From: Sclerodactyla briareus
Taxonomy: Eukaryota > Echinodermata > Holothuroidea > Dendrochirotida > Sclerodactylidae
DNA length: 64,000 bases
Direction of reading: 5' to 3'
NCBI GenBank assembly: GCA_026419785.1
Contig: JAODTK010001710.1
Span: 1 to 64,000 of the forward strand
The position numbers and the translations under genes are program-made. Positions within the stretch are counted from its first letter, which is position 1; each line of letters begins with the position of its first letter. Shown here piece by piece: positions 1-64,000 of this stretch. The notes under the pieces were generated by a model that saw only the letters and a program-made list of their open reading frames with translations, made no database searches and was not told the DNA's origin.

Positions 1-880
1 TGATAGGGCTTGGAGAGTCCGCTAAGAGGGTAAGAGCACCCGCTTCTGCTCAGCAGCGGATTAATGAAAACCGACAAGACATCGGCATACCTCAAGTCCT
101 TCACTGCGCGTCACCTATAGTAGCAACCGGCAAACCAAAAGTCTAGCATGCCATTCCTTCATATGGCATAAGTTTGTTAGAGAGAGAAAGAAGAGGATTG
201 GGGATACGGGCAGCCTGTCTACATCCAAACAGGAGTGGTGGGGCCTCTGTTGTCTCGTTCTTTCCATTGTAGGACGCCCTCAGGACCTTCATGATAAAGA
301 TCCTGTGAGGTCTGATGAGTCCTCATCCACCCCCATCTGATCCAGCTCTCATAAGACAGGGCAGGATTTACACTATAGATTTCTTGTAACCACAAAAATA
401 AGATGGAGTGGTGTTCATGTGTGTGGGCTCTGTAGTAGGCAGAAGTGATAGTATAAGAGCGAAGATAGCTCTGTGGTTGACTTCCCGGAGCGGAAGCCAA
501 ACTGCACCTCCTAACATCTTAAGGTGAGTCTGGAGGGCGGGAACTGCATGATGTTGAGCTACTACTTTGCTGGCAGGACTGGATGAGAGACCAATGTGCG
601 ATAGTTCTCACAGACTCCTCGGTCGTTCTTCTTATGGAGTGGGATGAAGGTGAAAGATGCATCGCTGAAGGACAGATGCCTGTGTGCCGCACAGCATGTG
701 AATGGTGCCTGAGAATAGTGTTGATCGGTTTTTGCAGCAATCTTGATGCATTCAACCAGAAACGTTGTCAGGCCCAGGAGCTTTGTTGTCGGCGGACTTT
801 GATGGATTGGCTATCTCTACCTCCCCCAGTGTTGGGAGGACATCATCAGAAATATTTGAAGTAGTAAATTGAAAAGCACG
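1..880 (-). mobile_element. LINE reverse-transcriptase fragment, cut by window edge
   Basis: Read on the minus strand in alternating frames, this stretch gives an ordered series of RT landmarks of a non-LTR retrotransposon. KSADNKAPGPDNVSG lies near 770-810, KKNDRGVCENYRTL near 610-640, QFGFRSGKSTTEL near 455-505, a GLIR..Q-type helix and a VRQG-like block near 200-320, and the palm motif YAD at 81-96. The order from high to low coordinate is the normal fingers-to-palm order. No single frame stays open for more than ~90 codons and each landmark needs a frame change, so it is a dead copy or carries assembly indels. The element continues past coordinate 1. The wording of the motifs recalls the RTE/BovB-like group (KKGD..C.NYRTISL), but the clade is an inference. 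RT copies RNA into DNA at the nicked target site. Nothing here suggests a host gene. Confidence 0.72.
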
Positions 881-1984
881 GGAGCATATTCTGCAAACGG
901 GTGCCTCTTTTTTTCAGTGACACTTCTCACGGGGAGTTGCCGTTTGCATCCTTGAAGTTCACATTTGGAGCATTGATCAGCAGTTTCGTTGGTTTGACGG
1001 AGATGCTTCGGCTTCAGTGAGGTTCCTTGGCAGAATTCTTTCTTCTGATAAGTCGATGGATCAGGCTGAGATAGGTTGTGTGAAAGAAGAAACTCCTGGG
1101 AACCACAGGTGTTGTGCCGGATCGTGAATGATGGTTAGCTATGCGTCAAGAGAAGGGTCCGTAGTGTTAGCTAGGTCTTCTTTCACACTGTTGCGAATTG
1201 GTACCTCTGCACGCGCACTCAGCATTGTGGATGTTTAATATATCTGCGTCGGGATGTGCAGGAGAAAAGAACCTTCGATTGAGGTTGAACAGTACCAGCC
1301 TGTGGTCAGTTTCAAACTTGCAGCTAAAAGACCCGCAATGGGTTGGTAAGGGGTTTGCGGTGATTGTATTATGTAACAATAATAAAAAAGCAAAACAAAA
1401 AAGGATGTTCTGTATTTACCCTAGTACAATTTTATTCACAAAACGTGCAAAATGGATCTTTGCTACGGAACACAAAAGGAACGTCACCTCACTGAAGTTG
1501 ACAGTACAAGTTAAGGTCCCTAGCTACAATATTAATTCTGGATTGTATATCAAACAATATATTAGAGTACAGGAATGGCTGGCTTCTTGCATCATAACTA
1601 GCAGTTTTAATATGCATGGAATTACTAATAATGCAGTTTGAATTTGAAGTGTTACACGCAGAATGTAAGCACTTTGCCATCATTACAGCTTCTGCATGGT
1701 TATCAAGGTGAAACGGTTGCCAACTTATTACCTATTATCTTTTTTTACATGTTGGCGGCCTTTTCCAGGCCAGCAGTTAAAATGACATATCACTGTTTGA
1801 AATTGAAGTTTTCACAAGCAGAACAAGGCGACCCGCCCCCAGTGTCTACTCCTGGTTGCTCGGTCGGAGTCATTAAAAGCATTCATGTGGCGCTCAAAGA
1901 TTTCGGTATCAGCCATTACAGAAACCGCCTAAAATCAGTGACCAATTCAAATTCGAAAGGAATGATTATTGACAATGTCTACTA
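881..1984. other. No recognised gene
   Basis: This stretch may include further degenerate 5' LINE sequence up to about 1190 on the minus strand, since it is rich in Lys/Arg codons when translated there. I could not identify an endonuclease domain. The longest plus-strand frame (1198-1641, 147 codons) has no motif I recognise and no coding-like neighbours. Confidence 0.4.
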
Positions 1985-2400
1985 AGGGACTAAGTCAAAG
2001 TTTTGGGGAAAGGGACTAAATTGTCTGAATTATTGCAATTTAGGCAATTTACACAAGTTTCACGAAAATCTGGAAAACTTTAAAATAACGCTGAATATGC
2101 AAAGTAGACACGTTTAATGACCTCCAGTGACCTGAATCCATGTAAAAATTTGGAACTAAAAATAAACCATATGCACCAGGTTTCATGAAAATCCAAGTAA
2201 TTTCGCAAAAAAATTATGCAAATAGGTACGTTGTATGGCCGCCATTGACCCCCAGAATCTTTGTTTAAGAGTTAGGACGTGGAGGTAGACCATATTCACG
2301 GAATTTTCGTGGGAAAATCGACAAAACCTCTGGAAATTCGCTGAATATGCAAATTAGAAGACTAATGACCATAGTTTAGCTGACAATCTAATCAGTTCAA
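1985..2400 (+). repeat. ~122 bp tandem units of a TGACC/TATGCAAAT repeat family
   Basis: A motif of the form CACNAGTTTCACGAAAATC recurs at about 2045, 2167 and 2289, a spacing of 122 bp. Each unit also carries TGACC-type blocks and ATATGCAAATTAG. The same motif recurs at 49543-50106 with ~146 bp spacing, so this is an interspersed family and not a local duplication. Divergence between units is high. Confidence 0.6.
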
Positions 2401-2639
2401 TCTACTCATATCCCGCATCTATGTCCAAACCAAGTCACCATAGCACCTACGGGGGGATTCATCCGTAATCTTGCCAACGAGCTAAACAATAAATTACAAA
2501 AAAAATAGGCTAATTTCCTTACTTGATTAGTGACAAAATCTAAACCAGATCGCATTCACCCCGATGCTACCCTGGAAATTTGTCGCAAATGCACTTACCG
2601 TTTGAGATATGTCCTGCTAACGAGAAAGTGTGAACAACA

Positions 2640-2706
2640 AATACACACACACCACACACACAAAAGCACACACAACACACAAACACACCACACACGCCAT
2701 AGTACC
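2640..2706. repeat. CA-rich microsatellite
   Basis: Imperfect CACACA tract with interspersed A residues. It may be the microsatellite end of the preceding TGACC-type repeat, because such tracts follow several other repeat arrays in this window. No hairpin was recognised after it. Confidence 0.6.
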
Positions 2707-4129
2707 ACTAAAGTCTACTCTTGAATTCATTCAGGCGAGACAATAAAAGCATTTACCATGACAGCTTCTGTCGGTTCAAACAAATTTGTTTGTCTTCGTG
2801 CGAACAGGTTGCCGACTTATTAAAACTATAGTTTTAAAAGTTGGCCTGATGTGGTTTGTAAAATTTTGACTAGCGTTCTGCATGGGCCGGCATATTTTCA
2901 TGCATGCACTCTCTGATGAAAAAGTTCTTCCTGATAGAAATAAGCATTTGCATGACATCTTCTGCCTGGCGTTAATTAAAACAGGATTGCTGTAATCAAT
3001 AGCTGAAACAGGTTGTCAATAGTGCAACGGAATGGTGACAAACTTACAACTGTGCCGAACATATCCCATGGACTCTCGTCTGAGCAACAGTTAAAATATG
3101 CAATAGGCTACTAAAGTTCCATCAGCATTTGAAATTTTCGAGAAAAATCAGCATCAATGAAATTGAGAACGAATGCCTTTGTTCCGTTTGTTCGATGGTG
3201 CTCATCTACAAGAAAGGAATGATGGTTTCAGTCGAAACCAGTCCGTGCATTCTCAAAAATGCCGGCCGCCGTACCAATGTATCTGTTTCGTCACGGGATC
3301 TATTCCATAATTAACGAATTTTACCAAATACTATTGTTTCAACAACAACAACAGTAAATCATCGAAGTTCCTATATCAGTCATTACGTTTATTACACAGT
3401 ATGGGGATAGCTTCGTGACTGAAAGGTTACATGACATGAAGGCTGAATGAGCTTTAAATTTGCGTAAAACTGTGTAAATATCGGATATTGCATATTGTAC
3501 CACATGCATTCCCACCTCCACCTGGGACCATCACTCAACGTCCCTCATACACAAGTGATTGCCCAAAGACTGGAATGGTGGTAGACAAGTGGGCACAGTG
3601 CAGCAGGCCTAATTCATAACCAACCCAAGTGAAAGTGACGTGATGCCACCAACACTGCGGACCAAAATGTTTTTTTTAAGAAATGAGCAGAGACAAGGAA
3701 ATAACCTGGATCTCTTGCATTGAAACCTCACCCCAGTCATTACACCACTACCACACTAAAAAATCAAAATACGAAGTAAAACTGGGCCTTCATCCATATC
3801 GACATCTCAGCGGCTGTAACAAAAACATGGGATGCTTTTTTTTCGCTGATAGATCTCTGTTAGTTTTCCAAATACGAAATTGCATACTTTTGGAGGCAAC
3901 CATCAGAAGCAAATACCACTTTGGTTTTCTAGGAACAATATTACCACCTTTCTGCATGATGGATGCTGTGTTTCGCAGCCAAACACTGCTCAGACATCAC
4001 GACCCGGCATGTCAGATTATTATTCAATAAGTCAGCTGCTTAAAATAATTGCTGAAAAACTCCGACACAGAGGATAACTTTTGCTGCTGTTCTGTGTACG
4101 TACGTACACAGCGCATTGCTTGCATGTGC
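2707..4129. other. No recognised gene
   Basis: AT-rich sequence. A 115-codon plus-strand frame (3683-4030) matches nothing I recognise. A 16-bp perfect palindrome built on TACGTACGTA lies near 4096-4111. No RNA gene was seen. Confidence 0.4.
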
Positions 4130-5800
4130 TTTGGATCGTCATTTAGTGAGGTGAGTCCAGGAAGGACAAACTCCTCATGAACGACCCTGAAACCACAACC
4201 TCGAAAAATTCCAACGAGCCCAGAAACATAATTCGCCCACGATTTTCGAAGAATAAAAATTTCAAGGCTTCTTGAAAGCATTCACACTACTAGACATACA
4301 CAGTTTCCGGAAGGATATCACTCGTTGATACCTCTGTGAAAGAAGTGTTTTCCGAAGACCAATCTACGCGAGTTCCTCGAAGCTTGAGGTGGTGCCCACG
4401 AGTAGTAGTCACATGGAAAACTTAAAGAATCCTCGACGCCAAACCATCAATTTATGGACGATTTTGAAGACCTGGATCAAATCACGCCGAACACGCCTCA
4501 GCTCCATTGAAGTTGCCCAAGAGCCTGAGTCTTTCCTCGTACGGGAAATCTCTCACGGCTACTAATTATGTAGTAGCCCTCCTCGAACTTTTCAACAACT
4601 TATTTTTCACGAAATAAGGGTTCCACACTTAGACTGAATATCGAGGTGAGGTCTAATAGTTGCTTGAAAGAGTTTGAGAACTATATCCTCATCCAGAAGT
4701 GAAATGCCGCTTACAGACCAAGAATCCAATTGCCTTTCCTTGCAGACTTCCAGCACATGCTTAGAGTTTCAACGAAGCTTCGAAGCACACACCAAGATCA
4801 TTTTTCCCGAGTCCACCACCTGAATATCCTGCCAGTCGCAAAACTGAAGAGGCATTATATTTTGGAAACCACATGCATACTTTACACTCCCCAGCGTTGA
4901 AAAACATCTGCCAATCAGAAGACCACTTGAGAATTCAGGTCAGATCATTCCAAAGTTTACTCGGATTGCACTGAATTAACAAGATCGTTAATATAAATCA
5001 AACAGTAGGGGTCCGAGAACCGATCGCTGTGGAACGCCACCAGTGACCTTCTGCCAAGGAGAAGCACAACCGTTAATAACAACCCGATGTTCCTGTCATG
5101 AAACCACCCTCGAATCCACCTGAGGACATTCCCGTCAAACCAAAACTCTCAAAATTTGAGCAAGAGACGTTATGGGGAACTTTATCTAAGGCTTTCTGAA
5201 AGTCCAAAAAAAATAATATCAGCAGCGTTGCCTCGGTCCAACAGCATTAGTAAAATCTTCCATGAATTGTAAAAGTAGACAAAACCACGAACGACCTTTT
5301 CTGAACCATGCTGAGTTGCAGACTCAGTACTTCCATCGAAATGGTTAACCATATGATCCCGAACTATCGATTCCATCACCTTTAAAAGCGATACTAGTGA
5401 GCTGACAGCCTTGTAATGGCAGAAAGAGATTCGGTTACCCTTCTTGAAAAGGGACAAACATTCGCCTACTCAATCATCAGGAAAAATACTTCTCCAGAGT
5501 TTTCTTGAAAATTCAGCTAACGGAGTACAGGGATAGTCTGCAAAAAGATAGCAAAGGAGGGGTGACTGCATCCGGGCCAGGAGATTTACCATGCTTGAGA
5601 CTCTGAAGTTTGGTTTTGCCTGAAACCGGTGTACAAAACAATATCACCAACGCTTCCTGGTGGTTCACCAACAACGAGATCATTGAAATTTTCCAGTTCT
5701 TCTGCGTGAAGACTGAGGAAAAATAATTATTGCGAATATCTGACAACATGTCCGGACTTTCACTAACAGTTTACACCGTATCAGGAGCCAACAATGGACC
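4130..5800 (-). mobile_element. CR1-like LINE fragment, copy 1
   Basis: On the minus strand the RT domain starts near 5750 with NNYFSSVFT, followed by LKHGKSPGPDAVTPPLL (~5560-5610). A second frame (5457-5182) reads LFKKGNRISFCHYKAV, then KVMESIVRDHMVNHFD, then a QHG block and NAADIIFFGLS, which corresponds to the A(V)DIIF.DF palm motif. The 3' part (4140-4900) is homologous to 18290-19000: both carry the same coding tail upstream of a TTTAGT-rich end. The copy is 5' truncated, and no endonuclease part was seen beyond 5800. Several frame changes and stops make it non-functional. The clade (CR1-like) is inferred from the NNYFSSVFT/GKSPGPD block and the KKG.. fingers. Confidence 0.78.
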
Positions 5801-6049
5801 AATGCCACCTTTAACTAATTTCGATTTGGTGGCAGAGTGACAATTTTACGAAACAGCTGTGCTTCTGCCCGTTGTAGGGCGTAGCCTATTCTCTGAAGGT
5901 GAGGTTGACGTATTGCAAATCGATAGGCTAGGATATTTTATTCATTACACGCTAGGCACGTAGCCTCCTAGCTCATGTGTAATTGGGCTTCGGTCTTTTA
6001 AAATCATTTGAGTTCGAGTGGCATAATGAGTAATATCTAATTATAGCAA
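5801..6049. other. Spacer between LINE and DIRS element
   Basis: Short non-coding stretch without a recognised motif. It may contain the left terminal region of the DIRS element, but I could not identify an inverted terminal repeat. Confidence 0.35.
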
Positions 6050-6322
6050 CACACTTGTCTCCGGACGATTAATGGAGGTGCTCATTTCGGAGTTGGCCTC
6101 CGGCTATTCTCCCCTACTTTGGGACTTAGTTAGCCCACCAGGTCCTGCCTCCAGCCTTTTTTGTGGGCAAAAAAGGATAGTCCCAGTTATTGGCCCTCCA
6201 GGTTTTGAAACAATTCGTGGCAGTGATTTTATGGCCTCCGAAGTTCAATCAAAGACTAAAGTCACTGAAGCTCCGGCCATTACAGGACCTAACATGTAGT
6301 ATCGTTATAAAGCTCAAAGTAG

Positions 6323-7360
6323 TTGTTGGTAATTGCAACATTCACATTTTCCAGTTGCATACATATGACTCAATCATTGACTCCTATGAAAATGTGGAGT
6401 CGATATACAGAGGCAACGGCAGCGGCTGCTACAGAAATTCGGCTGATAGTGATAAAGTGGTTTCAGGCCCTTCGGCTCGGAAGACCTAAAGACAGCAATC
6501 CAGGCCATGAAATGGCAACTACAAAATCTCGAATCGAAGGTTGGGCTGCAAACGAACTGCGGCCTGCACAAGGGTGGTTGAGTGAGGAGACTGATCATCT
6601 AGATCAACAAATAAGTGACTTACTAAAAACCCCAGAGTGACACAGAGACTGGCTCTGTGTTGTCAGTCGAGTTTAATAAAGCTGATGTCGTGCTTAATAG
6701 TGTAATCGCCGACCTGATAAGGATAACTATGTTGGGGCTCCAGTTACCGGAAAACCTAGCAAACTTAGTGCAGGGATTATGCTCAGAAGGGCTTGTTGAA
6801 GCCGAAATGAAAGAAAAACTGGCCGTGTATTTCCGTCCGTCGAACGTTCAACTCCTTGAGACAAACAAACGTTAACAAGATTGTCTTTTTTGCATCTGCA
6901 ACTTCATACAAGGACTAATGATATTGGATTGCAGAAGCTACAACTCTACAACATAAAGGGCATGATCGGACCTCACTATCTCCTGAATGACGTTGTCAAC
7001 TCTCAAACCCTGGAGAAACCATCACTAGTGACAAAGGTAACGGACGCATTGGCTTTTCTTACAGCGGCGAATAAAAGCCTGAATTTGTTCCGCAGAGAAC
7101 TCATTAGGCCTGAGTTGAAGCGCGAGTTCCAGGGGCTATGTGCAAAATCAGTGCCCATAACAGGGGAGTTGTTTTGTTTGGGGACAATGTTTCGCAAACT
7201 GTGACAGAGCTGTCAGACGCACAGAAAGTCAGTAGGCAGTGTCTTCAATCGAGCGTTTTGAGCATTAGACCCGTTAGAAGAGGTGGTCCTCTATCGTGGA
7301 CGCGGACGTGGACGTGGTTTTGCGAGATTCCGGCCTTACGGGCAGCGACCTTTTTTTAGC
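6323..7360 (+). pseudogene. DIRS gag-like ORF remnant
   Basis: Translated pieces include a DLLKTPE-like stretch (~6610-6640), SVEFNKADVVLNSVIADLIR (~6660-6720), LQKLQLYNIKG (~6930-6960), VTDALAFLTAANKSLNLFRRELIRPELKREFQGLCAKS (~7035-7150, given here only as the landmark order DALAFL, RR.LIRPELK, LC) and a LFGDNVSQTVTEL block (~7170-7210). An arginine/glycine tract RGRGRGRGF with RFRPYGQRPFF follows to 7355. The DALA..A/RR..IKP/LC/LFGD signature and RG-rich tail are typical of the nucleic-acid-binding gag of DIRS elements. At least three frame changes are needed. The reading ends where the inserted repeat begins, with its hairpin at 7358. The start codon is uncertain; in-frame similarity may begin as early as ~6070. 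Confidence 0.72.
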
Positions 7361-7376
7361 TGCGGGGTAAGCAGCT
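7358..7376. other. Terminal hairpin of inserted element
   Basis: Perfect inverted repeat AGCTGC ... GCAGCT with a 7-nt loop, immediately after the T run that ends the gag reading. Its position at the element edge resembles a Helitron-type 3' hairpin, but no CTRR end was confirmed. Confidence 0.55.
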
Positions 7377-7407
7377 CTTAAAAAAGTCATCCTGTCTCTC
7401 CGTCCGT

Positions 7408-7482
7408 CGTTCGTTCGTTCGTTCGTTCGTTCGTTCGTTCGTTCGTTCGTTCGTTAGTTCATTCGTTCGTTCTTTCTGTTCG
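7408..7482. repeat. (TTCG)n microsatellite
   Basis: About 17 near-perfect TTCG units. Related CGTCCGTTCG tracts occur in the other copies of this repeat element at 15440-15475 (as CGAA), 41254-41275 and 56693-56715. Confidence 0.85.
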
Positions 7483-8399
7483 TCACGTTCATTCCTAACT
7501 TCTGAACCGCACATCGATCAGGGTTGAACTTGGTGGGTGGATGAAGCATGCCACTGGCTAGGCTGAGTTACATTCTTGTTTGCATAGTGCGATGAAATTT
7601 TAATTAAATGCAATTAATTACGCCAATAAGTCTTTCATCGAATTCTGATGAAAAGTACATGCAATAATGTTGAAACGTGGGGTGGATGAAGCATGCCACT
7701 GGATAGGCTGGAGTTACATTAATTGTTTTCGGCATAGTGTGATTAGATTTCAATCAAATCCAATTAATTACCCCAATTTCCAACTCCCATTGAGCTAGCT
7801 CCTGTGACAGTGTGAGAGAGGTTTGTTTACATTACTTCATCCCTCTGCGGACCAGTGTTGACCTTATATGTCAGAAGGGTCCGGTATGCCAGCCTAGTTG
7901 ACAATAAAACCTATTGTCCAGGGGGAAATGATTTTTCTCTCAACACTCGCTCTAGACCCAGAAAGAGAGTTGTTTTCACATCGTGAGTTCTGTTGGGTGG
8001 GCTATATGTAGTAATATACACAGGCCTAGGAATGATTTAGTGACGTAACTTGATGCAAGTATTAGGCCAATGTGGTAGACATGTTCCAAGCCATTCCAAG
8101 ATTGTGACAGATGTCAGTAAAGTCAATAAATGTGAACCTCAAAACAATAAATGAGGATTGGTGAAGAACATGCAGTGTATTCGCCACAGGAATTTTGCCG
8201 TCGGCAGATATCAAGACGTTTCGACGCTTGTTCTATTAAGAGGAGTGTCACGACGGCCTCCATACAACAAGAAGAACAGCATAAACCAGTAATGAAAGGT
8301 GAGGTATGTCATGTTTCCGTTATAAAATCTTTTGGAGCCATGGGTGGCCGAATAATTTTTTTTATACCATTAGGAAAAAATACTACAGGATAATTTTCA

Positions 8400-10110
8400 T
8401 TTTACAAAAGTTGCTGGCTATAATATTGAATTTACAGACTGCGATGTGCCTGTTAACAATACTATGTGTAGTAAAGTCAACAGCTCGAAAATAGAACAAG
8501 ACTTAATCGATAAAGAAATTGTGAAGCTTGTAGACAAAACTTTTTTTAGAGCATGTTGGTCTACTGAGGGGGGTACGTATCTCCTATTTTTCTTCGCCCC
8601 AAAAAAGATGGTACTTACGCGAATGCTTTTAAAATTTGAAAAATTTATTCCTAGGTACAGTACATCAATTTCAGGAATGGATAGCCTACAGGAGGCTGCG
8701 GTTATGAACAGAAGGTTCTACAATGGCGCCATATATTTTAACGGATGCCCACTACTCAGTTCCTATTGCTCTATCCATCGGAATTTTGAAACTCAGATTG
8801 GAAAGAAAATTTATTCATTTACATGTGTTACCAAATGTTTTGGCATCAGCACCCGGGATTTTTACTAAGCTGCCCAAACCAGTTTGCTGTTTAACGCTGT
8901 TAGGGTCTTCCTCGCTTGGGCACATTGCTACTCATTTTTTTTCCAACATAGAACCTTATCAAGGGTGTGTAATACTATCGAGAGGTGTGACCCTCTTTCA
9001 AAGCTGGTTTTCGTTGTGTCACCAAAAAACGTCTGTTGCAAACACCACCCAAACGCTTTGGTTTCTTGGGTTCCTTCTCGATTCAAAGAATATGACAGTA
9101 CGCCTAACAGGAGAAAAGTATTTCCGGTTTGTACAGGAATTGCGTAAATTCCGAGTTCGGAAAGTTGTCCAACAATTCGGGAACTAGCTCGCTTATTGTC
9201 GGAATGTTTCTTTGGTTCGCCATGTGTTCAATTTGTAAACTTTTTATCGTTGTCTTGAGGTTGTTTCGATAGTGATGTTGACGTTTCTGAAAATGCAGTC
9301 ACTGATATGGTGGATATCAATCTACTCTATTCATACATGCCTATCAATATTAAAGCACATGATTTTCTATGTATACTGGATGCTTCACAAAAAGGCTGGG
9401 GGGGGGGCATTTTGTGAAACAGTCGATGCTAAATCGGCTGGTGGATGGTCTTCCAGTGAAGTTTCAATTCCCCACAATATTTGGAGCAAATGGCCAATTT
9501 ACTGGGCCTCCAGACGTTATGTTCAAGGTTCCGAAATAAACACATTCGGGTGAAGTAATAACTCCACAGCATTATCGTATATCAAGCTATGTGGTAGCAC
9601 TCTTCTGAGTGGGCACAAGTGACAAAACTTATATGGCTTGGTGTATGGAGAGATGAGTCTGGCTCTCCTGCAGTTGTTTCTCCGGTAGAAGCGATACACA
9701 GCTGATACTTTATCACGAAATTTAACAAATACAGCGTGGATTGTTGAATCCAACATTTTCCTCCCCAATTACACATATTGGGGATTACCAAACTTGACTG
9801 TTTGCTACAAGTTCTAATAAACAACTTCTAACCTTTGTTTCTCGGAAGCAAGATGACACTTACAGTGTCCTCTTTTATGCGTTTCCTCCTTTCAGCATGT
9901 TCGGAGGTCGTGCCGCCCAGAAAATTCGCCAGGATCAAGCAAGGGGGCTCCTATATTTCCGACTGGCCGACACAAGTCTGGTGTCTCTTAACTTCTGGAC
10001 TGACCCTGCATATGCCAAAGTCCTGCCACAGCAAGACCCTAATCACACTCCGGGAAGCAAACGAGTTCATCTGAAGGCCCAAAGCCCCAGGCTTGTGGCT
10101 TGCCTCTTGA
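8400..10110 (+). pseudogene. DIRS reverse transcriptase/RNase H remnant
   Basis: Order of landmarks on the plus strand: VAGYNIEFTDCDVP (~8410-8450), KIEQDLIDKEIVKLVDK (~8490-8540), FFAPKK (~8595-8615), a HFKM..LQEA-like piece (~8660-8700), DAHYSVPIALS (8745-8780), LPNVLASAPGIFTKLPKPVCC (8830-8890, DIRS RT core), LWFLGFLLDSKNMTVRLTGEKYF (9055-9125 in pieces), then RNase H with LDASQKGWGGAFCE (9375-9420), an ST-ALSYI piece (~9550-9590) and LVACLL near 10090. KIRQDQARGLL and WPTQVW (9910-9990) are the conserved C-terminal block of DIRS pol. Together these identify an RT that copies RNA and an RNase H of the DIRS group. The YIDD catalytic box is not intact, and frames change repeatedly. Confidence 0.8.
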
Positions 10111-10169
10111 TCCGGAAACCCTACACAGAACGTTTTCGTGTCAAACAACAGATATTATACTCCCCTCAT

Positions 10170-11075
10170 TGCGTAGAGCCCCAGAAACTTCTTACCCAGC
10201 GACGGATGGGCCGCCTTTTGCGATCCAAAGGATTTTGCTCGTTTTCCCCTTTTGTAGAATGTTCTAGAAGTCCTAACAGCCCTGGTTAAGCCGTTTAGGG
10301 TATAATGCTTTGAACTCGGCTCGTATGCTATTTCAGCCCTAGTTTCGTACAATGAGAGGCTGACAATAGTATCACATCCTCTTGGTATCTCGCTTTAAGA
10401 GGGGGTCTTTGAGCTTCGATCGCCACAAACTCATATGCCATATTGGACGTATCCGTTGTACGTGGTCACTTACGTACTACATCCGTCCATATGTGGCCTT
10501 GAGGGACCTCACTGCATTTAACTTATGGCTTATAGCACCTGGTTTTCAGCAAAATGGATGCAACTATCTCCATGCTCTTGAATTTGCGATTTCCACCAGC
10601 ACAACAGATACGCTTCATGAACCTTTTGTATCGAAGATAGTGGCAACCGTGACCTGGTGTACGAATGAGGCCAGTATAGGGAAGGCGTGGAAAAGAGAAC
10701 CTTGAAACATCCACCCACTGGCAGAAAGCAACTCAAGTTATGTTGGAAGATTTTTCTCACGATGAACGTTTGAGTGTATTTCATGTTAAAAGGGGTATTT
10801 AGATTTCCAGCAGACTGCGGAAGCGAGCATGTATTATTTATCAGTGATGTTAAACCCAGCAAGGGTGCTAAGAGTCCCTTAGCAAGATGGACTAAGGAAG
10901 TAACTGGGCAGCTGCCGTATAGTGATATTAGTTTCTATAAAGCTCACAGCACTCGAGAGCTGCTGTTTCGCTGCATCAAGCAATAGTTTACCAGAGATAC
11001 TATACTTGGGATGTGGCTGGAGTTCGGAAAAACCAGAAACCAAAAGGCTTAGTGTTCCTTGACTGTTTCTGTCAA
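10170..11075 (+). pseudogene. DIRS tyrosine recombinase remnant
   Basis: After the pol C-terminus, the plus strand reads GLGYNALNSAR and a HPLVSRF.RG block (near 10300-10400), then WDVSVV and LTLHLTYGLIAL-like pieces (~10440-10550), and finally LFISDVKPSKG (10830-10865), ARWTKEVTGQ (10885-10915) and YKAHSTRELL (10935-10965). The last carries the H-x-x-R catalytic signature of tyrosine recombinases. A LPEIL/WSSEKT-like tail follows to ~11070. This enzyme would integrate the circular cDNA. Multiple stops and frame changes show that it is inactive. The catalytic tyrosine could not be placed with certainty. Confidence 0.72.
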
Positions 11076-13474
11076 CCCATACCCCAGACACACGGACAAA
11101 GGGGAGATATTACCCAGCTCATTATAGTCAACAAAGTCTACAATTTCCTATCTTTCCAACCAACTAATAGGGTTCCTGTACCCTTGGTAGAAAGCTACAC
11201 ACTAAATTTCAAGTTTTCATACTTTGACGTCTGGTTACCTTGATGACCTCCGACCTTGACCCCCAAACATAGGGTTCATTGTACTCATCATGGGGAATAC
11301 ACAACCAAGTATGAGCCCATTCACCCCGCCCTTAACCAAAACCAAAACCAAAGGGTTCATGTACCCCCATAAGGAAGATCCACCCTAATTTCAACCCTGA
11401 TCAGACCACCGTTCTGGAAATTATCGTGTTTACAAGGTTTTCAAGACTTTGACCTCGTGTGACCTCAGATGACCTCTGGGACCTGACCCCCCAAACAATA
11501 GGGTTCAAATATACTCAGCATGGGGAACAAACATACCAGTATGAGCTTCATCCATCCAGGTGGGGTAATATTCATGTTTACAAGCCAAAATTGTCCAAAA
11601 TACGAATTTCACACAATTTTTCCATTTCGATTCGACAAAATTCAAATTCACTCCCGACCTGAACAAAAACAATAGGGTTCCTGTACGCCCCATAAGAAAG
11701 CTATACCACCTGATTTCACTGATCAGTACCAACCATTCTGGACATATCGGTACAAGGTTTTCCTACTTTACCTTGGTGACTCTCAGATACCTCTGACCCG
11801 ACCCCAAAACAATAGGGTTCATGTACTCATCATGGGGAAGACACATACCAAGTATGAGCTTCATCCATCCAGTGGGTCAGTTCATCCGTGTCAAGCCAAA
11901 ATTGGCCAAAATGTCGAATTTTCACAAATTTTCTTTTTCGAAAACCAAAATTCATTCCGGACCTGAACCAAAACAATAGGTTCCTGTACTCCCATAAAAA
12001 AGTTTACACCTAATTTCAACTTGATATCATACAAAAATAATGGACTTATCGTGTTTACAAGTTTTCAGACTTTGACCTCTAGTGACCTCAGATAACCTCT
12101 GGCCTGACCCCAAAACAATAGGGTTCGTATACACTCATCATTGGGAACAACTAACCAAGTATGGAGCTTCAATCATCCAGGTGGGGTTCAAGTTATCATG
12201 GTTTTACAACCAAAATGGGCCAAAATCAAATTTTCATACAAATTTTCCATTTTCGACCAAAAGCCACTCCCGACTCTGAACCAAAAACACTAGGTTCCTG
12301 TACTCCCCATAATAAGTCTATACACCTATGTCAGCACTTGAGCAGACCAACCATTCTGGACAGATCGTGGTTTACAAGGTTTTCAGACTTTGGGACCTCT
12401 GGTGACCTCAATGACCTCGGACCCGACCCCAAAACAATGGGTTCATGTACTCATCATGGGGACACACACTAACAGTATGAGCTTCATCCATCCGGTGGGG
12501 TCAAGTTATCGTGTTTACACAAGCCAAAATTGCCAAATGTCGAATTTTCAGCACAAATTTCCTTTTTCGACCAAATTTCATTCCTGACCTGAACCAAAAC
12601 ATTAGGGTTCTGTACTCCATAAGAAAGCTTTACACCTATTTCAAACTTGATCAGACCAACAATTATGGTCTTATCGTATTTACAAGTGTTTTCAGCCTTT
12701 GACCTCTGGTGACCTCAGATGACCCTGACCTGACCCAAAAATAGGTTCGTATACTCATCATTGGGACCGAACATACCAGTACTGAGCTTCATCCAATCCA
12801 GGTGGGGTCAAGTACCCATGTTTCAACAAATTGGTCAAAAATCAAATTGGGTCACAAATTTGCATTTTCGACCAAAATCCTCCCCTTCACTCCGACCTGA
12901 ACCAAAAACACTAGGTTTCCTGTTCTCCCCATCAAGAAAGCTATACACCTAATTAATTTCAACTTGATCAGACCCCATTTTGGACTTATCGTGTTTACAA
13001 GGTTTTCAAGACCTTGACCTCTTGTTCCTCAGATGACCTCTGACCCGAACCCCAAACCATAGGGTTCATGTACTCATCATGGGGAACACAACATACCAAG
13101 TATGAGCTTCATTCATCCGATGAGGGTCCGAGTGATCGTGTTTACAAGGCCAAATTGGAATTGGCCAAATATCGAATTTTTTCACAAATTTTTTTTTTCG
13201 ACCAAATTCACTCCTGACCTGAACCAAAACAATAGGTTCCTGTACTCCCCTCAGAAAGCTATACACGGATTTTCACTTGATCAACCAACCATTCTGGACT
13301 ATCGTGTTTACAAGGTTTTCAGACTTTGACCTCTGTGACCTCAGATGACCAAAATCCACCCCAACCTTACCCACAAACAATAGGGTTCATGTACTCATCA
13401 TGGGGAACCATCATTACCAAGTATGAGCTTAACCTACCCAGACCTGATCAAGTTAATGTGTTTACATGCTGGGC

Positions 13475-13537
13475 GTCACCACACACACACACACACCACC
13501 TCACACACACCCACTCACACACACACACACACACACA
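13475..13537. repeat. CA microsatellite at the end of the satellite array
   Basis: Near-perfect CACACA tract directly after GGGCGTCAC and followed by CGAACGTAACTGCCATAG. The same GCGTCA-CA junction occurs in the copies at 34078, 45545 (inverted) and 55142. Confidence 0.85.
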
Positions 13538-13556
13538 CGAACGTAACTGCCATAGA

Positions 13557-13578
13557 TTCCTCTGACTTCGTCAAGGAA
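13557..13578. other. Terminal hairpin of the CA-type element
   Basis: Inverted repeat around the core GACTTCGTC, with flanking TTCCT and AAGGAA arms and a TTC loop. The same structure is at 55172-55192. It is degraded at 34215-34235 and 51951-51971, and half-deleted at 45411-45424. Confidence 0.7.
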
Positions 13579-13928
13579 AAAAACATTCGCACAGTTTTAT
13601 AACAAGCCAGTCATTAAGTCTCAATCAAGCATTGCTGCAATTGTTTTAGTTCTCCTTAGGGAAAGTACACAGGATCATTAGGGAGTTCAAGTACTTTACT
13701 ACTGTGTATCCTTTTCATTTTGTTAAATAGGGACGATTGTAAAAGTTTTTTTTTCGACAGTGCTCCGTGCCAAGTTGTCTCTGTTGAAAAGTCCAAATGG
13801 GTCGAATGAAAATGCAAGAGAAACTCATTAAAAACCACGTTCATGTGTGTTTTTCAAATGGTCAGCGCCATCTTTGAATCTCATGGAATCACTAGCTTTG
13901 CATGATGGGAAGTAATAATCTCAAAATG
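13579..13928. other. No recognised gene
   Basis: Non-coding spacer between the satellite-like array and the fold-back MITE. No motif was recognised. Confidence 0.4.
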
Positions 13929-14166
13929 AAACGAGACTTACCTGTAAGGTGAAGTTTGATTGGGATTATACTGACCATCAATGCAACGTTTTGAGGGATT
14001 ACATGCCCTCCTCTGTTAATTAAGTAATACCCGCCCTTCTGCTAATGCGGGTGTCGCTGCCCATATCTTTAGAATGAAGCCAGACCACTTGTCATCCCTC
14101 ACGTTGCATGGATGGTCAACTCACTATTATCCCAATCAAACTTCACCTACAGTTAAGTCTCGTTTA
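13929..14166. mobile_element. Fold-back MITE with ~75 bp inverted arms
   Basis: The left arm (13929-14006) begins ACGAGACTTACCTGTAAGGT and continues through GAAGTTTGATTGGGATTATA to CATCAATGCAACGTTTTGAGG. The right arm (14090-14166) is its reverse complement with few changes, ending in TTAAGTCTCGTTT. The centre (14007-14089) contains a small GC-rich hairpin around ACCCGC...GCGGGT. There is no coding capacity. The long terminal inverted repeats and ~238 bp length fit a non-autonomous DNA transposon. The superfamily is not assigned because a target-site duplication is not clear. Confidence 0.75.
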
Positions 14167-14194
14167 ATTTTAGTTCTCTGCATCACGTATGTTG

Positions 14195-14285
14195 CGTGTG
14201 TGTGTGTGTTGGCGTGTGCGTGGTGCGTGGGTGTGCGTGTGCGTGTATGTGTGTGCGTGTGGATGGGTGTGTGTTTTTGTGTGAC
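14195..14285. repeat. GT-rich microsatellite
   Basis: Imperfect GTGTGC/GTGTGT tract that ends GTGTGACGC, the inverted form of the GCGTCAC junction of the CA-type element. It may therefore be the degraded end of a minus-oriented copy. Confidence 0.7.
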
Positions 14286-14559
14286 GCTTGCACCGTGGTT
14301 TCCACGCGATATCTAAAGACGGCAAGCATGTATCAAGTTCATTTGTTGGTAGGTAGGTGTCCCCCGTGTTGGAAAACCTCTATTGTTTTGGTGGTAATCA
14401 CTTGAAAGTCGTGCAAGGTCAGGGGGCCAATCTTCGAAAAAGCGTTCCGCCTAACTGGTGAACGGAAGCGATATTAACATCGTGTAATCCTCGTTTTTGG
14501 TTACATAATGAATGAAAGAACTTTTGCTGGTGTCCTGTCAAAGTCATTCAATGTTCTCG
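14286..14559. other. No recognised gene
   Basis: Short spacer without a recognised motif. Confidence 0.4.
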
Positions 14560-15120
14560 GGTTCTTCATATATCTCCGCACAAACATCAGGGGGTTGGGG
14601 TAATGAAAATCTTGTCGTCTGTGCAAACTACATCTGATGAGTTACTTTGTCCTGCTTTTGACCTTATAATGACCTAAGACCTTGTCACCTTTGGGGCCAT
14701 TTTTGATGTCCAGACTTGTCGTGTTGCCACCAACAATAAGTCAAGTGCAATGCCGTACTGAAAACACTTCCATTTTACGTATTTACAGTTCTGTCGTTGT
14801 CTAAAAGGGTGATGCGCCTTCGAATCATCATGAGAAATTTCAAATCTTCATATCTTCAAACGAAACATTTTAGGGTGGTGGTGTAATGGAAATTTGTTTG
14901 TCTATGCAATACAAACATCTGGATGACTTTTGTGAACTCGTTGACCTTTTGGCCTCATTTACGTGCTTGACCTTGTGACCTTTGGGGTCAATTCTTTGTG
15001 ACGACCAGACTCATCTTGTTGCAATAAACCACTGAGACCTCATTTGACATATGACCTTGTGACCTTTGGGGTCAATTCTTTGTGACGACCAGACTCATCT
15101 TGTTGCAACAAACTAATAAG
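14560..15120 (+). repeat. Repeat family with TGACCTTTGGGGTCA, including a fresh 84 bp tandem duplication
   Basis: Two diverged units start near 14565 and 14847 (about 282 bp apart). Both have TTCATATCT, then TAATGRAAAT, then TGACCTTTGGGG and GACCAGACT. Within the second unit, a ~61 bp block at 14969-15029 recurs at 15053-15113 with almost no change, an 84 bp step. An inverted relative of this family lies at 40800-40930. Confidence 0.7.
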
Positions 15121-15379
15121 TCACTAGCACCAACGTATGAAAAATACTATACACGTTATCCAAGTAATATCCCCTGTAGAAGTGTGAAACAGACTAGGGT
15201 GTTTCAAGCGCCGAGCTACTGTGCGAATAAATAAGGCTCCTACTTGCATGCTGTTGACAAATGAAGGTGATAATTTGATAAACATAAGATTAAGTAGTGA
15301 AAGTGTTCCGATCTGATTGCTGGATTTGAATTCGCAATGCGAAAATATGATTGCTTGTGGGTAATCCATGTATTTTGAA
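15121..15379. other. No recognised gene
   Basis: A minus-strand 81-codon frame lies here, but it overlaps repeat sequence and shows no motif. Confidence 0.35.
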
Positions 15380-15515
15380 AAAGGTATAAACTTTCAACCT
15401 GATCGCATGTACGGTTTGGGAGTTATGAATGAACGTGACGAACAGAACGGACGGAAGAACGAACGAACGGACGGAGAGACACGGACTTGTAGGTGCTCTC
15501 CCGCAGCAAAAAAAG
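15380..15515 (+). mobile_element. Partial copy of the CGAA-type repeat element (end module)
   Basis: This is the reverse complement of 7358-7530 in layout: GTACGGTTTGGGAGTTATG, GAATGAACGTGACGAACAGA, a CGGACGGAA/CGAACGAA tract, GAGAGACACGGACTTGTAGG, a weak hairpin ending CCCGCAGC and an A run. The internal ~145 bp units are missing or unrecognisable upstream. Confidence 0.6.
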
Positions 15516-15598
15516 CGTAGGTATGGGATATAATGGAGGCATGATCCATTTTGTTTTGGGGTTTGTCAAGGTCATGTAAGATCTACAGATGTCAACCG

Positions 15599-15611
15599 CC
15601 CCCCCCCCCCC
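15599..15611. repeat. Poly(C) tract
   Basis: Uninterrupted C run on the plus strand, one of about eleven in the window. Confidence 0.85.
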
Positions 15612-15699
15612 ACAGAAAAAATAACGAAATGAAATAATAATAACATGGATCGGTAACTCCTAAACAACGAAAAGTATGGTGTTTTTCTAGAGTACATGG

Positions 15700-16830
15700 C
15701 CCGCTATTGTCATTTTGAGTCTGGTCTATTAGTCCGGCAGAACCGTAGGTAAACCTGGAAATTTTGTCATATAGTTTTTTCTTGAATGATTTCTATAGTT
15801 TGAAGAAGGGTGCCTCTTTCAGATGCTACCGGATGACCATCGGGTCACCCCTCTGAGCGTGTTTGGTATCCAAGATGGTGTCCACAATGGGGCGCCCATA
15901 CATATTTTTCCCATTAAAAAGCCCCATTCAGCATTGAATGATACTGTGGTGTCCTTAGCATGTTTGGAAATTAGGCATCAACTCAAGCTGTCGCAGTTAA
16001 ATGTATGCGGAAGTCTAGTGAATACGTGGACAATACATCCAAGTATGGCTCCACAACATATGTCCCTTCAAGCCCCCATATGATTAGTAAATTATTTTCC
16101 CAACATATTTTGGCATAACCCCGTAAGTTTAATTCAACCAAAAACGATGATTATGGTGTCTATTGCTATGTTTCGGGGCCAAAGAAAAACCACTCAAACT
16201 GCTGGTGATTCTTTGTGATCACATGGCAGTAATAAACTCCAGATGTTTCAAAATCGGCCACATGATAACATATTCTTCTAAAAAGAAAAACAAAAAAGAT
16301 TCTTATGTCAATAGATAATAATGTGTCCTATTGGTAATGTTTTGGTCAGGCAATCTACAACTGTGAAAGAACGGAGTCCAATTTCGGGAACCTACATAAT
16401 TTCTGGGCAAATTGACGCGTGATTTGGGCAACAATTTTACCTACACATTTTTTGGTAGGTTCCCTCCCACACCCATCCTTGGTCGAGCTTTGATCGTCTA
16501 TTTACAGGTTAGTCATTTTTGTGTGCCACAGAATCCATGTGCCATATAAATCCATTATACGTTAAAAATGGCCCAATTATAATATTTGTATCTATATAAA
16601 ATTTTCCATTCAACCATGGATGATCCTGTGGTTCCTATTGGTATTTCGGGTCCCGAGCAATTGTTTCAATCCGTACACAGCGTTTAGGTGCTACGAGAAA
16701 ATCCTGTTGCCCCTGTATCATTATTAAGCTTTCATGCTCAATATGATTAGTGGTCATTTTGGACGCTATTTTGATTTTTGAACGGTGATTCTACGTCACC
16801 CAATATGGTCGCAAGAATTTGAAACTATTG
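15700..16830 (+). repeat. Repeat element with 5' hairpin module and degenerate ~150-205 bp units
   Basis: The module at 15715-15860 (AGTCCGGCAG, ACCTGGAAATTTTGTCATAT, TTTGAAGAAGGGTGC.TCTTTCAGAT, then GGGTCACCC) matches the reverse complement of 21700-21860. Units with GTGTC.TATTGGTATGTTT follow near 15943, 16148, 16318 and 16621. Translation (15823-16083, 86 codons) is an accident of the repeat, since the paired copy gives a similar but unconserved frame. No protein is supported. Confidence 0.65.
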
Positions 16831-17899
16831 GAATTGATAACACTACTTGTCAGGGAGATTCTAATTGTTCGCGCTGTCGACCACCGCAGGGCTGTCAGTC
16901 CGACGCCGCGGGAACAACGTGCGTGAGATAAGTGCCGACGCCAGCAGTATTTGGATGGGTGATGAGCTGATGATGGGCATTTTGGTTTGGTTACTATAGC
17001 ATCTATCTCTCGGCATTAAGTGATGCAATCTCTCTATGTTTGGTGCCCGGACGGGTTTCAGTGCAGTGTCAGATGAAACCTAGAGTTGATTTCGCATAAA
17101 GTTAACAACAATGCTATAATATCAATGAGTGGTAACCTAACGTAACTTCCTAAATCCTATTGATTCTGTAAGCCGGGAGGCGCGCTATTGGCCAGAGGTA
17201 CGCGGTGACAATCAAGAATCCGGGAGCGACACTTTTCAGCTTTCCCCCCCGAAAAAAAATACCCTGAAACACGTAGATCGGAAAATTGCTGGAAGCCAGA
17301 TCATCTGAAGTAAACAACAACTACTTTCAGGACATCAATCACGGGAGCTTATTGCCGAAAAGCAGAACGGACACGATAGTTGCATAGATTACATTTCTGA
17401 CTAGTTTTGGAAGTCTTCAGCGGAGGGAGATGATGCTAGTGTGTGGGAGGAGGAACATTGTGGGGTGTTTTTCCCAACATATTTTATTTTACTCGTCCTT
17501 GCTTCTTGATATGTCGCATAACATTGTAAAGTCTGAAGAAGTATTTGGCGACCACTGGGTAATGATATGGTATTCATATCACGCACTGAAATAGGGTCGA
17601 TTCATGACGTCAAGAGGACATGTTTCGAAGCACTCCTATTAGGCCAGGCAAGTACAATAAATGTACCAGAAATACCTATGTGAAAATGTAGAGAAAAACG
17701 GAGGACATCTTTGAAATATTGTCACGTGATCCCCATAACTCCAGGCTGCGTGGCTTGAATATAGTATGTGCTCCCGGAACATGTCTTGTAGACATAATCA
17801 TTGTTTTTTTTCTATGGGTCCCTAGTGTTTTTGCTGTCAATATAAACGTTTTTGGGGAGAAGAAACTGTTATTGCCGACGATACACAACGATTTGTAGT
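16831..17899. other. No recognised gene
   Basis: Contains GC-rich patches (16880-16920 and 17160-17210) and a CCAACATATTTTATTTTACT fragment near 17474 that resembles the preceding repeat family. No ORF with a recognisable motif. Confidence 0.35.
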
Positions 17900-18272
17900 T
17901 TCAAATATTCTGAGGGAGACGCTGCCCTCGCCTCTGCTCCATGACATCAGAGAGTGGATGCCCCTCAACAAACTAAGACTAAATGATGAAAAAAACTATC
18001 GTCATGTTGATGCACTCAAAGCACATGAAAAACTCACGGTGATGTTATGCCTGTACAGTTAAGTGATACCATTCCTTATACCACATCTGCGAGGATCTTG
18101 GAGTCGTTCTTGATAGTATACGCTTTCGATGGAGGAGTTTATCAAGCATAAGTGCAAATCCGCTCGTTTACCCCTGCGCCACATCGTCCCAAGGCAATTG
18201 AGCAACTGGTACATGCATTCATCTCTACCAACATCGACTATAGCAACTCCATTTTGTGGAACTCGCGTACTG
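17900..18272 (+). mobile_element. L2-like LINE, 5' part of an interrupted copy
   Basis: The plus strand encodes, with indels, DIREWMPLNKLRLNDEKN (~17945-18000), a TSARILE.VLDS stretch (~18085-18120), CKSARL.LRHI (~18160-18185), EQLVHAFISTNIDY.NSILWNSR (~18200-18270). This is the thumb region after the RT palm in L2/CR1-group LINEs, usually followed directly by KLQ..QN.AA. That continuation is found at 20668, after a minus-strand LINE has intervened. Upstream RT domains are not recognisable, so the copy is 5' truncated or decayed. Confidence 0.75.
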
Positions 18273-19470
18273 TTTAGTTTCAGTTTAGTTTAGTGAAAAA
18301 GGGTCAGGACGACAAAATCCTCATGAGAGACCCCGAAGCAGCCACAACATCCCAAAAGAGAAGAACAACTCAGATGCTCAAAGAATTCGCCCACAATTCT
18401 TGAAAAATAATCAAGACTGTTCTTGAATGCATTCACACTCTTAGACAGGACAACATCTTCAGGAAGCTATTCCACTCATTTATAACTCTCTGGAGAGGAA
18501 GTATTCAGAATGTCCAATCTACAGCGTTCACCACGAAGCTTGAGACGATGGCCCCTATTGGTGGTAACTTTGGAAAACTCAAAGAAATAGATGGAAGGAA
18601 AGGCCCTCAAAACCATGAACAATTTTAAAACCTGAATCAAATCACCACGAATTCGTCTCAGTTCCATCGAAGTTAGACCGAGCCGCCTTAATCTCTCCGT
18701 TGTGTGGGTAAATTCTCAGAGATTGAAATACTTAAGTGGCCCTCTGCTGAACGTTTTCAATACCTGCTTGTCTTTCGAGAAATATGGATTCCATACTTGG
18801 ACAGAACACTCCTGGTGAGGTCTATCAACAGCCTGACAACAAATCGTGATCAGGGTAACTGAAGTGACGTCTAATCAAGCCAAGAAATTGAATCCAGTTA
18901 CCTTCCTCGCAGCTTCAGCACACGTTAGAAGGTTTCAAAGAAGAATAAAAATGAACACCGAGATCCCTCTCTGAATTCACATGATGAATATTTGCCCATT
19001 TAACTTGAAGAAGCGTCGCGATTGTGGAAACCAATCATGCATAACTTTGCACTTACGGCATTGAAAAACATTTGCCAATCGAAAGACCATTTGGAGCTTA
19101 TATCAAGATCCTTTTCGACAATTGCAACATCATCGTTCGAAGCAACCTCCCGTTACAAATTAGTAAAGTCTGCAAACTTTGGAATGCACAGAATCTTCCA
19201 GATCGTTAATATACGCCAGAAAAAGTAAAGGCCCAAGAACTGATCTTGAGGACACCACTAGTGACCTTTCGCCAAGGAGACGAAAGCCATTGATGACAAC
19301 TCGTTTTTCCCTATTGAGAAACCACTGACGAATCCACTCAAGGACATTCCCCTTGATGCCTCTTTAAACAAGAGACGCTCACGAGGAACCTTATCAAAAG
19401 CTTTTTGGAAAGTCTAGGAAAATTATATTAACAGCACTGCCGTTGTCAACTGTGCTAGTAACATCTTCCA

Positions 19471-19569
19471 TAAAAATAAATAAATAAATAAATAAATAAT
19501 AAATAAATAAATAAATAAATAAATTAAATAAATAAATAAATAAATAAATAAATTAAATAAATAAATAAA
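19471..19569. repeat. (AAAT)n microsatellite inside LINE copy 2
   Basis: About 24 AAAT/TAAA units that interrupt the RT palm region, so they arose after or during decay of the element. Confidence 0.9.
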
Positions 19570-19599
19570 GAGATTAGTCAAACACGACTAAGATCCCGC

Positions 19600-19612
19600 C
19601 CCCCCCCCCCCT
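19600..19612. repeat. Poly(C) tract
   Basis: C run on the plus strand inside the LINE, next to CTTTTTCCTGAAACC, the fingers region. Copy 1 has no such run at the equivalent site (~5297-5310). Confidence 0.75.
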
Positions 19613-20270
19613 TTTTCCTGAAACCATGCTGAGAACCTGAATTAGACTATACTCATCAAAAAAAATCGACAATATTATCCCGAATAATGGATTCTAACAC
19701 CTTGCAGACAACAACACTAGTAAGACTCACCGGCCTTAATTACAAGGGAGAGACCGTGCCTTTATTGAAAATTGGAGAAACATTTTCTCTCCTCCATATC
19801 CTGAACAACACTTCTGCAAGTTTATTGAAATAATTGCTAATGGAACAGACAACTGGTCTGCAAAGATTTCAACAAGAAGGGGTAAACACCATCGGGACAG
19901 GAGCCTTACCACTTTTGAGCTTCTGCAGTTTCTCTTGTATCACATCAGGCGAACATACTATATTACCAATATTATTATGAAGCACACCTACCACAAGGTC
20001 ATTGGAATTATCGAAGTTTCCCTGAGTGAATACCGACGAAAAATAGTTATTAAGAACGCTAGCCATCTCCTGGCTATCGCTGATTGTATTACCTGAATGG
20101 ACACTAACAGTGGACCATGCTGTCCTTCACTTTCTGCTTCCCCCTAACATAAGAGAAAAAAACGCACGAGGATTATCCTTCATATTAGAGGCAATCGCCT
20201 TTCGAAATCGAGCTTAGCACCTGAAACTAAACGTTTCACTAGCCTCTGCTGAACTTGGAAACGATCTAAA

Positions 20271-20648
20271 TCAGACAAAGACCGTAGAACGATAAAGTCC
20301 CCAAAGATGTATCTTACGTCTAACGGCCAGAAACACCTCCCTTTCCATCCGAGAAAGCATTTTGTTCTCAGTGCGACGCTTTTTCCAAGGAACGTAAACT
20401 TTCATTAACTCGTAACTACTTTGCCAATCAAACCCTTCCTGATCAACAGCATTCAAATTTCCTAGAATTAACCAATCTACATTACTAAAAAAACCAGAAA
20501 TGCCATCCAGATCGACTTTCGAGAAACAAGGAACGAGCGCAACGCTCTGTGGAATATTGACAGAACGAGACACATTGAAAGCGATAATATCGTGATCACT
20601 TGCACCAAGCTTACCAAAACTCTCTATATTATCCACGAAATTATCCAT
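20271..20648 (-). pseudogene. LINE endonuclease C-terminus and linker (125 codons open)
   Basis: This is the longest open frame of the nested LINE. Residues ~13-27 (LGASDHDIIAFN) match the terminal S-D-H catalytic motif of the apurinic-like endonuclease used by LINEs to nick target DNA. The rest (VPWKKRRTENKMLSRMERE, then a KIHL..LYR block) is the basic linker between endonuclease and RT. The N-terminal two thirds of the endonuclease is missing because the element stops at ~20663, which indicates 5' truncation at insertion. It is not a host gene. Confidence 0.75.
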
Positions 20649-20667
20649 TGAAATACATTATCCACTG

Positions 20668-21160
20668 AAATAATGAAATTGCAGTGCAATCAGAACTCCG
20701 CCGCTATACTAACACTGGCAAGTCTAAACGTTCAAGCATATAAGCTCTTTGTTGCAGCACTTCCATTGGCTCCCTGTTGAACATAGAGTTATTTCCAAGG
20801 TTCTCCTTGTTGTTTTTCGGTGCTCTCACCACAGGTTCCCCCCCCCCCCCATCGTATAATCATGGGTTTGTTATGTTCATATCAACCCTCCAGACGTCTA
20901 CGTAGCTCTGGCAAAAATCTCCTCGTCATTCCATCCACCCGTACAAAAGCCTACGGTGATCAGTCTGTCAGTAAATTTGCTTCTCTTCACGGAATGCTCT
21001 TCCCGTCTGTCAGAAGTACGGAGGTCCCTCTCTTCAATCAAAGCTGAAAGCACACCTCTTCAAAAAGGCTTTTTCGTGATCTGTAGTCCTATTTTTTGGA
21101 AAGCGTTTCAGATCGTTGCTTTTTGTGAGTTGTATTCAGCGCTATATAAATGCACCATTA
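20668..21160 (+). mobile_element. L2-like LINE, 3' part of the interrupted copy
   Basis: The plus strand resumes with KLQCNQNSAAILT (~20676-20715), then LHWLPVEHRVISKVLLVVF (20762-20818), a PSRRLRSSGKNLLVIPSTRTKAYGD block (~20888-20960, read in two pieces), and a SSIKAESTPLQKGF / KTHLFKKAF-like end (~21040-21075). GCGCTATATAAATGC is followed by an ATT microsatellite, the usual 3' tail of this LINE group. Together with 17900-18272 it forms one copy. Confidence 0.82.
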
Positions 21161-21254
21161 TTATTATTATTTTATTATTATATTATTATTATATTATTAT
21201 TATATTATTATTATTATTATTATTATTAATAATAATAATATAATAATAATAATA

Positions 21255-21298
<44 letters not shown>

Positions 21299-21308
21299 TA
21301 CTAACATA

Positions 21309-21349
<41 letters not shown>

Positions 21350-21355
21350 CATTAT
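21156..21355. repeat. (ATT)n / (AAT)n microsatellite
   Basis: A TTA run, a switch to AAT in the middle (about 21226-21300), then TTA again. The two phases are complementary, so the tract could fold back on itself. It is the expanded 3' tail of the preceding LINE. Confidence 0.9.
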
Positions 21356-21359
21356 TCGG

Positions 21360-21860
21360 TCCTTTTGGACGCCATCTTTGTTTTATTGTCACGTGATTCA
21401 CCAGACTCCTACAACACATTTAACTGAGTGGATTGTTTGACCTACAAAACATACCAATAGACATCACAAGTATCATTCATAACTGAATGGAAGCTTTGTT
21501 ATAGATAAACATGCGTTAGGGCGGCCATTTGGACGCCATCTTTGTTTTATTGTCACGTGATTCACTAGACTCCTACACATTTAACTTGAGTGGATTGTTT
21601 GACCTACAAACATACCAATAGACACTAAAAGTATTATTCATTGCTGAATGGGGAGCTTTGTTTGGAGAAAAATATGTTAGGTCGGGCATTTTGGGCGATC
21701 TGGATTGACTCAAACGCTCAAGGGTGACCACGATGTCACCCGGCAGAATCTGAAAGAGCACCCTTTAAACAATAGAAATCCAAGAAAAAAAAAAAAATAT
21801 ATACAAAATGTCCAGGTTAGTGAAAAAAATCCACTTTATCTGCCGGACTGTCAGAGTCCG
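21360..21860 (-). repeat. Inverted copy of the 15.7 kb repeat element with two ~163 bp units and an end hairpin
   Basis: GGACGCCATCTTTGTTTTAT occurs near 21368 and 21531 (163 bp apart), each followed by TGTCACGTGATTCAC and a CATACCAATAGACA block. The end module (21700-21860) matches 15715-15860 in reverse. It finishes in a hairpin CGGACT/GTCAG/AGTCCG at 21844-21860. No coding capacity. Confidence 0.75.
21844..21860. other. Terminal hairpin of the 21.4 kb repeat element
   Basis: Perfect 6-bp stem with 5-nt loop. The corresponding site near 15724-15738 keeps AGTCCG but the other arm has diverged. Confidence 0.6.
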
Positions 21861-23869
21861 ATAAACCTGTAGCCAGGTCATACAAGGCAATGGTTTTATA
21901 GGAATTATATTTCTGGCCTATTGAGGCTGGTTGATTGTTGTCGGATAATACTCAAATACTGTGAAATATATTAAGTTATTTCATACCTCAATTGAAAGCG
22001 GAAAGCAAAGAACCGCTTCATGGTTACAAACGATTATCCAATTTCATGGAATGTTATTAAAAGATGGTATGAAGTATAGGCTAGCGCTAGCATTTTGTCC
22101 CAAGGGTCACCCCTCCTATTACAACAATTAATACATTGATCAAAAGGTATTAACTTGTGTTTAGCCGTATTTTGATACAGGGCAATTCACTCTCATGAGG
22201 GGAGGGGAGGGGGGGTGGTGGTCATAGTATCTCTGAATGTAATACAGTTGATTGCATATCAAAGTGAGGTGATAAACGATATTTTCAAACAAAATCCCAC
22301 CTGGTCATTCATTAGTTGGGGTTGCCTCGTGGTAAAGCTTGCAAAGTTTCTCAACACATACGATTTGTGTTTTAAATGATTATTGCTCAGAATCATGGCT
22401 CTTTGGCTAATTCAATCCGTGAACACCATACCACGGAATGTGCGATGAGTTGAAGATTAACGTTACCTGGAGGGTCCGTTACTGCATAACAGTATTTTCT
22501 GCACAGAATCGCTGAAAATCACTGTAAGGTCGAATGAGTAGGTCTATTTCAACTTCTCACTAAAACTCTCACTGTAACGAAGTGAGACAGCAGAGCAGGT
22601 ATCAGTTGAATTTTTATCAAAATAATTATTAATATTGAAATTGGAACAAATTAATGTCTGGGGTTAAGTTAGGTGGTAAAATTAGCAAAGTAGGCGGGCT
22701 ACCTGGGATTCCCCGTGGTAACTCGACAATTTTCCAAATATTAAACCTTTGCTTTGACAATTTTTTGAGGAAGGGAACCATAACACACACTAGAACGAAA
22801 TGGTGGGAGCCCGTGTCCCTATAACCACCCGCTCCTACGTACCTCAGCTCCGACATCCCGGACATGGTAGGTCCTACCAGGCAGCACAAGCCCCCCTCAC
22901 ATTTTAGTACTATACGAATGGGAACGTTTAGGGGGTTGTGAACCTACCTATAGAATGTACATTGATAATATAAACTGCCAGAGGCCCAAATTGAAAATTG
23001 GGACTGATGATAGGGTCCGTAATGCAGGAGATGACCAAAGTTCTTATGGTAGGCTAGTACTGAACGCTCTGTGATAGTTTGAACACAGAGGTACTGATTA
23101 CGTGTGGTGATGCTAGCAATCTAAGACCTTACGTGACGAAAAAAAGACCCCAAAATCGGGTGACCCTATGACGCCTAATCATTAGTTACAGAGCGTAAGT
23201 ATTGCGTTGCCGAAAAGTCCAGAGGTCTACCGGTAAAAGGATTCGTGCGAGACAGGGGATGGGAAAAGACCCAGTAATCCTGATTCGTAGCACAGCCCGT
23301 TACAGTGGATAATGCTCCGCGGAATAATACCGCACAGTCAGGTCGAATGCGAGATACCGCGCGCTTAACATACTGTGTGGATCTGCAGCGGGACCACGTA
23401 CATGTTGCGGTAGAGCCGTGGTACTACTTTATTTAATTAGCAATTTAGCAAATTTAATCAGCTGAGTGCTCGACAATGAATGATAACCCTGGGGTCTCCT
23501 GATTTGTTGAGAACAATGACGCCAATGAATCATCAAAACAATGTTGAGGAAACAGTTCTGTTGAAAGCGGATTTCTCATAGAAGCCAGGAGTGCTGTGCA
23601 AAATGGTGGTGTTGTTACAGAACTTGGGATTGACCAGGGGAGAGGTCATAGATATATGTATATAGGCCCCTAGATGCTGAGAAGGAGATGTATGCGTGCT
23701 CTGTCCCCATCGCTTTAATCATTAGGGATATCCTGAGCATTCGAAAGACCACCTCGTTTATGATACTCCTGACTAAAATGGTCAGTATATCCTGAGTCTC
23801 CACGAAATTCCTTTTACACCCGGGATGAGGTCAGTTTTGCCATTTCACCCATATTCACTGCATGTCGTG
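21861..23869. other. No recognised gene
   Basis: Mixed-composition sequence with only short frames (longest 86 codons, minus, 22629-22889) and no recognisable motif. A GGGGAGGGGAGGGGGGG stretch lies near 22200. Confidence 0.4.
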
Positions 23870-23899
23870 GTTGCCATAGCAACGGTTGTTATGGTAACC
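23870..23899. promoter_or_regulatory. Two adjacent RFX X-box motifs
   Basis: GTTGCCATAGCAAC (23870-23883) is a full palindromic X-box of the GTNRCC..RGYAAC type. One base later, GTTGTTATGGTAAC (23885-23898) is a second, within the 16-bp near-palindrome 23884-23899. RFX-family factors bind X-boxes as dimers and control ciliary and other genes in animals (established). A CCAAT sequence follows at 23919. I cannot identify a transcription unit beside it: the nearest plus frames (23825-24073, 24042-24269) have no motif. Confidence 0.6.
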
Positions 23900-25516
23900 A
23901 TAGTGCGGCTAAGAACTTATCCAATGAGAGGTACCCAGTGGAGGGGTACCCATCGGTGCCGGGTGATCCAGCCATTGCGGTTGCACTCGCGAAAGTTTCC
24001 GTTGTGCGTGTGTTTCTGTGTGTTAGTGGGCGGTAGCCAGTGTGCGTTCGCTGTCGTCATATTTTTTAAATGATTTGCGCGAATACCTCCACTTTGGAGC
24101 GCCGAACGGAGTGAAAATTTTTGTCACACGCCTGAATATCACAAAACATTGTTGGCCCAAATCTGGCGACTTTTTTAAAATCTTACTTTTTTCAGTATAT
24201 TCAGAGATTGGAGGACTGACAAGAACATGTACAAAAGTTCGATCGATGGTTTCCCAACATTTATGCTGACAATTTCTTGAAATTTCTATGAATCGGAATA
24301 TTTTTCGGGAAAATTGGTGCTTTCGACATATCTTGATAAATCCGTCTATTCATTCTCGCAAATAGTGGCAAGGGGTTGAACGAGAGATAGTTCCACATTT
24401 GCCGATGAGATTTATTTTGCTCACGATAAAGTCACGTCGTTCCGTTGTCGTCGTCATCGTATGAAATTCTGTCAACTATTCAAATTGAGGCAAAAAGGTC
24501 ACGGGCATCACCACTCTGCTGAATTGTTCTATAGAAGTGGTAGGCCATAGCCTATCATACTCTATTATTAGAAGCAGTGTTATAACCTTCCCGATTCCAA
24601 ACGGCCCATATATGGAGACCCTCTTCCGCATCCTAGGCTACGATATCACAAGTGATCCCATCCCCCCAAAAATTCCCCGCTCAAATGTTGTGCCCCGACA
24701 TTTGGGGAAATGTCCTACCCCACTGTTTGTCTCAATCGATTGGATGGTACCGGCAATTTAGGCCCATGTAGGTTTGATATTGCGCCACAATCAAATTATG
24801 TACCGGAACTACCCCAACGATCGCTCCAATTCATCTCGCACAACAGCGTTGTATTTTGGTCAAAGGTTAACTACAGTTCATTTTTTTTAGATCCTTACGA
24901 ATATGCCTACCTTTGATACGTACATTTTGTCGTCGTACGCTTATCATTACTTGTCGCGATAACGATAGACTATATCACAAATAATTGAGGGCGTGCTTCA
25001 CAAGTAACATTGTTTCTGGGTATTCAGTTTGGATTATTCACCATTGAATCGGTTTAGTTATCAATTATTCATAAAAACAGCGATAACAAACAATTATGTG
25101 GAATATTTACGTAGTTGGTTTGGCAAAAATACTATTTTTATTATTGGCTCCCAAGAATGAAAGAATATGCTGGGTATTTCAAACTTAATAGTCAATGTTC
25201 TGTTACACTAAAAAATACTTGCATCACAGAAGTGGTTGTGGGATAGATGTGTTAGGTTGAAGTGCTGTGGGAGAGATGTGTTATAATGTTGTACATAGCT
25301 TTGTTTACCGATAGTTTAGAGTAAATGTCTTCTCATTCTTTTCATGATGCTTCTTTCTATGTTTGTTTGAAGTTGTCATGCTAGACGTTAGTTTTCAGGT
25401 TAGCTCAATATATTGAAAAAAAAGTTGGAATTCATGTACATGTCTGCTTGCCTACCTCTATAGGCCTCGAATATGAATCAACCTTTTGAAGCACGCTCTC
25501 AGTTTATTGCGATACT
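23900..25516. other. No recognised gene
   Basis: Contains short frames without motifs. Possible promoter-proximal sequence of an unseen gene at 23920-24070, because it is locally GC-rich and next to the X-box pair. Nothing else was identified. Confidence 0.35.
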
Positions 25517-25545
25517 CCCCCCCCCCCTCCCCCCCCCCCCCCCCC
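25517..25545. repeat. Poly(C) tract
   Basis: 28 C residues with a single T interruption. Confidence 0.9.
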
Positions 25546-26341
25546 TACAGATGCGTGATTGTGGGTCGCATAACTCGCATCGTTCTGGCCTCGCGTGAGT
25601 GCTCCCACTAGGCCCGCGAATAGGCGAACAGGCGAATCGCGGGAATTCGCGGTCGCGTGGGTATTCTTTATCACAGGCACGCGATCGCGACTGGCGAAAT
25701 AAAAATTCGAGGGGAACACAGATGTGTCGCCAGTGTAGCACGGAAACGGAAAAAATCATGCCGCTTGTATTATCCTACGAGAGCTGAAGGCACATCAAAA
25801 TTAGGCAAGCTGTCAATTATTGTCACAGGAATATACCTCCGTATAAAAAAAGAAAACAGGGGAGGACGCAGACGTCGATGGGCAGTGTACCCAATTAGAG
25901 AAAAACGGCTTTAGTATAGCGTCACCATAGGCCTATCATTAACACGTATTTGTATCTGGATAATTTTCTGGAAAAAAAAATCTATCGAGTTAAATGTCAC
26001 CTACTTCGAAGAGTGTGTTGGTTACCACTCTAAACGGAGTGAATTCACTAATTGTTCAGGAGAGCCTGTGGAGCTAGTGACATGGGTGGGTTTTACAGGG
26101 ACATACATGATCTGGAATGGTTCTGACAATTACACTTGTTTCAGAGTTTGGGAGTTTATTTCCTGCGAGTGGGTCGAAAAAGGCCGAAAAATATACATTT
26201 TCGGGATGATGATCCCCGAGTTGCGAAAAATTTCCGAGATTCTAGGGGAAAATCACACCGATCACGGCGATGAGCCATTAACCGCTCACTATATGCCGAC
26301 GATATTCGAAACATATGACGCGTTAGAATAAGGCTATAGAC
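25546..26341. other. CpG-rich patch and short unrecognised ORF
   Basis: 25580-25700 is unusually rich in CGCG/GGCGAA words, including the palindromes CGCGATCGCG (25679-25688) and GCGGGAATTCGC (25639-25650), so it may be the end of a DNA element or a small CpG island. An 87-codon frame (26068-26331) shows no family signature. A CTTGTTTCAG acceptor-like site lies inside it (~26134-26143), so it could equally be non-coding. Confidence 0.3.
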
Positions 26342-26866
26342 CAGGGGTGCCCTAATGGGGTTGCATGAACCCCAGGGGGTGCGTGGGCCCCTTCACAGAG
26401 GGTTCGTGGAACATTTCTGAAATGTGGACTTTTTAGGACAGTTGTTGCAAATGATATATCATTCTCTCGAGTTTTGGGCAAGCATTTACAAGATTGATGT
26501 CGGCCCAGACATAATGTCGCCCTCTCCAGGACATCCCCAAGAATCAACGCCTCGTGGAAGAAAGACAGGACGCCGTCTCATTAGTGTGACAATTTATGTG
26601 TGAGCTGGTGATCTAACTTTTCCCAATTGTTTTGTTTTTTTTTTTTTTTTTTTTTTCTTTTGTTTCAACTTTATCTCGTGCTTTTTATTACAATCACAGT
26701 AATTGTACTATGTAAATTGTATTATGCATAGACTTGATTCTTTTACAAGGCACCGTTAAGCGTATCGATTTATTAATATCACTCAGATATGTCTTGAAAA
26801 CTGGGGGGGGTTCGTGGACAAATCGCCTCCCTAGGGGTTCCGTGGGGGGATAAAGTTTGGGACCTG
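26342..26866. mobile_element. hAT-type MITE with 8-bp target-site duplication
   Basis: The left end reads CAGGGGTGCCCTAATGGGG. The right end, reverse-complemented, reads CAGGTCCCAAACTTTATCCC followed by CCCACGGAACCCC, giving ~20-40 bp imperfect terminal inverted repeats of the CAGGGGT type used by hAT transposons. The flanks are CTATAGAC on the left (26334-26341) and CTATAGGAC on the right (26867-26875), an 8-bp duplication with one extra base. The 525 bp interior has no transposase and contains a T run at 26634-26656. It would be moved in trans by an autonomous hAT. Confidence 0.78.
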
Positions 26867-26875
26867 CTATAGGAC

Positions 26876-28300
26876 TATGTAGGCCGATGTACCAGGCGAA
26901 ACATAAGAAATTGATGTAGGTGGCGATGGGATGTGACACGATGATGGCCCATTGGCAGCAAAATATGAAATGTCAGGTACGATGCCCATTGGCGTTCCAT
27001 AGTGGTCAAAATCGCGGGCTGTCGCGCGCGTCAGGCGATTTGAATTATCACCCGACAATTATGGTGTGGTTCTTTCGAACTGGTATATACCGTATATACA
27101 GAGATAAAACGCCCCTTCTTCTGGTACACAAGTGGTGACTTCGAGTCGTAACTTGGAATTACTAGATGAATATCCACTCCACGACTGTTTCAAAATGGCG
27201 ACAATGACTCTTATTTAGTAATCGCGAGTCATTCCGAAATGTTTCATCATGAAAAAGGTAATTTAATGTGAATAACTTGTAGAGGGGAGGTTAGGACCTG
27301 AATTCATGCGATTGAATAAAAAATATGGAACAATTTCAGGCAAATTAGTGCGCGTCGTCGAAACGTCGAAAACGACGGACTTTCGCGTAACCCACTACTC
27401 TATGCATTGCAATGATACGTGGAGTTTCGATATGGCCGCTCAAAACGGGGCCTGACTGTATTGTTGGGTGCTACGACGATGTCACCAGTGGGGATCGTAT
27501 GTGTACGGCCATAGACGAGGTTCGAAGGTTTCGAGTAATAAGTTTACATAGACTTACCCAAGATCCTTCTCTGTTCTGCCTTGTTCTTACGACCTTGGCC
27601 TCCTCCTTGGGTCCGGTATAGTTACTTATTGGCCGAGTGTTTATCAGTACCGTATTTTCCGGGATAGGTATTGATCCAACAGAAGAATCGTTAATGTAAT
27701 ACGGTACTTATCTACAGGAAAATCAAATGTCATACTAATGCATGGAGTAACTGAATGTCAGAAATATCGGTGACACTGTTTTACTATCAGTGTTGTCATG
27801 CTATAGATAATGTTCCAAATATATGTAATTGAGCACGTAATTGGACATTCCTGAGAAGGAAATGTCAGTAATATTATGTTCCCAAGGATGAATGTGACGA
27901 TAAATGGCAAAGCGAAAAGGTACATATCACGACGAAGTATAGTTCTATAGGAATTCCCGTACTAGATGATCCACGGAAATGGTTTAGGCTATTGACGCGA
28001 TAGCCTAGCGTTGTCTACTATATGAACGTTTAGGCTACAGTTTACACTAGTTATATGACGTGGGAGTAAAATTCACAAGAACATTAATCACGACTTTATA
28101 TTATTGTAGATTGACCCGTATCCTGCGAGAACGGCAATGCCATAGAGCAAAATTGTCATTAACGTGGCAAAGTGTGAGGTTGTCGTAGGAATATACCAAG
28201 TGAACAAGAAAGGGCCAAAGGTAGTGTTTCCAGTAACTAACTTTCAGCATCATCACTCCATTAAATCATTTTTCTGGTGAATAAAGTCAGTTGGTAAGTA
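26876..28300. other. No recognised gene
   Basis: Short frames only. No repeat with another copy in the window was recognised. Confidence 0.4.
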
Positions 28301-28748
28301 CATGTTGTGTTGTTACTTACCGAATTTCTCAGTCATTTATGTGAGATGCTGTTATACTTTCTTTTTATTTTACCCTGACTACCCTCTCCTCTCATCCACC
28401 CCCCCAATACGTTACACTCACTCTATTCACGGAACTTCCCACAGCCTCTCATCTATCTCCGCCACCTCATTTACACTCGCAATATTTACACACTTCCCAC
28501 ACTCCATTTCAAGCAACACTATGACCTACTTTACACTCACTCTATTTACACACCTATCAAACTCTCGATCCCCTCCTCCTCTCATTTCTCTCTCCCCCCG
28601 GCGCACCCATCCTATCTCATCCACTCCAACCCTCTTTACAGTCATTGTATTAACTGACACACACTTTCCCCACCCCTCTCACAAATCTTCCGCCACCTCC
28701 TTACCCCCACTACACACCTCCATCTATTTAACTATTATGCTCCCCTGA
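28301..28748 (+). repeat. Pyrimidine-rich minisatellite giving a spurious 148-codon frame
   Basis: TTTACACTCACTCTATTTAC-like words recur near 28416, 28470, 28531 and 28636 amid CT-rich sequence such as CCTCTCATCTATCTCC and CCACCTCCTT. The open frame is Ser/Thr/Pro/His-rich only because of this composition, so I do not call a gene. A real low-complexity protein cannot be fully excluded. Confidence 0.5.
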
Positions 28749-29160
28749 TGGGGATTAGTAGAGCTACTGATAAGGGGTTATGTCAACCCTCCTCGCCTCG
28801 ACAGCACAATCCAGAATTTCCCTAAAAGGTGCTCTTAGCCAAAATAACATGGCAAAAACTGCCAAGGTAAGAATGCCATTCATATTTTGGATAAGGTGAA
28901 GAGAAAAAATAACGGCGGAACGATTCAATACCGAGGGGTATGCGTTCTCCGCTTTTACTCGACCATCAGTCACTTCGGGCTTGACTCCCTGTTCTGTTTT
29001 GGACGCATTAATTCCAAATCCTGTGGGTCTGATTCCATTCTGGATGATTTTGTTACACTCCACGCACCAGGACTGCGCGGAATGTATCAAACTTAAAGGA
29101 GCACGGCAATCAACCACAATCCTGTTAAGGTGGAAGGTTATGGAGTATCATATGACATCC
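28749..29160. other. No recognised gene; short direct repeat with 29.6 kb
   Basis: A block near 29005-29055 (GGTCTGATTCCATTCTGGAT, GATTTTGTTAC) resembles 29620-29660 (GGGCTGATTCCCACTTTG, GATTTTGTTAC). The two flank the possible TIR element at 29161-29543. Confidence 0.4.
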
Positions 29161-29543
29161 CAGGGGCGGTAAACGGTGGGGATGGGGGTGTGACACCCCC
29201 TGAGAAATTAAAAAGTGGGTTTCGTAGCGGCAAAAACAAAGTAGGTTCCTCTGAGCGCAAAGCCGATTTTTAAAGACTTGGAATAGCCCCCCGAAGATGG
29301 ATGTCGTGAGCGAAGAGTTCTATAATAACTGTAACAAAAAATGACCGTGTACGGAAGCCCCACCCGAACGATTGGTCACCCCCCCCCCCCTCCCCCCCCC
29401 CCCCCCCTGTCGTCGTGAACGTCACCATGTGCACGGTTGCCGTAAAAGACCGGGATTTAATTACAGAAATAGCACAATAAAAAAGTCGGTCTCAGACCGT
29501 GAACATCTTGTCAGTCCCGAAAGTCACCCTGGATACGCCCCTG
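29161..29543. mobile_element. Possible small TIR element
   Basis: The left end CAGGGGCGGTAAACGGTGGG and the right end (reverse complement CAGGGGCGTATCCAGGGTGA) share the first eight bases and partial similarity after that, 383 bp apart. The interior includes a C tract (29379-29407) and no coding sequence. No matching target-site duplication was seen, so this is tentative. Confidence 0.4.
29379..29407. repeat. Poly(C) tract
   Basis: C run with one T interruption. Confidence 0.88.
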
Positions 29544-30879
29544 GATAGATCTTGTTGGAATAGGCTGATTTTCGTTTTCAATGAGTGATTTCTTTCTCTG
29601 GAATGAAGGATTGATTCGATTTTCGATGGGCTGATTCCCACTTTGATGATTTTGTTACGTTTCGCGTCAGTTGTAAACAAAGACTACTCGCCAGCGACAA
29701 TTCATTTTCAGCACATTGGCACATTTAGCTATCGCTGCAAGATTAGACCATGGAATAACACACTGGAGCCCTTTTTCGCCATTCGTGCAATCGCGTGCGT
29801 AGTATAAGCTGCCGCCATTCTTAAATAGAGAGTCCGAAATACCCATACGAGGACAAATGAGCAATGGCGTAGATATTCGTTAGAAAGAACTAGCTGTGTG
29901 CTTACCCAAAAAGATCAACCTCGAACAGCACAAACCATGGCAAGTATTTCCACCAATCTTCATTTAATCTGTTAAGTATTTCATACTTGAACTGAATAAG
30001 GTTTCCGAATCACTGGAGATAGTCAAACCCACTTAGGACATTCTTCTCGTCAAAACGAGTTCGACAATCAACGGCGTCACCTCACACACACCTGTCCTCA
30101 GCCTATTAATTACAGATCCTGATAATAGGTGAGACAATTTCATTTATTGGCTGATTAACGCAAAGAGGGGTTAGAGTTCTCCGGAAAAAAAATTGTCAAT
30201 CACCCGGGCAAAAATTTCCGATTGTCGAGCAAAAAACACGTATTTTGCAGAGGAAAATTGCTAGCAGAGGAAAATTGGGGGAATGGGAGCAACGAAAAAC
30301 AGGGAAGGATGACGGTGCTATTATGGCAACAGAGTCGACGATAATTTATTCTGGAACTAGGCCCTCCCCTCTTCTCGTCATGCGACGCTGAGAAAAACAT
30401 TGGCGATCGGTAGGAATAAGCACTGATTCCCTGCGAATCGACCGGGTGAAATTGTCATCGGGAAATTTATTTTCGCCCGCGGCAGAAGAACAAGGAAGAG
30501 AAAAAGGTAGCGTAATTTGACAATTTCTTGGTAACGAAAATGTTCGCAGGCGAACTCAGCGCCCAAAAGGGGCTTATTTCACATGAGTTGTGCCCCTGTA
30601 CTGCATAGGTTTCATAATACACACGGAAAAAGACATGATTGCCGTATTGCGGAGAAAATTCATTACAGCAAAGCAAAGGAAAAGACACACTTCGGTATAG
30701 GCAGGATAATAGCGAGGGAAAATCACCATCCTTCAACACCCTCACCAAACTCACACAGGAACACCCAAATATTGAACGGTATATGGAATGATAGACCAAC
30801 TTTGTAGTCCTCAATAATACTGGTATCAGTAGGTGGCGCTAGAGATTCCCCAACGAGGTGGCCCGAGTCAAGGGCGGCG
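29544..30879. other. No recognised gene
   Basis: Several minus-strand frames of 60-115 codons (30200-30814) lie in sequence rich in GGAAAA and GAAAATT words. They overlap each other in different frames and show no family motif. Confidence 0.35.
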
Positions 30880-31480
30880 ATCAGGGGGGTGGGGGGGAAG
30901 GGGACGGCGTCCCACCACCCCAATATTTTGGTTGAGGGGGACAAAATCCAATATTTGAGCCCGGCTACTATTTCGCTGACACTGTTTTCCGAAATATCCA
31001 GCAGCAACCGCTTTTAAACAAATGCATAATGACTGAATGATCAAATTAGCGAATTATGCTGCTTCATTTTTCGTTTTTTGCGGGGTATCGTAGCGAACGG
31101 GTAGTGTCAGACATATGATGTTGTGCCATTGCAGGACATAGGTCTTGACAAAAAATGTCTCGTGAAATTTACTCCGGGTTTCTAATTACAATAAAGAATG
31201 GTTCTCACCTCAATCCATATGAGTTTGTCACAAGATGGCTTTCGAGCTTGGTGTGTTGTTCCTTAATTGGGCGTTGTCAATTTCAGCTTATTATGGGTGC
31301 GACCACTGTCGAAAGTTGGTGCACTATCACTATGAGGGCAACACGGTGGGGGCATCGAAAATGCGGCTAGGGAACGCCTCAAATGTGCGTTGTGTCAAAA
31401 AAAAAAAGATTCAAAATTCAAATGGAGAAAAAAGCTATAAAGTCCAAATATTGCCTGAATCGCCTCGAATGCACTAAAAA
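30880..31480 (+). repeat. Interspersed repeat X-Y, copy 1
   Basis: The segment GACGGCGTCCCACCACCCCA, ATATTTTGGTTG ... CATATGATGTT ... TTATGGGTGCGACCAC ... AGGGAACGCC matches 38590-39295 in inverted orientation and in inverted block order, so both are copies of one ~600 bp element. The last part is also repeated at 32220-32400. It has no confirmed termini. Confidence 0.65.
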
Positions 31481-32219
31481 GTGAACAAATTTTTGTGCTC
31501 GAGCGTGTCCCAAGTGGTGGATTCTGTACGTTGCTCTCCGCATCTCCGCACACTCTATGAAATTCAGCCTCGAATTGGCCCCCTAACTTTATACATATTT
31601 GTGAGGTGAAACATACAACACATTTGTATTGACCTTGAAAAATACAAGCAACCTCTTTTTTATTACTAAAACTTAAGACTCCGTTCCGGTTCCCCCTCCC
31701 GCGACCCACGCGCGATCTGGAATGCAGTAGACAGTAGCCTAGGCTATCAGCTGACTTGACTTTCACACGCATGTTTCTCCCGATAATCTGCTACTCGGAA
31801 GTCCCTGCTATCTCGGGCAGACTCATATCATGGTTGGGACAGTTGAGTTAAGTAGCTACTTGTCCCAGATTGTTGGTGAGATCCTAGTTCTCCTGTATGG
31901 AGCACAAATAGGTGAAATATCTGGTCAAAAGTCCAGGCTGAAAAATGTTTAAAATTTTCCACTAATGACAGAATTTGTGATCACAAACTGCCCAGATTTG
32001 AAGGTTGGTAAATGAGCCTAAAACGCCAGGGAGAGGTAGTGCCGGCCACCGGGGGGGCTTGTGCAACAAAAAACGTTCTTGTGCGATACGCGTAGCCTAT
32101 GGGGTGCTCCGCTTCGACAGTATCTTGTGCCGGAAAACGTCTGTGCCCTCTAGTGCCCCCAGTATAAAAAGTCGGTGACGCAACTGCTATTTGCAAATTT
32201 TGAAAATGGTATCAGCAAT
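31481..32219. other. No recognised gene
   Basis: Minus frames of 125 codons (31395-31772) and 71 codons (31981-32196) show no motif. The first partly overlaps the X-Y repeat. Confidence 0.35.
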
Positions 32220-32470
32220 CAATTATGGGTGCGGACCATTTGTTTGAAGTTGAAGGGTGAAAGTGCGGTGCACGGTGTACATACTAAGCCAATATAATAG
32301 CCATCGAAGATTCAGCTAGGGAACGCCACAATTTCGTGCAAAAGAATGATACAATATTCAGGTGAGGATAAGTTATATCCAAAGATGACCTGACTTTTCG
32401 ATGGGAATGTCCAAAAGTGTCAAATTTTTCGCGAGCGCTTCGCGCGCAGTGCGTGTTTACTCTATGTAAA
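32220..32470 (+). repeat. Partial copy of repeat X-Y with a GCGC hairpin end
   Basis: AATTATGGGTGCGGACCA ... GTGCACGGTG ... CTAGGGAACGCC matches 31290-31385 and, inverted, 38650-38760. It ends in a CGCGAGCGCTTCGCGCG-type hairpin near 32430-32447. A similar TCGCGCTTCGCGCGA hairpin is at about 32650-32664. Confidence 0.55.
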
Positions 32471-33169
32471 CACTCATTTGGCCACCTGTCTAATCCCTGA
32501 TTGGAAGTGTTCCGGACATGCGACCTGTGCGTCCACAAATAGAAGATAAAAATGGGCCGTAATCTTTGAGTCAAAAATTCAGGCCTATCTAATTGATAGT
32601 GAAAAAGGGTTCAGCTGCATGTCGTGGTCAAAAATTGGATTCTGGAAAATCTCGCGCTTCGCGCGAACGGACTGGTTGTGACATTGCCCATTTCCATTGC
32701 TACTCCATTACTGTAACCTCACTTGATGGTATTGTGGAATGGCACCCGCAGCCAACACAACACCTTGAAATTGATCCCTAAGGCGATAAGTTTTAGGCGA
32801 ACCTTTCCTTAAATAACAATTTGTTATAATGGCAGGAATGCTGCTCATGACCATGAGGCAACGGAAGCGAGTTTACGCAATCTAGGGGGTCGTCAAAACG
32901 AAAACATTTTACAGTACGCTATGCGCCAACCTGTGGTGGCGCTCTTCTTAGATAGAATTCATATGTCCTCCCCCCCCCCCCCAAAAAAAAAAATCGTCAA
33001 CACAAAGCCGCCCTGGTCCGATTCTCGACAGTGGACCAGAGGGACGATCAAGATTCCTAGCCCATCCCGTGGACGTCACAATATAAATTTACATTATAGC
33101 CATTGTACTTTTTGAAGAAAAAAAACCCAGAAAGCCAAGAGGATTTATAGTGATTCCTTGATTCCCTTC
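32471..33169. other. No recognised gene
   Basis: Contains the second GCGC hairpin (~32650-32664) and a C run at ~32970-32982. No coding motif. Confidence 0.4.
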
Positions 33170-34236
33170 ATAACCTTCACTCAAAGTTTGACAACTTTGA
33201 CCTACTGCAAGAAAAATTGTGGATTACAGGAATGATTAAGATAGTGGAATTACTATAGGATACTTTCGAGCAAGGAATGCATAGCATAGACTTTGGACCT
33301 CTCCTGAGGCCAGATGACCGCTGACTTACTCAGAGACAGTGACCATGTACTTGTAGGATGAACCCACCCCCCCCTACAAGCATGAGTTATTGTGTCACCA
33401 AGCCGATAATTGGTCCAGTGTATATAAAAAAAAAAATTACTAAATTAAAATTCCCTAATCTCTGCACCCAAAATGACTCACAGTCTACATTAAAACAACA
33501 ATGGGGTTATGTACTCTCCATAAGAAAGATGCCATACCAAATCTCAAACCTTATCAGAACAGGACTAAAAGATTCGACTTTGACCTTTAATGGCCCTCAA
33601 GATGACCTTGACCTGACTCCAAAACAATAGGTATCGGTATTCATTGAGGACCCACATATCAAGCAAGAGCTCCATCCATTCAGGTGGGGTCGGTTGTGCT
33701 CTTCACAAGCCTAAATCGCCCAAAATTTCCATTTTGCACATTTTCACACCAAAAATAACAGTGATCTGTACCAAAACAATGGGGGCTTGTACTCATATGG
33801 AAGCTACACAACGAATTTCAGCTTGAATGGACCCAAAACATCTGGATTATCCTCTCACAAAGATTTTTATACTTTGACCTATAATGATCTCAGATGACCT
33901 TGATTGACCGCAAAACAATAGGGATCGTGTACTCTTATGAAAAAGTATCATCCAAGTTGGGTCGAAATATGCTTTTCACAAGATGGAAAAGCCCAAAAAT
34001 TCACCTAAAATGACCCATGGTCGAACACCGAGTATGAGCTCATCATCAGGTGGGGTCGAGGTATGCTCTTCACGGCCAGCGTCACACACCTACATACACA
34101 CACACACACACGACACACACAGCACACGCACACACAATCACAGCCACACACCACACACAAAAACACACACACCCACACAAACGCACACACACCACACTAG
34201 CATGACTGCATAAATTCCCTGACTTCAGTCAAGAAT
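33170..34236 (+). repeat. CA-type repeat element, second copy
   Basis: Unit starts (AACAAT followed by GGTTNTGTACT-like) lie near 33497, 33628, 33777 and 33913, about 131-149 bp apart, with TGACCT blocks between them. The end has CAGCGTCACACACC, a CA tract (34086-34196), CATGACTGCATAAATTCC and a weakened hairpin around GACTTCAGTC (34215-34235). The layout equals that of 11160-13578 but the units are more diverged and not clearly dimeric. Confidence 0.75.
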
Positions 34237-34502
34237 AAGAAAAAGGACATAGAAAATCGCTTTCACAAAGGCAATTGTGAAAAAGTCTTGTTCAGATTCA
34301 TTAAGATGAAAAAAGAGTATACCAAAAGCGTATACATGACCTGGACCAGCATGCAGCTGAAACACCTAAGGTTCACGCCTTCGTTTCATCCCGTGTTGAT
34401 AAAAACTGGTTAACAGTTTGCAAAACGTTTTGCTGGGGGGAAAATATCTCACCCCTTCTTCGCCATCTACAACGGCTTCATGTGAAAACAACGCATCAAC
34501 TT

Positions 34503-34531
34503 CCCCCCCTCCCCCCCCCCCCCCCCCCCCC
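34503..34531. repeat. Poly(C) tract
   Basis: 29 bases, C with one T. Lies just beyond the 3' end of the minus-strand LINE at 34590. Confidence 0.9.
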
Positions 34532-34589
34532 AAAATCCTGCCGCCTGACGTTCTAATGCATCCAATGATTGCTGCAGTGTACTTCAAAA

Positions 34590-36960
34590 CCTAATATGAA
34601 GGCCAGATTGTCCTCCGAGAAAGTGTTCCAAGGGCATTCACCAGGAATCCACAAAACTTGGGCGAGTAAGTATGCGAATCATGCCGCGAATTCCAGGTCA
34701 GAAACCCTGACTCCCCGAATGATACCCACCGCGGTACTATTCCCAGCTTCGCTAATCCAGTCCATACAAGAGTTGAAAAGTGTTGGAGCCAGGGACACAA
34801 TGTCTCACACCCCACGACCAACGGGCAGGGAAACGTTAGAAACACCACCAGTACACTTTACAGCACTCTCACTTACAGAATAAGAGAGGATAATACGGTG
34901 TACAAGGCGGGTTGACACACCACGATGCTCGAGAATTATCCAGAGAGCCCCCCTACACATAGAGGACGGAGGCCTTGCAGAAATCGATATAGGCCACGAG
35001 ACAGCCTCTACCGATACCGATATCCCGCCTAGACAGGACACGAGGGAGCTATGTGCGATTACCGGGACTTCTCTGGAGTAAAACCGACGATCAGGCGGCT
35101 GATCGCAAGCAACTGCGACGACCATGTTCAGGATGATCGTAGAAAGACTTCACCTTTTGACTGAAGAGGAGGCAATATATTATTGCAGGCCCGGTATCAC
35201 CTCTCTTTCCAGATTGGAACTTAAGTACCCTTTCCAGTCAGGGGATGACACAGTGCCCAAACAAAGCTATGAGACATGCAACAACTCGAAGGCAACCTGA
35301 CCACCAGCCCAAGCACTCTGGATGTACATGCCACAGCCATGAGCTTTCCGTCCTCAACTGCTCCAATGCCTATCACGTCCTGATAGAGGCGCTTCACAGT
35401 CTACAGGAGGCTCGGCCACTAGAGTTGCAACATATCCATCGAATTTAGGTTGGGGGTCAGCCATGAACAAGTTCTCAGAATACCCAGCCCAGTGTGCCCT
35501 CACATCGGATTCTCGGTCAAGACCCTGTCGTCAACTTCCTTGAACGCTGGCATCGACATCACAGAAGCCGACTTGCGGATTCTCTCAATCGCTCTGGAAG
35601 CCGGCTGCGAGTTACACGTTGCCAGGTGCCTCTCCCGCGGACTCAAAGAGACGCTTGACTTCCGCCACACGGTCGAGGTCGCAGTGCCCTGGACGTCAGC
35701 AGTCGCAGAAGCTCCACAGTAGGCTGTGTCTTACCACGGAGCATGGCCGGCGGACTCCGCCGATGGGCTTCCGACGTTTCCCTCGTGGATTCCTCAGTGG
35801 TCCTCCTAGGACCCTCCAGGGAGGCACGGCATCTGGCTGTCTTGAGGATGCAGGCTTTGGAGTGTGCCCGTCCGTGCTCAGGGCCTCCATACGCCTTCAG
35901 CACCTCAAACGACTGCCCTACCTTGCCAGCATACACTGAGTACTTCGGGTCCTTCAGTTGGCTCAAGTCAACATTTTTAGGCAATTCGCTTGGGACTTTG
36001 AAAGTAGCATGAGGTAATGACCAGCAACATGTGATCAGTTGTGACGAACATTGCAGTTCTGACAGCCTCCATCTCCATCGTTGACAGTAACACCATCATT
36101 GGAGTCCAGCGCCTCGCATCAGATCTTCGTACCAGAACCAGCAATTCTAAGGCCACGGAATTCTAGCAAAGTCAAGTACCCGAAGACTTATCATCACGGC
36201 GGCCAAATCCATGCGGCCGCGGACATGACTATAGCCTTCCTACTGAACCAGTGGAGGCATGAAATCACCAAGAAGGATCTTCGAGTCAGAAGTGGGGCCA
36301 GAATCGCAAAAATCGAACTGAACGAGCGTAGAACGCTTCTTTAACCAAGTCATTGCATACCGGCGGACACTTGCGACAAGGATAACCCACCCACAGTGTG
36401 GGTGATCCGCCGTTGCATTATACGTTGTTGATGGTGTTCCCTGTGTTACCCAAGGGAAACGAGGTGGTTGGTCACAGCAAACGCCACCCCAGCGAAGCCG
36501 ACCAGATCGTAAGCAAGGGTAGCCACCTACAGTGATATCGCATGAACCCGGGCCGGCGCATTCAAGAGAGGCGGCTTTTGCAACTCCAATGCCCAACCTT
36601 ACCAGCTTCCTCAACACGACAGACAAACGGGCATCCTCATGAAGCGACAGGATGTTCCAGCTGAAACGAACCAGACCGACGCCTCAGATTGAGCCGGGAG
36701 ACCGTTGCGGAGAGGTGGACGACACCTAGGTCACCCACCAGCACAGTGCCCATCACGAGACCACAACCGTCGGTGTCCCTCGGATCGGGGTACGCGAGGG
36801 CTTTGCCCCGAACCTTCATACGGGTGATGCCCTGCGGTGGGTGCAGCTCATTAAATCCAGGGATTTAACAGAAGAGCGGAGGGGTGCAACCCTGGTTACT
36901 CCCTTGGCACAAATTCGGGAAGGGATGCCAACCTATTGGAAGGATACCCTAACGGGGACC
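34590..36960 (-). mobile_element. Non-LTR retrotransposon with endonuclease and RT domains, decayed
   Basis: GC-richer than its surroundings. On the minus strand, from 5' to 3': N-terminal sequence (36840-36640); endonuclease pieces with VVLRKLVRLGIGVA (36610-36570), SGDITVGGY and W/RSGR..WGGV (~36540-36475), and LGDF (~36260); linker with SQLKDPKYSV (~35960-35930), VGQSFEVLKAYGGPE (~35920-35870); and RT with SM.RGALWIILEHRGV.TRLVH (~34965-34900), SESAVKCTGGVS (~34880-34840), PVGRGVR and LDWISEAGNST (~34825-34735). Many frame shifts are needed and the YADD box is lost, so it is inactive. The endonuclease would nick the target and the RT would prime there. The clade was not determined. Confidence 0.78.
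36240..36626 (-). pseudogene. LINE endonuclease-domain frame (128 codons)
   Basis: MSVVLRKLVRLGIGVAKAAS at the start, then SCDITVGGYPC and RSGRLRWGGV, then a VILVASV segment and ILLGDF near the end. These correspond to the early E-V-R, G-G-Y, VSVYAPT and LGDFN blocks of LINE AP-endonucleases, although the expected E and N catalytic residues are displaced by frame changes. It is not a cellular gene. Confidence 0.7.
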
Positions 36961-36983
36961 GAACTGGTTACCCTAGCATATGC

Positions 36984-37039
36984 AATATATATATATATAT
37001 ATATATATATACTATATATCTCTATATTATATATATATC
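36984..37039. repeat. (TA)n microsatellite
   Basis: TA repeats with two short interruptions, directly upstream of the LINE 5' end. Confidence 0.9.
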
Positions 37040-38589
37040 TTTAAAAAATAACTCAAATAGAAAAATATAAATAGAGAAGAAATTTACATATATGAAGCAG
37101 CAGTGTGTAAAAAACAAGCTACAAAAAAATTCCATTCAAAAATTCTTTCACCTTGCAAGTTGAGTCCCATGTTATATGCGTTCAAAACAAGGCGCCGGGT
37201 GCTGCCATTTTCCCTCAAGGGCATGACAGGCGATTGAAACAAGTCTAATTGTGATGTTCACACAACCACTACCAGCTGGCGTTTAATGTATATCTTTGTT
37301 TTGACCACCTGCATCACATGGCGGTGCAAAAAATGGACCTTTGTATAATTGAATCATTGAGGTTCTAATGAAAAAAAAAATGAGACTAAATTGGTTCGAA
37401 TCCTTGCACATATCTTAGAATTAGTTGATCACAAATTATAATGAAAGAAAAAAGCCTCTCGAGTACAATTGGTTAGGTGATATCACAATCCTCATCAAAT
37501 GGCAGCGTCTGTCGTTCAGTCAAAGTGACTCGCTCGAAAAGTATGCGTTATTTTTAGTGAAATTTGGGTGGAAGATGCGTCATGACGTAATGAGTCCCTC
37601 TTTTAACAAGTATTAGTTCGACTCTTAACAACTGGGCGAGTGGATGTTCCAGAAAGCAGCCTTTGTGTGGTATAATAGTGCCCCTCAATTTGAGTGATGT
37701 TTCGCCCTGCTGCCCCCCCCCCCTCTCCAACCACGGCAGATTCTGGAATTGTAGCACTGCTAAATCATGATTATAGTTATAGTATGAAGAGGGTTTATAC
37801 CTACTGGGTCTTCCTGAAAAATAGAGAGAGGACTTCTCTAAAAAACAGCAAGTTCAGACAATTAGAATGCGGGTGAATGTCAGTAACCCAAATGTAGAAG
37901 GAAGATACCATTTTTGTCTGTAATGAGTTAGATATCATTTAGTGGTTAATTAGTATAAGCCGCAGATTGCGAGATCTCCGAACACCAAAGCACACCAAGA
38001 CATTAAGAAACTAAGTGAGGAAATCTACTACCAACTCAATCTGCTATTTGTAGGACATTTTTAAACTGGCAGACAAAACAATTTATCAATGGAGCATAAG
38101 AGGAGTATACACCTACAGGGGGACACCAGGATTTGCCTGACATGCCTAAGGTGGGAGGGCGTGGGCAAGGTGCCCGACGATACGCATACTCCCCTTCTAT
38201 TTTCTTTCCAAAATTTATTGAAAAATTTGGTTTGACAATTATATAAACAAACCGACTCCGTATAGGTATCCGCATACAAGGTGCTCACTCTCATCTTGTT
38301 CTATTTGGAGTCCTTGGGCCTGTTTAATCCTATATGTTAATGACATCGCCACATCTCAAAAATTGCCGATATTACCTTTTTCAGTATGATGCTAGATCTT
38401 TTTCGAATCAGCTGAAGATACAAACTTTTTACATACTATAATCTCATCGAGCTTAATAAGTGTAAATGATGGTTTGCAAGTAATATGTTGTCTCTCAATA
38501 TAGGTAAGACTAATATACTGTGTAGAATGTGTTGGGCTAAAGATATCATATGGGTGACAGATGTCTTGAAACAATCAACCACATGATTT
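37040..38589. other. No recognised gene
   Basis: AT-rich. Short frames only. A C run lies at about 37711-37720. Confidence 0.4.
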
Positions 38590-39295
38590 TTGGGCGTCTT
38601 CACGATTGAACTACCATGAACTTCTGCACTTGAATTTTGATAATGGTCTTCTGACCAACACAATCTGTGGGTTCCCTGGCCGCATTTTTCGCTGCCGCCA
38701 CCGTGTGCTAGTGATAGTTGTGCACCGTGCACACTACTTTAACAAGTGGTCGCACCCATAATCAAACAAAAGCACAGATCCCGGATAGGTGGTAGACTTA
38801 CCTCAGTCGCCTCAACCTCCTTCACCTCAAGCTCCAGCGATTTGTGTGTTAGTGTGTTGGTCTCAAGGCAGGAAATCGACAACGTCTGCCAATGAAAGAG
38901 CAAACACCACCAGGTGGTACAGGAAATCTTTTGCAACGGATAGGGATTGAAGGAGAACCCCTCTTTCATTTATATAAGGCAACAACCCAGAGTTAAATTT
39001 CGCATTTTTCGTTTTAAAGAATATAACATCATATGTCGACAAGGAACATCATATGTCTGAAACATGTACTACGGGCATATAAAAACCCTGCAAAACAAAA
39101 TCGAGAATGGAACTGCGGAATTCACTCAACTTGATCTATTTAGGTTATTAGGCATTTGTTTAAAACGGTTTTGCTGCTGGATATGTCGGAACAGTGTGTC
39201 AGAGTAATAGCAGCCGGGCTAAAATTGGGGAGGGGGGCAACTTGCATTGCGTACCCCAACCAAAAATATTGGGGACGCCGTCTCTCCAGTGGCGG
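38590..39295 (-). repeat. Interspersed repeat X-Y, copy 2 (inverted)
   Basis: The reverse complement aligns with 30880-31480: CCCAACCAAAAATATTGGGG and GACGCCGTC at 39254-39285, ACATATGATGTT near 39045, GTGGTCGCACCCATAATC near 38745-38762. Compared with copy 1 it contains ~110 extra bases (about 38765-38875) that on the minus strand encode HKSLELEVKEVEATE followed by a GTAAGT donor-like site. Confidence 0.65.
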
Positions 39296-40799
39296 CGAAA
39301 GCCTACACATTTAAGGGGGGTGGCCGCGACACCAAAACTTTGATGAATTGATGTGTGTTACTATCAGAGCGGAAGAGCCACCTCGGCTGTTGGCCGGAAA
39401 ACGGCTCTTCCTGAGCGTTGTGAGCTATATTTACACAGTCATAAAACGTGGGTATGTCTGCAAAATCGTTAGTTAGTAATAAAATGTATATGTATGAAGA
39501 AACACGTCAATGAATATCAGGATGGGTTTGGAGACAGCAAATTCCGCTGAGGAAGAGGCCGGGGAAGGATGTCACAACTTCGCACCCCTCCCCCCCCCCC
39601 CCCCCCTTCCCACTAAGATAATAGACTTTCTTCTCATACGGTGAATGTCAGTGCCATGACCGAGACTGAGTGATTATGATGCTAGCCCAGGTAGCCCCTT
39701 TCCCGCCCCCAGTTGGCCATCCACTGTGGTCACGTGGAAACACTGGAAGGATTTAACCATGTTTTCAGCACTTTGGTTTCAGCGTATTTTACAATAGTTG
39801 ACCAACTGACAAGTGAAAAAAATTTACGTACGTTTAAAAGACGCCAAAAGTGGGACAAATTGTCTTTGAAACGTACGTAACGCCCTTTTTCACTTGGTGA
39901 TGAACTGTTGTAACAAAAAGGGAATCAAGGTTTCAGAATATTTATTGTGGTATCGACATATCTGTAAGCAAAATTTATAGCAATTTTACAGTATACAGTT
40001 TGATACATAAATCATGCTGTTTGGTGTCTTTTATTTGAAACGTACGTAAACTAGATAACACCGAGATAGCTAAAGGTGACAAAGTCATCCACAGGACATG
40101 TCATTTGGGGTGGTGGTATCTTCATGTTCATATAAAGTGAACGAAATGCAAGCGTCACTTTCTAGTTGTCTCTAAAGGCTAAATTCTTTAAAATGTCCCA
40201 CTTTTGTTGCCAAGTATTGTAGCCTTGTACATACAGCGGAGACTATTGTCCTCTTGAATAATCTCGTAGGCCTAGTCAAGAGACTGGCATTACAGTCAGT
40301 CGGTCATCACTTGTATTTGTCAAGAATGCTGACTAGGTCCCTTCTTATTGACGAAGTTAGCGCACTGCTCAAGAGTATCTAGTCGCTCTCGACGCTGGTA
40401 ACCTGAACAGATTACAGAATTCGCTACAAGCTGCGAATATCGCAGAAGAGGCGGCAACGGGGTCGGTACGGCAACATCTGTTGAACTTAGAAAGAGTAAT
40501 AGTTTCACATTCTTAAGGCCTGTTTTAATCTATTGTGTATATTCTATCATGTTCCGCAAATCGATAATGATAGTTTAATTGTCGATGTGGGGGTTAATTT
40601 TCAAATTTCATTCCCCCCCCCCACTTTAATTTTTTTTTGGGGGGGAACGCGTCCCCCTCCCGTACCCCCCCTCACCCGAGAATTCGAGATAATAACATGG
40701 AATCAATAGCTTTTTAAAGCTGTTTCACCCTTTACAGAGGACATCACCAGGGAGAGCGTGTGATAGAGGTGTTTCAGTATGTCAATTGCATTGACTATT
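39296..40799. other. No recognised gene; three ACGTACGT palindromes
   Basis: ACGTACGT-type palindromes sit near 39826, 39870 and 40040 in sequence TTTGAAACGTACGTAA and its inverse. C tracts lie at 39590-39606 and ~40612-40622. No supported ORF. Confidence 0.4.
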
Positions 40800-40930
40800 G
40801 GTTTATTGCACCAGACGAGTCTGGTCGTCACGAGAATTGACTTACAAGGTCACAATGGTCGGAGGGTCAAAATGAGCGGTAAAGGTCAAAGGAGATCAAA
40901 GTAGGGCCACCAGGTGTAGTTCACCTAGAC
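40800..40930 (-). repeat. Inverted copy of the TGACCTTTGGGGTCA family
   Basis: The reverse complement reads TTTGACCTTTACC, CATTGTGACCTTGTAAGTCA, ATTCTCGTGACGACCAGACT and GTGCAATAAACCA, matching 14969-15050. Confidence 0.65.
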
Positions 40931-40984
40931 GAACAAACCTTCCCATTACGAACATCGCTCTGAAATGTGTTTTGCCCTAGGATT

Positions 40985-41260
40985 GCCCTATGGTGACCTT
41001 CAATGACCTTGACCTGACAACAACAACAACTAGGGTTCATCCTCGCCTTATGTGCAACCCAAATGCCTAATTTGAACTTACTAGAAACTTGTAACCATTA
41101 GATATAGTGCTGACATTTTTTCACTTTGTCCGTGAGGACCCTCCTGTATGTCTTGATCATGCATTCTTCAGATATCGTGCTGACAATGGGTAACACAAAC
41201 ACACACACACATTCGCACCGTGCATTTGAATGAAAGATTCCTTGCGGCAGGATAAAAAAG
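40985..41260 (+). repeat. Fragments of CA-type and CGAA-type repeat elements
   Basis: TGACCTTCAATGACCTTGAC and CTAGGGTTCATCCTCGCC belong to the CA-type family. A short CA tract is at 41197-41211. The following TTGCGGCAGG, AAAAAAGTCAGTCCGTCCGT resembles the end module of the 7.4 kb element. Confidence 0.5.
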
Positions 41261-41285
41261 TCAGTCCGTCCGTCTGTTCGTATAC

Positions 41286-41303
41286 ATCTATCTATCTTCT
41301 AAT

Positions 41304-41356
<53 letters not shown>
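41286..41356. repeat. (ATCT)n microsatellite
   Basis: About 15 ATCT units, continuing the GTCCGTCCGTCTGTTCG end module, so it may be an alternative microsatellite of that element. Confidence 0.9.
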
Positions 41357-41357
<1 letters not shown>

Positions 41358-42510
41358 GTCGGTCGTGATGTTCAACTTAGTTCAAATTTATCAAATGCAC
41401 ACATGTGTGGATCAAACTGAAACAACCATGGTTGGTGAGTTTGGCTGTGGCCCATCAAAATTGTCCTGAATTAGGGTACAATCTCAAAAAGTGGTGTAAA
41501 TTTTGCAAAACACACAAATGCTTATTCTCCTACAGGTTATGTGGTACACATATGGGGTGTTAATGAATGTGAAGACGTCTTGTATGTGTTTCTTCTACTG
41601 TCCGTTTATTGCCAGTTCACGTTAATGTTATCGGCCCTTCCGCTATTGTCCGAGAAACTGTTGGGCATTAGAACTTTCAAGTGCACATCTCATTAAGTTC
41701 GAGTTCAAATGGACAAAAATTCGTGTGTGACGGTTGGTATGGTCCACTCCTCAACACTGATGCTCTCGTTAGAATATGTGCATTAGTATTCACTTAACAT
41801 TCTAAATGGTTTATAAATTCCTGCGATAAGGACACCGTAGCTCACCTAATCAATTTGTAACATTGAGGTGTAGTATATGTTCATCGTTTTTAAGATATAA
41901 ATATTCTTTGATATATATTATCTTTGAGATAATATGTATCAAGAACAGGCTCGATATAGGTCCAAGTACCAACTTTTTAAATGATTCTCCAACCTATTCT
42001 TGTCGAAAGATAAGCCAACAATGTTCTAACAAAAATGAAGCAGGCGCGGTTGTAGAGTGTCATTTTGGGGGGACTTTTTTTTTTGGGGGGGGGGCGTGAT
42101 ATATACTATCTAATCGGAGCGCCACTATAGGTTGGCGCGGGGCGGAGACGAAGACATATTTTGATCCTTACACACTCTCTCGATGGCGGAAAACAGCAAT
42201 TCACGAGTGTCTATCCTGCATGTTCCAGCTTTGGAAATAAGATCGTCGTGTCTGCAAATTCTCTCAATTAACGTGAAAGGTTGGTTCTGTAAAAAATAGT
42301 ATCAATTGCCGTTTCAGAGCACTCTTGTAGGAAGTGTAGCATATGTATATATGTGCCTAACGCAAAATAGTGTTGTTGAGATTGCTCCGAAGCACGAAAT
42401 ACAAACGGACAAAAACGGGTCAGGTATACGTGTGTAATTAAGTTTTCAGAAATAACGCGCAGTGTCTGTCACTCGCTAATGTGTCCTCTACTGCATACAT
42501 GTGTCTTATA
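41357..42510. other. No recognised gene
   Basis: Contains a T11/G10 junction near 42075-42095. Short frames only. Confidence 0.4.
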
Positions 42511-42627
42511 AGATAGATGATAGATAGATGATCGATAGATAGATATATAGATAGCTAGATAGATAGATATATAGATAGATAGATAAGATAGTTATGTAGA
42601 TAATAGATAGATAATGATAGATGTACC
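42511..42627. repeat. (GATA)n microsatellite
   Basis: Imperfect GATA units with CGAT and TTAT interruptions. Confidence 0.88.
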
Positions 42628-42839
42628 GTTGGCAATATTTCCTCTTTTGCGAATAAATCGAGTCTATTTCATTTTCTCCAGAATCCGCCCATAATAAGAC
42701 CACAAAAAAAGGCGATTTGTTGGTAAGGTGTACCCTGTCACTTCATTTGGAACTTAGAAGCAGAAACTCATTGTTCATTTCGTACCCCTCCTTGATACTT
42801 GGACAGCAAAATGAAACGATGATGAAGCAAGATTGGCGG

Positions 42840-44095
42840 ATTCTGCTTGGCGGTCTGCTACTCTTCAGGGGCTACCTTGAAGTCTCCAAATTTGTCGGTG
42901 CCACACACCCCCCCACCCCCCCCGAAGGCCGCAGAATTTTTCCAGGAGGCGATCGTGATGCCCGAACCGCGAACAAATGAGTTTGGAGGCAACTCCTACC
43001 CACCGGAGCTCTGCAAACAAATTATGGACTTTGAAGATAACAGACAGTATGACGCAATCCACGGATAAGAGAGCTGATCTACTGAATTTCTGGAGCCAAG
43101 TTGGAAGAGGTACCGAGGATTAAGCGTCAAGATATAATAACCTGGCGTACATCGATACGATCGCAGCGGTTTGCTTTGACCAGGCTGGGAATGCAAAAAT
43201 ACAAGGAAGCTGAAAGGGTATCAACACTCGATAAAGGTTTTGGGCACTCGGTGAAGTCCATCGGTACCAAGCCTTGGCACGGTGATTGGCCGGCAATCAA
43301 AAAATAAATCTGGCCCTTCATCTCTATACAGCGGAATTAACGACGAGGTACGATGGTACTAGAGGTCGCTGGAGATTGATCCGAGCAAACGACTCAGCCC
43401 GAATTGATCTCGCCTCTACTAGCTTTGAGAAGGTATCCTGTCGCGTCACAGAGGCCGAAGAAGTCATCCAGCAAGTAGACCAGAACTACTGCTAAATCTT
43501 CGGTCAAAGTCCCGTTTCTACGCACCTCAGCGAAAGCCTGAATAAATGTTGAGGTGTAGGGGGGGAAGAAACGGAATCGCTAACATCGTCCTTCTTTCAT
43601 TCATTCTTTCACCAATATGCTCTAGTCTACAGAGATCTTGCGCACATTCCCAGAGGCCATTGAAGCATGAGTATCCGAAAAAATCGTCAGACTTGGACAA
43701 ATGTTTAGAAATTGTCCCAACAAACTTTTGGGCCCTAATAGATAAGCTTCTCCTCTCTCTCAGTAACAGAGGACAGTTTCCGGAAGCCGAGAATTTATAT
43801 CGGCATATTATCGAAAACTTCGAATCAAGTCGTTTGATCTTCTGACAGCACAGTACCGATATGCGCAATTCATTTTATACCGAGATAATCGTGACATGAA
43901 CGATACATCAGCGAAAGCTTTCGGAAGTCAGTGATTAATCCCTCTTCTTCTTATCTCCGATTGGCTTCGGGGTTCGGGATGAATGTCAGAACCCAATTCG
44001 TGCGGCCGCGAAAAGGCGTCTGGAAGAATTTTCCAACATAAGGGGAAGGAAAAAAATTGCAATATCTCTCCGGAATCAGACATCTGCAGTTGGCT
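42840..44095 (+). pseudogene. TPR-repeat protein remnant, IFIT-like
   Basis: Plus-strand frames carry tetratricopeptide-type pieces in a sensible order: AAEFFQEAI (~42925-42955), QIMDFEDNRQYDAI (~43018-43060), SLEIDPS (~43370-43392), RIDLASTSFEKV (~43398-43435), EAEEVIQQVDQ (~43452-43485), DLDKCLEIVPTNFWALIDK (43690-43747), GQFPEAENLYRHIIENFES (43769-43826) and AAAKRRLEEFSNIRGRKK (~44003-44058). The pattern of E.IDP.N.WALI, then G.F.EAE..Y..II recalls IFIT-type TPR proteins, which in vertebrates act in cytosolic antiviral responses. The role here is unknown. Each piece is in a different frame, so it is a decayed copy or a gene with assembly indels. No introns were recognised. Confidence 0.45.
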
Positions 44096-45410
44096 ACTGA
44101 TTTAACTGCAGAATGGATCATTACTCTTCTCTTATGTTTATCATCACTACACTTTTCAATTGTACTCCGCTAAGAGGTAATGTAATCCTAAAATGATAAT
44201 CAATGGAGCATACCAGGAACTTGTGCTATTCTGATACTAGATCCTAGGTCTTAGATCTATATATGTTCGAATGCCTGTCTGTTATATTCATCTGTCTGTC
44301 TGTCCATGTCTATCTGTCTAATTGTGTGACTAAATTTGGTCACTTGTTCATCCACCATCGTGGCATCTTGAGCACTACATGGTCATAGTCAAATGTCAAT
44401 AAAAAATAATGATGGCCGATTATGTGAAAACTTGCAAAAGGTATTTGCGCCCACAGACCTCCTGTCTGCTTGCCAACCTATATTTACTTCCTTGGCTCCA
44501 AAATGTTTATTCTTCGTCAGAAGTTACCAGAAGTTGGACACGATTTTTTATTGAATGCTGGACATCCTTAACCACTCTATCCGAGACCATAAAACATATC
44601 TCCTACATACAAGGTGGCAATTAGATTTTTGGGAGCAAAGCACTATCCGGCTACTCCTCCCTGTAAACAGAATTCTAATACAAAGTCATCTGATGTTGAT
44701 AAAGGTAAAAAGTTACATCAGGCCGAACGTGTATTACATTACCACACTTTTTTTTTAGGAACACATTTTTTCGTATAATTCCGAGTATTTAAAATTGCCC
44801 TTACTGATAATGCCATATATGCCTGTCACTATATCTGAATATCTTCGCAGCCTATTACCCTGCAGCTGGTAGAGTAATCCAACAACTAAATGGTTACTCG
44901 TTTTGTTGTGCGAATATCCTGAAACTACTAACGGTAAAAGTTGCCCTGGCGATTATGGGTGTTTAGAGATATATTAGAGATCTGGTATCTCAGAGAAATT
45001 CCTGTTTTTTATATTTTGTTTGTAGAATAGGGATGACGCGTTATTTACGGACTATCGTTTCATGGACAGTCTCGACTCACTGAAACGTCAGCGAGGCAAC
45101 GGGCTTGATATGTCGGAAGGCTAAGATATGAGTGTGACAACCCATCAGGCGTTATTGTGCACACATGCTATGATCATTTACCTCGGTGGTGAACGCTCTA
45201 TTCCGTAGTATGGACGCAGAGGATTAGACCACTAAAACAGCCTGATTATATTTGTGTTCAAGAATTCCGTTAAGTTTTGCCATTGCAGTTGCCTGGAATT
45301 CCATTTAGTTTTTTAGTTACATTATGCCTGTTTTATATGTAGACTCCCATCTAATTATTCAGTTATATTTTTAATTCCATTTTTTTCAGTTATATGTTCT
45401 ACAATTCTGT
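44096..45410. other. No recognised gene
   Basis: AT-rich. Frames of 71 and 67 codons (44409-44758) show no motif. Confidence 0.4.
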
Positions 45411-45463
45411 TTCCTTGACGAAGTAAATCATACAGCCTGGGATTGAAATGTGTGTGTGTGCGC

Positions 45464-45544
<81 letters not shown>

Positions 45545-45830
45545 TGTGACGCACAGCTTGTTAACCCAATAACTCGACCCGTCAATTTCAGCTTATTAAC
45601 AAGATTACCGTACTTGACATCGACACACCTGGATGGATATAGCCTTATCGAAAGTACTCATATGTGCGCTCCTCATAATGCGCACATGATCCATATTGAT
45701 CTGAGGGTCAGGTCGAAGGTAATCTGAGGTCAACAGAGGTCAAAGTGAGACAATCTGCTGTCAATTGATTTGACATTTAGTGTATAGCTTTCTTATGAGG
45801 AGTACATGGACCGCATTGTGTTAACATTGT
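45411..45830 (-). repeat. CA-type repeat element, minus copy
   Basis: TTCCTTGACGAAGT (45411-45424, half of the terminal hairpin), ATCATACAG, a GT tract, GACGCACAGCTTGTTAACCC (45547-45566) and TGAGGTCAACAGAGGTCAAA (~45726-45745) form the reverse complement of the end seen at 55100-55192. One arm of the hairpin is deleted. Confidence 0.7.
45449..45547. repeat. (GT)n microsatellite with CGCG interruptions
   Basis: Alternating purine-pyrimidine tract of ~99 bp with three CGCGCG/GCGC islets, a good candidate for Z-DNA formation. Confidence 0.9.
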
Positions 45831-45989
45831 ATGGATTAGGTAAATACTTAATACGTAGGTTATTACAATCAAATAGGTTTCTCGTTATTTCATGCTATTT
45901 ATATTATGGTCGAGGGAGAAACAGAGGCGTTGATTATTTCTTTTACTGAACTGCTCTATGGCTCATCGAGTTTGCGTCATTACTCCCCC

Positions 45990-46240
45990 GTAGAACATGG
46001 TCAGCCCATATGTTCAGAACATATACAAGGGTCCTTGTACTCTTACTTCATGAGAAAGCTGTGCACCAATTACAAGGTGGATCCGACCACCTTTCTAGAA
46101 TTATCGTGTTTAACAAGGTTTCAAACTTGACCCCTGGTGACTTCTGACCTAATTAAAAAAAATGGGGTTCATGTACTCACATGGGTAACAACATACCGTA
46201 TGAGCTTCATATCCATCATAGAACATCATGCCACCTGTCA
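45990..46240 (+). repeat. CA-type repeat units, plus orientation
   Basis: GGGTCCTTGTACTCTTACTT, TTATCGTGTTTAACAAGG, CCCCTGGTGACTTCTGACCT and GGGGTTCATGTACTCACATG match B and A half-units of the 11.2 kb array. They lie head to head with the preceding minus copy. Confidence 0.7.
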
Positions 46241-47229
46241 TGAGCCATTTCGACAAGCGCAGTTGGCAGTCAAACCCACTTATTGACTATTAAATTCAAA
46301 TTGACTTGAGCGAATTCAGGAGATATTAGCAAACAAGACAGCACATTGCATTTATATTATCAATGTTGATGTCAAATTTCTGCAGTGTCTCCCACCTAAG
46401 TTTTAGGATCTTCCTGTGGATTTTTTTCCTGTGCGGTCTTGAACTTGCTCCTAGAGCGAGTCCCCCCTGGTCCCAACAGCCGATTCTCAAAGTCCTTCTA
46501 AATCGGTCTAGAGACCAAGACCATACTCCCGTCCTCCAACACTGATTCATCCTCCGGTGGCACACCACAGATATCCATGTTAACAAGCTTTTTTCAGGCC
46601 TTGACTCGACACTGAATATCTCGACTCGACCCTTGTTATATCGGTTGAGAATGGAAAACTGTATCTATTTTTTGGTCCAACCCCATTCAATGACATGTTC
46701 CTCCTGTTGAGTTAGTGGCCTTCAAAGTTTGGGTCACTGGGCAGAGAATTGGGGGAAATCCCAATTGCACAATAAGTCGCATGACGTCGCAACTTGGACA
46801 ACCCCGAAGTTATGTCCAGTTTTCTGTTGAATTAGTCAACATTTAGCAGAAGTTCTGTTGTCCTTCTCTTTCCGAGTAACCATCAACACCTTACCAACCC
46901 ACCAAACAGCATCCTCATCCCCAGACTAAATGCTTTTCGAAGTGAATAATGTTGTGAATTTCTTCTTCGGTGAGCTGCCCAACATCCCGCCAGGACAAAC
47001 GAGCAGGGATGGGTTGCGTGGTGAACATAGTTAAATCAGTCCAAACTAGAAAATGTCGGGCGGGTAAACCGCCAGACGTATATACCCCTCACCTCTTATT
47101 CAAGAAATTTGTTGAACTGAACCGACAATATTGTGGAAAGAAGACAGTAACTTGTGAAGCGACAACGTGTACAGGTAAATGGTTCATCCATAATGCCCTT
47201 GTAATTGTAGGAGGCACATTTTCCAAGAT
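46241..47229. other. No recognised gene
   Basis: Frames of 60-129 codons without motifs. The longest (46970-47359) runs into the tandem array, which argues against a gene. Confidence 0.4.
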
Positions 47230-49440
47230 TTGCCCTTTACCCACCTGGCCACCCGACGAGGTCAAATTCATTTCAGAGGTCCACACATGGCAGGTCACAA
47301 TTAATATCACAATGGTGAAACCATTCCGCCTTCGCAGATATTCAATTTTCCGATTATAGCCAAAAAACAGTTTTGACCCCTAAGTGACCTCGAATGACCT
47401 TTAATGATATGACAAGTTTTTATGAAAATTGTTACTCTCCATGTGATACATCCACTCCTAGGAGCATTTTGCATTCTGATGAACACACCCAGTGCTATTG
47501 CCGAAAAGTACTAAAATCAGTTTTTGACCCTCAAGTGACCTTTAATGACCTTCAATGACATGGCGGTTTTTATGAAAATTGTTACACTCCATGTTATGCA
47601 TCCACTCTTAGAAACATATGCGTCCCAGGAAAAATGTCAAATGTTATTGCGAAAAAGGTATAAATTGAACTTTGACCCCTTGTAACTACCAAAGTAATTG
47701 TCCGATCGAAGCGGAGTTGTTTCTCTCCATAAGCACACAACGTCTATCACATATCCAAAACTAACCAGTATCAGATTTTTTTGCCCGTAACTCCTTACAT
47801 AAGCACCTTTATTCAAATTCGACCTTTAACCACTTGACAACCCGACAGAGGTCAAATTCAGGTCAGAGGTCACACACATGCAGGTCAACAATTATATCAC
47901 AATGGTGAACCATCCACCTTCGCAGATATTCAATTTTCCGATTATAGCCAAAAAACAGTTTTGACCCCTAAGTGACCTCGAATGACCTTTAATGATATGA
48001 CAGATATTATGAAAATTGTTACTCTCCATGTGATACATCCACTCCTAGGAGCATTTTGCATTCTGATGAACACACCCAGTGCTATTGCCGAAAAGTACTA
48101 AAATCAGTTTTTGACCCTCAAGTGACCTTAATGACCTTCAATGACATAGCGTTTTTTATGAAATTTTACACTCCATGTTATGCATCCACTCCTAAAGCAT
48201 ATTGCAGTCCAATGCACATGTCCATGTTATTGCGAAAAAGGTATAAATTGAACTTTGACCACTTCTAACTACCAAAGTAATTGTCCGATCGAAGCGGAGT
48301 TGTTTCTCTCCATAAGCACACAACGTCTATCACATATCCAAAACTAACCAGTATCAGATTTTTTTGCCCGTAACTCCTTACATAAGCACCTTTATTCAAA
48401 TTCGACCTTTAACCCAATGACCACCCGACAGAGTCAAATTCAGGTCAAGGTCACACCATGCAGGCCAACAATCATATAGCAATGGTGAACCATCCACCTT
48501 CGCATATATTCAATTTTCCGATATAGCCAAAAACAGTTTTTTTGACCCCTAAGTGCCTCGAATGACCTTTAATGATATGAACGTTTTTATGAACATTGTA
48601 CTCTCCATGTTGATCATCCACTCCTCATACAGGAGCATTTTGCATTCTGATGACACCCCCCAGTGCAATGGCCGAAAAAGTACTAAAATCATTTTTGACC
48701 CTCCCGTGACCTTTATGACCTTCAATGCACATAGCGTTTTTATATGAAAATTGTTCACTCCATGTTATGATGCATCCCTGCCTAGAACATCGTGCAAGTC
48801 TCACTGAACATGTCCAATGTTATTGCGAAAAAGTCTAAAAATTGGAACTTTGACCCCTTGTAACTCCAATAGTAAGTGTCGATCGAAGGCGGGAGTTGGT
48901 TCTCTCCATAAACACTACACAAAGCTCAAGCACATAACCAAAAATACCGGTTTCTATTTTTTGCCCGTAACTAACTCCTTAAAATAAACATCACATTTAT
49001 TCAAGATTCGACCTTTAAAACCACATGACCACCCACAGAGGTCACATTCAGGTCAGAGGTCCACACACATGCAGTCACAATGATAATCACAATGTGAAAT
49101 CCATCCAGCCTTCCGATCTTTCAATTTTCCGATTATAGTCCAACACACAGTTTTTGCCCCTAGTGAACCGCGAATGACCTTTAATTAAAGACAGTTATTT
49201 TGAAATTTGTTACTCTCCCTGTGACTAACAAAAAAAAAAACATCCACTCCTAGGAGATTTTTCATTCAGTGCTATTGCCGAACAAAGTACGAAAATCAGT
49301 TTTTGACCCCTAGTGACCTTAATGACCTTCATGACATGGCGGTTTTTGATTAAAATTGTTACACTCCATGTCATCAATCACTCCTAAGCTATTGGCATCC
49401 AATTAACATGACCAATGTTATTGCGCAAAAAGTATTAAAC
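47230..49440 (+). repeat. ~588 bp higher-order tandem array built of four ~147 bp units
   Basis: TTTTGACCCCTAAGTGACCT recurs near 47372, 47960, ~48540 and ~49155 (588, ~580, ~615 bp). Inside one period, GACC-starting units lie at 47375, 47526, 47674, 47821 and 47963, steps of 151, 148, 147 and 142 bp. Units 1 and 2 are clearly related (TTTTTATGAAAATTGTTAC, CTCCATGTKATRCATCCACTC). Units 3 and 4 are more distant. Copies become noisier towards the right, with many single-base indels. No coding capacity. Confidence 0.82.
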
Positions 49441-50165
49441 TCATCATTTTGACTGATCAGGACGACTAATATGCAAATTAGTCCCACAAATTTACCTCAG
49501 TGATTTGATGCTATTGATTAACTTTATCAGGACTGGTAGTATCCTATTCACCAATTTCGTCAAAATCCCTAAAAGTTTAGAAATAAGTGCATAATTTTCC
49601 ATTATGCTAACGAATAGTAAATTAAGCACACATAATGACCTTCAGTGATTTCAACGCAATTTGAATAATTTATCGGGTACGTTTAGAAGGTCCTACTCAC
49701 CAAGTTTCGTGAGAATCCTACAAAGTTTATAAATTTGCCTATTGCTAATTGGGGGCCAACTATTATGCAAATAGTCATGAGATGACCTCCAGTGACCTCG
49801 GCCACATTAGGAAAATCATCACCTTGATAGTTGCCCTATTCACCACTTTCATGGAAATCACACTGAAGTTTGAATATCACATACATTATGCTATAATTAG
49901 GCTAACTTGCCAAAAAACTGCAAACTTGACCTCGGATGACCTTGAAATTGGTCGGCCATGTTTTTCGGCTCCAACAACTACCCCACAACCACACGTTTCG
50001 TGTAAATCGCCGAATTTGAAATTTTGCGAAAAACCCGCAAAATACCAACCAACATAGGATATAGCCCATTTTCGAACTTACCCTAGATTTTCCTCCATCG
50101 GACATTTGTACCAAGTTTTGGGTCCAATTGGATAAGTGTTAAGAATGAGAGCGCTAACGCCTAAA
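49441..50165 (+). repeat. ~146 bp tandem units continuing the array
   Basis: CACCAAGTTTCGTGAGAATCC-like motifs lie near 49543, 49691, 49833 and 49981 (148, 142, 148 bp), with TGACCTCCAGTGACCTCGG at 49783-49801 and TATGCAAAT words. This is the same family as 1985-2400. It leads into GAGAGCGCTAACGCC and the terminal CGG tract. Confidence 0.75.
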
Positions 50166-50244
50166 GTTTCCGGCGGCGGCGGCGGAGACGCGGGCACACG
50201 TCAAAACCATAATATCCCCGAACACTTCCCGTGTTTGCGGGGAT
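50166..50244 (+). mobile_element. CGG tract and terminal hairpin of the 47.2-50.24 kb element
   Basis: After GCTAACGCC come (CGG)n (50172-50184), GAGACGCGGGCACACGTCAA, AACCATAAT and an imperfect hairpin ATCCCCG-AACAC / GTGTT-TG-CGGGGAT (50214-50244). The order of repeats, microsatellite and hairpin is the same as in the CA-type and CGAA-type elements. Confidence 0.6.
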
Positions 50245-50249
50245 CTCAT

Positions 50250-50400
50250 GATGTCTCGTATTGTCCCAGACAGCAGCTTTGAAGAGATCTGGGTCTTCTA
50301 ATGATGTATATGCTTGACGGGAGGTTGTTCCACTCTTTTGTGGTGCCCCTCGGATGAATGAGATTTGTAACAGTCCCCGTTTCATATATTATTCTCGTTT
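50250..50400 (-). mobile_element. LINE C-terminal remnant
   Basis: On the minus strand GTTSRQAYTSLEDPDLFKA (~50335-50275), within the 74-codon frame 50161-50385, corresponds to the WN.LP..I..A.S...FK block that ends many CR1-group LINE ORFs. Only ~50 codons remain. Confidence 0.45.
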
Positions 50401-51689
50401 AAACGGCGGGTTCTTCGTTGGGGTGGCGGCGGTAGTTCAATAATTGCTATGGCTAGTTGCCCTAAACTAGGCTTTATGAAAGACGGCTAGCCTATTTATC
50501 TCCCTTTTGGTAGGAAACTTCTCCCAGTCAAGCTTTTGGACAGTGGATGCACTGCGTTCCCAGTCATAGTCACCGACCACGCATTCTGGCTGACGCGCCT
50601 TGAAGTTTTTCCTACCTTTGGGATGAGTTTTTCTTCTCGATGGGGTCCCAATCGAGAGCAAGACACTCGACGGAGGCAATGAGGGTCTTGGTCCCACTTC
50701 TCTTTTTATTTCCGTCGTGCAGAAGTTCAGGTTTCTCCTTGCAAAACCAAGCGTTTCATTTGCGTCCGGTTTTTCCGATTTACGTCGTGGGTGTCAATCG
50801 TTTGGGATATCAACACCAAGTAGGTCTGAGAGTTGTGTTCGCTAAGAAGGATCCATTTAGAGTATAATGGTATTTACTGTCAAACGTCCAGCAGGTATAA
50901 CGAAGGCAACAAAACACTTTTAGTGTTCATTTTCATTTGCCATGTTCAGCCCAAGAGGGATAGGTGGGGTTCCGTCGCTTTGCAAGAGATTGGCGTCCTG
51001 TGCTGATTGAATATTCCTATGAAGGACAGTCAATCATCAAAAAATCGACAGTCGAGTGTGGAATTGTCTGGCAATTCATTGATGTATGTGTTAACAGCAA
51101 GGTCCCAGAAACTGTTCCGCTGTGGACACCAGAGTCAACCAGAGTTCCCTGATTGTTATGTTGACTCTTGCAAATGCTTCTGAACAGTGGAAATTTTATT
51201 AAGCCACATTCAGACTAGCACAACTGGTGTACCTCGGGGGGGAAACAAATTCCGTTTTACTTATATTTCATGAGTTTCTATATAATAGATTTTTATGGTT
51301 TTGCATATTAATTTTTGGATGGAAGTTTTTGAAGCATGTACAGTATTTAGCAATGTATATTTTGTATGTGGCACTTTTAACCACGTTTCCTCCAGATTTG
51401 GAAATAAATAAGAATTAGCCTCTTTATAATTCGCCCTGCAGTTGTCCTTCAAAGAATTGCTGAAAGGGTTCATCAACATCATGTCTGCTAACTATCAATT
51501 TGCTCTCTTCAAACTTGAAGGTTTACAAACTATTTAGGAATGTGACCATCTTTCGGACAATGATGACTACTGAACAATATGAAACTGAATGATGAAATTC
51601 TACTTCCTACCTGCCACCACATACTGGCCTATTTTTGAATTTGTAAATAGTTGCTTTGTGCTAATATCCACTAATTCTCTATAATTTCT
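50401..51689. other. No recognised gene
   Basis: Overlapping short frames of both strands (50467-50697 minus, 50640-50867 plus), none with a motif. Confidence 0.4.
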
Positions 51690-51975
51690 GGTCCCACCCC
51701 GAACTGCAAAACAATGGGGTTTAGACAAATATCTGCACCCACATGCCTAATTCAGGCTTCTTCCCATGTATAGCTTAGCCACCAACGGTTTAATTTGAGC
51801 TTGACAAGATTTTCGACCATTGACCTTAACCCCACGACAATATGGGGATTCACATACCAAGTATGGAGTTTCTTCATCCATAAGGTGGTGTCGAGTTATT
51901 GTTTAACAGTCCCGTGCCACACATACACGAACTGTCATGGCTGCAAAGAATTGTCCGACTTTTGTCAAAGATATT
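51690..51975 (+). repeat. CA-type repeat element, short copy
   Basis: CAAAACAATGGGGTTTAGAC, TTGACCTTAACCCCACGACA, ACCAAGTATGGAGTTTCTTC, GTCGAGTTATTG, CCGTGCCACACATACACGAA and a degraded hairpin region (51951-51971) follow the layout of 54350-55192, with almost no CA expansion. Confidence 0.65.
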
Positions 51976-52009
51976 GTTAGACATCCCTAGAAATGGTTGG
52001 TCCTTTTTG

Positions 52010-52520
52010 ACTCGCGTTTGAACCTGAATGAGTCACATGTGGCATGAATTTTCCTTCCCTGATGGTCGTCACAAAGCGATCTGATGTGTATCACTTTTGA
52101 ACCTGAGTACTACATGTTTATAAATTTATCTGGATGGTCATCACAAAGCTGGATCTGATGTGTGTCCTCACATGTGTAAAATTTCCCTGACGTATTCACA
52201 AAGCTGAATCTGATGTCGTCTTTTGAACCTGAAGTGACTCACATGTGCAAAATTATCTAGATGGTCAGTCCCAAAGCTGGATCTGATGTGTGTCACACAG
52301 TGCAAAACTTTCCTGAATGGTAGTCACAAACGCTTATCTATGGTGTCCTTTTTAACCTTAAGTGACTCACAATGTTTGCATACATTTCCCTTAATGGTTC
52401 AGTCACAAAAGCTGCATCTGATGTGTCATTTTTTACCTGATGTAACGCACATGTGCATAAATTTCCCCTAATGGTCAGTCACAATGCCTGAATTGGAGGT
52501 GTGTCATTTTCACTGACTTT
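52010..52520 (+). repeat. ~75 bp minisatellite
   Basis: Units of the form TTTTGAACCTGAAGTGACTC, ACATGTGCAAAATTTCCCTG, AATGGTCAGTCACAAAGCTG, ATCTGATGTGTGTCA repeat about seven times. CTGATGTG lies near 52081, 52158, 52283 and 52420. At least two units (near 52160 and 52285) lack the central TTTTGAACCTGAAGT part. Confidence 0.8.
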
Positions 52521-52852
52521 TGTGGAAAATGATGGAAAAGCCCTCTCCGAACATGAGTGGTTTCCAATAAATTGGAAGTCATCTATAACTGGGGGCAAAC
52601 GTCAATGTAAAGAATTATGCGGGCCCCCTTTGACAATGAGACACATTGGTCCGGGTTATAGGGTGTGCGACGTCATTGACAAGTGCATTACTTCTAATCA
52701 TCACGTGGCCTCTGTCAAAGCAGCTTGCAAGCCCTCAGATATGATTTTCATTATTTACAATAACCTCAAATATGAAACCACCTGGTTTTTTGTCTCTCAG
52801 CGGATGCCTGCACTCTTTCACTCACACTATATGGTTACTCATATATATTTGT
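52521..52852. other. 117-codon plus frame, not recognised
   Basis: The frame 52501-52854 begins inside the minisatellite and ends at the SINE. It has five cysteines but no family signature, so I do not call it a gene. Confidence 0.3.
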
Positions 52853-53115
52853 GATGAGATTAGCTCAGTTGACAGAGCTTTGTATTAAAACTTAGATTAG
52901 GTTTGCATCTCAATGAGGTTCCATGGTGCGTCCTTGAGCAAGACGCTTGCCTTGCCCATCCCACCATGCCTAATTTGGGGACCTGGGATGGAAGCAGAGT
53001 ACAAACCAACCTCCGTAAACTGTCAGCAACCATACTCCAGGATTGTTCAGAGTGTGTACCCGGTTACCCTGATTGGGTGATATAATTAATGTTAATATAT
53101 GAGTAATAAATTTAT
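52853..53115 (+). mobile_element. tRNA-derived SINE
   Basis: GATGAGATTAGCTCAGTTGA and CAGAGC at 52853-52878 are an A-box region as in tRNA genes, and GGTTTGCATCTC (52900-52911) is a slightly altered B box ~30 bp downstream, so RNA polymerase III promotion is likely. A ~150 bp tRNA-unrelated body with CTTGAGCAAGACGCTTGCC follows, and the tail is AATAAATTTATTTATATAG. The tRNA part cannot fold as a normal tRNA in its 3' half. Confidence 0.65.
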
Positions 53116-53760
53116 TTATATAGGCTTAATACCAAAGTTTCTGGGCGCTTTACAAACCAAGCGGCACAAATAAAATACAAGGATCACATGGAAAGTTTTC
53201 ATCGAAGCTCTTAGAAGTGGCAACAGATGAAGATTCACGAATGTGAATTGAGAGCTCGTTCCAGATAGCTGGAGTCGCAACAGAGAATGCGCGATACATA
53301 GCAAGTCCTAGTTAATGGCCCACGAGGCCAATTGTAGGGAGCATGGGCAGGGGGAACCGAGCGTACGGAGTTACCCGCAATTGAAACAGGAGAATGAGGT
53401 CGCTAAGTGTAACAGGAGCCAGATCATTGATTGCTCCATAAGTGAGGAGGCTCTTGAACTGAATACGCTAGGGGGATGGGCAACCCATGGGGCGCCCGAA
53501 GAACAGGGGTGATATGATCAGACCTTTTGTGAGAAGCTACAAGACGTGGGTCGCATTTTGTTAAAGCGCTTGAGCTCTTCAGAACCATGCAAGAATGTGA
53601 CATCATTGTTATACTGAACTTTAGTGACTTGTGGAAATGTGCAAATCCCAGCTTGTTTACTTTTGACACACCATTTCAGTAGCCACTTCATCCTGTGACC
53701 AACTGGTGCAGCCACCAAAGTTCATCAACAGCCACTGCAGAGGAAGGAGCTCCTCGGGTT
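53095..53760. repeat. Likely interspersed repeat (TTTATATAG...GCGCTTTACAAA type)
   Basis: TTTATTTATATAGGC followed by CTGGGCGCTTTACAAACC is a common repeat motif in marine invertebrate genomes (from general knowledge, not checked). GAGAGCTCGTTCCAGATAGC and later text continue it to about 53760. The minus frames 53424-53718 are not convincing genes. Confidence 0.4.
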
Positions 53761-54349
53761 CAACTTGGCAATTGGCGGGTTGGATGTTGCAGTTGAGCTC
53801 TCTGAATGACCTCATCCATGTCTGGGGCAATTGATTGCTTTCTGCTGACTCTGTGGTTTAAGTTATATCGTACCGGTTGATCTAGCAAGACACTAACCTT
53901 CTCGAGTCAGAGTTTTGTTTTCTCTGCCTGACAAAAGTTTCTACCGTAGGATTTTGTTACGTCCTCAGGAGAGCACTGTGAAATGCTAACAATCTTAAAG
54001 GCCAGTGTTCATGTCACTATGACGTGTACTTTTGGTACGTTTAGGTTTATTACATTTTATTAGACACCATCCCTGACCAATCAGCCAATCTCCAAGTCCA
54101 CCAATACGCACGACCAGCTATTGCTTTGCACAATTTATTGGCAAATGGGCTGCGATGTCACAGGTGACGCAACAAATCCCTGCTAGTAACCAGAAAGTCC
54201 GAAGGCTTAGTGATTCCTTGACCTCTTTCCTGACAACCTATGGTCGTCCACCTAACTGATTGCAGAATTTACCAGCTTACTGTGAGCACTTATGATATGT
54301 CTGACAAATTTCTCACTTTCCACACAATGTGATGCTCTCTTGATCAAAA
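53761..54349. other. No recognised gene
   Basis: No motif or repeat recognised. Confidence 0.4.
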
Positions 54350-55192
54350 TTGGTTTCCTGTACTCTTAATAAAAAGCTTCACACTAAATGTTCAGACTTG
54401 ACCTATGGTGACCTCATATTACCTGACTCCTGGGGGTAAAACCAATCAAAATCAACAGGGATGATGTACTCATTGTGGGGAACACACATACGCAATATGG
54501 GTTCATCCATCCAATTTAAGTTAGTTTACCATGTTACAAGCCAAAATTGGGCAAAGTATCGACTATTCACAATTTTCAATTTCCTCCCAAAACATTCAAC
54601 CCACCTCAACATTAAGGTTCCTGTACTCCCCATAAGAAGCTACCAACAAATTTCAACCTGATCAACTGACTACATTCCTGGCCTACATGTTTACAGGTTT
54701 CAAACTTTGACCTCAGATGACATTGACCTGACCCCAAAACATCAAGGGATCCTGTACTCATTATGGGGAACCCATAGCTCAATTACGAACTTGACCACCA
54801 AGGTGGTTGAGTTATCGTGTTACGAGCTAAAATTGACCAAATATCAATTTTTCACAATTCCCAATTTTTCCCGAATCTGACCCCCAAACTACATTACAAA
54901 CAATAAGGTTCCTGTCACTACACCAACAACCCGGAAGCTGCACACTAGATTCAACCTGATCAAACCAGGTATTCTGGACTTATTGCGTTAACAAGATTTG
55001 TCAAACTTTGACCTCTCTTGACCTCAGAGACCTTTGACCTGACCCCAAAACAATAGCTCATGTCTCATCATGGGGAACCTTATACAAAGTATGAATTGAT
55101 CCATCCCAGCGGGGTCGCGTTTATCGGTTTAACAAGACTCAGCGTCACACACACACTGTCAACTGCATAGTTTCCTCGACTTCGTCAAGGAA
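54350..55192 (+). repeat. CA-type repeat element, third long copy
   Basis: Half-unit starts near 54357, 54460, 54616, 54742, 54903 and 55050 alternate between B-like (CCTGTACTCCCCATAAGAAG) and A-like (GATGTACTCATTGTGGGG) forms. The end has AGACTCAGCGTCACACACAC (55135-55154), only ~6 CA units, CTGTCAACTGCATAG and the best-preserved terminal hairpin (55172-55192). Confidence 0.8.
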
Positions 55193-56689
55193 TCAAAAAG
55201 TTTAATGTTGAAGATGCACTTCCAAATCCAGTAACAAATCAACTTCAATGGGCTCCGAATAAAAACCTACAAAATCGTTCCCAAATATTGAAGAAACACC
55301 CCTTCTTTCCAATGATTTAACTATTTTTTGTATTTCTGTTATCAAGCACTAACATACAGCATTACCTCTAGAGTCCAGGGCAGTCTTTGCTTCTTACCTC
55401 TGTGATGTCAGATTCCTCAAAGTAAATTGAACTAACTTGACAAGACAACATGCAAAACCTCAAAATTGAGGTATCCAGTTTCGATATGCCCTCTTTCCAC
55501 CTTCGCTAGTTTAAAGGGATCTTGTTACCTACCGTTGGCCCTCAAATTCACCTCCAAAAATTTTAGGCTCCACATTGAGAGAATTAGTAAGAAAAAAAAA
55601 AGGCCTAGTAGTTTTTCCTACTTTTATTCACGTGTCCCTCTTGCCTCTTATGCGTATACTCGTAAGGTATGGCTCTATCAGTTCAGTTGGGTATCCCCTT
55701 GCCTCGTACGAAGTGGCGTTCCTTTGGCTGCGCCGGCTGCAGAGAAGAGAGGCTCAGAAAAGGAGCTCATCAGTATATTTGGAGTAAAGAGTGCTAATAA
55801 TCATGATAGGTTTGGGAGATCTGCTAAGGGGAAGCGGTAGGTGTAGAAACAACATGATTGAGTAGGGTTCACTGTCTACAGATTCCAGGTGACAATTTTT
55901 CAGATCACATTTGAAGTGATAATGACCTAGCATGCATACCAATATTTACTCTGATGGAACCTATCGCCATCTGCCCTAAAAAGGCAAGTTACACGACTTG
56001 ATAAGCACACGATACTAAAAGCACACTGGAAGGCTCGTATGGAGAAGTTAATATAACGATAGCTTAAATAAATAGGTCTCTAACCCCGAGACTTGAAGAT
56101 TAAACCGTGCTCAGCCGCCTAATATCACGCGGAAGGGCATCCCATAAACTTTGGGCAAGCCGCGCTGAATGACGCTTGGGACTTGTTGTAAGGAAATTCC
56201 ATAAGTATGCCCTTTGGAAGACCTGGTAAGTGTTTTTTGGAGATTCCATACAACAGCTCTTTTAATTATACAGGCGCAGATATGACAGCACCTGGAAACG
56301 TGACGTAATCTTGTATCCTGTACGGGCCTCTGACAGGCAGATATACCGTTCCCTCACATCACTTCGGATAATGGAACTCATATTTATGTGGAATTATCTC
56401 CTTACCATAACCATAGTTCCTTCTACTGCCACCCCTCTCTCCCATCAAATCCAATTCTCGGGGCCTGACTTAACCTTATTTTTCACATTGTCCTGAATGT
56501 TAAGAATTCGTATGAACAATTGTACGAACAATTAAAGGGCATTGCTGGACTAAATTACTTGCCTGACAAGTCCTGTAGGGCAAGTGTTGGGCAGTGAGAT
56601 TTCATTAAAAATTCAACATCCCTCGTTTTTAATGAGTCGAAGTGATCATTTTTAGATGCGGCCATCATCTCTACAAGTCATCAGGTCTC
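55193..56689. other. No recognised gene
   Basis: Two overlapping plus frames (55466-55840, 124 codons; 55575-55787) carry no motif I recognise. The stretch 56085-56340 resembles a degraded interspersed repeat. Confidence 0.35.
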
Positions 56690-57300
56690 TCCTCCGTTCG
56701 TCCGTTAGTTTTTTCCCTTCTGTTCCGTCACGTTCATTCATAATTCTAAACCGTACATGGGATCATGTTGAATTTGGGTAGTGGGATGAACTTGCTACCG
56801 GCTAGCCTTAGCTACATTTATGTTTGCATAGTGTTTTTAGATTTACTATATCCAATTAATTACCCAATTTCCAACTTTAATTTCAGCTCTCTGACTGCAA
56901 GAGAAGTTTGTTTACATTACTCCATCCTCTGCGAGCAGTGTTTACCTTTATCTTTCCAGAAGGTCCAGGTCTGCGCCCCCACCTAAATGCTGTTTAATGT
57001 ACCTTGTGTACCATGTCCGATATTCATTGTCTTGGGAAGTGTGTTTCCACTGTTCCCTGCCACAGGCTTCAGAATGAGTGTGCTGCTACTTGTGTTGCGG
57101 CGGCAACTGATACTGATAGCAAATATTAGGCCCAGTGGTCGACATGTTCCAAGTCATTCCATGGGATGACAGAGTGTCAGTAGAGGTCAGTTAAAGTGAC
57201 AAACAAGAAATGTGAAATGACTGAAAATGCAGTGTATTCGCCATGGAAGTTTTGCTGGTCCGCACACTACCACACGTTTCCGACTTGCACTTGTTATGTT
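56690..57300 (-). mobile_element. CGAA-type repeat element, second copy
   Basis: CAAGTCATCAGGTCTCTCCT, CCGTTCGTCCGTTAG, TCCGTCACGTTCATTCATAA, CCGTACATGGGATCATG, GTGGGATGAACTTGCTACCG and CCAATTAATTACCCAATTTC match 7390-7790 in order. TCGACATGTTCCAAGTCATT ... AATGCAGTGTATTCGCCATG matches 8070-8190. Only one ~145 bp unit is present and the microsatellite is short. It confirms that 7358-8245 is a mobile unit. Confidence 0.7.
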
Positions 57301-58507
57301 TTACTAAAATTTAGATGTCCTTTGTTTGGATGTGTATGTGGTTTGTAATAATTTCTGGCACAATATAAGATACTGTGGATTTTTTAAATCTGCCTGCAAC
57401 TTTAGTTGGGAGCAACTCCCGTTAAACTTGACACAATGCAGAAACAATGCACACAGCTGTATCACCCAATTTCACCTCAACATAATGTACAATGCAGGAA
57501 TACGCTGGATTTTGCTATTGACATGAGCTTAAACCAAGACCACTGTTCACGTTGCCTGATGGCCGATGGTTTCTAGTGATGTCAATATTCATGGTAGTGC
57601 TTCCACACCTTGGAAGAAGTGGGGGTGCATTGCAGGAAAGGACTGGTATTCAGAAGGAATATGGTATGTGTATAAGCATTACTTTCTAATTTTTATCCCA
57701 ATTCCCAAGGCAACGCCAGGGTTCCCTGTTCTGATGGGGGCTTGACTGAGGGGTGGAGGTAGCAAATTTGGTGAGGAATAGGGGGAAGAGGGAAGGTGGT
57801 TTTGCCCCTCCATCAGAAAAAAAAGTTGATGTTGATGATGTTGAAACGTCCTCAGAAAAATTTAGGTGATATTTATCATCACAAATTTCCCCATATTACA
57901 ACTCACCCCCCATGTCCCCTGTTGGGGCGCTATTTCCGATTCAAATACTGGTAATCATGGTCTTTCCAGTTGAGACGGTAGTCATGTAGTTGTGTGTGAT
58001 GGTAGGCAATGATATGTCCGGTTACACTTGTACAAACGATATTGTGCTATAATATGTGCAACGTCCATCATTCGAATGTGTTATGATACAATATCATCAT
58101 TTAAATGAAAAAACACAGGTAGCTGAGGAAACTCAAAAGGTTGGGGTGTAGGGTTCTGGAATACACCGGTTTTGTTCATCTACAGTATAATCTGTAATAA
58201 ACAGGGCTTACATTTGCAAAGAGGGGGCGGATTATTGAGGGCAATTGTCTAAGCAAAAAATTAAATTTTTTCAGGATAGGTTCCAAATGTCCGATAACTA
58301 CACTGTGTTAGGACTTACTTTCCAAACCTTATCATTTGTGTACAGCTGTTCAAGGACTCATTATCATCGTTACTTGGTGAAACATGCTTCCTAAACCTCC
58401 ATTGGAATGTCACAATAAGGGGAGGGGGGGGTGGCGGGGGGCGTTCTATTACAGAGATACGGTATGTATGTTTCATGATGGTTGTCATGATTTCCATTGA
58501 GACCTAC
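57301..58507. other. Downstream region of RPL21; last exon not found
   Basis: If RPL21 is complete, its final coding exon (~30 codons) should lie on the minus strand below 58508. I could not find the conserved PPREAHF or EPIPYEF end here. Otherwise no recognised feature. Confidence 0.35.
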
Positions 58508-58662
58508 CTGTCTCTTGAGGAGACATTGGGCCCTCTCTTTGGCCTCCTTCTAAGTCTCTCATTCTCCTTGACACGCCTGCAGGGAAGTTCTCACGGCACT
58601 TGGAGTGCTTGATGTGCTCCACCAGGACGTTGTTGATCCGCCTCTTGGGGATGATCTTGTTA
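58508..58662 (-). CDS. RPL21: RPL21 exon C
   Basis: The acceptor TTTCACACCAG ends at 58663. The phase fits exon B, giving QVRNKIIPKR across the junction. It encodes RINNVLVEHIKHSKCRENF, then in another frame KENER-like and KRQ before the donor GTAGGT (58502-58507). Two extra bases near 58568-58576 shift the frame. Confidence 0.8.
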
Positions 58663-61600
58663 CTGGTGTGAAACAAGAATTTTTGTTTGGTCGGTTTAGG
58701 ATTCCAATTGAACCACCGTTACAGGAATTTAGCTGAACTCCTTCTGAGTTGGGAGTATATAAAGCCAACGATTTCGGTCCTAAAACAAAATTCTGTTTGT
58801 TATTTTTATTTTCCGTGTTCTTTGTATTTTTCACCGCTTCCGTGTTATGTACGTTTTTCAAAATAAGACACTCGCACTACATTGTCTGTGATTCACCCAC
58901 GCAATGAAGCACATGCTGTTACATGCTTTCAACCCATGTAGGTAGCCTGGTAAGTAGAAGACTGCAAAACGCTATGCATCGTACCCAAGTGAAGCACGTG
59001 TTTAAGACTGAAAGGAGCAACTCCCCAAGCAGACTCAAAATAACTATGTTTGCTGTGGACGGGGTATCGGTACTCTGTGTATGCGTGTGAGGTTTTCACA
59101 TGCCTGAGCAGCAACAGCATTAATTGTTTTCTGTTCTTCAGGTAGTAAGACAAGAAATCAATTACTTCTGCTCACATTAAAACGTCTTTTTCTTTTGCGT
59201 GACGGGTCAATCTTCAAAATAGGGAATTCCGTGCTCTGTTACCAATTCTGTGATGAATTTTTGGTCCGTTTTCCTATCGTGGGGAAATTGGTGGCTCTAG
59301 AGTATTATGCCACCTTTTGCAATGGTCAGGTCAGTCCCATATGAAACATACAACCCAGAACCAGGGCCTTAGCCAGGGTGGCTCTCAATATCAACGTCAT
59401 TGAGACGGCCAGGACCACTGATGGGGACGGCCACGATTCTGTGAGACGGCCTTGAGATGGGCACCCACATTTTTTTTTTTTTTTTTTTGGCTGGTAGTCA
59501 ACGATTACCTCTGTCAGCATTGACATAGTGCATTTTGACGTGCAGTGGGGACATAATATGAAATTGCCAAGTTGCTTTCGGACTCCCCCAAAAATGGCGT
59601 CTTTCGGTATCGATCCGCGCTCCGCACTGGTGCCCGCGATTTGCAAGTGCATTTGTGCTATCGGATTTTATTTCCAATTCATCGTTCTCAGTGAGAATTC
59701 CTGGCCAGGCCCTACCCAGAACCTGGCCGACAATATCATGCTTGAGCCATGTCTCTGAACTGAAGGTACAACAGATTATAAACATAACCCTTTGAATAGG
59801 GTTGGGACTATCTACGTTGTCAATTTTCCTCAAGTTTGACCCTTGATACAGATCTTCATCTTTGTACGTAAAACCATTTCCAGCTTGCAGAAAATTTAGA
59901 AATTACTCTCCTCCCTGACAACTCGGATTCATGGGCTAACCAGACCGTGTACCCGCATGTGGCTTGCCCGGGATTGAGCCTTTTATCCCGCTGATGGTAG
60001 CTTCAACAGTTAAAGTTTGCCCTTGATTTATATTCCAAGAATTGTGGCAAATTCTTTAGCGCACTGGGTGGTTATTCTTTTTCTTTTTCCCTTTTAAATG
60101 TCGTTGCTAAACGCAAAAAATGGCCTTATTTCATGAGGGTATTTTGTGGTCTTTGTCCTTCCTGACCGTTTTTAAACTACTAAAGCTAAAAAACTATTGC
60201 TTTTCTAGCTGTCCATAGCCGGCCTCCCACCTGCTGATGACTAGTAGGAAAAACATGACATTGGGGTGGGGGATTCTCTCGAAAACCTGGAAAAACTGGA
60301 ATTTTTAATTGCTCAGAACCTTATCTATTGGAGCAGCACAACCACTGTTTGTGTCAGGTATCCATTTGTACATGCTTTCATTCCAATTAACCATAGTAAA
60401 AATTGCATATATACTCCTTTTGAATCACCCCCCCCCCCTCCCCCCCCCCGCCCCCGCGCGCCCTCCCCCGATTACACAGCCTTTCGATTTTTCCTCCTTG
60501 TCCCCGCCGCCAACGCATGTAGAGTGAAAGTATCAAAATGGAATAGTTCTACATTTATCTGGTCTCCTGCTGGCTATTTTCCTCCGGTTGATACAGTAGG
60601 CCAGATCTGGTCAATGTTCGCAAACCAGAGAAATGTAATGTCTGTTACTAGGCTGGATATGACATAGCAGGAATGGTGCTATATCATCCATCCCAACACA
60701 AGAACCACCCTAAACATTTACATGAATGAGTTTCCCATTTCTAGAAACATAAATCCGGAGAATCTACAGTAGTGTGTCAATGAAAACGATTACAATCTGG
60801 AGGTTGGCATTCAGTAAACCAGACGTTCTTTGCTCTAAATTATTCAAATAGAAGAAATGTATTAAATACATGGAGGAATATGTTGGCCCCTGCGGTGATA
60901 AAACACGCTATCTCACCGGACCTGCTTGTTGACGATGACACCCCAACGGCATGCTGGGTCACGTTGAAGATCCTGGGCTTAGTGCCGACCAAGCCGTGGT
61001 ATACCGTTGTAGGCAGACCCTTCTGTGAAAGCACCATTGGCCTGGGAGAGGGGGAAAGATGAATGGGTTAGGAGCATACAATAAATACCATGGATTGACT
61101 AGAAAAGGATTTGCTACACGAACACTTGTACCCCCCAGGGCCCCCCCCCCCCCCCCACGATACCTCTAGCAACCCTTTAGTGGGCCACATGCTCTAAGTT
61201 TCATTTTATGTACATGGAAGTGTGGTGAATCATGTCCCAATTTTACCAGGGGTCCGGGGACCAAAAAATGCCGCCGCGTAATGAAGGCGATTCATGAATA
61301 TTTTGGTCCGGTTTATGCATTTTACAGATACTCCTGAGTTATTCTCCTAAGTTTCATTCATGCGAACAAATTTCAAAATTGTGGTGAATCATGCCATTTG
61401 ACCTCCGGGAACCACAAATGACTCCAACTATGAAGGCACATTCATGGAATATTTGGTCTGTCATTCTGTCAAACACTTTCCCAATTGTGTAAATCATAAT
61501 ATGCATGAGGTGCAATTTGACCCTCCGAGACCACAAATGACCTCCAGCTAATGAAGCTTCATGAATATTCTGATTAGGTTAATGGAACTAGGTACTGTCA

Positions 61601-62228
61601 GGATTCAATCATTCCAAGAGAATAAAATTCCATTGAATTTTCCATGATGAAATTCCAGGATGAAAACGTTGACTTATTTCCAGTCCAGACAAAAGACCGT
61701 ACAGTACTGAACCCCCTTAGCACACTAAGAACTAGCATAGCCAATCAATTCTTCTTATCTGTCTGGGCCAATAAAATACTGATTTTTCCAAAGATTTTTC
61801 AAGCATTCCTGGAATTCCATGACTTTCCCAGTTCAAAAGCGTCTTTTTCAAGTTCCATGACTTCTCTCCCAGGTTTTCCATACAAGGCTGGACCCTGACT
61901 GGTATTTAGCATCTTTTAAATGACAGCTCCCCCTGATTCCAGCCCACCTCCTATAACACATTGACATATTTCTAATCTAACCCCCCCAGGTCCATGGCAT
62001 TTTCAACTAGGTCAACTAGGAGCTTAAAACTTTTGCTGCTAAGTGGAATGCTGTAGCCAGACAGGGCCAGAGATGGACATACCTGAATGTCCTACCAATC
62101 CCCTATCTTGTCCACCTTCAGGAAGGTGGAGAGTGGCTCGACCCCGTGCTTCTTGAAGGACTTGGCGAACATGTACCGCGTGTCCCCCGACGCCGCCATG
62201 GTTGTTCTTTAACCATCTTTGTGCGCTT
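58508..62228 (-). CDS. RPL21: Ribosomal protein L21 (eL21) gene, three exons seen, 3' exon missing
   Basis: eL21 is a protein of the large cytosolic ribosomal subunit. On the minus strand, exon A (62083-62228) carries a candidate start ATG at 62216 and TRYMFAKSFKKHGVEPLSTF. Exon B (60917-61041) carries QKGLP..VYHG, then RIFNVTQHAVGV and, in the next frame, IVNKQV. Exon C (58508-58662) carries NKIIPKRRINNVLVEHIKHS, then KCRENF. This is the order of the ~160-residue eukaryotic protein. Introns of ~1.0 and ~2.25 kb have GT-AG ends and contain repeats. The reading is broken by several single-base indels and one in-frame TAG near the end of exon A, so it is either a recent pseudogene or a real gene in a sequence with residual errors. 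An untranslated first exon upstream is likely, because an AG precedes exon A at 62229-62230. Confidence 0.82.
58663..60916. other. RPL21 intron 2
   Basis: 2.25 kb. Contains a T20 run (59469-59488), a C-rich tract (60428-60470), a minus 111-codon frame (59498-59833) without a family signature, and no recognisable snoRNA boxes. Vertebrate RPL21 introns host snoRNAs, so this is worth a covariance search. Confidence 0.45.
60428..60470. repeat. Poly(C)-rich tract
   Basis: C runs interrupted by T and CG near the RPL21 intron 2 start. Confidence 0.85.
60917..61041 (-). CDS. RPL21: RPL21 exon B
   Basis: The acceptor CTCTCCCAG ends at 61042 and the donor CCG/GTGAGA starts at 60916. It encodes G-N-G, QKGLP, YHG, NVTQHAVGV and, after a missing base, IVNKQVR. 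The motif NVTQHAVG is nearly invariant in eL21. Confidence 0.82.
61141..61156. repeat. Poly(C) tract
   Basis: 16 C residues in RPL21 intron 1. Confidence 0.9.
61175..61600 (+). repeat. ~122-164 bp tandem units in RPL21 intron 1
   Basis: TGTGGTGAATCATG recurs near 61217 and 61381, and AATGAAGGCNATTCATGAAT-type words near 61281, 61427 and 61549. CTAAGTTTCATT and TGACCTCC words are shared. This is a separate family with the same unit-size class as the others. Confidence 0.7.
62083..62228 (-). CDS. RPL21: RPL21 exon A
   Basis: Starts after an acceptor (CCTAG at 62229-62233) with ~12 nt of leader, then ATG at 62216 (frame leading into RRRGTR) and a second ATG at 62199 whose frame gives TRYMFAKSFKKHG. 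The two frames must be joined by an indel, since the conserved N-terminus is RRGTRYMF. It ends ...GACATTCAG before the donor GTATGT (62077-62082). A TAG lies in the TRYMF frame just before the donor. Confidence 0.78.
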
Positions 62229-62949
62229 CTAGGATCTGGGTGTCAATGAAAAAATGATCGAGTTTTAGGAATGCCACAGGTTATAGGCTGACTTTGAATG
62301 AAGCTTCATGAGCAAGTTGCCAATGTGGCATCTCGGGGGATATAAGAAATCATTGATTACCTTCGTGGGTAGTAATCGTTCCGCAACTATTTCAGGGCTT
62401 TCAGGCATTTCAACAACCAAAAGTGTGGCCATGACCAGTGATGAACCTCTGGGAATAACGAATTAAGACTAGCGATACGTGCAGGGCGGGTAACCGCCAC
62501 TTTTATAATCCACTGCAGAAACGGATTATGTCAATTTAACCTTCAGTGACTTTGAAATGCGCCACCTGTTGTTCAGGTCCACATTCCCATCCCTAAGTTT
62601 TGTCTAAATATGAAAGTTAGAAACATTGTAATTTGACCCGTCATGTTGTTTAGGACTAACAACAGTCCACATCCACTGATTTTGATCAAACTTGATCACA
62701 ATTTTCCATTTTTATTAAAAATTGTGAAAGAAACAACAACAAATTTGACCTCTTTGTGACCTAGGACCACTTTCTGTTTTTCGGGACCAACTTCCAGCAT
62801 AAGGGCGGAAACACTATAAATTCTCTTTTATGATATATTAATAAATATCAAATATACACTAAATATCATTGTACTTTGTAAGTTGTGCCTTGTTGGCAAC
62901 ACCATTTACTCAGTCTGGGCCTTCAAATTGAGGAAAATCAGACCTACAG
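62229..62949. other. Upstream of RPL21; repeat-like TGACC text
   Basis: 62540-62800 has TTCAGTGACTTTGAAATGCG, TTTGACCTCTTTGTGACCTA and similar words of the TGACC class but no clear period. A ribosomal protein promoter with a pyrimidine start would be expected here or further right; I could not place it. Confidence 0.4.
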
Positions 62950-63440
62950 ACTACAGTTGTTGAGATTTGAGCATTTTAATGATTTTGCCCACTCATGATA
63001 TTATTAATTGGATAGGCCACACCCAAAACGATAGGACCATCTACCCACCATGGGTGTCCACCACCCAATGTGGGAGCAAATCCTCTCTTCATTTAAACCA
63101 TCCCCTTGAATACTATGAAGTTATATCAATGGAGGACAACAGTATAATACCGAAGTCTTGTGGCACTCCTCACAATGTGTACAAACACCGTTCAACGAGA
63201 AAGAACCCTATGGCTATGGTAATCAAATACATCACATATTTTATGATTTTGCTCACCCTCCCATGAATACTGTTGGATCACTTAAAAAACGAAACAATAA
63301 GGAACCATCTACTCACTTGGGTAACCACCACCAACCCAAGTATGAAAAGCAATATCTCTTTCAATCTTCCACTTATCCTTTTTTCACAAGTAATTCGGAG
63401 GTTTCGCTCCAAAACCCGCCCGCGTCATGCATTTAATTCT
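62950..63440 (+). repeat. Two diverged units ~260 bp apart
   Basis: GATTTTGCCCACTCATGATA ... ACGATAGGACCATCTACCCA (62980-63050) and GATTTTGCTCACCCTCCCAT ... CAATAAGGAACCATCTACTC (63243-63317) are homologous, with TATGAAAAGCAATATCTCTT following the second. Frames of 80-99 codons across them are by-products. Confidence 0.6.
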
Positions 63441-64000
63441 AATGTCACTGAAAACAGCTTTCCAACCAATGCAGCAATAGCAAAGTACAGCAAATGGAAT
63501 ACTCATGATCCATGAAACATAACACTTTTCACAATCTGGTCACTTTATATTCTGGCCTCCATAATCTTCAAACAACTGACCTTAGAGGTGACAGGGTTCG
63601 CAATTTTCTTCCGGGGTGGAAAGAATCGCGGAAGAACCCACGGTTATTCCGGCCCGGAAGGAATAGGTTTCTTCCAGTTTCTTCTGGCCAAAAATGGAAG
63701 AAGAAAGAAAGAAACTAATTTTATGGGAAAATTGTCCAGACAGCATGCGAATAACCGTAATGCTTGCTTCATATATTCTTAAATGGAGAGTTAAAACTCA
63801 TTGTGTCTTAGATATTGGTTGGGTACAGATGTGACGTATTACCTGAACAGACCCATGTTTCCCTATTTAACATGTTGAGTGTTATTAAAACTAATGGGCC
63901 AAAACCAAGCTTGTTGTATATATACCCTACAGTATTGTTGATGTAAGCTTCAACATGATTCAAAAGTATGTAAGGTTGAATTAGGCCCCTTACATAAAAC
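63441..64000. other. No recognised gene
   Basis: Two overlapping frames at 63512-63782 show no motif. Nothing else seen before the window edge. Confidence 0.4.

Follow-up and report, generated by a model that had tools for sequence, protein, structure and literature searches.

Four families of tandem-array repeats lie in the 64,000-nucleotide stretch of Sclerodactyla briareus DNA analyzed here (the window). They are very probably non-autonomous mobile elements of three kinds that differ in their ends, with an internal tandem array in each (Table 1). By their terminal features, the CA and CGAA families are HINE-like elements (non-autonomous Helentrons). The CGG family fits a rolling-circle-like, non-autonomous element with canonical Helitron rather than Helentron ends, and family 4 is a separate kind with inverted ends and without a conserved terminal hairpin. 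An earlier note on this DNA had placed all four in one rolling-circle, HINE-like class. That label is right for half of the families (CA and CGAA); CGG is rolling-circle in type but canonical-Helitron, and family 4 falls outside the class. The underlying observation of look-alike repeats is largely real.

Table 1. Coordinates, strands and distinguishing features of the elements and element parts in the window. A slash marks the boundary between element and flank.
Feature	Coordinates	Strand	Remarks
CGAA HINE-like element	7358..8232	+	Own subTIR pairing decayed, 7 edits
TCGT microsatellite of CGAA element 7358-8232	7407..7483		
CA HINE-like element	11031..13580	-	Both ends: 5' at 13580 with T-run just beyond; 3' at 11031
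Tandem array of CA element 11031-13580	11340..13430	-	Period ~314
(CA)n microsatellite of CA element 11031-13580	13480..13538		Adjoins 5' end
Truncated CGAA 5' end	15389..15508	-	
Family-4 element	15732..16920	+	A-type end at 15732; far end at or beyond 16920
Family-4 copy	21360..21848	-	B-type end at 21848
Decayed CA element	33125..34237	-	3' end 11 edits from pattern; subTIR 3 edits
Weak candidate CA 5' end	45409..45437	+	11 edits; (TG)n run next; no 3' end found
CGG element with canonical Helitron ends	47046..50244	-	5' A/TC and hairpin at 50244; 3' hairpin and CTAG/T at 47046
Tandem array of CGG element 47046-50244	47214..49460	-	Period 584-589, inner 149
CA element	54188..55194	-	Both ends; 5' and 3' subTIR complementary 11/11
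CGAA element	56654..57295	+	subTIR pairing decayed, 5 edits

Shared Layout and Coding Content

Unit arrays followed by a microsatellite and then a hairpin are found in the CA, CGAA, and CGG families, and in all three the hairpins lie at copy boundaries, a point on which the earlier note had staked its reading. To family 4 the note had ascribed units and a hairpin but no clear microsatellite. Array units are also less uniform than the 145-165 bp originally described; the CGAA period is 146 and that of family 4 is ~160-168, but the CA array repeats at 314-317, with shorter periods of ~144 and ~170 inside it, and the CGG array at 584-589.

The elements had been said to encode no protein, and the list of open reading frames bears this out for frames of at least 120 aa inside elements, with one exception (46970-47359) that crosses the CGG 3' end. 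Four open reading frames in the window had no Pfam match at 0.01. ARAGORN and Rfam searches gave no matches in the window, and a scan for viral-contig patterns found nothing.

Helentron-Type Ends in the CA and CGAA Families

End anatomy was read in 24 paired CA elements and 14 paired CGAA elements. Selection relied on likeness to the end patterns, which in part predetermines how many end matches are counted but does not predetermine how the two ends pair with each other. The order in both families is a T-run, an 11-15 bp subterminal repeat (subTIR) with its complement, the microsatellite, tandem units, a complementary subterminal repeat, and a 3' palindrome. Because the T-run, subTIR, and inverted repeat lie beside the microsatellite, the hairpin there is the 5' end, and its reading as the 3' end is ruled out. 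The "terminal hairpin" of the earlier note was correctly placed at a copy boundary, but in these two families it is the 5' end, and the second palindrome at the far end, which CGG also possesses, had been missed.

In the CA family, the consensus subTIRs, GATTCCTTGAC (5') and GTCAAGGAATC (3'), are complementary at 11/11 positions. When the first 11 nt are reverse-complemented, 19/24 elements carry a match within two edits in their own 3' end, and one of 24 carries one in its 3' flank; five elements fail this cut-off. A T-run of at least three immediately precedes the 5' subTIR in 21 of the 24. The 3' palindrome AAGCCTTTTGGCTT lies near the end, and an exact 5 bp stem follows the 3' subTIR in 12/24 elements (200 shuffles: mean 1.9, maximum 6).

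Comparable pairing is seen in the CGAA family, where the 15 nt 5' subTIR pairs with the element's own 3' end within four edits in 11/14 elements and with the 3' flank in none of 14. The three that fail are the two decayed window copies and one further locus (L050). A T-run stands ahead of the 5' end in the consensus, and the 3' palindrome, CAAG-a-CG-ttc-CG-a-CTTG, has one internal mismatch; its consensus was recovered within three edits in 11 of 14 elements, a count made without a shuffle control. At strict cut-offs, 184 kb of contig sequence contains four CA and four CGAA 5' ends, and none of either family appeared in any of 10 first-order Markov shuffles.

The earlier note had proposed that insertions be checked for target duplication. 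None was detected by permutation test at the junctions of the 24 paired CA elements, where junction words were not longer than in permuted pairs (72/500 and 187/500 permutations reached the observed mean). A T-rich target without target duplication, as in HINEs, is thus found for CA. Empty sites are few, with 3/38 joined flanks of the two families matching a site elsewhere. The CA site is located in another CA array; the two CGAA sites were read without a permutation test, the first being 81% identical and having TTTT as its target, the second a weak match with only 71% identity.

Canonical Helitron Ends in the CGG Family

All nine CGG 5' ends read begin with A/TCCC and a hairpin, and all four 3' ends read finish with CTAG/T. 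Between the end of the 3' stem and the terminus are 11-13 nt, made up of 7-9 nt and CTAG, in the window copy and three fetched ones; in one of these four (L072) the stem is decayed. The strict 3' form occurs three times in 184 kb, against an average of 0.3 in 10 shuffles. No T-run was present at the nine 5' ends, and no matching 3' subTIR near three 3' ends, where the closest sequence to the reverse-complemented initial 13 nt differs by five edits or more. Taken together, CTAG/T with A/TC, no T-run, and no matching 3' subTIR rule out a HINE. In 5/9 ends the A is preceded by TTAT, and the element may therefore begin a few bases outside the 5' boundary given here. A/TC is missing from two distant CGG-like 5' ends (117077 and 176244) and CTAG from several CGG-like 3' ends, and none of three joins had a spanning match to an empty site in the retrieved DNA.

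Inverted Ends in Family 4

Family 4 has terminal inverted repeats of the kind expected of DDE elements in three end pairs, with tips GTCCGGCAGA and inner similarity of 88.5% over 87, 83.7% over 135, and 81.4% over 140 bp. Inverted pairs stand ~3-8 kb apart on seven contigs, those on C2098, C3130, and C3096 being spaced by ~8 kb. The far end of the first window element is placed at or beyond 16920 because genome matches reach the end of the query there. No conserved terminal hairpin was seen when the tips were read by eye; the hairpin reported earlier at 21844-21860 proved to be part flank and part element tip, and its conservation was not seen by eye in other tips. Given the inverted ends, a rolling-circle origin was rejected as unsupported. 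Inverted repeats together with target duplications had been named beforehand as evidence against that class. The former are present; three flank pairs (pairing inferred from distance) showed no duplication on visual inspection. At two loci, L055 and L056, stop-free segments reach at most 106 and 119 aa, respectively.

Candidate Enzyme and Proposed Mechanism of Transposition

A Helentron-type Rep sequence is present in the same genome. A motif scan over a set of retrieved DNA found no convincing Rep; Rep (PF14214) is found at two places in the genome, contigs C2413 (103101-103575) and C2926 (127103), which is few against the large element families. The C2413 Rep sequence is IEFQQRGSPHAH, both pieces of which match PF14214, and its motif carries S between G and P, the mark given for Helentron Rep motif 2 in the consulted portion of PMC4067079. 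This Rep matches a single place in the assembly, and its frame is broken; assembly indels blur frames as well as element ends. The earlier note had proposed a genome search for a Rep-Helicase flanked by the same hairpin ends. A Helentron-type Rep does occur elsewhere in the genome, but no CA or CGAA end lies in the 2.6 kb read upstream of the C2413 copy, and that Rep is tied to neither family.

The steps of transposition and the assignment of enzymes to families that we infer are as follows. A Helentron Rep-helicase encoded at another place in the genome would nick CA and CGAA elements near the T-run and 5' hairpin, and one strand would be peeled off by rolling-circle synthesis, with the 3' palindrome marking the stop point. 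The peeled strand would then be joined into a T-rich site without target duplication. For CGG elements, the enzyme would be a canonical Helitron Rep-helicase.

Alternative Explanations

Mobilization of all four families, as HINEs, by one Helentron enzyme was the original proposal. CA and CGAA fit it and a Helentron-type Rep exists, but the canonical ends of CGG, lacking T-run and matching 3' subTIR, and the inverted ends of family 4 make it highly improbable. At least two end types are present; several families sharing one enzyme is therefore not supported. Still harder to credit, to the point of being nearly negligible, is ordinary dispersed satellite DNA whose ends are a by-product of array boundaries. 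CA genome matches are indeed dominated by unit homology, but fixed ends, fixed order, and unrelated flanks recur in the 24 CA and 14 CGAA elements, and sharp shared ends are seen outside the array.

Narrower alternatives concern single families. A Helitron2-type element is an unlikely but reasonable candidate for CGG, which has a hairpin at each end and, in one copy (L070), traces of an asymmetric inverted repeat, with TATATCCCCGCA close to the 5' end and TGCGGGGATATA ahead of the 3' hairpin. However, CTAG/T and A/TC follow the canonical (Helitron1) rule, and the three elements compared give at best five edits for the 13 nt repeat near the 3' end, and we prefer canonical Helitron ends. Derivation of family 4 from a cut-and-paste (DDE) transposon stands a little short of an even chance. 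It would account for the inverted tips, their similarity of 81.4-88.5%, and the spaced pairs on seven contigs; against it are the absence of visible target duplication in three flank pairs and the lack of a known transposase, with stop-free segments of at most 119 aa at the two loci above.

Comparison with Known Elements

Most of this finding is of an already known kind, since the HINE-type layout has been published for the Cg_HINEs of the oyster Crassostrea gigas (PMC7492417, consulted in part). Compared by layout, Cg_HINEs resemble CA and CGAA in having a 5' subTIR with a complementary inverted repeat, a microsatellite, tandem units (138-181 bp in Cg_HINE), a 3' subTIR, and a palindrome, and resemble CA also in their T-rich targets without duplication. 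Some Cg_HINE families are mutually unrelated and have different microsatellites, and the same source cites short arrays of ~160 bp units in the HINE-like elements Pearl (Crassostrea virginica), DTC84, and MgE. Two points set the present elements apart from Cg_HINEs as described there: array periods are compound in CA (~314 bp) and CGG (~585 bp), and the ends of CGG and family 4 are not of HINE type.

Helentrons, HINEs, and DINE-1 also share subTIRs, a 3' palindrome, and boundary Ts of varying number with CA and CGAA, and a lack of target modification with CA (PMC4067079, in the portion consulted). The HINEs described there are tied to autonomous partners by sequence, whereas here a partner is tied to no family. 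For Helitron1, the portion of PMC5148889 consulted gives 5' TC after a host A and 3' CTRR before a host T, with a hairpin 10-12 nt from the terminus; CGG is similar in its A/TC start, CTAG/T end, and 3' stem near the terminus. It differs in its strong 5' hairpin, a feature listed there for Helitron2.

Implications

The sole unusual point is an internal array period of ~145-170 bp in elements with three end types. We tentatively suggest, as a possibility we consider rather unlikely, that a period near 145-170 bp arose convergently in Helentron-type, canonical-Helitron-type, and inverted-end elements through a host-side process or constraint, rather than by common descent or a shared enzyme, and was coupled, in each of the three rolling-circle families, with a microsatellite of its own. 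Look-alike array-bearing repeats of one genome can be different transposon kinds, so class should be decided by the ends and not by the inner layout. Should the arrays prove convergent, one could ask directly in this genome what makes a ~150 bp period come back in unrelated elements, which may in turn seed satellite DNA.

Results

The assembly holding the window (C1687:1-64000) comprises 319.5 Mb in 3171 contigs. Copies of one repeat differ from each other at many single-base indels, and this blurs ends and reading frames. First-look word searches of the genome gave 7027 candidates for the CA family, 1535 for CGAA, 2160 for the CGG 5' region and 48 for family 4; 40 were scored in each case, and these figures are not copy counts. 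Outside these four families, the window also holds a further tandem array at 52055-52506 (period ~128-131 bp, and 75-80 bp) and two ~1.1 kb stretches in the same orientation that are 65.7% alike (4165-5266 and 18311-19474).

Repeat elements and ends delimited in the window
Feature	Position	Strand	Remark
CA paired element	11031-13580	minus	
CA paired element	54188-55194	minus	
CA paired element	33125-34237	minus	decayed
CGAA paired element	7358-8232		
CGAA paired element	56654-57295		
CGAA 5' end	15508		truncated
CGG element	47046-50244	minus	sole CGG element of window

The CA family was sampled in the window and 20 loci (L009-L028) picked from the best genome matches. End patterns gave 37 5' and 26 3' matches, weak ones counted, which formed 24 end pairs of 555-4807 bp; two 5' ends were found at locus L010, without a 3' end. 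In element sense, the 5' side reads TTTTT, GATTCCTTGAC, GAA, GTCAGAGGAATC, (TG)n and then units, and the 3' side reads units, GTCAAGGAATC, ACT, the palindrome AAGCCTTTTGGCTT and TCTGGTT. Consensus support falls from ~0.7-0.9 inside to 0.2-0.6 outside at both boundaries. The T-run ahead of the subterminal repeat (subTIR) is at least 3 long in 21 of the 24 pairs and exactly 5 in 13. The complement of the 5' subTIR (≤2 edits) was found in the element's own 3' end in 19/24 pairs, against 1/24 in the 3' flank. Junctions of the 24 pairs showed no excess of shared words over permuted pairs. CA elements can lie head to tail: a second 5' end directly adjoins the 3' end in L013 and L016, and follows it by 22 bp in L009. 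An imperfect self-inverted repeat of 249 bp (13923-14171, 68.6% identity), perhaps a small inverted-repeat element, lies beside the large CA element of the window.

For CGAA, the window copies, two more on the same contig and ten further loci yielded 14 pairs of 642-1940 bp. The consensus begins with TTTTT, AGCTGCGGGAGAGCAGCTCTACAAGTCATC and ends with GGAATTTTGCTGTCCGCAGCTACCAAGACGTTCCGACTTGCACTTGTT. With ≤4 edits of 15, the subTIR paired with the element's own 3' end in 11/14 cases and with flank in 0/14. The pairs over this cut-off are L050 (5 edits) and the two copies in the window (7 edits at 7358-8232, 5 at 56654-57295), so the reading of the window's copies as HINEs (non-autonomous Helentrons) rests on their relatives. 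Broken ORFs at 8446-9187 are by eye reminiscent of a retroelement; they gave no Pfam match at 0.01.

Empty sites were sought with 38 flank joins (24 CA, 14 CGAA) against 340 kb of this genome's DNA. Five had a spanning match, three at another place and two (L013, L016) self-hits stemming from the adjacent second CA element. The three were a CGAA join matched at 81% (L044, target CTGTG-TTTT), a CA join matched within a CA array (L011, target TATTG-TTTT) and a weak CGAA match at 71% (L045).

The CGG 5' region recurs at 79-85% identity in at least 39 other places among the best 40 of 2160 candidates. In all nine 5' ends examined, a flanking A is followed by TCCC and a hairpin (common form, -20.0 kcal/mol), while the flanks differ; TTAT immediately precedes the A in 5/9. 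A query over the 3' side matched at least 39 other places. Thirty-five of these are matches to a separate, high-copy repeat located just beyond the CGG 3' end, at 46635-46963 (77-80% identity; 4572 first-look candidates); of the remainder, three start at 47043-47044 and one lies at a contig edge. The four 3' ends examined (window, L070, L071, L072) all read CTAG followed by T, with a GGCGG/CCGCC-type stem ending 7-9 nt ahead of CTAG, decayed in L072. A strict form of this 3' signature was found 3 times in 184 kb, versus 0, 0, 1, 0, 0, 0, 0, 0, 0 and 2 in ten Markov shuffles. On contig C1402, the two ends of a single element lie ~2.6 kb apart. The A-TC start is absent from two distantly CGG-like 5' ends (117077 and 176244), and CTAG from several CGG-like 3' matches.

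The family-4 end region recurs in inverted orientation ~3-8 kb apart on at least seven contigs (40 of 48 candidates scored). Its two end types have a common tip, GTCCGGCAGA, which matches exactly in L056 and almost exactly in two further pairs. Further in, the inverted ends of the three pairs are 88.5% alike over 87 bp, 83.7% over 135 bp and 81.4% over 140 bp. Flanks of these three pairs showed no target duplication by eye. Of the hairpin that the earlier note had assigned to this family (21844-21860), part is flanking sequence. The family-4 array immediately adjoins an (ATT)n/(AAT)n stretch (21157-21356).

Discussion

The ends of CGG follow the canonical Helitron rules given in PMC5148889, namely a TC start after A, a CTAG end before T and a 3' hairpin. 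Its branch is not certain, because the same paper gives a 5' hairpin as a Helitron2 trait.

The earlier note proposed one rolling-circle-like class, perhaps served by one enzyme. A PF14214 profile search of the genome gave three matches at two places, and 0/14 control genomes were positive. At C2413:100500-103600 (L063), stop-free segments of 263 and 74 residues in different frames both match the profile; this Rep sequence is of Helentron type and its frame is broken. The longer has one match in the assembly; the shorter reads FVRIEFQQRGSPHAH, and PMC4067079 states that S between G and P marks Helentrons and L marks Helitrons. Such a Rep was thus located, but no convincing CA, CGAA or CGG ends lie alongside it within C2413:100500-103600, so the Helentron enzyme type is present in the genome but is only a candidate partner of these families.

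The central idea of that note was already published for oysters, since PMC7492417 reports 11 Cg_HINE elements with the same block order, units of 138-181 bp, several microsatellites, T-rich target sites left unduplicated and mutually unrelated families. To this the present genome adds two HINE-like families together with one canonical-Helitron-ended family and one inverted-end family whose inner array is similar.
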